64,000 bases of DNA from NCBI GenBank assembly GCA_033439295.1, contig JAVTLE010000010.1:2108001-2172000 (forward strand), written 5' to 3'. The stretch comes from Deuterostichococcus epilithicus. Lineage: Eukaryota > Chlorophyta > Trebouxiophyceae > Prasiolales > Stichococcaceae. A model generated the notes under the pieces. That model ran no database searches. It was not told the DNA's origin and saw nothing but the letters and a program-made list of their open reading frames with translations. Shown one piece after another: positions 1 to 64,000 of the stretch. The position numbers and the translations under genes are program-made. Within the stretch, counting starts at the first letter, position 1. Each line of letters begins with the position of its first letter.

Positions 1-3000
1 CAAGGGCGCCGAGAAGAAGGCCAAGGCGAAGGCGGAGAGCGACGCCAAGAAGGTGACGTCCGTTGTACAGAGACGCCTCGCCAGCCAGGAAGCCACGGCG
101 CTCACACCGTCGCGCTGCTGGCTCAGAGCGCACAAATGTGATGTCCAGGGACTGAAGTGTCGCATCGCTGCAGCGTCTGGGAGGCAGCCAGGGGTCCAAG
201 CAGCGAGCTGCCTGCGCCAGCGATGGTGCTCGCATGCGAGAGTCACACATGTGCGCTCATCAGTGAGGCGCCTCCCCCTGGGTGGCAGGCGGCCGAGGCG
301 GAGGAGCTGGCGGCGGCGCTGGCAGCCGCTCGGGCGACGCCAAAGGGGGAGAAGAAGGACACCTCAGCGGAGATGCTCAAGGGCTACAACCCGCCCGTCG
401 TGGAGTCTGCCTGGTGAGGCCCCTTCGCAGAGGGGCTGGCCGCACCTGGAGACCGTCGGCTTGCAGAGGCGCCTGCGCGCGGCGCGTGGCGTCCTTCTGT
501 CTTACGTCACAGGCTTGGCGGCAGGCTGTCGAGCGGGACGCCCAGTGTCCGTGCACGTGCATTTGCAGGTACGAGTGGTGGGAGGCGCAGGGCCTCTTCA
601 AGCCGCGCGCCGACGCCAAGGGGGAGCCCTTCGTGATGGTCATCCCACCGCCCAACGTGACCGGCTCGTTGCATCTGGGGCACGCGCTCACCAATGCCAT
701 CCAGGTGGGCGACGATGATTACGATTGAAGAGCACAAGAAGGAGGAAGTGTGTAACAGGAGTAGTGACAGCACTGGGAGGGAGGGTGAACGGAATATCGA
801 GCCACCATGACCTTGGCAGACCGCCAGCTGAGGGTCGGCAGCAAGATGGGGTTTTCCATCATGCCGCAGCTCAGGAAAGCCGCTGCTGCTGGATGGCGAC
901 CCAGATCCGTCGAACTGAAATTGCGCAGTCGTACCCCGGAAAACGTGCGTGTCACACGTGCGCGCAGGACACCATCATCAGGTGGCGTCGCATGCAGGGG
1001 CGCGACGCGCTGTGGATCCCGGGGACCGACCACGCGGGCATCGCCACGCAGACTGTGGTGGAGAAGACGCTGAAACGTGACCGCGGCCTGTCGCGCCACG
1101 ACCTTGGTGCGTACCGGCGGCTCCTGAATGTTTGCGCCTGAAGCCTGGCCGATGAGACGCAGTCAACTTGCCCTTCTGGGCCGTGCCAATGGTCTTCAAG
1201 TGCGACAGGGCGCAACAAGTTGTGGTCCGTGATGGAAGGCGGCAGCAGTGCTGCCCGCAACCCCAGCGTTGCCGCAGCCGGTGGCCGTTGCTGCCGATGC
1301 GTGGCCGTGTGGCTTCTGCCATGCCTCCTTCACCTTCTCGCAGAGGCTCAGCCGTTCGATGCGACTGCCTGAACACACTGCTGGCATGACGCAGAGCAGG
1401 AGGTGTTCTCAAAAGATGCTGTAACGTGATTGGAGCGGCACCAAGCCCAGTGTTTCCTGACCCTTGTTTCGGATCGCTTGGAGTGATGTTCCGCCTGTCG
1501 CAGGGCGGGAGGACTTCATGAAGGAGGTGTTCAAGTGGGTGGACCAGTACGGCAACACCATCTTCTCGCAGCTGCGCCGCATCGGCTCCTCCCTCGACTG
1601 GTCCCGCCAGGTAGGTCGACATCCGTGTCTCCACCCCTGATTCACGTCTCAAAGGCCACGAGGCATCACCGGTCGGTCTGCTCCAAAGGTCATGCGCCAA
1701 TCTTTGGGGCCAGCTGCCGCACTTTAAGGTCGTGGTCAGTGCGCAGCAGCAGCGGCAGCAGCAGCAGCCCATTGCTTCATGTTGACCAGGATTGATGCGC
1801 TGCAGCCAGCAAGTGGACCTTGTCATGCCGTGAGCGCTGGCGTGGCCGCAGGTGTTCACGATGGACGACAAGCTGAGTGCGGCGGTGATGGAGGCCTTCC
1901 TGCGGCTGCACAAGCAGGGGCTAATCTACCGCGACAACCGCCTCGTCAACTGGGACTGCTCCCTGCGCACCGCCGTGTCCGACATCGAGGTACCAGATTA
2001 AGTTTCAATGCTGTGTCGTGCGCCCAATCGAGGCACTGTCAGCTGCTCGGTCCTGGCGGCACGGGCTGCGCCCTGCGCATGCTCGTGCCAATGTGAGCAC
2101 TCGAAATCCTTCTTGCACTGGCCGCCCTGCTGCATCGAAGAGCATCGAAGAGCAAGAGCATCTCCGCACGGCACGTCATTGCGAGGGAGCCAGAGAGCCT
2201 GCAGGCTCAGGTCAGCGCCATGCCACAGGGCAAACGACCTCCCTGCAGAGCCCCTCCCAGTCCGAGACTGCCCGCTTCGCTTGCCCCGCCCCACAGTCAT
2301 CAAACCCTGAGATGCACGAGAACCTTAGGTAATGTGTGTTGTAACCCTCCAGGTTGAGGACACACAGCTGGACGGCATCACGCTCCTGAGGGTGCCCGGG
2401 TACGCCCAGCCGGTGGAGTTTGGCGCGATGAAGGAGTTTGCGTACCCGCTGGAGGGCGGCGGCGGCGAGCTGGTGGTGGCCACCACGCGCATTGAGACCA
2501 TGCTGGGCGACACCGCCGTCGCGGTGCACCCGGAGGACCCCAGGCGAGTCCGGCGGCGCACTTACTTGCCTGTTCCAGTCCATGAGACTGAGGCTGCATG
2601 ATGAGATGGATCCAGCGCACTGAGGCGGTGCTGGGCGACACCTGGTGGGTGGGGCACCAGGACGATGCTGTTCCACACGATCCTTTGATATTGTCCGAGC
2701 TCTCCTTAGGGCGTCTGCATCAAATGTGCCGCCATCTGACGTGCCGCCCCAGCCAGACTCCCCACCTGACAGTGTCTCTACCTGGGTCAGCAACCCCGAA
2801 GGCCGCCTCAAAGTTGCCAGAAAGCGGCACAACAGAGAGTCCCGTTCTCAACTCATGCCTGGACCCCAGACGTCTGTTGCGACGCACCTTAAACCAGACG
2901 GTAAACCAGGTGTTGGGGCAAACCAGAAGCACATGCGCCACTTGCATGCAAAAGGTTCGTAGATGCAGGAGCTGTGCAGGGCGGCACTGCCGAGAATTGG

Positions 3001-6000
3001 CTGCTTGGGTTTGCCGAAGTTGCTTCGATGCAGAAGCGGGCGGCCGCGTAGGTGCCTTCCGAGCCAAGAGGAGCCGCGGAGATGCGGCATCACAGCAGCC
3101 AGGGAACTCCAATGTCAAGGCTGCGCTTTACCACCAAAGGACGCTGCAAACTCTCGCCAGATCTCGATGCCACTGAGCAGCTCAACCTCCCAAACGCAGG
3201 TACAAGCACGTGCACGGCAAGTGCGTGGTGCACCCCGTGGACGGCCGCAGGCTGCCCATCGTGTGCGACGCCGAGGCCGTGGACATGACTCTCGGCACCG
3301 GCGCCGTCAAGGTGCGCGGTGCACCCTTCCTTAATCTGGTTTCGGGCTGTGCATGGCGATCTGCCTGAACGCATGACCTTGCTGGCCTCGGCCCATCCAC
3401 CACGCTGACTGCAGCAGGACCGCACGCTGCCAGCAGCACGACTGCTGGGCGCATCCCTTGTGCTGCTGCAGGCGGCGGTGCGGCGGCAGGGCGCACTTCG
3501 GAGTCGCCACTGGGGGCGTCCTTGGCGTGCCACAATCCGTTGCCTGCTGCTCGCAGATCACGCCGGCGCACGACGCCAAGGATTTCGCCACGGGCAAGCG
3601 CCACGACCTGCAGTTCATCAACATCTTGAACGACGACGGCACGCTCAATGGCAACTGCGGCCCGTACGCCGGTCGCCCGCGCTACGAGGCACGCCTGATC
3701 TGTGACACGTTGTCGATCCGACAACGTCGCATCGATGCACCACATCAGGAAGAGCAACAAGTTTCCTCTGGGAACAACAGCGCGAGCTGGCTGCGCCACC
3801 ACATACCTGCGTGCACAGCGCCCAGCCCCAGGCGGTGTTTTGCTGGTGCGCACAAGCGAGGCGATGCGGCAGCGTGGCCGCGTGTGTCGACAGACGGTGA
3901 CGCGCGACTGCCCGCAGGTGCGGACGACGATCGTGGAGTTTCTTGAAAGCAAGGGGCTGTTCCGGGGGACGCGCCCCAATCCCATGGTCCTGGGCCTGTG
4001 CTCCCGCTCCGGCGACATCATCGAGCCTCTGATGCGCCCCCAGTGGTGCGCTCCCCCCTCTTGGAGAACCGGTCCATCTGCGACGATTGACACCACGTCT
4101 GCAGCCTGCACGCCAGCTGGGCGCCGATGGGAAGGGATGCACGACAGCCGAGGGTGTCAATCCGGCGGCGCTGCGTGTCTGCAAGCTCTGTTCAGCTCCT
4201 GCGCGCAAACCCAAGGAGGGGTGCTCAGCATCCGAAACCGCCCTGCAAACAAGGGCGTCGTCACAACCTCGTGGCGCCAGTGGCAGAAGGCTGACTGCCC
4301 TGCTGCAGGTGGGTCGACTGCAGCGACATGGCGGCAAAGGCAAAGGCAGCATGCGTTCCGGACCCAAAGTCGGCGGTCAAGGGCGAGAGCTTTGGCATCC
4401 GACCGGCGGCAGCGCAGCGCGACTGGAACAGGTTGCTCTCCCTTCACCCTGACCTCGGGGCCACCCACCTCCTATTGTGGCTCTAGCGCAAGGGGTTTCA
4501 GGCGAGCTCGTGGTTGGCGCTATTGTGTCACGTGTGCACCGTCAGTCCTGCTGCGGCAAGGCCGTCTCCGCCGCCAGCAGATGACAGGACAACATGTGGG
4601 ACGGGTGCATCTCGAGGCAGCTGTGGTGCTGGCCCCGCTCCCAGCGCGTGACCATGCACGGCGCACCCGCAGGTGGCTGGACAACATCCGGGACTGGTGC
4701 ATCTCGCGGCAGCTGTGGTGGGGCCACCGCATCCCCGCCTTCTATGTGCTGTTGGACGGCGAGGGGGACTGCCCGCCCGGCGGCCCCAACGAGCGCATGG
4801 ACAGGTGCGTCAGGCTGGCAGGCCCTTGAACAGGAAATACACCTGGGAGTGAAGCTCCAGGCACGCCCCCGTCCGTGCAGTCTGGTCAGCTGCCCGCCTG
4901 GCGGCCCTGACGGGAGCGTGGTCAGATTCCCGCTGGCCAGCACAAGCCATCTCGGGCAACGTGGGACGAGGCCTTCGGCGCCACCTTGTGTTCCTTCCAG
5001 GAGCAGGCAGGAGCGAGCAGCAGCAGAGTCGGGTCGGGCCTGTAGGTGTGACTGATGTGGAGCCGGGAGGCCCAAGTGGCCTCTGTGGAACCACTCTGAC
5101 ATGCGAGCTTCCTGCTGCCAGGTGGGTGGTGGCGAAGGACGAGGCAGCGGCGCGCGTGCAAGCGGAGGAGCGCTTCACGGGGCGTCAGGTGTCACTCCAG
5201 CAGGTGCGGGGCTGTCCCTGCTGTGAGCCCAATGTTTAGAGCAGTGGGTCGCCAATTTTGGGTTGCTGCGCATACGCATGCGCCTGCTGCACGCCATCGT
5301 GCGCCTGTCTGTGCTGCGCGGCAAGGGGGCTGGCAGCCGCGGCGGCAGCTCGCCGGCGCCTCTGCCGGTGCAGTGCCTTCTGGCTGCCGGCGGCCTCTGG
5401 CAGCCTCTTTCTTGCCGCAGTGTTCCAGTGTGTTCCTGCGATTGTTCCCGAGTGTGTTCCAGCGCGGTCCCTGTCACCAAATCTGACGGGGCCCCTGCAG
5501 GACGAGGACGTGCTGGACACCTGGTTCTCCAGCGGCCTCTTCCCCTTCTCCGTGTTTGGGTGGCCCACCGCCAGCGGCGACCTGGAGCGCTTCTTCCCGG
5601 GCGCGTTGCTCGAGACGGGCCGCGACATCCTCTTTTTCTGGGTCGCCCGCATGGTCATGATGTCCATGAGCCTCACCGGTGCGCGTCCTGCCGGCTGGCA
5701 GAGCCCACGCGGCGCCTCCTCGGCCCGACATGCATTTCGCTAATGCCTGCCTGATGCACCCTTTCTGTGTGGCGCCGGGCTGCACATGCGGCATCATTCC
5801 ACGAGGCCCCTGCGGTGCAGAATCGTGCACGACATGGAGAGCCACAGCGCAGGACCCGCACCCGAGCTGACGTGCAACCGACTGCGATCCGGCTTGTGGG
5901 CGCAGGCAAGGTGCCCTTCGAGCAGGTGTACCTGCACGCGATGGTGCGGGACGCGCACGGCAACAAGATGTCCAAGTCGCTGGGCAATGCGCTCGACCCG

Positions 6001-9000
6001 GTGGACGTCATTGAGGGCATCTCCCTGCCGGAGCTGCACGCTAAGCTGCAGGCGCGAGCCCCTTGCATCTCCCCGCGAAACCCTGCACCAAGCCATTCCT
6101 TGAGCCGTGACCCCGGTGGCCGGCGCGGTGCCGGCGACAAGAAGGCCCTGCAGCCATTTGAATCCTGCCATTGTACGGTTCAGGGGAACGTCGCGCCCCT
6201 TGCACCCAGGTCCTGGTGCATTTACTGGTGCCCTGTTCCCTGCCTTGCCTGAAGCCTGCCCGCTGCGGTGCTGTGCAGCCACGTGCACTGAAGGCGAGCC
6301 TCCCGTCACAGAGCCTCCGGCTGCCGCAGCCCACCTGCTGCAGCGCAGGGCGTGAAAGCCTCCTGCAGCCTCTGATGCTGCCGCGGCTGCACTGACAAGC
6401 CCCGGGTCCAACCCTAAGCTCTCGTATCCTTGCAGAATTGCAGACGGTGCTGCCGCGACTGCCGGCAAGGCGTTTTCAGAGGCTCCTTGATAAGCCCTGG
6501 ACCCTGAACCTAATCCCTGAGCTCACCTTGCCGCATTGCAGACGGGCAACCTGGACCCGCGGGAGCTGGAGCGGGCAAAGCGTGCCCAGGCGTCCGACTT
6601 CCCGGACGGCATCGAGCAGTGCGGCACCGACGCCCTGCGCTTTGCGCTGGTGTCCTACACCACACAGGTCGGCAGCGTGTAGTGTTCGGGGATTTAGGGT
6701 CAAGCACGCCTTGCCTCGACTGCTGCGTGACCGTCCCAGTTGCGCCACGCTGTCGGGTGCCGCTGATCTCCTGTCCTGCTTGTGCCAGCCGCACACGGCA
6801 GCAGCGACACAGGCGCGGACCCGCTGGCATGTGGCAGAAGCTGCACTGCCCGTGCACGCACACAAGCTTGTCGGCAGCGGGTGGGCGTGCTTCCTGTCCC
6901 TGGTTGGTGCCCCGTGGGTTGATAGCCAGACGGGCGGCATGCTTGGTTGACACGACTGATGTGCGAGGTGGGCCGCGCGCAGGGCCGCGACGTGAAGCTG
7001 GACACTCCACAGCACTCCGCGACGCTGCACCGCTATGGTTGCTCATGCAAAGCATGCCTCGATTCCGCCGGTTCCGCCGCACGCAGGGCGGCGACATCAA
7101 CCTGGACATCAAGAAGGTTGTCGCCTACCGGCACTGGTGCAACAAGCTGTGGAACGCCATCAAGTTTGCGCTCAAGAACCTGGGCGACGGCTTCGTCCCG
7201 TCGCCCGGCCATGCCGCGGCCGGTCGGCCGCTGGCGGACCGGTGGGTGCTCAGCCGCCTGGCGGCTGCCGTGGTGGCGGTCAACGTGCGCATGGAGGACT
7301 ACGACTTTGGCGCCGCCACGCAGGTAGGGCCTTAAAATCGTCTGATGGGTCATCTTTCAAACGAGATTAGACTCAAGCATGGTACGGCAGACGAGCGCCT
7401 GGTGGAGTGCGACATCTGGCGCCGCCATGCAGGTAGGGCTCAGTGCAGCTGATGCGGTACAGAGCTCTGTAGCTCTACTTGTAGCTCTACTGTTGTGCAG
7501 ACGAGCGCCCATACTGAAGCCTGCACTCGCCGCAGTGCATGGGTGAAGTCGTAGGCATCGGCAAACTGTTCTGGCCGGCAGTAGTCAGACAGGCGCACCA
7601 GCGGCTCGGCGTTGCGCCAGCAACAGTCCCCACGAGGCACCTTCAAGCTTTGACTCCTCCTTGCCTAGGCAATCTGCGCCTCAGGGCTGGACCAGTCGTG
7701 CGACATCTCCATCTGGCCGACTGCGCATGTCCTTCTCGTTCCCCATGGTTTTGCCGTGATTTTGACCAGCGCCCCCCTTCCCGCCGCGCAGGCAATCTAC
7801 GCCTTCTGGCAGTACGAGCTGTGCGACGTCTTCATCGAGCTGACCAAGCCGGTGCTCGGCGACGGCTCGAGCGCAAGCGCCGACGCGGTGCAGACGACGC
7901 GCGACACGCTGTGGGTGTGCCTGGACACCGGCCTCAGGTGTGGGCACAGTCGCCGAAGGGCCCCCACGTTTGCGGCAGCTCCGGCTCACTGGCATCCTGT
8001 GCCAGAGTCGGACTTTGGCTGAGACAGCACATCGAGCGTGTCCGAACGGCCTGCAGACGGCCGCGCTGGAAAGGTTGCGGGCCGCTGCGTCGGCTGCCAT
8101 GATGGGCGCGGGGCCCGATCCTCTTGTGTCCTGCGCTCCCAGGCTGCTGCACCCCTTCATGCCCTTTGTGACGGAGGAGCTGTGGCAGCGGCTGCCGCGG
8201 CCGGCAGCGGCGGCGGGCGCCGCCGCGCTGTGCAGCATCATGGTCGCCGACTACCCGTTGCCCTACGACGCCGACGCAGCCGACTGGCGTGACGAGAAGG
8301 TGCTTGCTTGCGTTGCTTTTTGCCACATGCTGTTTGGGCTGCTGCGGCAATCGCCATAAACGCCTGTAAATACCAGGTGGTGCTGGTTGATGATCGCGTC
8401 GAACCGCACGACCCGCTTGCAATTTCAGCAGCTGCCTGCAGTTTGTGCAGTTTCGTGTCCGAATCCTTCAAAGGCGTCCTGCCGGCTCGCTCAGACGAGG
8501 AGGCAGACCTTGTGGTCTGTATGATAGCACATATGAACGTACGATTCCTTGGCAGGCTTGCACCTGGATTAGGCGCACACGAAGGAATAAAGCACGCTGC
8601 CGGACAACGACGAAGCGCTGATTCATAGGGATGAATTGCAGGCTGTCCGAGCATGTGAGCACTTCAACGTGTGAAGTTGGCACACGTCCCGAAGCCCCGA
8701 TGTCGCGCCGCAGGTGGAGGCGTCCATGGACGCGGCCAACCGCGTGGTCAATGCGCTGCGGGGGCTGCGGGCGCAGTACGGTCTCCAGAAGCAGAAGCCC
8801 GCCGTGGCGCTGGCGGTGTCGCAGGCAGCGGCGGCCGATGCGCTGGAGGCGTGCGCCGGCGCCATCGCCACGCTCAGCCTGTCGTCGGCCGTCACAGTCC
8901 TGCGGGTGTGGATCTTTGATGTAACAGTAGGATAAAATGAACTGTATCCTACAACAATGTTCTCGAGTCCCCGGCCTCAGCACTGCTCTCTGCGAGCAGC

Positions 9001-9846
9001 CCAGCTGCGAGTGAGCCGGTGGCTTTCGTCGCCAGCGGCGTCTGTGGAGGCATGGCTGCACCGCGAGCGTGCCGCCGGCTGCACGGACAGGTCCGCGCCG
9101 CGGCACCTGACAGCCGCTTGCCGACTCGCAAGTGCGCTCGCCTCGCTGCGTGCGAATGCAGCCGCGCAGGACGGCGGCTGGCTGGGCGGCGACCCCGGCG
9201 TCGAGGTGGCGGCCGCCGCTGCCGTAGCCTGACTGCATTGCACAGGCATCCTGAGACAGCTGAGTTGAGCGACTTGGTTCTGAATCAGTGCCACCGCGAC
9301 CGCAGAATGGCGGCTCGCCGGGCGGCGACACCGGCGTCGCGGTGGTGGACGCCACCACGACGGCGTACCTGGACCTGACGGGCATTCTGGACCCCGCCAA
9401 GGAGGCCGCCAAGCTGCAGAAGCAGCAGAAGGACGTGCGCGGTTTCCAGCACGTCGCGCTCGACCTCCGTGCCCCCTGCGTGGAGAGCCGCTTCGCTGCT
9501 GCACTGCTCCGTCGTGCCGGAAGCGGCACACGGCGCACGAGCCTGGCGCTGAGGCGTGTGCCCTGTCGCCGGAAATGCTTCACGGCACCGAAGAGGGGGA
9601 GGGGGGCTCTGTGAGCCTTCGCGGCCCTTCACAGTCCTGTGAATCGCCCAGATTTGACTAGTCTCAACACATGTGGGTGCAGGTGGCGGGCCGGCTGGAG
9701 GCGCTGGACAGGCGCACCGGGCTGCCGGGCTACGCCAACACGCCGGCGGGCGTGCGCGCCGATGACACGGCCAAGCGCGCCGCCCTGGCGTCGGAGCTCG
9801 CGGCGGTTGAAGAGAACCTGGCGCGCTACACCTCAAGGCTGGCCTA
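1..9846 (+). CDS. VARS: Valyl-tRNA synthetase (ValRS), 5'-partial, about 21 exons
   Basis: Class I aminoacyl-tRNA synthetase that charges tRNA-Val. Exons read from the sequence: 1-52, 289-413, 569-704, 966-1106, 1504-1610, 1852-1989, 2353-2543, 3200-3311, 3557-3688, 3918-4045, 4309-4431, 4673-4804, 5122-5203, 5501-5678, 5906-6051, 6542-6667, 7087-7323, 7792-7937, 8143-8299, 8714-~8905, 9306-9434 and 9683-9846. A small exon near 8980-9040 (reading [17 protein letters not shown]) is possible but unproven. The HIGH-type motif ([14 protein letters not shown]) lies in exon 3, the editing-domain signature [17 protein letters not shown] in exon 7, [15 protein letters not shown] in exon 12, [10 protein letters not shown] in exon 14 and KMSKS ([10 protein letters not shown]) in exon 15. 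The anticodon-binding domain ([14 protein letters not shown]) and the C-terminal coiled-coil arm follow, and the stop is TAG at 9844. The lysine-rich N-terminal extension continues left of the window. Introns after 2543, 3688 and 6051 need GC donors. Intronic copies of exon ends are listed separately. Confidence 0.96.
2608..2660 (+). repeat. Intronic partial copy of ValRS exon 7 3' part
   Basis: The segment starting GCGCACTGAGGCGGTGCTGG resembles the exon stretch at 2490-2543 that encodes RIETMLGDT. About 24 of the first 28 bases match, ending in the shared TGCTGGGCGACACC, after which similarity fades. It sits some 65 bp downstream of the GC donor of the same exon. I read it as a decayed tandem duplicate of the exon end. 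Confidence 0.6.
4577..4638 (+). repeat. Intronic copy of ValRS exon 12 start, with its acceptor
   Basis: The 62 bases from 4577 align without gaps to 4669-4730 at an offset of 92 bp, with about 51 identities. The copy includes the GCAG acceptor and the part encoding [10 protein letters not shown], which here reads [10 protein letters not shown]. It lies in the intron just upstream of the real exon. It is either a decayed tandem duplicate or a cryptic alternative acceptor. Confidence 0.8.
6376..6450 (+). repeat. Intronic duplicate of the acceptor region of ValRS exon 16
   Basis: The block running from GATGCTGCCGCGGCTGC through ACAAGCCC to ATTGCAGACGG (6376-6446) is repeated as 6447-6545, where it ends in the ATTGCAG|ACGGGC acceptor in use. 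The two ATTGCAG sites are 98 bp apart. The intron therefore ends in two tandem acceptor modules, separated by small length differences. Confidence 0.65.
7401..7439 (+). repeat. Intronic copy of ValRS exon 17 end, with its donor
   Basis: The exon end and donor at 7291-7330 recur at 7401-7439, 109 bp downstream. The last 23 bases (TGGCGCCGCCAYGCAGGTAGGGC) differ at one position, and the 13 bases from GGAGGACTACGAC match at 10 positions. A donor duplicate therefore lies inside the intron. Confidence 0.75.
7666..7714 (+). repeat. Intronic copy of ValRS exon 18 start, with acceptor-like TAG
   Basis: Forty-seven bases starting AGGCAATCTGCGCCT align gap-free to the acceptor and start of the exon at 7790-7836 (about 36 identities, offset 123). 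The copy keeps TAG at the acceptor position. The same intron also holds a copy of the upstream exon's end, so both of its borders have been duplicated inwards. Confidence 0.65.
9165..9223 (+). repeat. Intronic copy of ValRS exon 21 start, with its acceptor
   Basis: The 59 bases from CGCAGGACGGCGGCTGG align gap-free to 9301-9359 (about 47 identities, offset 136). In the real exon this part encodes [17 protein letters not shown]; the copy reads [15 protein letters not shown] and then stops. It is a decayed duplicate or a rarely used alternative exon. Confidence 0.75.
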
Positions 9847-11422
9847 GGGTCTGCCTGGGCTTTCGGATGCCGGAGAGGGTTCCTAATGCGGCCAGGGGGT
9901 CGTGGCCGCGCCCCGGTCTCGACTTTGTCCACCCCGCAGCCGGCGCCAGCGCCGGCGGCCGATGCTGATGTGTCCGCGGCGGCAGGCCGGACAGCGTGCG
10001 CCGGCAGGGAGGCTGCACCACTGTGGGCGTCCCCGTGACGCGCCTCCTGGCGGCGCTTGTCCGTTCAAGCGCGCTGCTGCATTGCGGTAGCTAGCTCCTG
10101 CGGTGGCTGCTGCAGCTGAAATCGCGCACCGCGCATTGCGCTCACCAAATCCTGCCAACGTCTGAACAGCTGGCACAGATTGAATAGGCCCAGAGCTCAC
10201 TGCGTAGGTAGTCAATTCTGGATACGGTATGCCAGACCATGTCGTGCCGTCTTGCGCCTCAGGAACCTTTGCCCCCCGCACACAACCGCTGCTGTCAGCC
10301 CTTCACTTCCGGTACCTCTCAGAAAGTTTTCACCACTCACAAGAGTGGTGTCGAACAGAAGTGACGCACAGCCAGGAGACGGACACAGCACTCGAGGCTG
10401 GAGGGGTTTGGAGTGTGAGAGTTGACCCAGACAGTTGACCTACTACCCGCGGGTACCTAGATTCTGGTGTCGCATCTGGTCAGTCATCTGGGATACAGCA
10501 CCCAGGCTGGTGCCAGTGCTTGTCGGCGAGGTGGATGCAGTCGTGGTGCCATGTGTGAGTCGTGGTTGCGTGTGCTTCTCTGAGGCCATGCGGACATTGA
10601 GACATTAAAAAATTCTGTTACAATGCGCCATCACGCGCCATGGACTGCCAGCAGGGCCTGCGCACTGAGAGCGACTGCTGGAAGTACATGCACATGCGCG
10701 GCCAAGACAATAGAAATTCCTAAACCAAACTGCGCGCACCACAGCGGCGCAAGGAACCGTGCTGACCCCGTCAAATTGGTCCTGGTTGACGGCATGCCAC
10801 TGCAACAACACAGACCCCGAGCAGATGCAAGACTGTCAACAAACACAGGTCACGAAGTCCGAGCGACAAAATTCAAGTCGAATGTGGTCACTTCCCCAGC
10901 TCGACAGACCTAACACCCCAACTGCTCATCAATGTGTCACAAGACTGTGCGCTTCCGATTTGCCACCACCATCTCCGCTAGACAGTGCTGCATGTCCCGC
11001 CTACAGTCTCCCTCTACACAAACCTGAAAGTAATTCTGTCTGCTGCAAATGGCAATTCCAGCGCGTAGCTGCGTGCTGTCGTGCATCTGCTGCTGCAAAA
11101 GATGCAGCGGCACATGTCCGACAGCACAAGCGGCCGAGCGCTGCCACTGGTGTTAAGGACTGCCGGCCGCCTTTGCACGCCGACCGGTAGTCATCGCTTG
11201 GCTGGTCAGGGATAGCGGAGGCAGCGTCCAGGTGTGGCAGAAAGGTGGCCATGGCGCCACTTGACGGCATACTGGCGTCCAGCTGGTCTGGTCGCCTGGC
11301 GCGTTGGGAGCTGTCTTTTGTCGTGGAGCTGCTCGCCGCTGGCGGGAGGCTGACTCGCTGGCTTGATCACTGAGCAGCGAGGCCGCCCGCCGGCAGCGCA
11401 GCTGTCGCGCCGGCGGCGGCGC
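9847..11422. other. Intergenic region, no gene recognised
   Basis: This lies between the convergent ends of ValRS (+) and the expansin-like gene (-). No conserved protein or RNA was recognised. It contains an 8-bp perfect hairpin at 10331-10350 (CACCACTC, loop ACAA, GAGTGGTG). Small reading frames here have no recognisable content. Confidence 0.5.
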
Positions 11423-13468
11423 TCACTTGCGGGCGGAGCCGGGGGGCTTGCCGTCCAGGCGCTTCATGTTGGGGCCGCGCTTGCGGAAGAAAGCGGCCAA
11501 CAGGCGGTAGAACTTGGCAGAGTGCGGGCGCTTGGCGGCGTCGGCATACGCTTTCTGCAAAATGGGAAGGAACACAGCCAGTGAGCGCATAGATTTGGCC
11601 AAAGCTGCAGCCTAGGCACACGCAACAGGTTTAAGCGGCTTGCTTACACGCACAAGCACAAGCACGTCATCAGGTCCTCACCTTCCGCGCGTAGTACTTC
11701 TTTGAGTGTTGTGACCGCTTCACGGTGGCGCGCGAGCTGGTAACCGACTCGGTGGCCAGGCCCTGCAGAACACAATGCGAGTCAGCTGGTCGATTGGGGC
11801 AAGACACAACTGTGCACATGATGTCCTCAACGAGTTGGAACTGTGAGTCAGGCTTGCTGCCGGTCCGTCAGGCTGGCCTGGCTGCATGGCCTCAGGAGAG
11901 GCTGACTGGCGCCGGCTGCAGCCATCATGCCCTGCCGAAAACGTTTGCAAGAAAGCCTGCTGTGACTGGGCAAGCTGGTAGTTAGGGACGCACCTGGGTG
12001 GCGCAGTCCAGACCGCTGGGCTTGTCGCCGTAGTGCGGGTCAGCCGGCAGGTGGGCAGGGTTGGGCGCCTCCTCGTCAATATCGGCGTCGCAGGGCACGG
12101 TGCGGTACTTGATGGCAAACACGCTGCGTGAAAGCAGTAGCACCTCCATCAGCACAGGTTTGCTGCGCCGAGAAGCGGCTTCTAGGGTGCTGACAGAGGT
12201 CTGTTGTACCAGGCCGGTGAATGATGCGCTTCTGCCGAAACATGACGGACGCCAAGTTTGCATCGGGAAGGGTGTGCAGCACTGCAGGTGTCCCTCTTTT
12301 CGCCAGCGACTCACCCCCAGCGGCTTGTCTCGGTGGTGATCTTCTCCAAGGCCCACTGGGAGACGTCCAAGTGGGGGTAGTCACCGCAGCACCACCTGTG
12401 CACACGCGCCACATTGAAGAGTTCAGGACCGAGCAGGCAAGAGCCACAGGTTGAGGTGCTGCTTGGATGAAGCGAGCTTGATATGGACAGGCGATCATTA
12501 TTTGCACACCAAATTCGAAGCTTTGTTCAATAACAGCAATAACAGGATTCAATAACAGGATGAATCAGGTTTCACAGCAACACCGCACCGCTTGTTGGAC
12601 TCGGCGTTGCCAGCGTAGTCGCATGGGCAGGTGTCGGCAACCTTGACCTGAACGATGCCACACAATAGTAGGTCGGCGGCTCACCAGTGGCTTATGCGCT
12701 GCCGATCTCAAGGGGCGGCCCATCCTTAGTGAATGTGCACACTCAGCTGCCATCTTCTGGCCGTCCATCGCCCGCACCTTCACGTGGTAGTGGCCTGGGC
12801 CACCCTTGCACATGCCGTTGCGGTCGTATCGGTTGCCGAAGGAGTCGCCAATGTTGGCGTCACGGCATGACAGCTCCAGGCACTGCCTGCAACGTGCACT
12901 CAGCAGCGTCGGCAGGCATTGCCGAACTGCACACAAACCGCTTGTCCAGCGGAGGGAAGAGATCCAGACGATGCATCACAGAGACTAGCAGGGGTGATTG
13001 AATCACCGCGAACTCACCCGCAGGAGGCCTTGCCGTCGTAGAGCGGACTTTTGTCGCTGAGCGCCACGAGGTCGTACCCACTTTTCAACTGCCCTGACCA
13101 TCTGTGGGGGCAGACGAAGCCAAAACCGCACGAACCAGTGTGTAAGCTCCAGGCGTCGCGACCTGCAACGAATTATCAGATGAGGGTGGTCCCAATGTCT
13201 GATACGTGTGGCTGTGATGCAGGTGTGGCACTTCCAACCCCAGCGCAATCTCTGGCAATGCGCGCCATAAGCAAATCGTCAGCATAGGTCAATCAGGTGG
13301 TCGCAGTGCAGATCGTCATCCAGATCACTTATGTTGGGTTGCTCGCATCGCACCGTAGAAGGTGGCGCGGGCGTTGACCCACTCCCCCGTGCCCCAGGCT
13401 GCCGCTGGCGCGGCGGCGGCGGCGGCCACGACCACCATCAGGCAGGCGACTGCGGATGTGAGAGCCAT
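11423..13468 (-). CDS. Secreted expansin/barwin-like (double-psi beta-barrel) protein with basic tail
   Basis: Exons in reading order: 13468-13354, 13093-13018, 12896-12784, 12657-12589, 12395-12315, 12123-11995, 11762-11682, 11554-11423, about 265 residues. The start is the ATG at 13468, which opens a hydrophobic Ala/Val-rich signal peptide. It is followed by the expansin-type NARATFYGG, a Cys-containing core (CGQCLELSC, KVADTCPCDYAGN, RWCCGDYPHLDVSQWALEKI) and VFAIKYRTVPCD. This is the fold that in land-plant expansins loosens wall polysaccharides; HLD replaces the usual HFD. The family's C-terminal carbohydrate-binding domain is absent. In its place are about 90 residues rich in Lys, Arg, Ser and Tyr (RSQHSKKYYARK, AAFFRKRGPNMKRL). 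I infer an extracellular wall protein; activity cannot be judged. The splice phases agree across the exons checked. Confidence 0.8.
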
Positions 13469-14541
13469 CGCAAGCCGGCTCCACTTGTGAGATGGGTTGG
13501 TCCTACGCACAGAGGATCAGGCCCGTTGGATCGGTGCTCGCACTGCCAAACAGCTTAGCGGGCGATCTGACGACCGCGAAACTACGAGGCCCGGGATCGA
13601 GGCCGGTGCGGCAGCGGGTTGAGCAGCTTGTGTATCTGAAGCCTGGCCGTCTGCAGGCCGCAGGCGGATATACAGATGTGCTGGCGGGCCAAGAAAGTTT
13701 GAACGGTCCCAGCTCACGGCCGCCAGCAGGCACAATCAGTAAATGTTCCGGTGCCAATGCCGCGGATTCCGTGAAGTGGGAGACGCTAAGCTGACATCCT
13801 TGACATGAGCATTCAAGATGCTCAACGGCGGGCGTCCCGAGTGCGGGCCGCGGGCTAAGTGTCGATGCACCCCGGAAAGCGTGACCGGTACGTCGTGGCC
13901 GACCACATACGATCGGTGCGCAAGTGACACCGTGCTGCGTCTATCTCAGCGGATCTGGCCTGCTTGCCGAAGTGTGCGATTGCTGTGGCGCTCATCAGCT
14001 TGCTTGCACGTCGCAGCTTGACAGATCCTGACGGCCGTTGATGCAGTTCGTATGAGCCGTGCGCCGGATCGGGCGTCAAGTCCGGCCTCCGTGACCGTCA
14101 CCGCAATCGTAGCGCAGTCACAACACCGTTTGCCATCAATGGCAAGCGCGTCGTGCAACGGATCCCACGATGGACAGCCTGTTCCGCTCTCTACCGACCA
14201 CCATCGATCGGCCAGTCGTTTTTTGTGGGCCAGGTTCCGGATCAGGCTGCACCTCGTTAGACTTTGAAGGAGCTAGTTCCGTCCTTGCGCTGCCTCTTGC
14301 AGAAGGAGTCACACGCGCTGTGAGTCGGCTCACTCACCCGCTGGAGATGTGTGGTCGCCCGGTGTGGCAGCCGAAACTCGTAGACGCGACGCGTCCAACG
14401 GCGTATCCCTGATTCGGTGCGGCGCAGCGAACTATGATATTTTGCTGGATGGAGTGGCTCGCAACTGGTCACACGGCGGCTGGGCTTGATGCGTTTATGC
14501 CCGCTGGGGGCATAAACCCTAAAACTCTTTAGTCAGAGATC
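13469..14541. other. Region without a recognised gene
   Basis: This lies upstream of the expansin-like start codon and so presumably contains its promoter. Short frames on both strands show no known motif. The part from about 13.8 kb rightwards may belong to the decayed LINE whose tail follows, but I saw no reverse-transcriptase motifs. Confidence 0.4.
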
Positions 14542-14983
14542 TTGGGAGTCTGCCTGCGGTCAGACTGGCCCGGACTCCATTTTAACAGGACTCCCAGGCT
14601 TGGATCTCCGGGGTCCGGGCAGCACAGCAGCAGCGGGCTTGGGAGGCGCTCAGCGTGTGCCCTCGGACATGCCAGCCGAGTGCACATACTGGCGGTGGTT
14701 CTCCCGCACGCCGCAGCAGCAGGAGCGCTTGAGGATCTTCCGGCAGCGGCACTCGGCGCGGCGCATTGGCATCTATCTACGGTTTCAGTTGGGCTGCAGC
14801 GACCTGCCAGTGGTGATGGGCAGACGGGACGGCACGGCCAGGCACCCGCGGCGCTGCCAGCAGTGCAATGATGCGGCGGTGGGCGATGTGCGGCATGTGG
14901 TTTTTGAGTGCCCAGCAGTGCAGCACATTTGCGACCAGCACTCGGGCCTGTTCTGGGTTGGTCAGTCTATGCGTACTCGTTAA
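14542..14983 (+). mobile_element. LINE (non-LTR retrotransposon) C-terminal fragment, RT-associated zinc finger
   Basis: The frame encodes a module typical of the last ~100 residues of non-LTR retrotransposon ORF2: YLRFQLGCSDLPVVMGRR, then RHPRRCQQCND and VRHVVFECPAVQHI. This matches the C-x2-C...H-x4-C finger that follows the reverse transcriptase in plant and algal LINEs. No endonuclease or polymerase motifs were found upstream, so the copy looks 5'-truncated, as is common for LINEs. The frame ends at TAA 14981-14983. Confidence 0.6.
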
Positions 14984-15092
14984 GCCAATCAGGTCGAGGT
15001 GAGGGACATTATTGTTGCTTGCTTCGACAGTTCTCAGACAGTCTAGCTTTGCAGTGATGGGGACACCCCGTGGCTGGCACCCTTTCAGCCCC

Positions 15093-15899
15093 TCAGGGCT
15101 TGCGACATGGTGTAACATCTATCTCTCTCTCTTGCCGCACTTCCCGGCCGGCTCGAGTCCGACAATGATCCGAATGCTTCACGGGTTGCGGGGCAGTGAG
15201 GCAGCACTCACTTGATGGTTCTGTCGCTGCCTGTTTGCAAAATCGGAACTGGAACCAACCACACGCCGTCCGCACGAGGACCGGAGGCGGTTGGGTTGGA
15301 GTCCTTGGCAAAGCATGCTGTACCCAAGCATTGAGCATCCGCTCAGTGCATGGTAAGATGCAGGTGTTTGCTGCTGACAATGATGGCCTATGTGACTTCT
15401 CCTGGGGAAGGCATACCCGCACCGCCGCCGCCGTCGCCGCCGCCAAAAAGTGTAAACACCTTGTACGTACTGCACGGACATGCAGCAAATTCTGTGCATA
15501 GCGGGGACAGACGTTCTGAATTGTGCGCCGGTTGCTGAAAGCGATGCAAACCATCAACATACTGAAGCACAGAATGACGCCAGGCACTGACATCACAGAT
15601 TGGTGTGCCCATAAGAGCAGCAATGGAGCAAGAATCGCGACCAGGTTGAAGAGGGCGTGTAGGACGATGCTCTTAGACAGACTTCTTCGGTCAGCATTTT
15701 GGACAAGCTGTCGCAAACATGACAGGTAGCGTGATGTGCAGCGCCAGACTCTCTGAAAACATGTGAGGATGTGTACTCCGTGACTGGCGTCGCACACGCC
15801 GCAAGGCCGCCTGTAGGTCCGCAGCAAGCATCTATCTGCGCTGCGGAGGTGCCAGTGGAGGCGAAACTGCGCAGTGGGTGGCGCCGCAGCGGTCTCCAA
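15093..15899 (-). mobile_element. Possible second LINE tail fragment, opposite orientation
   Basis: This is a 268-residue frame read from 15899 down. Its first ~60 residues (RLHWHLRSADRCLLRTYRR, PCGVCDASHGVHILTCFQRVW) resemble the C-x2-C...H-x3-C finger of LINE ORF2 tails, like the fragment at 14542-14983 but divergent. The rest includes a hydrophobic stretch (LFNLVAILAPLLLLWAHQ) and is unrecognised. The stop codon of the other fragment lies only about 110 bp away, so the two tails converge. The identification rests on a short motif; a chance frame is possible. Confidence 0.3.
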
Positions 15900-16254
15900 A
15901 GCGGTGACCGTGGGCTGCAGCGACCGGGCTGAAGACTATGGCTCCACACACACATACAGGCTCCGAGAAAGTTGGACGTCTGCTTGTCGAAGCGAGTTGG
16001 GGTGTATGTGGAGATGTAAAACCCTCGTTGCTTGTGCGTTATGCAGCTATAAGCAGCAAAATGAGCAGATGTTCTGACATCCAGCAGATCTGCCGAATAT
16101 TGGAATCGCTATGCTCTTTGTGTTTACATCTGATCGCCTCGACGTCAGTTCCGCGGCCTGACTTCTTATTTAATCTTCCAGAATTTTCACACGGCTCGTC
16201 GTCCTGCAAACTCGCAGTGGAAGAGTTTCGCCTCACTGGAACTTGACACGCTAG
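15900..16254. other. Upstream region of the TRAPPC12-like gene
   Basis: This 355-bp stretch ends at the start codon of the next gene and probably holds its promoter and 5' UTR. It is slightly more AT-rich than its surroundings. No motif was recognised. Confidence 0.4.
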
Positions 16255-18659
16255 ATGGCGGGAGATCACCCACTGGCAGACGACTCGATCGACTTCTACG
16301 CTCAGTTGCAGCAAGCTGAGCCGGATGCCGTCAGTGGCGCAGCGCAGCAGCAACAGCCAATAAGTCAGGAAGACGGCATTGACGGCCTTCGCCAGCTAGC
16401 AGAAAGGGTGGGAACGACGCACCATTGTAATCCTGCTGCAGCAGTTTCTGGTCTTGGATTCAAAATTGACGCATGCGGCACACGTTATCAGGCAGTCGTG
16501 AACACATCTCACTTATACATACCTCCGCATCCGCAGGGCGCATGGAGCGAGTTACTAGACCGGACCCGTGCCGGAGCCGCGGCTGCTTCGCCTACCGAGG
16601 GCCGCTCACTCAGTGGCAGCGGCGCGCCCGGAGGCGTGTCGCCTTTGACAGCGGCAGCATATCACGCGACGGCTCTAGCGCGGCTGCGGCAGTGGGCAGC
16701 CGTGGCACAGCTGCTGCGCAGCGTCGACACCAACAGGTGAGGGCAGCGGCAGCCGCTGTGCATCGGTCTGTTGTCAGCATCTGCTGCGGTACCATGCATG
16801 CCGCGCTGCTGATGGTAATTCCCAGGTCCAGAACGTTTCCGGATCCAGCAAGCCGTGCGGAGCCTCCCAATGTCAGAGCGCGCCAGCACATGTCGTTGAA
16901 GCCGGCCGCGTCACACACACGAGCTCACATTGCACATGCTGTGCCGATGTGCGCAGCACACAGACGCCTTTTGCGCTCCGCTGGTGGGCGGCCGAGCTGC
17001 CAGCGCGCTCCGGCGACACCGCGGCCGCGACGGCGGCGCACTGCCAGCTGCTGAACGAGTGCGTCCGGCAGGTGCCGGCGGCCGCGGCAGATGACATTGA
17101 CCTGTCAGGTTTGTGACCTCCGGCGCACGCAGCCATCGTCCTGCAAGGCCTGCAGGGCAAGCGCTGGGCTGCCTCCGGCAGTGCACCTGCCGTCTCCCGG
17201 GCACCCAGAGGGTGGTGGTGTCATGGGCAGCCAGGCTGGCAGCCCCCTGCACATGGTGCAGAACACACGCGGGGCACCGGACCAACTCCCTTCAGTCCCG
17301 CAGGGCTGGCCGGCGACGGGCCAGGCGACGAGCTCGCAGGCGATGACTTTGAGGTGGGACCGCCAGCTGAGAGCGCAACCTGGGCCCGCAGAGCAGCCTG
17401 TGTGGCCGGCGCCCTGGCCGCGCACCACGCCAGGTGAGGCGCGTGTTGGGCACAGAGAGCACATGCACCGGCGCTGGCCAGGCTTGCTGTCTGCAGCCGC
17501 AAGGCTCTGTTATGGCAACTGCCTTCGTCAGGGCCATTAATGCGCCTGAGCCGCCCGCCGCTCGCAACGTGTGAGCATTCTCTCTCAGCAGTGGACAGCC
17601 GTGTGAGCTGCATGCCGTATACCGCACACTTGCCTCGGTACACACCCGTCTCGTGATGCCCTCAAGGGCGCAGGAGTGGACCACGGCGCTGCGGTGGATG
17701 CAGTGGCTGCTGCAGCGGCGGCCAGCGGACGCGCGCATCATGTCTCAGGTGGGCCATGCTTTGGCGCTGTTGCAGCTGCTCCACAGATGCGCCATAGGTG
17801 GACAGCTCGCAGCTCGCAACTGATGCTCCCCACCGAATCACAAGGGCAACCGCTCCCGTCACCTTGCAGCCGCCTCGCTTGGCGTGGACCTAGGCATTGT
17901 AAACCCTCTCATACTTACTGAAGATTTGGTACCATACTGATGGCAGTTTACATCTGTCTGACCCGCAGACGGGGTACCTCATGCTGAGCATGGGGGACGT
18001 GGCCGGCGCACAGGCCATGTTTGAGCACGCAGCATCGCGGCCGCAGGTAGGTCAGTTCTCTCATGTAGTGCACTGCATCGCATGACAGTGAAGCCCTGCG
18101 TCTGCTGTCATCAGCTGTCATCTGCTGCAATTGCAAGGCTGGCGATGGGTCGGTCCTGTCACCACCAGCAGCTGACCGTGGCAACTCTGGCCTCAGGCGG
18201 GCGAGGGCCTGCTGAGGCAGAATGCTGGGCTGCTGCTGTTCGCCCAGCGGGACTATGCCGGCGCTTGTGCGGAGTTTGAGGCCGCGGCTGCGGCGGATCC
18301 TGCAGATGCCTCCGCTGCCAACAATGTGGCCATTTGCCAGCTGCTCGCCGTCCAGGTGATTGGCTATGCGCCTTGACCTGACAAATCCGTGAATGTCCTC
18401 ATGTGATAGGAGAGCCAGGGTGACGAGCATGAATGTTGGTGGCTATTTCCGCCGCAGGCGAGGGCGGCGGTACAGGGACTGGAGGTGGCGTTGCGAGAAA
18501 AGCCTGCGGAGATGCTGACGGATGGATCCGCGGGCACGATGTCGCGGCTGTATGAACTGGGTCCGCCCGCTGGCGTCGCCAACGCCAAGCGGCGGCTCGC
18601 CGACTTTTGCGTCAGAGCTGGGCCGGAGGGACTTGCCGCCGCTGCCCTGCTTGCGTGAC
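16255..18659 (+). CDS. TRAPPC12: TRAPPC12-like TPR protein (TRAPP complex subunit 12)
   Basis: Exons: 16255-16407, 16537-16736, 16957-17108, 17303-17434, 17674-17747, 17969-18045, 18197-18355 and 18458-18659. The product is helical-repeat rich and resembles TRAPPC12/TTC15, a subunit of the TRAPP tethering complex in ER-Golgi traffic and autophagy. Matching parts are TPFALRWWAAELPARSGD, WTTALRWMQWLLQRRP, GYLMLSMGDVAGAQAMFEHA (a TPR helix pair) and a TPR reading GLLLFAQRDYAGACAEFEAA followed by DPADASAANNVAICQLL. The C-terminal exon contains SRLYELGPPAGVANAKRRLADF, the usual end of the family. The ATG at 16255 is the first in frame; a Gln/Asp-rich leader follows. The assignment rests on overall layout, and another TPR family is possible. 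Confidence 0.65.
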
Positions 18660-19295
18660 GTGTCTGCAGACGAGGTTTCGTGTAGTTAGTTATTGAGCCA
18701 GAGTGACACTAGGAAGCTAGAGGACAGTGGAAGAAAAGCGTTTTTGGTCGCATGGTTTGGGCTGCAGCCAACTGCGATGCAGCATTTGCAGGGACCCTAG
18801 CCCAACATGTACGAGTGAGCGAGTCCCGCACCCTTGCATTGACATTCTTTCCGCTGAAACGCTGCATGGCCAGCGACTGCAAACGCGAGTGAAGCTTTCA
18901 GCGTCCTCTGCACGGACTGATGGGGGCGCTGGTTGGCGGGCCCGCGACACGGCCACGGAACCTGTCGATATTGCAATCACTCTGCTTTGCTCTCCTCTTT
19001 GGGTTTTCATTACTTCAGAGCGCTGAAGGGTGAGACGCCATTCATGTCATCATTCTGCCACCCAATACACACGAAGATGTTTTCCGTGGGTTCTCAGCCA
19101 GTGCACCTACGATGCGATCTGGAACATCCGCGTGATCACGAACACGTTTATGCAGCATGACACCATCTGCCATCAAGTCGTGTGCCAGCTGATCGACGTA
19201 ATGCTGCATCATCGCATAAGATATGCTGCGCACCGGCGTGGCACCCTTTAGACTTCTGCATCCTGCCGTTGTTCAGTTCCGTGCGCCATGCTGAC
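18660..19295. other. Intergenic, probable 5' region of the ERdj3 gene
   Basis: This separates two genes on the same strand. The ERdj3 product needs a signal peptide, so an unrecognised first exon probably lies here. A candidate with a clear hydrophobic core could not be fixed. Nothing else was recognised. Confidence 0.4.
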
Positions 19296-22200
19296 ATGCG
19301 TCTGCGCGGCACCTGCAGGAGGGATTATTACGACGTGCTGAACGTGTCGAAGGGCGCCTCGGACCCGCAGCTGAAACGTGCTTACAGGAAGCTTGCTCTA
19401 CAGTACCACCCTGTGAGCCCCGCTTCCGCAAGCACCGTTGTCGTGTAATGTGGCAGCTGCAGTGGCGGTGCACATGTGCAGACTTCACCTGTGCGAGCCA
19501 CCACCGCTTAAAGCCGTGCTGCTGCTGATGTCACACCCCGCTGCTGTGCAGGACAAAGTCAAGGGTATAGACAAGGAGGCAGCCAGCAAAAAATTCGCGG
19601 AAATCAACCACGGTGAGGAATGCTGCCGGTGGCCATCCGTGGCCGTCACTGTCTCGGCTGTTCCAGGGGCAGAAATACTGTTGCACGTCTGGATTCTGAC
19701 ACGATCGACAGCGCTGGGCGGGTAGCGCCACGCATGCATGTGAGCGCCGGGCATGTGAGCGCCAGGCATGCACGTGCAGCGTATGAGGTGCTGTCGGACG
19801 CCGAGAAGCGAAAGATATACGACCGCTATGGCGAGGAGGGGCTGAAGCAGCACGAGGGTCGCGGCGGCGGCGGCGGCGGCGGCGGCCCGCAGGACATCTT
19901 TGCCCAGTGCGCATCGATATGGCCCTCCTGGGGCTCTGTGGGCTGCTGAGCAGCCAGAGGGTGTTCCTGTGGCAACTGCTGTCATGAGAGACGGTGCATC
20001 GGGCCAGCAGAGCTGGCTGGCTGGTGAACACTGGGATTCTAGAATGAGTGGCGGCTAGCGTGGTGGCACGCGCCTTACGGGATGCACTATGTGCATCCAG
20101 GGGGCGAGGTGCCCCATTTGTGCAGCAGCCACAGGCAGCCCCTTGGCTCGAGGTTGCTGGTCGCTGGTTGCTGGGTCGGTCAAGGTCAAGGGAAAAGGGG
20201 GAACAGGAGTTGCATCTCAGCTGAACGTTCTGCAAGTAGCAGATCAGCGAAACATTTCTGGGACCCTCTCATGCGCCCGCGCAGGTTCTTCGGGCGGGGC
20301 TTTGGCGGGTTCGGGGGCGGCGGCGAGGAGGAAGAGGAACAGACGCCAAAGGGAAATGATGTGATCCTGCAGCTGGAGGTGACGCTTCGCGATCTGTACC
20401 TGGGCGCCAGCTTCCAGGTGAGCAGCTCCGCAGCATGTCACGGCGGGGTTTCGGCGCCCAGCTTGCACGCAGCGCAGTGTGCAGGCGCGAATGCAGATGT
20501 GGGTGGGCTGCGACGTTGCGGCAGCAGGGGTGGGCGTCGTATGGGGATGGCTCAGAACCAAGAGCGGGCAGGGGTCCTTTGCCGCGCGCACGCTGGAGAT
20601 CGCTGCATCTGTCCAGCCTGGCTGCTCGTTGCCAGTGGGCCAAGAAGTTGGCTGCGAGGGTGGATGGGCTGGCCTGGACACACGCACCAGCCTTGGCATT
20701 GTCGTCGCTCGAGCATTGTGGTCAGCGGCAGAAGGCTGGCATGCAAGGGGCTTGGAGGCGGCAGCAGAGTTGTAGAGCGATTTGCTTCGAGCTGCATTGC
20801 GTCACTGGAGCCTTCCTCAGCAGCAGCTCGATGCAAACACTGCTGGTGGCGGTGTGCAGGTGACGCGTGACAAGAATGTCATCCGGCCGGCGCCCGGCAA
20901 GCGGGAGTGCAACTGCAAACAGCGGCTTGTGACGCGACAACTGGGGCCCGGCATGTGAGCGTCCCTGAAGTGTCGCAACACGGATGGCATTCGATTCTAC
21001 ATGTTCAAAGCATATTTTGACGGGCTGTATCCGACTCGCAGGTTCCAGCAGTACACTACCCAGCAGGTGGGTTCGTCGACTGCGAGCTCATGGCACTTCG
21101 CTCTGCATGGCTGAAAGGCAGGATACGCAGCATGCCAAGCCTGTGTGCACGAGTGACAGCACGGGCATTGAGCAGCTCCTGGTAGTGCGTCCAAGCCGTG
21201 CGCCGTTAAAGCCTGCTGCTGTGGACGGCCCACTGAGACCGCTCCGCGCCGTGCCCGCAGTGCGAGAAGTGCGACAACGTGAAGTACGTGCGGGAGGCGG
21301 AAACTCTCACGGTGCAAGTGGACCCGGGCATGCGCTACGGACAGGTGAATTTCGGCTTTTCTATGAGCCAAACCCGGGTCGGAGCTGTGCATGGTCCATG
21401 TACACCAAGATGTTCGGGTGAAGGCCCAGTCGAGGCTGTAGACGCAGCTGCATTCGTGGCTGTGCCCCGCCGACACGGAGGCCGCACGCGGCGCCAGGAT
21501 TGGCTCTTGGCGGCCGGGCTGCCGGCGACCGCTGCAGCAGCAGACCCTGAGCCACTGAGGGCATTCTGCTGCTTCACGAAAGCCAATTTTCCACGGTGGG
21601 TGTTCGTCGTTACATACTTTGTTATTGTCGCAGGAGATCTCGTTCTTCGAGCAGGGCGAGCCCATGGTGGACGGCGACGCTGGCGATTTGAGGGTGAGCA
21701 ACGAAATAGCATTTCTCTCTTTTCAGATCCTTCTCACTGCCGCTTGACAACACATCAGCACACCTGCCTGCTGCCAGTCGCCACGGCCGACAGCGCTGCC
21801 ACCGAAGCAAGCACCCTGGAGCAGCGGCTGAACCATGTGGGCTCCTGCACCTGCGCAGTTTGTGATCTTCACGGTGCCGGACGCGCGATTTGAGCGGCGC
21901 GGCTCCGACCTGCACCACAACGCAACCATCTCCCTGGTGGACGCGCTCGTCGGCTTTTCGACAGAGGTGGGCAGCTGCAGACACCAGCCTCTGGCCACCG
22001 CAGCAGTCAGCTGCGGCCAATGCCCATTGCCTGTCATGTGGATCGTGTCGCGCCGGACGCCATGCCCGTCCCTGCACGGCCACCAGCCGCATCGCACAGC
22101 AGGAGCAGATGCAGCCTCACCTCTGGATCCTCCGACACCTACTTGAGCATCACCTTGATCAGCCCAGCATGGTGCACAAGACCCTCGTGCGGCGCAGATC

Positions 22201-22709
22201 GAGCACCTAGACGGGCATAAGGTGCGGCTGGAGGCGAGCGGCGTCACACGCCCAGGGCAGGTGGTTGTCATCAAGGGCGAGGGCATGCCGGTGTATGACT
22301 CGGTGCGCGCTGCTCAATGGCCGTCTGCTCCCTTTCGGTCCTCGCATCACTACGTCGCTGGGCATCCCTTAATCCTCAAGTCAGTGGCGATCTGCGTGCT
22401 CGGAATGGCACACGATAACTGTGTCGTCTTCGAACCAGGCGCGCGGCAGGCCAGTCTGTTGTCGCATGGTCGCTGGGTACGCGCCTGCAACAGCAGCTGG
22501 CTGTGCCGCGGCATGCGAGAATGTTTCAATGGTTCAGGGCACTGGCACCTTGAACGAGCTTGTTCCTGCCCATGGCCACGCAGACGCACAAAGGCGACCT
22601 GTACGTCCTGTACAGCATCGCCTTCCCCAAGGTGTTAACAGCAGAGCAGATGGCGGCAGTGAGGGCAGCCTTCCCGCCGGACACGCCAATGGGCCATGAC
22701 GAGCTCTGA
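19296..22709 (+). CDS. ERDJ3: ER-lumenal DnaJ co-chaperone (ERdj3/DNAJB11 type) ending in HDEL
   Basis: Hsp40 that delivers clients to BiP in the ER lumen. Exons: ?-19412, 19552-19612, 19780-19906, 20285-20417, 20860-20954, 21042-21066 (25 bp), 21261-21344, 21634-21693, 21859-21966, 22198-22302 and 22584-22709. The J domain runs from [19 protein letters not shown] to [20 protein letters not shown], with the HPD triad restored across the first intron (HP|D). A Gly-rich linker follows ([10 protein letters not shown]). The substrate-binding part contains [51 protein letters not shown] and [19 protein letters not shown], closely following human DNAJB11. The last codons read GHDEL-stop, a canonical ER-retrieval signal. 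The in-frame ATG at 19296 gives no signal peptide, so the true start is probably in an upstream exon. Confidence 0.92.
19735..19779 (+). repeat. Short tandem repeats at the acceptor of ERdj3 exon 3
   Basis: Three imperfect copies of a roughly 15-bp unit (GCATGTGAGCGCCGG, GCATGTGAGCGCCAG, GCATGCACGTGCAG) run directly into the acceptor. The last copy supplies the gtgcag splice site. Confidence 0.6.
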
Positions 22710-23223
22710 TGCGGCCGCGGCGGAACCTGCCAGAAGGGGTGGATGTTGCTTAGAGGTTTGGATGCATTGCGGTGCGCTTGACGGGCCTGCATTCTTTTGG
22801 CACCGCGAACGTGTCACGGGCCAACGCTGGAGCCGCCAATGCTGTCGCCCGCCCGCCCTGCATGCGCACTGTAACGCAGCAACCCTAGCCGCCATTAGCA
22901 TCTTGTAACCAGCAGCCAACTCTCGTGTGTTCGGATCTGAGAGCCTCCGCTTCAGAGGCTTAGGTCAGGCCGTCTTCCAGCTGGCTTGTGAGACATAAGG
23001 AAGGTGAGGTAGGTGCATCCAAATCTGACATTTGTCAGTAGCTACCTGTACCCATGTGACGCTGTTGTATGTCCGGCTGTCCGGTAACTCCATCCTCGAG
23101 TTGCAATCGCGGCACATGTTCTTGTTCTCGCTCCACTCCTCCTCGTCACCGAACCAAAAACCAGATCCGACGTTCACAAAAGCGCCTCCATCGGTTAGGC
23201 GCGCGAGCGCACCACTAGTCGCG
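22710..23223. other. Intergenic with TGTAA polyadenylation-type signals
   Basis: This lies between ERdj3 and the next gene on the same strand. TGTAA occurs at 22870-22874 and 22904-22908, 160-200 bp past the ERdj3 stop. In green algae this pentamer is the usual polyadenylation signal. The right part is presumably the promoter of the secreted Gly/Pro protein. Confidence 0.4.
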
Positions 23224-25678
23224 ATGGTGCGCGCAGGCAGCACCGTCGCCGCGGGGCTGATCCTCCTCCTGGTCTCCTCGACCGCAGCTGCAAGTGATTA
23301 CCAGGTGATCTGATGATGCTTGATACGAACTGCTGGCTGTACGCCTCGCTGCCACACGGCCAAGGGTGAAAACAAAAGCCGAAAACAAAGACTCATCGTC
23401 TGTGGGCTGCTAGCAGCATGACGCGTGCTCTCTGGCCATCAAGTTATAACATTGAATTTCTGCGTTGCTGTGTGAGTCGCTTGGAATTCTCTAGTTCCGT
23501 TGCACCTCGCGCGCCCTCCGCAACACCTGTCCCCACTTTCGGTCGTGCTCGGCCGTGCCGTTGTGCCCAAGCACCTGTTAAGTCTTGGGAGGGATCTGTG
23601 TCACGTTGCGCATAGGTTTCGCTGTGCTGATGTTGCAAACTTTCGGCGCAACGCGCTCAGGTCCGTACTGTTCTCGTACCGCTTGCCCGGACGCCAGTAC
23701 ACGTTGATAAAGCTTCCGCCTGTCTGCGTCTTCAGGTGGGAGGCCTCGGCGGACGCCGCCTGCTCGCCCCCGGTAAAACGCCGCCGGGGCTCCCCGCCGG
23801 TGCGTCTCCTCTGCGCCTTCTCTACGGGTTCCTCAGAAAATTTGCTCTGTTAAGCCCCCACCCCTGATTTCCTCGCCCCCTCCAAAGCCCCCTCGAGCAG
23901 AGGAGACCCGGCAAGCAGGGGCCCTCCATCAAGCCCCTCCATGAGATGCTCTCTCAAACCAATATGTTCGGTCGTGCACTCGACGCGGCACAGTGCCTGC
24001 TGATGTTGCACACAAATTGCCACTCCCATTGAGGCACTGCAGCGCAGAGGGTGAAAGCAGCACAGCGCAAACTTTTGGCCTTCGACGGCGGATCTCAGAA
24101 AAGCCCCATAGCGCTGAAAGGGCTGCCCTCACTCCTCGCTCAGAAATGTCTCTCACGTCTGTGCCGCAGGGCTCTTTGGCGGTCCCAACGACCGCAATGG
24201 CACTGGCGGTCCTTTAATCAAGTTCAATGGCACGCACATCCAGCTGCCGGGCTTCCCAGGCGGCATGCTGCTGATCAACGGCACCCTGGCCTGCCCGACA
24301 ATGAACATGACGGCGCGATCCGCACGGCCCCCCATGCCAATCGGCGGATTCAACTTGACCCGGGGCGGCGGCCCTGGCGATCATGACCCTGCCCTCGGCA
24401 GCCGCAGCGGTGCCCATCCCCCGATGCCTGCCGGCGGCGTCAACTTCACGCGTGGCGGCCCTGGCGGTCATGTCCCAGGCGACCACCCACCGCTGGTGAA
24501 TGTCACGGGTAAGTGTACTATGCAAGTGCAACCACTGTACCTGATTTCCACATTCTGGCATTCTCAGCTCCTGATATCGGATTGCCTGATGAGACTAAAC
24601 TGTTCGAAATGACCTCGCCATCTCGTCGAGTGCGCGCAGCCTGCTTACCGTTCTGATGCTGCAGCGCACTTTTCCTCTTTTCCTGTTGTAATACGCTGCG
24701 CCAACTTGCTGCAGGACCCCTCAACACCACCTTCCCCATCCTCGCCTACAACGGCACCGGACCCTTGCCCCACCCCGGCTCAATGAATGGCAGCATGCCG
24801 CACCCCTGCGGCGACTTCGAGGGTGGCCCCCATGGCCCTGACGGCCCCGGCGGCCCGGGTGGCTTGGGCGGCAGCGGCCCCGGCGGCAAAGATGGCCCTG
24901 GAGGTGTAAATCTCGACCCCTGTGCAGCCTGCTGACGTGAACCATGTCGTCCAGCCAGAATTTTGGCTGACTTCATCAGATTTTCAGCCCCCAAATGGGG
25001 GTTGTGCTGCCGATCGATTGCAGGATTTTCAGCTGCCATCAATCAGCTCAGAAGCGTATGGCATGATTGCCACAGTTGGGCGCTCGTCACCTGCAGGCAT
25101 GCGCGGCGGTCCTGGCGTCTTCGGCCCTGGCGGCGGCGGTCCCGGCGGCGATGGTGGCCCCGGCGGCCGCCNCGGTCTCCTGGCCAAGGAGGGCGGCAAG
25201 AAGGGCGGCAGAAGCGGACCCCACGGCGGCGGCCCCCGCAACCTGCCACCGGGCTCCCCAATGCGCGGCGGCCCGCACGAGGAACACAAGATGGGCAAGC
25301 TGCCCCCCGGCGCCCCGTTGCGCAACCCCCGCTTTGGCAACACGCCGCCACGTGAGTATCCTCTGCTCGCATTCACGCCAAAACTCAGCTCTGCCATTTG
25401 TCGACCTGTTCGAGACAGTGCTGATAGCTGCCACTGTGGACAGGCACACTTTGCAGGTGCTATCTTGAGAAGCCTCTGACACCTAGCCGATGCAGCACCT
25501 ACAGTCATCGACTTACATCGCAACATCGAGGTCTCCCTCCATCTTGCGCATTCTCCACGGTTCCTGTGCGCCATCTGCTTCCTTCATCCTGCAAACTGCA
25601 GGTCCTGACAGACCCTCCACTGGCCCGCACGGCGGCCCTCGCCACGGCGGCCCTCACCACGGCAGCGAACGCCCCTGA
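23224..25678 (+). CDS. Secreted Gly/Pro-rich protein with ten N-glycosylation sequons, unknown function
   Basis: Exons: 23224-23304, 23736-23799, 24170-24508, 24715-24903, 25097-25351 and 25602-25678. They sum to 1005 bases, exactly 335 codons with the stop, counting the single N at 25172. The first exon is a clear signal peptide (MVRAGSTVAAGLILLLVSS, then TAAASDYQ). All later introns are phase 1, so the interior exons are symmetric and could be gained or lost without a frame change. The mature protein is low-complexity Gly, Pro, His and Asn. It holds ten N-x-S/T sequons (NGT four times, NMT, NLT, NFT, NVT, NTT, NGS) and a duplicated 13-residue unit (PMPIGGFNLTRGG / PMPAGGVNFTRGG). The tail is HGGPRHGGPHHGSERP. 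No domain is recognised. I infer an extracellular matrix or wall glycoprotein. It lacks collagen-type Gly-x-y periodicity. Confidence 0.75.
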
Positions 25679-26571
25679 ACCAAGTGACGGAGGCAAAATG
25701 GCTCAGAAGGCGACTTGAACAGCCGAAACAATGGCGGCGGCGGCGTCGTGCAAACTTCGAACTCCGCCGACTTCGAACCATCGGAAACCTTGAAACAAAC
25801 ATCTGACTGCTTGAACGTAGTTGGCTTGGAACAATGACATTGCCCCTGCTGCAAAGTTGGGTGTGTAGCTTCTGGAAGGTAAGGGTAGATGTTTTGGTAC
25901 TTCCTATGCTGCGCTGCTGCAGCACAATGAGGTGGGGTCGGGGCTGGAAGCCTCACCAGCGCACTCTTCTTGATGTCGATGACCAGTCCATCATGTCACG
26001 AGGAAATTTGGCAAGCTCTAACTGAGTGTTACAAGCCCGTTGCTGCGCCCACGCAATGAGTTGCTGTACTCTCCATGTAAGAAGTCTAGAGGTATGGAAT
26101 TGGCATTGCTGCGCTGTGTCCCTCCAGAACAGAACTGGATGGAATCCGGCTGCGCATGTACCACTGAAATGGTAGGGTACGTTGTCGGCTTTGCATGCCA
26201 CTGTGATGGTAACTTATCAATCACAAGCAAAGTACTTGACGATCTTCAATTTTTCTCATCTTTACACCTAAGATAACACGCCAAGAACCGACACATGATA
26301 TACGGAACGCCACCTAGCGGCAGACATACGGTTTGTTGCAAATCACTTGCTGCCAGACTTCGTGGCAGGTGATCTTCTTTTTACATTGCTGCCAACGTTG
26401 TTGTCCGCACACGGGCGGGGGGAGTGGGCATCGACTCTCCGGTCTGTTGCCTGCCACCCCTTGACAGCGCTTTCCCATGAGGAAGCTGCTCTACAATCAA
26501 ATACAATCGTCTACAGGCAGACAGGACGCTGAGGAACCGGGCTCACCGCAGCTGCTTGTCCGGCGGCCGAG
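25679..26571. other. Intergenic between convergent genes
   Basis: This holds the 3' ends of the secreted glycoprotein gene (+) and ATG9 (-). Small frames on both strands show no known motif. The DNA is more AT-rich than the flanking exons, as expected for UTR and spacer. Confidence 0.45.
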
Positions 26572-29500
26572 TCACAATGGCATGCCGCCGCCGCCGCCTT
26601 CTGCGGCGCCGCCGCTCGGCGACGTTCCCAGATATGCCATCTCGGAGCTCAGCTGGCGCCCGGTGAAAGTGCTGCCGTTGCGGCCGCGGCCGGCGGCCCT
26701 TGGCGAGGCGCCCCACCGCCTCACGCCGGCGGCCAGCCCATGTGGCGCCGAGTCTGTCGGGCGCTGCCACGGCGGCTGCTGCTGCCGCCACAGCTCGTCA
26801 GCGTGCTCCTGCTGCGAGGCGGAGCCCCGCTGCTGCGCGGCCAGCCATGCCGCCTCAGACCCCATTTGGCTTGTCCCGGCATGCCCACCACCTCGGCCCA
26901 GCATGCGGGTCTGCGCCGCCAAGCCCATGCTGCCGTGAGGCGACGTGTCCTCAGCGTCGCCACGGTTTGACGGCAGCGTTGGCGGCATCATCTCGCCACT
27001 GCCCCATGCCGGCGCCGGCGCGGCGTCAGATACACCGTGCGGCGGGCCGGCGCTCGCAGCGCCGCCTGCGCTGGCGCTGCTGGTCGTCAGCGGCAGCGAA
27101 GCGCGGCTGGCGTTGCTGGTCGTCAGCGGCAGCGAAGCGCGGCTGGCGTTGCTTCCGCTGCCGCTGCCGCTGCCGCTGCCGCTGCCGCTGGCCGAGCGGC
27201 CCCACATGACGGGCGACCGCAGCGGCGGCAGCCCCTCCGCCAGCGAAGCATTGCGCCATGCCGGCGCCAGTATGTCATCACCACCGTTGCTGCCGCCGCT
27301 GCCGCCGCCGCCAATCGAGTGGCCGTTCTGTGTGCCGCCGCATGCGGCGACGGCCCCAGCAGAGCCGTTGCCGGTGACGTCTGCGCCGCCGCTGGTGTAG
27401 CCGCCGCTGCCAGTCAGGGGACCGCTGGCGCGGTTGCCGGCAATGGTGGGGTGCGGCGTAGCGCCGCCGCCGCTGCTGGCGGCCATCGGGGCCAGCTGCT
27501 CATCGTCCACCACTGCAGCACTCTCCTGCTCCTCGTAAAAGCTTTGCAGCATGAGTTGGCTCGCCTGTGGCATACCAACATCGCGGTGGGTGTCAGCCAC
27601 TGGACTCCAAGCAGCAGGCTGTTGCTGATGGGCTGGCCATTGGGAAACGGCCAATTTGCGTTACACGCTGGACCAGTCTGTGAAGTGGTTGTGAGCACAT
27701 GAACAGCAAGCAGCAGAGTGCGAAGGATCAATGGGATGAGTGCGCACCGCAACTCGGTCCTCGATATCGAGATGAGATGCGCACGCCGCCGCTGCCGCCT
27801 CCACCCAATTGCTCCCTGCCGCTGTGCCTGTCATCGACATTGCGCCGCCACCAGGGGCGTGCTGCCAGGCCAGGCCCTGCGCGCCCCGCGCCCGGCCGGG
27901 CATCTCGGCGGATGCAAACATGCTGCGCCGCTGCCCCACGCCGTGCCCCGCCGGCTGGCCTGTATGCTGCGGTGGCAGCGCCGCGCTCTGCCCGCCCGCG
28001 AGCCGGCCAAGCACGCCGCCTGCACGAGACAGACACCAGATATTCGAGGGCACTGGCACAAAGATGCAGGAAGGACAGGTGCCCTGCTGCAAGCGGTCAT
28101 TGGCGCATCGACCAGACTGGGTGACCAGTCTTGGCAGCCACAACGAAACACAGCCCTCGATGCTCGTCATCCTGAGTCACACAGGTGACAACATCCACAC
28201 ATGGTACTGACCTCGTCGGTGCGCATTGCTGAGGTGTGCGGCGAAAGGGAAGTGCGACCCGGGCTGCGGCCCGGCATGCCAGCCGCCGCCAAGTGCGCCG
28301 CCGTCCACGTCAGCGCCGCCGGCGCCGTCATCGGCCCCCGGCGCCGGCAGCCGCAGCCACGACAGCATCTGCCTGGCGGCGGCGCCCGGCTCCCACCCCG
28401 GGTAGGTTGTCGCGAAGGACAGCAGCGACTTCTCCATTTTGCCCTGCCGGCTGCGCGCAGCCTGCGGCGGAAAAGGAGCTCCATTCGCACCCATGGCGTC
28501 ACGGCAAAATGCCATTTGTGATGTCGACTGCAGACCGCATCGTCCTCAGTTTAGGACCACCGCAGTGGCACGGGGTGCAGAGGAGAGGCAGAGGATGTCC
28601 TTGGTGGCCAGCAAGCAGCACGTGCGTCCACACACCTTGGGGCAGGCGAGCGGGGAGCCGTAGCGCGGGTTGCCGTGGCGCGCCAGGTCGAAGGTGGCCA
28701 GGCTGCACACGTCGCCGAGCCCCTCCACATGCACTGTGTGCTCCCGCACAAACGCCGCTATCGCGCCTGCAGGGCGACAGCCACCAATGCATTCAGCTGC
28801 CCAACCAGTCCGGATTGTTTCTGCGAGGGCTTTCACGCTGCAAGCTGTGCGACCAGATTTGCCGCAAACCGACATGCACGCACAAAGGGGCTGTGGCGCC
28901 CGCCGGGCGGGAAGCCGGGGAACTGATCTCTCAGTGCTGAAGACGGAGCGTCTACGATTGGACTCTGCTCCCAGAAAGAGCTGCTCGTATGTCATGGTGC
29001 GCAGGCGTTGGTGTGGACGCCACCGTGCACCTGGCATGATCTGGTTTGAACAGGTCGAACATGACGCCCTGTCTTTCAGATTCGGTATGGATTTCGATTA
29101 AGACCCTCACGTGTAAGGTTTCAAGCGCGTTGCGGGGATGGATGCCAGGTCGTTAACATCCCGACGTGCACCACACCGCACCAGGGCGCACGCACTGGGA
29201 AAAGTGGCTTGTGTTTTAGAACGCACCGGCGCAGCGGGGCAGCGAAAAGTACAGCACGAAGGGCGTCGCGAGGATGGACAGCATCTCCTCCGCCAGCAGG
29301 CCCGCCTTGAACTGGAACAGCTGCTGGAAGGCGCCCTGCACCTCCCGCGAGTGGGCGCGCCCCCGCCAATGCCGCGGCATGTGGTGCGTGTGCGCGACCA
29401 CCTGCAGGCATAATAGAAATGGAATATGTGAAACTGGTTTGATCACAGTGGCGCATCCAGCTGAGGCTTCGCGCACGTGCGACAGCTGTGCTCTGAGGGG

Positions 29501-32500
29501 TGTCAGGTCTGCAGGGTGTGCACACGGGAGACGGCTGCAGGGGCAGTGTACATAGTTAGTGCTGACGGCTCCGCTAAACCGGTCGCACCCGGTCGAGGCA
29601 CCCAACGGACCATCCTGCACGGGAGGAACAGGACCGGGGCCGCAGCCACAGCACGACCCCCCAGAGCACAACCCTCAAGCTGCAGTTGTGACTGTCCGCT
29701 CAGCACCTCGAGCATGGCGAGCTCGGGGTTGAAGGCGCTGGTCGCAGGGTCCACAATGAAGGCGCGGCTGACGGCGAGGACCACACCCAGCACCGCCGCC
29801 CACCTGCAGATACAGTAGCGATTCACGACTGCTATGATGCTCCTAGCATGTGAAGCAGAGCGTTTCCTGTCCCAGGTTCTGACGTGGCTGCCAGGTCCTG
29901 CCCCTGTGAACAGGTCACACTGCACAGCCGCCGGCCACAGCAGAGCAAATCTGGCGGGTGGCCGCCGGCACGGCAGAGGCCGCCTGTCTGACCCCCACAG
30001 GCACTTGAGCACTGCTGCGGGCAAGGAGCAGTACTCGATGCTAGGCAATGCAGGCTTGTTTAATCCGAGGGTTTCGCCGCCAAGGCGGCGCTCCAGCTTC
30101 TTGGCGTAGCCCGCATATCCCAGCCAGACCCAGATGAATATGCAAAGCAGGTGCAGACACAGGAAGGAATGACATACTCACCAGACGAGGGTGCGCCCCG
30201 CGAGTCGGCGCTCTAGCAGCTGGTCGTCGACGAGCGCCACTCCCAGAAACAGCGCCGCGAAGGAGCCGGCAATGAACGCCACGAAACGCGCCCCCTGGCC
30301 CAGCAGCGGCGAGGGGAACTGCCCGATGTACTTCTCTGCCGCCTCGTGACTCGCCGTCAGCCTGCAGCACAGCATACAAAAGCCTGAGAAACGAAGGCGC
30401 CTGAAACGCTCCTGCTGCAGCATGATTGCGCTGTGGTAAGGCGCAGACGCCAGTCTCTCACACGAAGGAGCTGCCATCAATGAGCCCCTGGATGCAACAG
30501 CAAACCCGGATGACAAAGTCGGAAGCTGGGCAGCAACAGCGGCACCCAGATCCGGAACAGCTGCGTTGCCAACAGAGGCACAAGTGAGCGCTCGCACCGC
30601 TGGTCAATGTAATGGGGCAGCTCGTTGAATTCCCGCAGGCGCCAGCGCGCGAGCGGCGACCAGCGGCGTGCGCCAACGGAGGAGGGGTGGTGGTACAGCT
30701 GCTCCGCATTGCGCAGGAAGAAGTGAATGGCCAGGAAGACGATCAGGAAGGGCGCCAGCGCCAAATTGGCCCATGCCATGCGCCTGCGGGTGGTGTGGGT
30801 ATGCGTCAGGGCTCTTGAGAGACCCGGCAAGGGGGTTGGAGTGGGGAGGCGGGGTCGCAGCAGCAGGGCTGGCAGCGCCCAGGGGGGCCTCACGCCGGCA
30901 CGGCCACAGGAGCACAGCCGCATTGGTGCCGCCATTATTCTACATGCCCCCCCCCCNNCNCCCCTCGGTGAGCCGCTGCTGCCAGTCCGGGGGGGCGCTT
31001 CCGGCGGTCTGTGCTACTGTTCCGCCAGCTCCTCGCACCTGAGGCGCTGCTCCAGAACCTCGGGGTGGGAGGTGAACTCGGGGCGAACGCAGAACGAGTC
31101 GTCGAACATGTGGTCCAGGACGCCCCATCGCAGGTTCCACTCCAGGGTTTTGGTGAGCATGAAGCGCCTCGTGCCGAGCAGCGGCACGTTCAGCGCCAGC
31201 ACCCCCTTGTTGAGCATGCCTGCAACGCTAGGGGATGGGGTCTGAGCTGAGGCATTTTGAGCTATGGGTCCTGCATCCTTGCTGCTGGGTGTATTAGGAA
31301 GACAGGAAAGGGATACCGCCACCTTGTGCACATTGCGGTGAGGGCCCAGCTTGCGCAATTGCCTGGCATGGTCATCGTAGCAGGGTCGCACAGCATGCCC
31401 ATACAAGGTGTGCGGGTGGTTGGCGACTTCGACGGTCATTGCAAGCATGCAGGCCCTTGGCTGCATGAACTGCCTGCAGAGTGCTACTGATGCTGCCACA
31501 CGGCGTCACGACCCCCGGAGGGCAACACCAACGGCAGACGGCAGTTCCCTGTACAGGACGACGCACCAATCAGGTAGTTGTCCTTGCGCATGATGCGGGA
31601 CACGACGTCATGCTCCGTCAGGTCGCGCTTGATGCACAGCCGCATGTGCCGCTGCACCTGCCGAACAGGGCATCGTGGCTGGGTTTGACACGGGTCAGAA
31701 ACACTGGAGCAGCTGGTGCGCTCAGAGCACGTTGTTCGTGGTAGCAGCCTGCAGGTCCGCTGCCCTGAATGGCGAGGTGGAGGGATGCGGAACGACAGCC
31801 GTCGTTGCCCAGGGCTAAGCTACAAGCGACAACCTGCTCTCGACAAGATCGCTTAGAGCTGAGCTGCAAGCGACGATGTGCTCTCGACAGGCCGCACCTC
31901 CACAATGCGGCGCGCAACCTCGGGCCAGGTGACCGTCTGTATCGCCCGCTCGCTCAGCCCCAGGCGCGCGTTGCAGAAGTGCCGTATCTGCAGCAGGCGA
32001 GTCCTGGCTCAGGCGGGATTCAGCGCTGCCTCGAGCACCATGTTCTCCTTGATAATGGCTGCATCACAACCTGCAACACATCTGCCTGCCCAGCCCCGGC
32101 GCTGGTTGCCCTGTCACTGTCCAGGCAGATGCGTCGCGCAAATCAGTCAGCTGCCGCCGCTCTCCACAGCAGCATGTCGCCTGCAATGTCGGCCCCTGGC
32201 ACCCAAACTCCTCTTCTGCTAGGAGCCACCTCGGCGAGGCTCTTCAGGTCGGCCACCAGGTGCACCAGGTTCCACGCCCAGTAGGCGCCCAGCAACACGA
32301 GGTACGCCAGCCGCGCCGCGGACCACAGAGGGGCGCCGTGATGCAGCGGGTGGCGCAGCACCGCCACCTGGGACACAGTGAAAGCCTTGCCGTCAGGAAA
32401 TTCGATGCCACACACAGAGGGGCCGCGTGGTTTGGGCTGCGCTCCGGAGGGCACGCTCGACGTCTGCTTCGCCGATGCAGCAGCCGGGTGCGGATGCTGA

Positions 32501-33509
32501 TCGCCAAGTCGCCACTGCATCTTGGAAGACCAGCTGCGCGGGCTGCTGCAGCTGCAGGCAGGTGCCCCCGCATGCATGATTGTCCCCATAAGGGAGATCC
32601 CCCGATCACCTCCGGAGAGGCGCCGCTGTCCTACCACAAACCCCGACACGTGAGCTTGCAGGCAGCCTACGACCTTGGGCCGAGAGCTGGACCCTCGAAT
32701 ACCCTACAAATCAACGCCTGGACCTTACCTCCAAGATGTCGCAGGTATCCAGGCGCAGGCACTCGGCGTGCAGGGCGCCCCAATCCACCCACAGCAGCAG
32801 GAAGCCGGAGAAGGCGGCAGTGAAGCCGAGCGCCAGCAGATTCAGCACCCGCGCCGCCACAATCACCCAGAAGCCCTTCTCTCGGTAGTACCTGTTGCGG
32901 TGGGGCATTCAGGGCTGATGAGGGTGATTATGGGCAAAACTGAAGCACATTGTGATGATGGTACCAGCGCCGTGGCGCCAGCAGTTTCAACAGCTTCGCC
33001 ACCACGACCTTTTGGAAGAGGTGGTCCTGGTGATACCATCCAAAGAGGTGTGCCGAAATTCCGAGCTCCATGGTGGCGCCGGGATGCGTCGTGGGTGGTG
33101 CCGGTGCCGCAGACCTCCGGGATGCGCACTCCGAGAGGCGCTGTGCCCGTGCGAACCCAGCCTGCCTGGTCCTCACTACAGGAGACTCGAGGAGCACTTT
33201 GCAGTGGCCATGTGCACACCTGTAGACGCGGTCGAAAAAGAGGTCCAAATTTGGAATGGCGCCCCATTCCACCTCGCCACTCTCCACCAGGTCCGGGCTG
33301 GCATCGCCGTCCGGGCGCCGCCAATCCGCCTCGCTGCCCGCCCGCTCGTCCCTGAGGATGCCACGCGAGAGGGCGCACGTCTCAGGCCTGGTGCGGCGCG
33401 AGTCTTGCACGGATGTGGCGCGCCGTGGGACCCTGTGCTGTGGGGCGCCCTCACGGTCCGCGGCCGCGTGCAGCAAGGCATCGTGCCAGGCTTCCACGAG
33501 GACGTGCAC
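26572..33509 (-). CDS. ATG9: Autophagy-related protein 9 (ATG9), multi-pass lipid scramblase; exact start unresolved
   Basis: ATG9 vesicles seed the phagophore. Exons in reading order: ?-33220, 32891-32729, 32367-32230, 31987-31898, 31657-31567, 31219-31039, 30783-30598, 30361-30182, 29803-29707, 29401-29227, 28766-28635, 28461-28212, 28019-27748 and 27564-26572. Family blocks in order: IPNLDLFFDRVYR, YYREKGFWVIVAARVLNLL (first membrane segment), KRDLTEHDVVSRIMRKDNYL, GMLNKGVLALNVP, TKTLEWNLRWGVLDHMFDD, FLRNAEQLYHHPSSVGARRW, IGQFPSPLLGQGARFVAFIA, HTHHMPRHWRGRA, LLAEEMLSILATPFVLYF, GNPRYGSP and GKMEKSLLSFATTYPGWEP. The cytosolic tail is long, Gly/Ser-rich and disordered, with a GSGSGSG run, a perfect 12-residue tandem repeat and LMLQSFYEEQE. 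The first exon stays open to 33509 without an ATG, so an upstream start exon is likely. N bases lie in the 31038-30784 intron. Confidence 0.94.
27080..27152. repeat. Perfect 36-bp in-frame tandem duplication in the ATG9 tail
   Basis: Two adjacent copies of a 36-bp unit beginning GGTCGTCAGCGGCAGCGAAG start at 27082 and 27118. They encode two copies of SNASRASLPLTT on the minus strand. A (GCCGCT)n run encoding Gly-Ser repeats follows at about 27158-27192. The perfect identity points to a recent event or to selection on the repeat. Confidence 0.85.
31800..31890. repeat. Tandem repeat in an ATG9 intron
   Basis: Two similar blocks (GCTACAAGCGACAACCTGCT to CTCGAC, and GCTGCAAGCGACGATGTGCT to CTCGACAGG) lie side by side just past the donor of the exon ending at 31898. 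On the coding strand one copy contains tcgcttgcag, an acceptor-like string. Confidence 0.6.
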
Positions 33510-35286
33510 GGTTGCTTTATGTGGGTGACAAGCCTTGTGTGCAGGCAGGAAATTGCTGCATTGCCATTTGAAAACCCGCGGCTGTCAGCTGCGCAGTCGA
33601 GTTCTATGCCCATTCTGACGTGCAGCAGGGTCACACTTTCATGCAGCTCAAGACTCTCACTCGGGTAGCGCCTCATATACGGCTTCTGGATCCAGAAGCG
33701 GCTGCTGCATGCCGGTGGCCCGGGCAGCAGCATCCAGCAGCTGCGCGCCGTGGCCGTCCTTCTGCTTCGGCTCGGTGGGCTGTGACCGGTTGCAAGCTAC
33801 CTGCCTCTTTGCATCGTGTTGCCCAGCCCGTGCCCAGCTTGCAGGACTCGAGAGCCCTGACTGCAACTGGCTGACAGTGCGACCCAAGTCGCGCAAGGGC
33901 CACCTCCGACACGATGACCGAGCGCGGTGCGACCGAGCCAGTAGCAGCTGCGGAGAATTGGATCACAGCATACCCAAAGCCCACGACTCGACCAAGTGTG
34001 CTGGGCTGGTACCGAGGATCGTTGACGCCTGGGCCAGGGTCAAGAGAGCAGCTGCTCGCTAGAATCCGCGCAAAGCAAGATTCAGGCAGTCAGTCTTGTG
34101 GCTCCATTGCACTACCCATAGTGAATGTTGCTTGGCGGAGGGTAGGTCGCCTCGAAAGTGCGACAGGAATGCTCGCACTGGGATGCGTCAATGCCGCAGC
34201 AGAAATGACTCGCGACCGTTCGTTACGGTGAGGGTCAAGCTATGCGTATTCAGCTTGCGTCGCAATCGGCTGGAACGCGCGTTCTGCGTTAGCCGAGCGA
34301 AACGGTGACAATGATGACACAGCTGAAGACTCAGGGCCGATGTGGCATGAGGGAAATCTCGTTACCTCGCCGATCAGTGCTTCATGAACTTCCAACATGC
34401 AGTCTTAGATCCACACAAGCGAACATTACAAGCGGAACGTGTTTTACAAATGGGAGAAAAGGCTGGCCTGGCAAGACTAGCCATCGAATTGAAGCTGAAA
34501 CCGTGAAAGCTACCTGTCTCGCAAGCTGCTGCTAGCGGCGCCCGGTTAGTACCAGCAGTTGCAAGGGCCTGACTGCCCGATTGCTATGGGCCATCTGCTG
34601 TGTCTGTGACCTCTGGGATGCAGTCCCTTCTGCACTAAGCTTTCTGGAATTCCAGGCGCAGTTCCCTGCCCAGAATGCGCCCGGGGTGCAGAACATACAC
34701 GGCCTCTGCCGCGATGTGGGATGGCGGCACCAGGTGGAAGTCTTGCTGATGTCTCTTGCTGATGTCGCCCCTCACTCCGCATGTGACGCTGTGAACGCCC
34801 GTCCCCTCTGACCGCACAACTGGCTGTGCTCGTGCAGCACATACCGCGGCTGGACGCAGCCGCGGTATGTTTCAGGCACCAAGCGTCCAGCACTCCCGCT
34901 GCGGCCTGCTGGGTAGCCCTGCTGGCCGCTCGCTGCTTGCTGCCACATGGCAGATATTGCACGTCGCCTTGTCAACGGCTGCACTGCTCCAACATGCCGC
35001 CCGCGTGACAGCCGCCAACCGCCCGCCCGCCGATGCCGCGCGGAGGCTGCCCCGCCTGATATTCCCGCTTGGGTGGTGCTGGCCACAACCACACCACCCG
35101 GGTCACCGCTGCCGGGGAAGGGTGCGCCTCTTACCCGCCGCCTCGCTAGCCACCGCTGCCTCGGGCCCTGCCGCCGCCTGAAAGCTGCCGCCCCAGCCCC
35201 GGGGGCCGCCCAAAACCATGCGCCGCCTCAGACGCTGCCGCTGCCATGGGCATGCCGCCGCCGCCCTGGGAGATCCAGCCGCCGCC
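33510..35286. other. Spacer between ATG9 and the U-box/WD40 gene
   Basis: Both neighbours are on the minus strand, so this holds the 3' UTR of the U-box/WD40 gene and the promoter, and probably the first exon, of ATG9. I could not identify the ATG9 start exon. The region contains the strong hairpin at 34839-34870. Confidence 0.4.
34839..34870. promoter_or_regulatory. Perfect 14-bp hairpin downstream of the U-box/WD40 gene
   Basis: ACATACCGCGGCTG is followed by loop GACG and the exact reverse complement CAGCCGCGGTATGT. The stem is GC-rich and has no mismatch. It lies about 420 bp past the stop codon of the minus-strand gene, so it could fold in its 3' UTR or act as a palindromic DNA site. The role is unknown. 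Confidence 0.6.
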
Positions 35287-38200
35287 TCACAGCCAGACGC
35301 CGATGGAGCCGTCATACGAGCCAGAGAAGACGCGGCCGTCGGCGACGGCCAGCACACGGACGGCATCCTCGTGCCCCTCGCACTTGCGCACGCAGCGCAG
35401 GCTATCCAGCGCCCAGAAGCGCACCTGCAGGTGTGTGATGAAACACACAATTGGAATTTGATGTCATATTGGGTCCAGAATATACAGGTGTGTCGGTGCG
35501 GAGTCTGTGGCAGGGCGCCAGCTGCGGGAGCAGGGCCGCGTGCGAGGCGCGGCGACCGCCTCACCAAGCCGCTGCGCCTGCCGAGATGGCGCTCACAAGA
35601 GGGCGGCAGGGGCTCTGTGCGCAGGAGGGCCGCAGACACGGCGGCGTCCTTGGAGGACGCAGCTCACAGTCGGCTTCTCGGACAGAGTGCGAGTGTTGGG
35701 GGCGCCAGGTGGGAGCCCTGGTGGGAGCCTGCAATAAGGGGATACTCGGTCCAATTGAGGTGGACTTTGATTCCCCGCTGCGGGCGGCGGGAGCGCACCG
35801 TGGTGTCGTAGGAGCCGGATATGAGGTGCCCGCCGCCGACCGCCAGTGCCAGGACCGCCTCCAGGTGGCCCTCCAGCACCTGCAGGCCGGGAGCACGACG
35901 TGCGGCTCGAGGACGTGTTGGCGGCGGCCCTCGTGAGGTCAGAAGGCTTATTCTGAGGGTACGGGAGCAAGGCGGCGTCATCCAGCAGAGCGCCAGCACC
36001 GCCTGCGGGAGACGACCCTCCTGCGGCCAAGGCGCGCCTCGACAGTGTGCCGGCAGGCACTCAACGAGCCCTGCCGCCCCCGCCCCCGTCCCCTTGCACA
36101 CCCTGCAGCCTGCTCACACCTTGGAGCACTCCAGGGTGTCCAGGTCCCACACGCGGATGGTCTTGTCCCAGGAGCCAGAGAACACGTGGCGGTCCCCGAC
36201 GGCCAGCACGCGCACATTGTCCTCGTGCCCCTCCAGCGTCTTCATGCACTGCAGCGTCCCAGAGTCCCACACCTGCGCAGGCACACATGCGGATGGGGGA
36301 CTTCAGCGAGATAGTTTTTCAGTAATGAGCGCTTCAGTTCAAGGTGTCTTGCAGCGCACCGCAGCGGGTCCTGGAGCCCTGCGCCTGTGTGCAAGCTGTG
36401 TGCAAGCTGGCGTTGGTGGTCGACGTGCGCCGCTGCCATCAAATGTGCGATGCCGCAACACATCTTTTCTCAACGCCACCCGTGGAGGGTTCGCGTGCAC
36501 TGGATGGTAGCCTGCCGTTTGCGGCTGTTTGTTGGCTGGCACCAGCGTGCCGGCTCAAACTGCAGAACACTTGTCCAGTCTGCTGCTGCCAGGGCGCACC
36601 TTGATTGTGGTGTCGTCCGAGCCGGAGAAGACCTTGGTGGGACTGGCTGACAGCGCTCGCACGGCGCCACTGTGACCTGTAGACAAATAGCGACGGCATC
36701 AGCAGTTTGCAAACAGCGGCACAAGGCTCTGCCCAGCTGACAGTGTGCGGATGGTGTCCCTTGCCTTGCCCTACCGCAGTTTGCAGCTGCTGCAGGCGGC
36801 AGCAGGCCGCCACTGCGTCGTGAAACTCTCAGCGACGTCGACACGGATGCATCTCCAGACAGCCCGCCAAGCAGCAGGGGGGCCGGCACCTTGAAGCGTG
36901 GCCAGGCACTTGAGGGTGTTGACGTCCCAGACGCGCACGGTCTTGTCGTAGGAGCCGCTGAACATGCGGCCACCGGAGTAGACAAGCGTGCGCACCGGGC
37001 CACTGTGGCCTTTAAGCGTGTCGATGCACTCCAGCGTCGCGATGTCCCACACCTGCCATGCCGCGCAGAATCAGTGGATTAGTACAGCTTTCTCTGTGTG
37101 TTGGTCGCCAGCTTCCCTTAGAACACGATGCAGTGCAAGCAGCACGGCTCATGGGTAAGACAATCAATATGACAGGTCTGTGATCCCCATGACATGTGCA
37201 TCCATGTCCACCATGAGCGCGCGGCAGGTGCAGGCAACTGCACTTCCACGCGCGGAATCGACTGCGCTGGACGCACGGTTGAGCAATTCAGCGCTCCGCA
37301 GGCGGCTGCGTCTGTGACTCGCGGTGCCGTCGCCGCAGCCTGCTGGCACTGGCAGCCACGTACCCAAGCCGTGACCCTCTCCGAGCCCAGGCCGCGACCC
37401 TCTCCAAGGCATCAGCAATCCTCCACAGATATATACAAAATTGGATAGCCGGCACAAAGGCCCCACCTTGACGCTGCCATCGTAGGAGCCTGAGAACAGG
37501 CGGCCGTTGGACACCGCCAGGGCGCGCACCGCGTCCGTGTGCCCTGTCAGCGTCTTCACCCGCCCCAATGTCTCCAGGCTCCACACCTACGTGTTTGTTG
37601 AGGCTTGGTTGGTCTTGAGGTGCAGAGCTTGACGCCCGGCTGCATGTCACGCCTCAGAGGCCGCCTGGAATAGTGTGATGGACGCAGGGACGGGTTGCCA
37701 TGGGCGTGCATGCCAGCAATGGCATGAGGTGCATTTGAATGCGCAGGGGCGCTAAACCCCAGTACCGTGCAGCATTGCATCTGCCTTGGAACCACCAAAA
37801 AGGAGTGGTCACGCCAGCCAGGGAAGAGCTTGTCATCGGTGTCACGCCACCGCCAGCAATGCATCATCGCGCTAGCAGAGACCTACCGGACCCGAACCAA
37901 AGTCAACAGGAAGAGTTGTTTCTCTGGATTTTTCTGTCTTGTCACCTTGATGGAGTAGTCGTAGGAGCCGGAGAAGAGCTTGCCATCGGCGCACGCCAGC
38001 GACAGCACCGGGCGGGAGTGGTCCTCGAGCACGCGCTCGCAGCGGCGCGACTCAATGTCCCACACCCGGATCGTCTTGTCTGCTGACGCGGAAAATAGGC
38101 GGTGGCCGGCAACCTCCACCGCCCACACGATCTCGTCGTGCCCCTGTGTGGAGGAGGGCGAGCAAGCAGGTCAGCAGCCAACAGTCAGCGCATGTTGTAC

Positions 38201-39919
38201 GTGCATGACTCTCATGCAGTGCCACTTGCTTTCAGCCTGCGCGCGCCCCGCTTCAAAGTAAAGTTTACTTGAGCAGGCTGAGCCGCAGCGGCGGCGCCTT
38301 GGGCAGCTGCCCTGTGGCTGTCGGCCAAACGATGGCCAAACCGGAGGCCACGGCAAACCGCCACTCCAGCAGCAGACCGGCGCATCAAGGGCCAACCTGG
38401 AGGATGTTGGTCGGGACCTCCTCCTCAAAGCGATAGTACGATGTGGTGTTGGCCCGCTGGTCCCGCACGGGCATCGCCACGCCGTTTGCAGATGCCCACT
38501 CCTGTGCGCGCCACAGGGACATGCCGTTGTCGTCGAGGCTGAGCGACCAGCATCGGAGGCTGTAGAGCTTGCAGAGGGCGCAGAACTGCAGGGACACGGG
38601 AGTGTCGCAGCGCGCGATGGGGATCACAAGCACCGCGCGTCAGTTGCAATCAACAGCACTCACCTGCACAGCGACGCGCAGGGCAAAGTTGGGCGTGAGC
38701 TCCAGATGCCGCAGCCGCATGCCCGTGACCGGGCACGTCCTGTTGCCCTGTTGCAACCACCGCTCGATGCACACCTGCATGTGCAGCACATTGCGCCTCT
38801 CATGGTGCAGCACATCGCGCCGCTCATGGTGCAGCACAGAAGTGGTGCATTCGGCAAGTGTTTCAATGTGCCAGGTGCAGATGTATCGGCGGCAATCCCA
38901 ACGCATGATGTGGCGCAGAGTGGTGTTGCCAGCATTCACGGGCCTGTTGTCGGCTCAGGACTGGCAGGACTTGCGGATATCTGAAGCTGAGCCCAACTGC
39001 AAGCAGCGGCGCAATTGTGCACTTTGCACACCACGCGATTGTTACGCGGCTCACCCGCTCGTAGGTGTGGCCCGTGGCCAGCATGCACGGGTCGCCCATG
39101 AGCTCCATGCTGATGGGGCAGTAGAAGCTGCTGGGCGCCAGGGCGCCCTTGCCAGCGGAGCTGGCCCGCCTGGTGCCAACCGGCATGGCCGCCAGCGCCG
39201 CCGGGTCCCCCTTCATGCTGGCGGCCGCCGTGATCGCCATCGGCGACTGCGGCACTGCGTCTGTCACCCTGCGTCGCAGATGATGCAGCTTGCACATTTG
39301 GTGAACGGCAAGTGCTTGCTGGGCGCAGCAGCACCTCTTGTTCAAAGGCAAGCAAAGCATGTCGAGCACTCGCTGGTGGCTTGGGACTGTAGAGAGGTTA
39401 TGGCATCTCGGCTGACACGAGTCGCAAGCCATCTCCAACAATGGGGTTGTCCGGAAACGGCACTGGGGTCATCGGCACCTCTTTGCGCTGCTCTGACACA
39501 GTAGCACGGAGCTGTGACCCCGGAATGCAGTGGGCCCCCCAGCAAGGTTCGATTCGGCTGTGAAACACTGTAGACAGAGCTGATGCACCTCGTCACAGTC
39601 ACAGAAGGCTTGCCTTTGCACTGGACATCGAGTCAGGCAGCTGGACGTTGACAGACGAGCAACAGGACTGTACACACGGCGCGTGAGGCTTGACAGCGAC
39701 CAACATTCGCATCAGACGCACAAATTGCTGGTGCAAGCCAGCTAGCCAGCCCGCACAGGTCCGGCGTTCATGCCCACACAAATCAACCAATGCCCCCGGG
39801 TCCGTCGCTCACCCGGAGTCCTCCTCCTCGGGGGGAGTGGCTGGGTGCGCCGGCTGTGATGCGTCCGAACTGCGCTGCGAGCTGTCTCCGCTCCTGAAGA
39901 TTGCCCGAAGCTGGCGCAT
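35287..39919 (-). CDS. U-box E3 ligase with eight C-terminal WD40 repeats (TRAF7-like propeller)
   Basis: Exons in reading order: 39919-39813, 39268-39055, 38774-38664, 38585-38397, 38143-37946, 37586-37467, 37052-36890, 36676-36600, 36272-36120, 35880-35799 and 35424-35287. The start is the ATG at 39919, followed by an acidic segment ending PATPPEEEDSG. The U-box spans two exons: SFYCPISMELMGDPCMLATG, HTYER, then IERWLQQGNRTCPVTGMRL and ELTPNFALRVAVQ. This is the E2-binding fold of plant-type ubiquitin ligases. A spacer (FCALCKLYSLRCWSL) leads into eight WD repeats of the form GH..AVRALAV..GRLFSGSYDGSVKVWD, most similar to the TRAF7 propeller. Introns recur at the same place in several blades (between K/R and VW), so exons nearly match blades. 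The substrate is unknown; binding through the propeller is inferred. Confidence 0.88.
37801..37858 (-). repeat. Intronic copy of a WD40 exon end
   Basis: Plus-strand bases 37801-37840 align gap-free at an offset of 150 to the 3' end of the exon at 38143-37946 (29 of 40 identical). The similarity continues past a one-base indel through CACGCCA. The core GAAGAGCTTG-CATCGG corresponds to DGKLFSG in the exon. The copy lies in the following intron. Confidence 0.65.
38775..38850 (-). repeat. 24-bp tandem repeats at the acceptor of the second U-box exon
   Basis: Read on the minus strand, CTGCACCATGAGCGGCGCGA TGTG and CTGCACCATGAGAGGCGCAA TGTG are followed by CTGCACATGCAG, the acceptor in use. The splice site is thus the truncated third copy of a 24-bp unit. 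Confidence 0.7.
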
Positions 39920-40685
39920 GGCCGACCGCTGCGTTGGCCAACCAGCTGAAGACGCTTGAGCGCGCGGCGCCCTCGGTTCCGCAGCGTTGCAGCGCAGCGC
40001 AGCACTTGCAGCTGTTGGCGCTGCTGCTGCTGCTCCTGCTGCCCCAGTACAGCCCTGCGGCAGGCGGTGGCTCTACCAAAAGGTGCCTCGCTGGACGCAA
40101 CCCCAGTGGCGCCTGATGCAGCTAGCGGTGGTGGAGAACACGCCGCTCGCACGCGAGCACGCAGCGCAGGCTGCAGCAGCGTACAGTTAAGACTGTGCAC
40201 GGGCTGGCTGCCCCCTTCGCGTGGCCGGGGGTTCCCTTACAGTGCACAGGAGTCGCAACTGCACCGGCGCCCAGCCAGACACGCCACCAGGAGCTTGCCC
40301 AGCTGTCTGCAACGCTGCGGCCAAAAGTCAAGCCGGTTGAGCCAGTTGTCCAGGATCGCAAATGCGGAAATGCCATCTGTGCTGGGCAAGAGGGGCAGAG
40401 TCAACGCGAGGTTGCGAGGACGCGTTCGTGTGGTAGAGCGCTGATCGCATCGCCAGTGGCACATTCTGCATCCGTGTGACGCGCTGCCTCAGTTCTCACG
40501 AGTAACGAGACCAAGCGCTGCGAACGCGTCAACATCAACGAAGATTTGTACCGTTTCGAACTGCGAACACCCTCTCGGCTCAACGCTGTGCAGCAGCTGT
40601 GGACCACGGTGCTTGAGCATGATGCACGTTGCGCCGCTGATGGCGCCTGTGCTTGCGGCGTAGCTGGTGACAGCTGAGGCGAACT
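39920..40685. other. Divergent intergenic region between U-box/WD40 (-) and SGNH hydrolase (+)
   Basis: The two start codons face away from each other across 766 bp. The region presumably holds both promoters. No TATA box or coding sequence was recognised. Frames rich in Gln and Leu near 40.0 kb look like composition artefacts. Confidence 0.4.
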
Positions 40686-42765
40686 ATGCCTGCCGCAGCG
40701 CGGCTGCAACCGGGCGCGCCCGGGCCGCCCAGCATCATGGCAGGTGCGATCAGCTGAAATTCGGTCGTTGCTTGGAGTCCGGCATGTCTGCTGCTTTCAT
40801 GATGCGCACCAACTCCTGGGCGCAGACCCAACGGCAGCGGCAGCGGTCGTCAGGTGAATTGAGTTGTGTCTTGTACAGTGCTGGTCTTCGCCTCGCTCGC
40901 GGCGCTGCTGCTATTCAAGGGCTACGACAGCTTCATCGAGCCGCACGCCGCGGTGGCGCGCGCGCAGCGCATCGCCAATGGCACCTCCCCCTTCGACTCG
41001 CCGTCGCACCTGACGCTCAAGGCGCTGCCTGGCGTGGGGCCGCGTGCCACGCCGCAGTGGCGCGCGCTGCAGGAGCAGCTGGTGAAGGAGGTGGCCGCCG
41101 GGGACGCGGGCAAGGTGCTGCCTGACTCTATTTGAACACTGACTTTTGGCTATGCTGCAGCGTCACTGCACATGGCCATGCCCGTCCAGGCACATCTGAT
41201 CACGCTGAACGGGCGGATTTGGCAGCCGACAAAGCAGAAGCGTTCAAGATAGCAGGCAGCATGGATCCAAGGTCCTCAGGGCCTCGCTGTTGCTGATTTC
41301 CAGGGGGATTTTGCGGCGGTGGGACGTCTGCCGACCAGCCGGTGTTCCTTGCAGCAGCAGCCGCAGTTCGAGAGCTATGTTCCCTCGCTGCAGAGCGCCA
41401 AGCGGCCTTCTGCGCTCAGCCCCCCGTTTTGCCGCAGGGCTTTGAGTACCTGTTCTACGGGGACTCGATCATGGAGCGGTGGCGCGGCACGGAGCTGGGC
41501 AAGCGCTGCGGCAAGGAGAAGGACTGCCCTGCAAGTGTGCAGTCCTTCAAGAAGCACTTTGGCAGCTACCGCACAGCGGTGCTCGCCATAGCAGGTGTGC
41601 TTGCGCAGTGCGAATGTCGACCAGAACATGAACCAAGGCAGCGCCTGCATGCCTCCTGCGGAGACAGCTTGGCGGCGGCAGTGCCCTGAGGCCGCGCAGC
41701 ATCCCGCACAGCGCAGGCGACCAGACGGGGCACCTGTTGTGGCGGCTGAACAATGGCGAGGTGCCGTCGGCGGCACATGCGCCCAAAGCTGCTATCCTGC
41801 TCATCGGCACAAATGACCTGGGCGCATTTGCCAAGCTTGAAAAGGACCCGACAGAAGCGGCTCCAGACGCTGTAAGAAGGCACGCCCTCTCCTTCTCGAG
41901 GCGACACCCCTTGCACAGGCCAGTCTGCAGCACAGCGGGAGAGCCAGCACCAGAGGGTGGCATCTTCAGTTGTCGAGGTGGTAGCGCATGCCGTGGCTGC
42001 TTTGAGTGCTGCGGTGTGGGCCGGCATCCACGGCCACGAAGTGCCGGGTTCGCTTCAAGGCCTCGGATGCCCTGCTTCATCTTGAGCAACCTGCCGTGCA
42101 GGCTGACGGCGATTGTGGGCCTGCTGCGCGCCCGCCTGCCGAGCACGCACGTGCTTGTCGCGGCGGTGCTGCCCCGGGGGTCGCGGGCCTCTGACAAGTT
42201 TGCTTGGCCCAATCAATATTCCAAGGTGCGACTGTAGCGGGTCGCCTGTCCCTGCAATAAAGTCTGTGGACCAGTGCTAAGTCGGATTGTCAGAAGCATG
42301 TTGCAGCAGGCGACCAACTGCCCCACCTGGCAACTGTATCGTGCTGTTGTGCAGGGCATAGAGTTCATCAATGAGCACATGAACACGGCGGCCGCTGGCG
42401 AGCGGAACGTGACTTGGGTCTCATGCAACGAGGGCTTCATGGCACACGGGCATGTAGACAAGGCTCTCATGCCGGATGCGCTGCATCCTAATGCTGCCGG
42501 TGAGCCGCTTGCCGGATTCTCCCTCGCTGTGCAGGCTTCCCATCTATCTAACATTTTCAAGAGTTTCGTGTGCTGGACCGTCCATAGCACTGCAAACAGG
42601 CAAAATGTATTAGTCCTCATGACATCAACGTCTGCCCTTCGTGCAGGCCTGGACGTACTGGCAGCTTGTTACGTCGATACTCTGGAAAGGCTGGGGCTGA
42701 TGACTGCAAGGAGTGCGGCTCCGCGACGGCGGCTCAGACATCAGCAAAGACGGCGGCAGCTGTGA
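40686..42765 (+). CDS. Membrane-anchored SGNH/GDSL hydrolase
   Basis: Exons: 40686-40743, 40879-41114, 41438-41594, 41717-~41871, ~42101-42224, 42355-42499 and 42647-42765. The junction between the fourth and fifth exons is unclear, because no consensus pair gives matching phase although the frame stays open through the region. After a short N terminus (MPAAARLQPG) comes one hydrophobic segment (VLVFASLAALLLF), likely a type II anchor or uncleaved signal. Catalytic blocks of the SGNH fold follow: block I YGDSIMERW (Ser nucleophile), the block III motif GTNDLGAFAKL (Asn) and block V DALHPNAAG (Asp/His). Between them lies THVLVAAVLPRG, a usual core strand. The family includes esterases, lipases, PAF-acetylhydrolase-like and acyl-modifying enzymes; the substrate cannot be told. 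I infer a Golgi or surface location from the anchor. The C terminus is very basic (RRRLRHQQRRRQL). Confidence 0.8.
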
Positions 42766-43383
42766 CGTTTCGTCTTGCAAGCCTTCAGCGGTCGCCAGCT
42801 CGTGTGGGCAGCTCTGTGCAATTCATTGGAATACAGTCTTCGATTCCGCTCGGATCGGAAATCTGAGGTTACTGTCGTCAATAACACATGCTGTGATACA
42901 ACCGTGTGCATACCCTGTGAGCCTTTCTGAGGCGGATAGTAGAACGCTGGCTGAGCGTTGAGCAGCCCGCTCGGATTGGTCCCACTCTGGTGATCTAGGA
43001 TGGCGAAAGGTTGGGAGCACTTCCAATTGTATACGAGGTTTCCATCAACGAAACTTGCAAGCCGGGAAACGCAAGCATCGCCCAAGCGAGCTTACCTGGC
43101 TTTGCAGGTCGGTGCTCGAGCGCGTGGATGGGCGCAAGAACGCAAAGATGACTGCTCTGCCACAGTGAGCAGCTTCAGAGGTTTAGGCCCCGGACACGAA
43201 TCAGGTTCCCCCAATTTTTCCGCGGGCCTGGAAAAGGCACAGCCCATCTACGCCTTTCGCGGAGTTGAAAGGCAGATAGTTGCCTTTTAGACCCAGCACG
43301 TCCCAAATTTGGTTGCGCTGCGCGGCACTTCCGCGCACCCACAGAATGCGCGCACACGACACGGCTTGATTGCCTTTGCAGGC
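42766..43383. other. Intergenic, promoter side of the NOL11-like gene
   Basis: This 618-bp spacer separates two plus-strand genes. No coding content was recognised. Confidence 0.4.
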
Positions 43384-46300
43384 ATGTCAGAGGAGACGCC
43401 ATTGGCGTTGAGCACGCTGCTGCGGGGCACAGGTAACCTCCTTGGCATCTCGTCGGGGCATGCCGCCGGCACGGTGCTTGCCACCGTCCAGGGAGACGGC
43501 GTCACAGCTTTCGATGCATCGACGCAGGTATGCAGCTGAGATCAAATCATACACGTGCCCGCATGCCAAGAGATCGAGGCCGCCGCCTTGCTCCACCGGA
43601 TGCAAACGACATTTTGCACAAACGAGACTGTGGCTGGAGTGAGGCCCCTTGAGGCTATTTCACTGCCGACTTCTCACCGCGGCGACCTCAAAAGCCGCCG
43701 AGATGCATGCACAGCTGCTCGCAGCCTCGCAGCAACTTTACACTTTTATCAAGCTGCATCCTCTGAACTTTTAATACACAAGACCTTGGTTGCACATCGC
43801 AAATCATTTCTCATTCCGATTACCCTAGCTTCCGATCAGTGTGATGACACCATTGCACAGCACTCCTCTCTCAGATGGAAGCGCCGGCAGGGTCGACAGT
43901 TGGCTGACGGCTGGCAGCCTGTATGGGGCTGACGAAGACTGCTCTTAACTCCTACTAGAGGTGGTAAGCTCTTGAGGGGACCCTGTCGGCTGCATGAGGG
44001 CGTATGCGAGCCGCTTGCAACCCACCCTCTACCTGTGCTGCCGCACAGGAGCGGAAGGCATCATGGGTGCTTGGCAGCTCGCGCTGGTCTTTTCTGACAC
44101 CAGCAGTCTACTGCGGGCCGGCGGAAGCGTACGCCGCAGTCGTGGCCGAGGGCCCTTCGCCGGACGCCACCGCTTGTGAGCTGTGGTCGTGGCCACGCGA
44201 CAGCAGCGGAGCAGTCTCTCTCGAGCGTGCCGCCCGCCGCACGCGGCTACCACCCCGCCCCGTGCAGTCGTTGCACCCCCTCCCCAGCGGCAGCAGCAGG
44301 TCGACCTCACCAGGTGAACAGCTCTTGCAGCATATGTGGCGCCGACTGGATCATTGTGGTGAGCATTGGCCGCTGGAGGGAGCTGTGTCTGACATTGTGC
44401 CAATGAGGTAAACACCTTCACACGCCTGTCACATGGGACCTGCTGATGGGATGTGCTTTGCTGGCACAGATACAGCCGAGCCCTCGGAGGCATCAACTGC
44501 AGAGGCGGCACCGTCAGACAGAGGTGGCGGCACGGCGGCCAGCAGCGCCGGCGGTGTCGCCATTGTGCTGTCGGACGGCTCGGTGTACGCTGTCAGATTG
44601 GCGGCCGGCAGCGACCAGCAGGAGGCGGCGGCGGCTAGTCTGCTTGCTGAAGCCCCAAGCGGTGCCGGTGCCAGCGTACTGGCGGCAGCATCTGACTCCT
44701 CTGGTAGCAGCCTCGCCATAGTCGTCATCAGCGCAGCCGGCGAGGCGGTTGCCCATGTTCACAGCCCGCAGGTACATATTCACACCTTGCATCCCCATAC
44801 CACGTGCTGGGATCCAGCAGGTGCTCGGCATGCCGCCGCACATGCATGCAACACAGCGGCTGCTTGGCGGCGCCAGCATGCCATGCAGGTGGCCAGGCGG
44901 GGACCAGGATCTGTCTCTAAGCGCACGTCGCCTGCGCGTGTGCAGGCTTCCGCAGAGAGCGAACCCCTGACAGCGCATTCCTCCAGCTTCCAGCTCTTGC
45001 CGCCGGCGCCAGACGCCCGGGTGCGGCGTGCCGCGCTGCGCGACGGCCGCCTGGCGCTGCTGTGGTCCGACGGCACGCTGCAGACATACGACGTGGGCGT
45101 GCCGGTGGCTGGGCGACAGCCGGGCTCAGTGGCGCTGCAGCCGCAGCCGGCGCTCGGCGTGTCGCTGCCGCTCAGGGGCTTTGCTCTGACGGCGCCCCAG
45201 GTGCGTCTCAGTCGAGGCTGCATGCAGCCCCTGATTCTTTACACAAACTACACACACTTCCCTTGTGTGCGCCAGCTCACAAATGCTCCACCAGCATGCA
45301 TGGGTGTCGACCAGGGCCAGTGGCTGCATCCGCAGCTTCAGACTTCTGGGTATAGCCAACGCACTGCTGAGACTGCTTTACACACATCAGGCGCAGGCGC
45401 AGCCGCTGCACCCGGGGGCCAAGACGCCAAAGAAGAAGCGAAAGGCGCTGCCGAACGGCTCCGTTGCAAATGGCGTCGCCGCGGCGGCGCCGGCCCCGCC
45501 TGTGTTGCCGGCGCTGGCGCTGGTGTCGAACGACCATGTCGTGGTGGTCGGCTGGGAGGCGGGCGGGGACGGCTCCGCAGTCCCAGCCTCAGGTGCCCTT
45601 GGTCGTCAGCCGTTTGTTGACGAAAGGGTGCTCGGCACGCACATGCTCCCTTCATGGCACAGCCCATTGAAGCCCTTTGAGGACTCCCGATCGTGCTCCA
45701 CGTGTGCTGTGAACTGCTCTGGTGTTTGAGGGACAGCAAACCTACACGCAGCCTGCACCGCCCCTGCCTCCTCCCCCTGTCCCTTCTTGGGGTCTCCAGG
45801 GTCCCAACGGTCCCACGTCGCCTCGTCCTGACACCAGCTCGCCTCCCGCCCGCAGGCGGGCGGCTACGGGTCGCGGTGCTGGAGCTGCGCTATGGCAGCG
45901 TGCGCTCGGTCGCCTCGGCGNCCGCGGCAGGCAGCCCGGCGGCGCGCCGCAGGCGCTGTCCCTCGGCGGCGCGGCGGNCAGCGCCCTGGTCGCGGTGGCT
46001 GCGGGCAGCGCGCTGCTGACCACGTCCGTCGAGGTGGGTGGCGCTGTGATTGGGATTTGACCGTTCTGTGAACAGTCGTGTTGCCCTCGCTGCCGTGCAG
46101 TCTCGCCGCTTGCAACGCAGCCCTGTGAAGCAGCGGCGCCGTGCACGAAGCTGCTGGCTTGGCCCCACCGAGGTCGCTGGCTCTCCAGGTGCCTCGCAGC
46201 TGCCGTGGACCGAGGGACGGAGTTTCCAGGGCGCCGCCGACACTGCTCTGTGCTTGTTGCGCACAGGTGGCGCCGGTGACGCTGGCGTCTGTGCTGGGTG

Positions 46301-49300
46301 CGCTGGCTGTGGGGCCGCAGTGGCCGGCGGCGGACGCTGGGCCCGCGGCGCGCGCCGCGGCGGCGGCGCTGCGGCCCGGCAGCTTCCGGCGCCCGCGCCG
46401 CCGCTGGACCACCGCACGGCGGCGGAGGACGTCGCAGCCGCCGCGCAGCAGGGCGCCGTCCCCGGCGGCCGCCTCGTGCGCCGTGTGCCGCTCAGGTAAT
46501 CACTTCTTTATTTTGGGTTTTCCAGGGGGAAATTTCCGCCAACTTCATCAAGACTATGCTCCCCGTCACAGGGAGCATGTGCCCTCAGGTGGTCACCTCT
46601 GTGCCCCTCCGGTGGTAACCTTTCCTGTCTCCTGACGGCAAGCTACCCGTATGATTCCCTGCTCGCCGGCTGTGCACGAAATTTCCGCGCAGTGTGTTGA
46701 GCCCTTGCCGCCGGCCTGTGCCGCGGTCGCCGCACCAGGCGCACGCTGCCATTGGCCGCTGTGGAAGGAGTGCGCACGGCGCCGCAATGGGCGTCCACAA
46801 GACGATCGAAGCGAGCCTTGCGGCCCAAGGCCCTGAATTCTCTACATCTTTGACATGCCAGGGACGCGGCGACGATCGAGCGTGACCCGCTGCCCGACGC
46901 CAGCGCCGAGCTGCTGTCGCGCCTGGCGGTGGGCTCTGGCGAGGCGCCGTCGGCGGCAGCTGCCGCAGGTGTGGCGCGCTCAGCGGCGGCGGCAGCGGAG
47001 GCGCTGCGGCCCGACGCCGCCGGCGCAGCCGCGGCGACATGCGCCGAGCGTGGCCACTGGGAGGCCGTCAGCGCGCTGGTGCAGGTATGTCAAGGCGAAG
47101 CCTGGATCGTTCTCTCTTGCTTTGAATTGCTTTGCATCGACCGTGGCTGGGTGAACGGCAAAGCGAATGGGAGAGTGCTTGGTGGTGTCCGATTCATGGT
47201 TGTTGGGCATACTCAGTGGTGGCGGGCAGTGGACGAGGTCGCAATCCTACACGTTGAACCTTTGCGGAGAAACCTGCAGAGGCTTGGTGCTTGAGCCACA
47301 GCTTGGGTGGGGGTGCCAGCGGCCGAGTGGAATGAGTAAGATCCTGGGTCGGGAGCTGTGTGCACCACTTGCTGCTTTGGCGATCGCTCACCGCCCCACG
47401 TGCAGGCACCACCTGCGGGCACATGGCTGTCTGGCAGGGGGCTCCGTCCCTGCCGCTGCTGTTGTCCTGCCCTGCGGCATTGCTGACCTCGATGTCAAAT
47501 TACTGCAGGGCGGGCTGTTGACGTCACTGCGGGTGGCGCCGGCGCTGGCGAGCACACTGCTGGAGGCAGGCCGCCTGCATACCTTTGCCGAGCTGCTGGC
47601 CCGGGTGCGAAACTGCGACGCCGCTGCTGCTGCGTCCAGCGTGGCTGCTGCCGGCGCGCTTGCCTTGCCGCTATCGAGGTTGTGGATCCAATGGGAAGTA
47701 CGGCGCTGCCAGGGCCTGCATGCAGCTCCATCGTCATGATCGCTGAGAGCATTCTTCATCACGGCTGCCGCCAGCTTCAAGAGTTTCGAGCCACTGTCAG
47801 CGTGCCTGCAGGCGTCAGATATGGGCACACCGGAGCTCCGCCGGCTGTTGCGGCTGCTGCTGCGGCAGCAGGCAGACGCCGTGCAGGCGGCGCTGGCATC
47901 GTCGACGCAGGCGCTGGCGGCCGAGCTGCGGGCGGCCGCGGAGGCGGCTGTCGCGGCGGCGGAGGCCACCAGCGGCCGGAAGCCGGGCGAGCTGTCTGCT
48001 GCGGCGGCGGCGGCAGCCCTGGTGGAGGGCTTCTCGCCAGAGGTGCGGCCTGTGATTTCAGCTGCTTCTGTCGTCCACACTCGTCGGCGTGTGTTGGCCC
48101 AGCGGGCGTCCGTGAAGAGCCACTTGCCAATGCCCCATTGGTCTCGACTCATGACCTGGCAGGAGTAGCGGGCTGTTTCTGCTGCCCCGCACCCCCAGAC
48201 GATGACCCAGCGCGCGCTTGCACCGTTCCTTTGCAAGTTTCTCAGAGTTGCCCCGCTCCTGAAACCTGCCAACCAATCACCCCGCAGGAACTGGGCCTGC
48301 ACCCGCTGGTGGCGGCGCACACCGACCCGGTGGTGATTCTGGAGGCGGCCCAGGGCCTGGCGCCCGACCAGGCGCTGGCGCTGCTGCGCTACCTGTCGTC
48401 CTGGCTGCGGCTGCACGCGGACGTGCTCGGCGGCTGGCTGCACCCGCCGCGGCGCCGGCGGCCGGGCGGCGGCGGCCGCCGCCGCACGCAGCAGCAGCAG
48501 GTGCGCGATGTGACACGTTGCTTGGTGGCATGCAGCAGTGCTTGCTATGTGGCACATGGAAGCCCTGGACGGCTGCTGTGTGCATTGCGCGATCTGCTGG
48601 CAGGGCACGAACCGGCGGAGCATGGATGGACACGAGTCGGCAGCCGCCTTGCCTTCCTGCCAGGCATCCTGGTGGCGGCAAAGCCTTGTCGCTTTCCATG
48701 CTGTGATGTTGTGCTCGCAGGCGGCAGCAAGCGGCAGCGGTGACGCAGTCACACAGGGCGACGCACAGCAGCAGCCGCATCCTGAGGCCGCAGCGCAGGC
48801 CGGAGCCTCAGAACCGTCTGCTCGCAGCAGCGGGCGCTCGACCCGCGGCAGGGCGGCGAAGGGCGCTGCGGCCACAGCCACAAACAGCAGCCAGGCATCG
48901 CCGTCAGATGCCGACATGTCGAGCGGCGGCGCCCCGGGGGCAACAGCGGCGTCGGCTCCTGCCTCCACTGCAGCCGCAGACGGCGCGGCGCCGATGGAGT
49001 TGCAGGCTGCGGAGACCGCGAGAGCGGCTGCAGCAGGTGGCAACGGCGGCGGCGGCGGCGGCGGGGGGGGCTACCTGGCGGCTGGCTGGCCGGTGCCGCC
49101 GCTGGCGCGGGTCGTGGAGTGGGCGGCAGCAGTCCTCGACGCCCAGCTGGCGGGCCTCGCGCCAGGCGTCGCGACGCGCCAGGTGCTGCTCGATCGAGAC
49201 GTGTAGGGTCCTGGGGCTCCGTCGCTGCGCAGGCGCTCCCTTTCAGTACTGTGCACGCTGCCGCGGCGCAGCTTGTGCATGTCGTCGGTCTGCCTGCTTT

Positions 49301-49561
49301 CGCCCGAGGTGGTGCCCGCCTCCCTCCTTCCCCGCTGCCGCTGCAAGAGTCCAAATCAAAGTCCTGTTTCAAGCTGTGTCTGCCCTGCGGCAGGTGCTGG
49401 AGGGCATGCGCTCGGCGGTGGAGGCGCAGGCGGCCGAGGCGGGGCGCCTCCTGCGGCTGCGCGGCGGCGTCGAGCACCTGCGCTCGGGCGCGCCGCTGCC
49501 GGCGCGCCAGGACGCCGCCAGCCTGTACACCCTGGAGCGCCTGGACCTTTCTCAGCTGTGA
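43384..49561 (+). CDS. NOL11: NOL11-like nucleolar ribosome-biogenesis protein
   Basis: NOL11 works with the t-UTP/SSU processome in pre-rRNA transcription and early 18S processing. Exons: 43384-43527, 44049-44313, 44470-44771, 44945-45200, 45391-45592, 45856-46033, 46267-46495, 46862-47084, 47508-47678, 47812-48042, 48288-48500, 48721-49182 and 49394-49561. The first exon (SEETPLALSTLLRGTGNLLG) parallels the human N terminus. Beta-propeller-like strands follow (GVAIVLSDGSVYAVRL, LALLWSDGTLQTYDVGV). GAKTPKKKRKALPNG holds an SV40-like nuclear localisation signal, and ALALVSNDHVVVVGWEAG matches the family's DHVAVLG region. C-terminal blocks align in order with human NOL11: ALALLRYLSSWLRLH, LARVVEWAAAVLDAQ, and the terminus SLYTLERLDLSQL (human NRGLYSIEVLELF). 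An Ala/Ser/Gly-rich insert lies in exon 12. Two N bases (45921, 45978) disturb the frame of exon 6. Confidence 0.7.
46556..46621 (+). repeat. Donor-region repeats and small hairpin in a NOL11 intron
   Basis: The exon end and donor at 46481-46504 (GTGTGCCGCTCAGGTAATCAC) is echoed at 46574-46598 (ATGTGCCCTCAGGTGGTCACC) and at 46597-46621 (TGTGCCCCTCCGGTGGTAACC). The two copies are about 24 bp apart. A perfect 8-bp hairpin (ATGCTCCC, 7-base loop, GGGAGCAT; 46556-46578) lies immediately before them. Confidence 0.5.
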
Positions 49562-50311
49562 GGCGCCACACTGAAACATAGAGCGACGTGGCAGGCAGCC
49601 AGCGAGCCAGGGCGGGGGTGCTGCTGGGCCTTGCTGGCAGACGGAGCATGCAGGGACGGAGGCTGCCCTACACCGGCAGAGGACATCAGAAGATTGGGTC
49701 TGCGACATGCTGTGGGGCATCTTGGCATCCGCGATTGCGACGGCGGCAGTAGCGAGCAGCAGGGAGGTCTGAGAAGAAGCAGTAGAGGGTCTGGAGCAGC
49801 CGGATGTGTTACATTCAATACAACACCAGGTGCCGAATATTTCCATGCCAAAACACAGCATACACCACATCCTAGCCTCCAGAACATGCAGATGGAGTCA
49901 CCTCACTATTCTGCTCATGCGCAGTGCGTGTATTGCGGCAGACCCAACAAGACCACAACAGTATAGCATCTCAACGAGCACGACATGATGGGGCGGCTCT
50001 CATTGCAGCACGACAGCAGGTGTCGGCAGTGCACATGCAGCAACAGCAGCTGTACGGACGCAAACAGTAAGACATCAGGCACTTGCAAATGACCAAACAC
50101 GTGCAGGACACGTTGTGTGGCACTCTAGATTCGATTCACCTTCCTGCGCGCCCTAAACGGGCCCGTCCGACCATGACACAAAGGTTGCTGGCCAGGGTGA
50201 AGATGGCCAGCATGCGCCTGCGGCCGCACCCGCTGGCCCAGGCGGCACACACCGCATCTGGTGGAGTGGTGAAAGCTTGCGACAAAGCTTGCGGGGAAAG
50301 CCGCAGGCGTC
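49562..50311. other. Intergenic between convergent genes
   Basis: This 750-bp spacer holds the 3' ends of the NOL11-like gene (+) and the membrane-protein gene (-). It is more AT-rich than the coding parts. No gene was recognised. Confidence 0.45.
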
Positions 50312-52389
50312 TCACTCCTCAACGACATTGAAACCCTCAAAGTCGACGCCTGCGGGCATAGCAACGCAGGAGTTGCGTGTGGACATGGTCTGACAGCGAT
50401 GCAGATGTGCCGTCATGACGCCGCCAAAGCACTCATGCATAGTCGTCTCACCGATCATGTACATGAGCATGTAGAAGCAAAAAGTGACCTGCGGCGGCAG
50501 TCCAGAGCAGAAGTGAACGCAGGTAACGATTTGCAGGATGTCTAGCAGATCGCCATCAACAGAGTGCAGCAGGCTGTCAAGAGCAGATGCAGCTTGAAGG
50601 ACGCTGTGAGCCGCCCTATAGCAAGATTTCTTGTCTGGCAGCAGGATGGGAGCTAGCAGGCAAAGTCACCATGAGGTAGCCTGCAAAGCCGACGCGCGCT
50701 TCAATGTGGATCTGCGATGCGGGAACCAGCAAGCATGTGGGTGTTTGTGGACACCCGGTTTGAGGTCCAATTGCTTGTGGTCTTCGGACCAGTGCCTGTG
50801 CAACACTGATGACTCCTTGCCTCCAAGTGCCGGTGCTCTCTGTGTGTCTCAGGTCCAGCAGCTTTGCAATTGCGCAGTCTGCAGCGCTGGCGGCAGACTG
50901 CCAGATCGTTGGCGGATATTCTGCAAGACGCAGCTGCCGGGCTGCGGGAGGAGGCGGGTGGGGTGCAAAATGGGAGCGCACGTTGCCCCAATGGCCGGTG
51001 ACCATTCTGAGGTCCTACAGGCACTTCAATGTCGTGCTGTGCGAGGGGAGGCGGGAGCAGGGGAGCGCACGTCGCCTCGGTGAGCGGTGACGTTTCTCAG
51101 GTTGTTGAAAAAGTCGGCGACAATGGTGGACAGCACAATGCCGACTGCCAGGTAGCCGACGAGCATGGTGCGCGCGGTCGCCAGGTACCGCATCTTCTTG
51201 GACACGCAGATCGTCACCATCACCTGCACAGCAGCGCGCGCATCGGCTACACATAGGTCGCATGAACCTCGGGTGACTGAGCGTGTGCTAGTGCTTCGCC
51301 GTGATGCAGGAGTCCAACAAGCAGCGCTGGCCTGAGTCACACCCAGCCAGGGTTGAGAGGCGGTGTGTAGTGTGTCACACGTGCCAGAGATCCTGAGAGC
51401 ACCAACCACAGAGAAGATGCAAAGCGCACCAGGACGACGAGGTCGTAGCAGACAACCCACCATGGCAGCCGGAAGATGCGCTTGCACCTATGTGCAGCTT
51501 GCATTGATCAGCACCGGGCTCGAGACGGTAGCATACGGAAGACGGCGGGGTTTACTTAGAGGCACATCCTTCTGACAGGCACACTTCAGGGTGCAGCAGG
51601 AGGAGATGCAGAGTTGGTGTTCGGGGTCGCCAGCCATGAACGTCAGTGGTCACTGCGGAGCACTCGGGGTTGTCCAGAACGAGACGCACGCGATCTGGGG
51701 GCCGCCGACGAGGTACGACCAGGTGTGGACGCCCTTGCGGCCGTCGCCGTGCACGCAGCGATCCTGCGCCGCCGACACGCCGCCGATGGCCACCACCCAC
51801 GTCATCCATGCCAGGATCAGCCAGATGCTGCGCGGCAGGGCGCCAAAGCGTCAGCCGGGCAAAGGGCACAGCGGCGGCAGGCGACGCCAGCAGGGCACAG
51901 CAAGTGCGTTCAAGGGCACAACAACTGCGTCCGCAGCTGTCGAATGACCAGCAGCACCATGGCAACAAACTGCACGTCGAGGTTCGCCAAGACCACCACT
52001 GCGCCATATCGTGTGCCAGCTCACACCAACCGCAGGAGGAATTGACGCAGCAGGACTGCGCCCAGAAGCGCACATGGTAAAAGCATGTCCCGATATCCAG
52101 CGGGCTCGCCCCCGCTTCCCCTTGGCGGCTGCATATCAGCATAATGCCACCATGGATGAAGATAGCATTGCGGCATATTCAATCTCCATCCATTCCTGAT
52201 AGCATGCTCCGGTGCATGCGTGTCTGCCGCCATTTCGATTGCAGAAGACATACGCACACTGGCCACACATGCGACAATTGCGAACATGGCGAAAAGTCAT
52301 CCTATGCAGGTACCCGGAATGCCTGAGCCAGGTAGTGCCTTCTTGATGCCTGCTTCGGCCGCACGAGCAGGGTCACTGCCGTTTGCCAT
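50312..52389 (-). CDS. Multi-pass membrane protein of unknown family
   Basis: Probable exons in reading order: 52389-52314, 51998-~51925, 51827-51654, 51487-51381, 51233-51092, 50711-50670, 50488-50452 and 50349-50312. One or more exons may be missing near 52.1-52.3 kb and 50.9 kb. The start is the ATG at 52389 (MANGSDPARAAEAGIKKALP). Hydrophobic segments follow: VVLANLDVQFVAMVLLVIRQ, SIWLILAWMTWVVAIGGV, WWVVCYDLVVLVRFASSLWL, TMLVGYLAVGIVLSTIVADF, and a last one spread over three micro-exons (ARVGFAGYLM, VTFCFYMLMYMI, G). The protein ends GVDFEGFNVVEE. Between the second and third segments is a Cys-containing loop (DRCVHGDGRKGVHTWSYLVG). I do not recognise the family. The consistent alternation of loops and membrane segments across good splice sites argues for a real gene. 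Confidence 0.55.
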
Positions 52390-53541
52390 GGCGCTTCCTG
52401 CCAGCAGCTTTGCCTGATTGATCTATCTGCTTCGCGTGATGTCTACGGCAATGGACACCAACCGTTCATTCGAACATTCAGGTGTCTGATCTTGAGCAGC
52501 GCACGTCTGCTTCAACCGAGTTCGGGACATGTAATCAACACTGATTGTCTGCCCTGCTGAAGCGGCATAGGCAGGCTGCGCACTCTCAGTGTCCACCACC
52601 TGTTGCTTGACATTGCACAAGGCCGACCTTTCCAGAGACAAGGGAGCCGCAATCACTGAAGACACCGCCGGAGAAGGCTGCACAACAGTCTACTGCAAAA
52701 TGTGCATCACCATCGAGCAAAGCGCTGCTGACCACGCCGAAGTCGCTTGAAATAGAACACATGCTCGGGAACCTGCCTTGTGCGCGTCTCGCAGTCTTCC
52801 GGATGGCCGGCCCGGTAGTGTCCGCAGAGCCCCGTGCGCTGAAACTGCCGTGAAATGCAGCGGCGGTGCGGTGGGACTGCCTTATAAGGAACTCGGGTAC
52901 AGTACAAAGCGCCCAAGAGGAGCGACCAAGCATACGAGGCTGGCAGCAACGGCTTATCGCTTTCAGGGCTGGATGCAAACTCCGAGGAGTGATTGATGAC
53001 GATTGGTCCGAGGTCCACGTGTCAAACAGCAAATACAACCTTCACGCACAGCAGGTAGAGGTGTGCGGGCAAGGCGGCTCGGCTGTATTCTGCTCGAGAG
53101 CAGTGTTCACGGCGATGTACCCACATTCAATTCACGGAGCTGTGGCCAGAACAACCTGGCGACAAGGTGATGTGATGCAGGTGCAATGTGAACATGACGG
53201 CAAAGAGGGCCGCAGATTCTGCAACCTCCTGTTGGCAACTTTGCAAGTCCCCTTGCAGCAAGCACAGCGCCAGGAGTTTCTGGAGAGCGAACAGCGGCAG
53301 CCGTCGCAGACTGCTGTAGCACTAGCACTAGCAATCGCGGCCTTCAAAAGAGCCCTGCAATGTCGGGGCTCTTTGGCTGAGGGTGCCCTCCAGCCGATTA
53401 ATCCGCAGCCCGCCTGCCGCTGCTGCAGCGCTTCTGTTGTGCCAGCAGCACGGCGGACTGCTGGCCGCCATGCCACCCAGCACCCGCTCCACCACTAAGC
53501 GCCTGCACACCCGCCCGCAGCGCAACTTGGGCTCAAGGCGC
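52390..53541. other. Region without a recognised gene
   Basis: This lies between the start of the membrane-protein gene and the end of ATP synthase f, both on the minus strand. Frames of 150-210 codons exist on both strands but start at GTG, show no motif and have no supporting splice context. It presumably contains a promoter and a 3' UTR. Confidence 0.4.
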
Positions 53542-54537
<996 letters not shown>

Positions 54538-54770
54538 GGTGGCCCTGCACCTCTCGGCTGCACCACAGCGCGCCGCTGTGCCGCACGGTGCTGCCAATGA
54601 TTCACGACTTGCAAACCTAACGTGCAACTGGCCGTTTGGTCCTGCACTCCAGATCTGCGCCCTGAAGGTCGAGCAGGGTGGAGAAGAGACCGCCCTCAAT
54701 TGCTCCAAGGTGCAGCCGGGCTGCGATCCGCACGTCAGAGGCGACTGCTTGTGTTCCCGATCGTCTCAAT
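54538..54770. promoter_or_regulatory. Short divergent (probably bidirectional) promoter
   Basis: The start codons of ATP synthase f (-) and LysRS (+) are 233 bp apart and point away from each other. The interval is GC-rich, shows no TATA box and has one CCAAT at about 54594. It must contain both 5' UTRs and core promoters, so shared regulation is likely. Confidence 0.6.
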
Positions 54771-60629
<5,859 letters not shown>

Positions 60630-62792
60630 GCTGACGAAGCCGCTGCAGCCGACGGCCAACTCGGACGAAACACGCTGTACGGACGGAGGGCATCTGGGCA
60701 GCCAACGGCCAGCCCGATGCCTGAGGCTGTGCAGTAGTGCTGCGCCGGAGGGTGTACAGTTGGCACAGTGCAGCCATCGTCTTTCCGTTCTCCACCAGAA
60801 GACCGCCCGGTTGCATTTTGCGCCTGTTTTGCTGGTTCAGGCGGCAGATATGTTCAGAAGCACTGTGCAGTCTGTAGCAGGGTGGCTGCGGCCTTGCTCG
60901 TGCAATGAAGCCTCTGGCGGCGGCACCGATTGCTCTTGTGCGTTCGAGCGCAATCAGCAATGTGCAACGCTGCAGTAAGCAATGCGCCGTGTTGGTACCG
61001 ACAAGGCTTTCCTTTGCGCTCCCTTTTCTTATTGCGCAAAGACTAGGCCAAAGGACTCTGTGGTGCGGCGCATAAACTGTGGCGCAAGTCCTCTGATTGA
61101 TGCACGGGGACCGCAGCCGACAAACGAGCACGCCGGCCTGCTTCAGCGAGACCGCAATGGGGTGGTACATCTGCAACCCACTGTAGGAGGGCACTTTCGG
61201 AGATCCGCCACCGCTTCAGAAGCACCACACGACGCTGCCCTGGGCCACCGCGATTGTTGACGGCCTGCTGCACACAGCACGTTTCCCTTATCTTGCGCCT
61301 ACAACCCCGATGATTTGCACCTTGTGACAGCTCCGCCGATTTGGGCCGGGCCGTCAAACGCGCACGTGACCTGATTACTTGTTTCGAGATGTACCTCAAC
61401 GACACGTCCTACTTGGTTCGCTGTACTGTCACGGGCACCGTTGCACTTTTGTTTCCCAGAGAGAGTGGCTGACAGCCGGGTATTGCGTTTGTGCACTTCG
61501 TGCTCTATCCGTCGGTGCGTATTGCTGACGTCCTTCTTGGGTGGCCCTACTTGATTGCGTCAGCCTGCCAGCCAATTCCTGTCGTCGTTTGCCGCTGCCC
61601 TGCTGTACTAGCCACAAAGCTTGGACGCGGTCCTAAGTGCCTGGAGAATCGGTCACGCTGTGGCCAACAGTGCTGTCCGAGCGAGGCACTGCTGCGAAGG
61701 CGGTGTGTCTATCCCGCGCGGCAGACGATGGCGTGCGGCCGTGCCCGTGATTGATATGCGTGACAGCCAGGTAATTCCACACATATTCAACTGGATTCAA
61801 CGCATCTTTTGGTGTGCAGTCGAAGCAGAGTCGCGAGGATTGCGACGCTGTACCTGTGCAAAGCAGCAGGGTTGCCGAGGGCCAGACCGTCGACGGCTGG
61901 GGAAATTCACCAGCACTCAGCATTGATTTCGTGCGTCTTGGTCAACGTGGAAGAGCGCGCATGGGCTTTCCAAGTGGTAACGGTGCTGGCTTCGCGTGCA
62001 CGTGGATGTACCAGATGATAGGACACCCGGAGGATGCCCGAGTGCAGTGGGCCGACTCTTCGATTTTGTGGGGCAGCATTCCGGCAGGCCCCTGATCGAA
62101 AGATCAGGCATGCTCCTGAAGTTCCTCACTGCACCTGGCACACGACTTCACTGCTGAGTCGCCGTCGCACGACAGAGTAATCTGGGAATATAGCTGCACC
62201 TTCGCCGCGGATAGCAACTCCCAGAACGTTGCCGCCGTCTGTTAGTCGAAACTGAGTTGGAATTGATTGACCACTTTCTTGGTCCTGCTGTTGCACAACT
62301 GCCGTGCGCTTGGCTGGAGGCCGTCGTAATGTAGTGCTCACTTCTCGACTGCTGCCAAAACCATCAGCGGTCATGGAATGGTGCAAGCGTGCGCCAATAT
62401 CAGCCAAAATTCAAAACCTCTCCGAGCAGTGCGGGCCTCCGGACCGCTGCACCGTCTCAGATTGCTGCTCGGACCATGGTGATCCCGTGGCGGGCGGGGC
62501 TGCTCATCATGAAGTTGCCTGCCCTGCCAGCGGCGCGGGGCATTGCAGGCCAGCACATGTGCATGGAAATGATGGCATCCGGTGTCTGGCTTCCAGACAT
62601 TATGTGCAGAAGAAAACTATGCTGATTGCGACTCGATGCAGTGTTCAATGGCGGGCTGCGCTGTGCGGCGCACGGTCTGCTTGCTTGCTCGCTACAGAGT
62701 GGCGCTGTGCTGCATCATGTGGACATGCTGACGAATAATGGCCGCTGTGTTGCAGGCACCACCTTGAAGCAGCCCGAACGGCACTCCGCAGC
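60630..62792. other. Intergenic region with a decayed transposase piece
   Basis: This lies between LysRS and the right-edge secreted-protein gene. Apart from the transposase-like fragment at about 61.6-62.0 kb, short frames on both strands show nothing recognisable. Confidence 0.45.
61633..62005 (-). mobile_element. Decayed IS630/Tc1-type DDE transposase fragment
   Basis: A minus-strand frame contains DALNPVEYVWNYLAVTHI, closely like the ELNPVEYIW...L block around the last catalytic acid of IS630/Tc1-mariner transposases. Upstream on the same strand, in another frame, CALFHVDQDARNQC is a weak candidate for the D...DNA-x-H block. Frame changes between the pieces and lack of the N-terminal part show a dead copy. 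No terminal inverted repeats were found by eye. Confidence 0.35.
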
Positions 62793-64000
62793 ATGCGAGC
62801 CATTGGCTGCAGCGCCGCAGAACGCCGCTGCCGCCGCAACCCGCTGCTGCCGGCATATGCGCTGTGCTGTCTGCTGGCGGTCACATGCACGCCGCGGGAG
62901 GCGTGCGCAGCTGGCGCTGCAAACAACAAGACGATCCTTTTCATGCAGGACTCTCTGTACTACTCCGGCACTAACACTCCGCTGGAGCTTCAGGTGAGCC
63001 AGTCGTTGTGTCACATATGGCGACATGCGCACGATGATCACGAACAGGTCCAGGATGCTCGTGCCATCAAACTAAGGCGGTCATCCGCTGCACCTTGTGT
63101 TACACGAATTCCATTCCACCACCTCGATGCCATGGCATCGTTAAGTAAAACAGCTGCAATAAGTTGTGCACTTGCAACGCGGTGCAGTGGGCAACTGCAA
63201 ATGGCTACACAACTGAGGTCGTGACAAATGCCGTCTGGACAGCCAAAACTGCGGCAGAGTTCAAAACATACAGAGCACTGGTGCGGCTCTTGAAAACTTC
63301 GTGGCTGATTATATGCTGGCTGTGTTAGGAGAATTGCACTGGCTGATGCGCGGCGCTACTGTTGCACTTGCTGCAGGTGCTTGGCGACCCCAACATCCAG
63401 GGCCTTACCACAGGTGATTACAGAAGGCTGTGCAATAGAAAGCTGTGCACTTGCGATGTAACGAGCCATGCAGCTGTGACGTGGCGAGGTGGATGCCTGA
63501 CTAAAGCTGCAGTCAAAGATGCGCTGGTCCTAGAAGTCTTCCACAGCACACGCCCATGTCTGAGAACCCAGGAGCAATGCTCAAGTCAATGCATTCATGT
63601 GCATTGTCGCGCCCGTCAATACTGTCTGATGGGCGCCAATGGATGTGGGCGCAGCGTATGCATATCTAAATGCATCGGCGCTGGCGAGTCGCACTAAGTG
63701 GGCGCCTGCGGTGACTGGCAACATCATCATCATTGGCGCTGATCCGGGGAACCACGGCCTGACATCTGGCAATGCGGACACGAAAGCCAATTCCGTCCTG
63801 CTCGTCAATGCAGGTAGCCCTGCTTTTTGTGCTGTGAGCAAGGCATTGAGCTGCGGCATGGCACAGCTTGCATGGCTTTGATGCAAGACATCCCAGCATG
63901 CTGTCCTCCAGCATTGTGTTCATGCTGCTGAAGAGAACGATGCTAGCCAGTACATGTAATGTCTGAGCATGTTGAGCATGTTCGATCAGTTGCTTGAGTA
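62793..64000 (+). CDS. Secreted protein of unknown family, 3'-partial at window edge
   Basis: Exons read: 62793-62993, 63188-63280, 63377-63413 and ~63655-63813; further exons lie beyond the window, and one more is possible at 63.45-63.6 kb. The start ATG opens a basic then hydrophobic leader (LLPAYALCCLLAVTCT), probably a signal peptide. The mature part reads NNKTILFMQDSLYYSGTNTP, WATANGYTTEVVTNAVWTAK, EFKTYRALVLGDPNIQGLTT, YAYLNASALASRTKWAPAVT and GNIIIIGADPGNHGLTSGNA. Alternating strands (ILFMQD, YRALVLGDP, NIIIIGADP) around helices suggest a Rossmann-like fold such as ThuA or class I amidotransferase-like domains, but this is only inference. Splice phases agree for the first three junctions. 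Confidence 0.6.

Follow-up and report, generated by a model that had tools for sequence, protein, structure and literature searches.

The window, a stretch of 64,000 nucleotides of the GC-rich Deuterostichococcus epilithicus genome (46.8 Mb in 21 contigs) that corresponds to bases 2108001-2172000 of contig C9, contains two synthetase genes which, from their motifs, we take to encode ValRS and LysRS, a gene for a U-box/WD40 protein and further genes at 28-33 kb and 50.7-51.8 kb. Matches to Pfam confirm both synthetase classes and the U-box/WD40 protein. Gene models were built ab initio using a hidden Markov gene finder trained on the organism's own genome with Pfam tRNA-synt_1 matches as seed. 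The gene finder reproduces almost the entire exon structure of ValRS and LysRS, a few exons being doubtful; models outside these two genes are less certain, some predicted short exons being false and distorting a few intron lengths. It also called coding a (GCA)n microsatellite at window 53663-53768, which is some 35 units long.

The DNA analysed comprised the window and 250 kb from elsewhere in the genome, 314 kb in total. The first diagonal scans covered 264 or 200 kb, whilst the test on 723 junctions and the anatomy of 25 cases covered 304 kb. The full 314 kb set was used for the junction-anchored test on 283 introns, the unanchored test on 747 junctions, the context counts and the simulation.

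Introns of the window genes contain decayed duplicates of the edges of the exons that adjoin them (Table 1), and these duplicates are real. The original prediction had put their number at ten or more, mainly in ValRS and LysRS with others in the U-box/WD40 gene; the unanchored test finds 13, of which six are in ValRS, four in LysRS, one in the U-box/WD40 gene and two in other genes. One of the ValRS copies (9165..9253) was partly called as an exon (9170-9205) by the gene finder and is therefore outside the 283-intron and 747-junction counts.

Table 1. Copies of exon edges in adjoining introns of the window (window coordinates)
Gene and exon edge	Copy	Source	Strand	Offset (bp)	Identity	Remark
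ValRS, start of exon at 4673	4574..4638	4666-4730	+	92	82% over 65 bp	
ValRS, exon end at 2543	2615..2665	2487-2537	+	128	73%	originally placed at 2608
ValRS, exon end at 4804	4890..4927	4769-4806	+	121	79%	
ValRS, acceptor and start of exon at 7087	6972..7004	7076-7108	+	104	85%	
ValRS, exon end at 7323 with GTAGGGC donor	7415..7439	7306-7330	+	109	92%	
ValRS, acceptor AG and start of exon at 7792	7667..7721	7790-7844	+	123	75%	shares intron with copy at 7415
ValRS, start of exon at 9306	9165..9253	9301-9389	+	136	72% over 89 bp	
LysRS, exon at 58529	58426..58455	58543-58572	+	117	90%	begins 14 bp inside exon
LysRS, start of exon at 59039	58912..58953	59036-59077	+	124	83%	
LysRS, exon end and donor at 59184	59252..59305	59154-59207	+	98	83%	includes 23 bp of intron
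LysRS, acceptor and start of exon at 59581	59466..59526	59567-59627	+	101	87%	includes 14 bp of intron
U-box/WD40 gene, exon end at 37946	37793..37839	37943-37989	-	150	72%	
Gene at 50.7-51.8 kb, exon end at 51071	50970..51013	51059-51102	-	89	77%	intron-side homology, p 0.005
Gene at 28-33 kb, exon 32729-32891	32975..33007	32830-32862	-	145	79%	from 29 bp inside exon

Evidence that the copies are not chance matches comes from several tests. In the unanchored local test, a same-strand copy of the exon edge was found in the adjoining intron, at a short offset and on the intron side of its own junction, at 27 of 747 exon-intron junctions. These matches fall on four contigs (C9, C12, C5 and C1), with 13 at the 104 window junctions and 14 at the 643 elsewhere (Fisher 1.3e-5, for a window that was itself picked for the pattern), so that the pattern extends beyond the window. 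When the exon edge was compared with the adjoining intron at those junctions with a well-scored exon, a score of at least 40 was reached at 15 of 723 (9/143 in the window, 6/580 elsewhere), compared with a mean of 0.05 over 20 sets of shuffled exon-intron pairings. Reverse-complement copies of the exon edge were seen in the adjoining intron at 0 of the same 723 junctions. The junction-anchored test on 283 introns gave nine donor-side matches against 0.00 expected and 14 acceptor-side matches against 0.2 expected. These 23 matches are spread over 21 introns, two of which (7324-7791 and 59185-59580) have both exon edges copied. The copies are thus local, same-strand, recurrent, non-random and on the correct side of their own junction, which upholds this part of the earlier interpretation, and the shuffled-pairing check suggested with it, run on 304 kb, separates true from shuffled pairs.

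Scans that make no use of annotation point the same way. A same-strand diagonal scan of the window identified 17 matches at offsets of 85-154 bp, none at 50-84 bp and 15 across 155-1500 bp, the locally shuffled window giving one in all. Over 304 kb, direct offsets form two groups, with 37 matches at 20-59 bp and 41 at 80-139 bp, separated by six at 60-79 bp and followed by three at 140-159 bp. Most of the shorter group are ordinary tandem repeats in which each copy spans the full offset; in the longer group, most matched stretches fall short of it. Direct matches numbered 117 against three in shuffles, and inverted matches 18 against six. Sorted by context, pairs at offsets of 50-229 bp (314 kb) comprised 36 exon-noncoding, 18 exon-exon and 17 noncoding pairs. 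In the shuffles for this count, matches of any kind numbered nine, two and five. At two other synthetase loci we found a single case each, that at L032 being absent from the unanchored set and that at L033 lying outside the synthetase matches, indicating that the density cannot be put down simply to the genes being synthetases.

An assembly or haplotype artefact is barely credible as a source of these copies: they are approximately 5-35% diverged with the differences evenly spread, their matches lie on four contigs, and the six N of the window fall in none of the copies listed.

Two sets of cases were used to define the anatomy of the copies. The 25-case set was hand-picked from scan and exon-edge matches, omits ambiguous, multi-copy and WD40-repeat pairs (such as C5 77807, C12 7094/7146 and window 6428, 36889 and 59970) and serves for the codon-position, spectrum and identity-profile analyses. 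The 32-row set adds the junction-anchored matches and serves for offsets, splice-site retention, fourfold sites and the matched-identity comparison. The mean offset is 112 bp with a range of 50-217 (32 cases), so that the 92-150 bp first proposed was too narrow. Similarity mostly takes in 20-60 exon bases and the splice consensus before falling to chance level. Within the 25 cases, exon-side identity is 0.71-0.75 over the first 30 bases and reaches baseline by 60, and intron-side similarity mostly ends within about five bases of the splice site. On the acceptor side, identity is 0.65-0.76 at -1 to -3, above chance to -5 and at baseline from -6; on the donor side it is 0.75-1.0 at the splice consensus, above chance to about -7 and at baseline from about -8. 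Beyond the consensus, aggregate intron-side identity is about 0.27, which is the baseline. In the unanchored set, the near edge lies within -14..+6 in 19 of 27 matches, six of 27 start at least 5 bp inside the exon and seven of 27 extend at least 11 bp into the intron. When each spacer was aligned with gaps to its outer flank, p<0.05 was reached in four of 26 cases (C12 9482, L029 4876, C5 64779 and window 51071), with about 1.3 expected by chance.

The sharp step in identity at the splice site could be original. A process tied to splicing or to exon-intron structure might copy no more than the exon edge and three to five splice-site bases, and insert them into the same intron, in most cases at a distance of 50-150 bp; the intron half would then never have existed. 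The 19 of 27 near edges at the junction fit this well, as do the 36 exon-noncoding pairs set against 17 noncoding ones and a pair at C12:55488 that is 95% identical over 43 bp and has no intron-side homology (p 0.64). We nevertheless consider such junction-limited copying unlikely, given the seven of 27 matches that run on into the intron, the homology in four of 26 spacer tests and the similar edge that a simulation of old tandem duplications yields (see below). Moreover, the flanks of the copies are unlike the neighbouring exon end past the first base or two, so spliced RNA was not the template, and a spliced-RNA origin was rejected on this ground. We know of no mechanism for the copying of exon edges limited by the junction.

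The spacers bear on a further possibility, namely that a filler of about 65 bp was inserted where the exon edge had suffered a staggered break, giving a target duplication of 30-60 bp and a spacer made of new sequence. Most spacers are indeed unrelated to the outer flank (22/26 tests not significant), and in the one case searched the spacer is unique in the genome. This, too, appears improbable: there is intron-side homology in a minority of cases, the model offers no reason for the edge to sit at the splice site, and target duplications of 30-60 bp are unusual. The idea that an old intron was inserted in its entirety, nested together with its two exon edges, was set aside but not refuted; both sides are copied in two of 21 carriers, against 0.45 expected from the marginal counts. 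Carriers of donor-side copies have a somewhat raised acceptor-side score (4/7 at or above the 90th percentile of the null), the converse not being seen in acceptor-side carriers.

The copies themselves behave as non-coding DNA. Differences are even across the three codon positions (71/334, 74/332 and 75/335) and the spectrum of change is mixed, with 122 transitions and 98 transversions (25 cases for both), indicating that the copies are not preserved for a coding role. Hypermutation was rejected in view of the mixed spectrum, and a coding paralogue as source because differences are not concentrated at third positions. It had been claimed that most copies include the acceptor or donor. As a correction, the donor GT or GC survives in eight of 12 copies and the acceptor AG in ten of 20. 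The survival of these sites, and the fact that several copied donors score like real ones, would be expected if the copies served as decoy splice sites or as alternative exon edges and were maintained for that function. That they are so maintained is improbable, however, since retention overall (18/32, 0.56) is no better than elsewhere in the copies (squaring the mean identity of 0.795 gives about 0.63), coding constraint is absent, the polypyrimidine signal is only weakly above background (z 1.5) and offsets divisible by three are not favoured (6/32).

We favour the view, to which we would give a probability of around 0.6, that the copies are decayed relics of short local direct duplications that spanned an exon-intron junction, mostly of about 70-175 bp with a mean offset near 110. 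Local tandem duplication across the junction, as put forward in the original prediction, is the best fit, and some pairs are visibly tandem across the junction (the 7/27 and 4/26 cases above), but the intron half lies at baseline in aggregate. Both the spacer of one case and a 221-bp LysRS stretch (59420-59640) match only themselves in the genome, which argues for a local source rather than a transposable family; a dispersed element was rejected on the same evidence. Carrier introns are longer than others, with medians of 395.5 (n=14, two of them probably false splits) and 231.5 (n=218). This agrees with the proposal that the process lengthens introns, and would follow if an intron grew with each event by roughly the offset.

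Duplications of this type would arise through ordinary break repair, either by fill-in at staggered nicks or by synthesis-dependent strand annealing joined end to end. With the outer splice site staying in use, the inner exon edge would turn intronic and decay without selection. The exon half of the duplicate should remain recognisable longest, the true exon being held fixed by its coding role, whilst the intron half would change on both sides and fade first. For an edge as sharp as that seen, most events would have to be old, or the decay of introns would have to outpace that of the exon copies by a factor of two to three.

To ask whether plain tandem duplication can give such an edge, we simulated duplications of about 110 bp on the acceptor side only, with the observed base-specific decay rates and the same scoring. 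With all ages from 0 to 0.6 equally likely, 57-66% of matches are predicted to reach at least 11 bp into the intron, compared with 26% observed (P 0.001 or less). The prediction drops to 36-47% if introns decay two times faster than the copy (P 0.18 and 0.024) and to 27-35% if three times faster (P 0.56 and 0.21). With ages restricted to 0.2-0.6 and equal rates, 30% is predicted at 0.15 indels per substitution (P 0.42), with a near-edge median of -3 that equals the observed value. At 0.06 the prediction is 46% (P 0.027), so the old-age fit depends on the higher indel rate. Combining old ages with faster introns predicts 10% or less, which is too few, and even the old-age setting that fits well predicts 12% reaching 25 bp into the intron against 4% observed. 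Detection in the old-age setting is 0.09 for intron-internal duplicates and 0.30 for junction ones, which fits the 17 noncoding and 36 exon-noncoding pairs. When exon-copy identity is matched, intron similarity is 0.28 in 15 cases, where simple tandem decay leads one to expect 0.39-0.50, and 0.29 in five cases, where 0.65-0.76 is expected; introns decaying two- to threefold faster fit this comparison. The sharp edge can therefore be an effect of decay, but this requires young events to be scarce or intron evolution to be rapid. Freely ongoing duplication does not fare well, as uniform ages predict far more intron-side homology than is seen unless introns decay faster.

Complete young duplications of such size are rare. 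The clear ones are L031:4009-4107, whose unit is 83 bp long, and C5 70142, where 60-bp units form an array. The L031 repeat (4009-4190) is a near-complete tandem duplication in noncoding DNA, 83% identical over 99 bp, and is of the kind expected to be common were the process ongoing.

This scarcity sits uneasily with tandem duplication, as do other observations. Fourfold-degenerate sites of the true exons are without extra change (37/205, compared with 156/744 at positions 1-2), and, dated by these sites, the exons look too young for the divergence of their copies, unless codon constraint is very strong. The latter may explain the unchanged synonymous sites, GC3 being 345/375 and third positions thus 92% G or C, although some tension remains. 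In addition, one would expect the original upstream acceptor to remain active just after an acceptor-side duplication, presumably to the detriment of the gene. The duplication reading does not account for the frequency of the copies, for the rarity of young cases or for the unchanged synonymous sites.

Duplication across a splice boundary has already been described. In the potato RdRp gene, a tandem duplication crosses an intron-exon boundary (PMC4974935), and the copy of the exon start lies upstream of the acceptor of the downstream copy, as in the cases reported here. The potato event created a new intron with its donor inside the copied exon, whereas the copies described here are decayed, affect both donor and acceptor sides in many genes and give no indication of a new intron. 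What is new, relative to the potato case as there presented, is the number of decayed cases. In vertebrates, repair-mediated duplication by capture of proximal DNA likewise yields short, closely linked duplicates that include partial exon/intron donors and splice sites, and its two fully duplicated exons lack coding constraint; its donors are mostly intronic (278 against four partial exon/intron) and one duplicated exon is inverted (PMC2671141), whereas our visible cases lie at exon edges and none of 723 junctions has an inverted copy. Break repair by end joining and fill-in produces small tandem duplications, described as insertions under 100 bp, in mouse cells (PMC8355091). The likeness lies in the small tandem duplications; that system, as excerpted, is an experimental one that does not concern splice junctions.

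A relation to intron gain from AGGT-containing segments had also been suggested. In that model, as summarised in the introduction to the potato study, the duplicate of an AGGT segment gives rise to an entire additional intron, whose length is the same as the offset (PMC4974935). Local duplication affects splice sites in both instances, but the geometry differs: offsets here are about 110 bp in carrier introns of 231-993 bp (21 introns) and imply no new intron, so the link finds no support. Introners are dispersed families of similar introns (PMC9860276) and resemble the present copies in bringing about repeated intron changes across a genome, whereas here unit and spacer match only themselves. 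No dispersed family was found with the one spacer and one LysRS unit searched, a search that short diverged relatives could escape. Our search of the literature, largely without subscription papers, found no genome-wide survey of exon-edge copies in introns.

If these duplications are ordinary and yet as frequent as 27 in 747 junctions, they represent a source of intron lengthening and of spare splice sites. Exon edges would then act as a fixed ruler against which old duplications stay visible, those internal to introns having faded. If, instead, the edge at the splice junction is original and not an effect of decay, it would reveal a new link between splicing and DNA change; were junction-limited copying true, splicing or exon-intron structure would guide changes in DNA that make introns longer and give rise to cryptic splice sites.

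Three individual cases merit description. The 95% pair at C12:55488 (L014:5488-5662, offset 132), in a gene that is presumably MYB-like, is the most similar of the longer pairs, and it has diverged more next to the junction than in its interior, a pattern that later copying or conversion of the interior could produce. On C5, one intron (L026:7689-8337; piece 77689-78337) contains more than one copy of a single exon start, at offsets of 127, 210 and 291, two of which are 79% alike over 67 bp. Finally, the predicted GC donor at L026:8775 (C5 piece 78775) has a decayed copy that likewise reads GC, which, to judge from the sequence, suggests that the splice site itself was duplicated.
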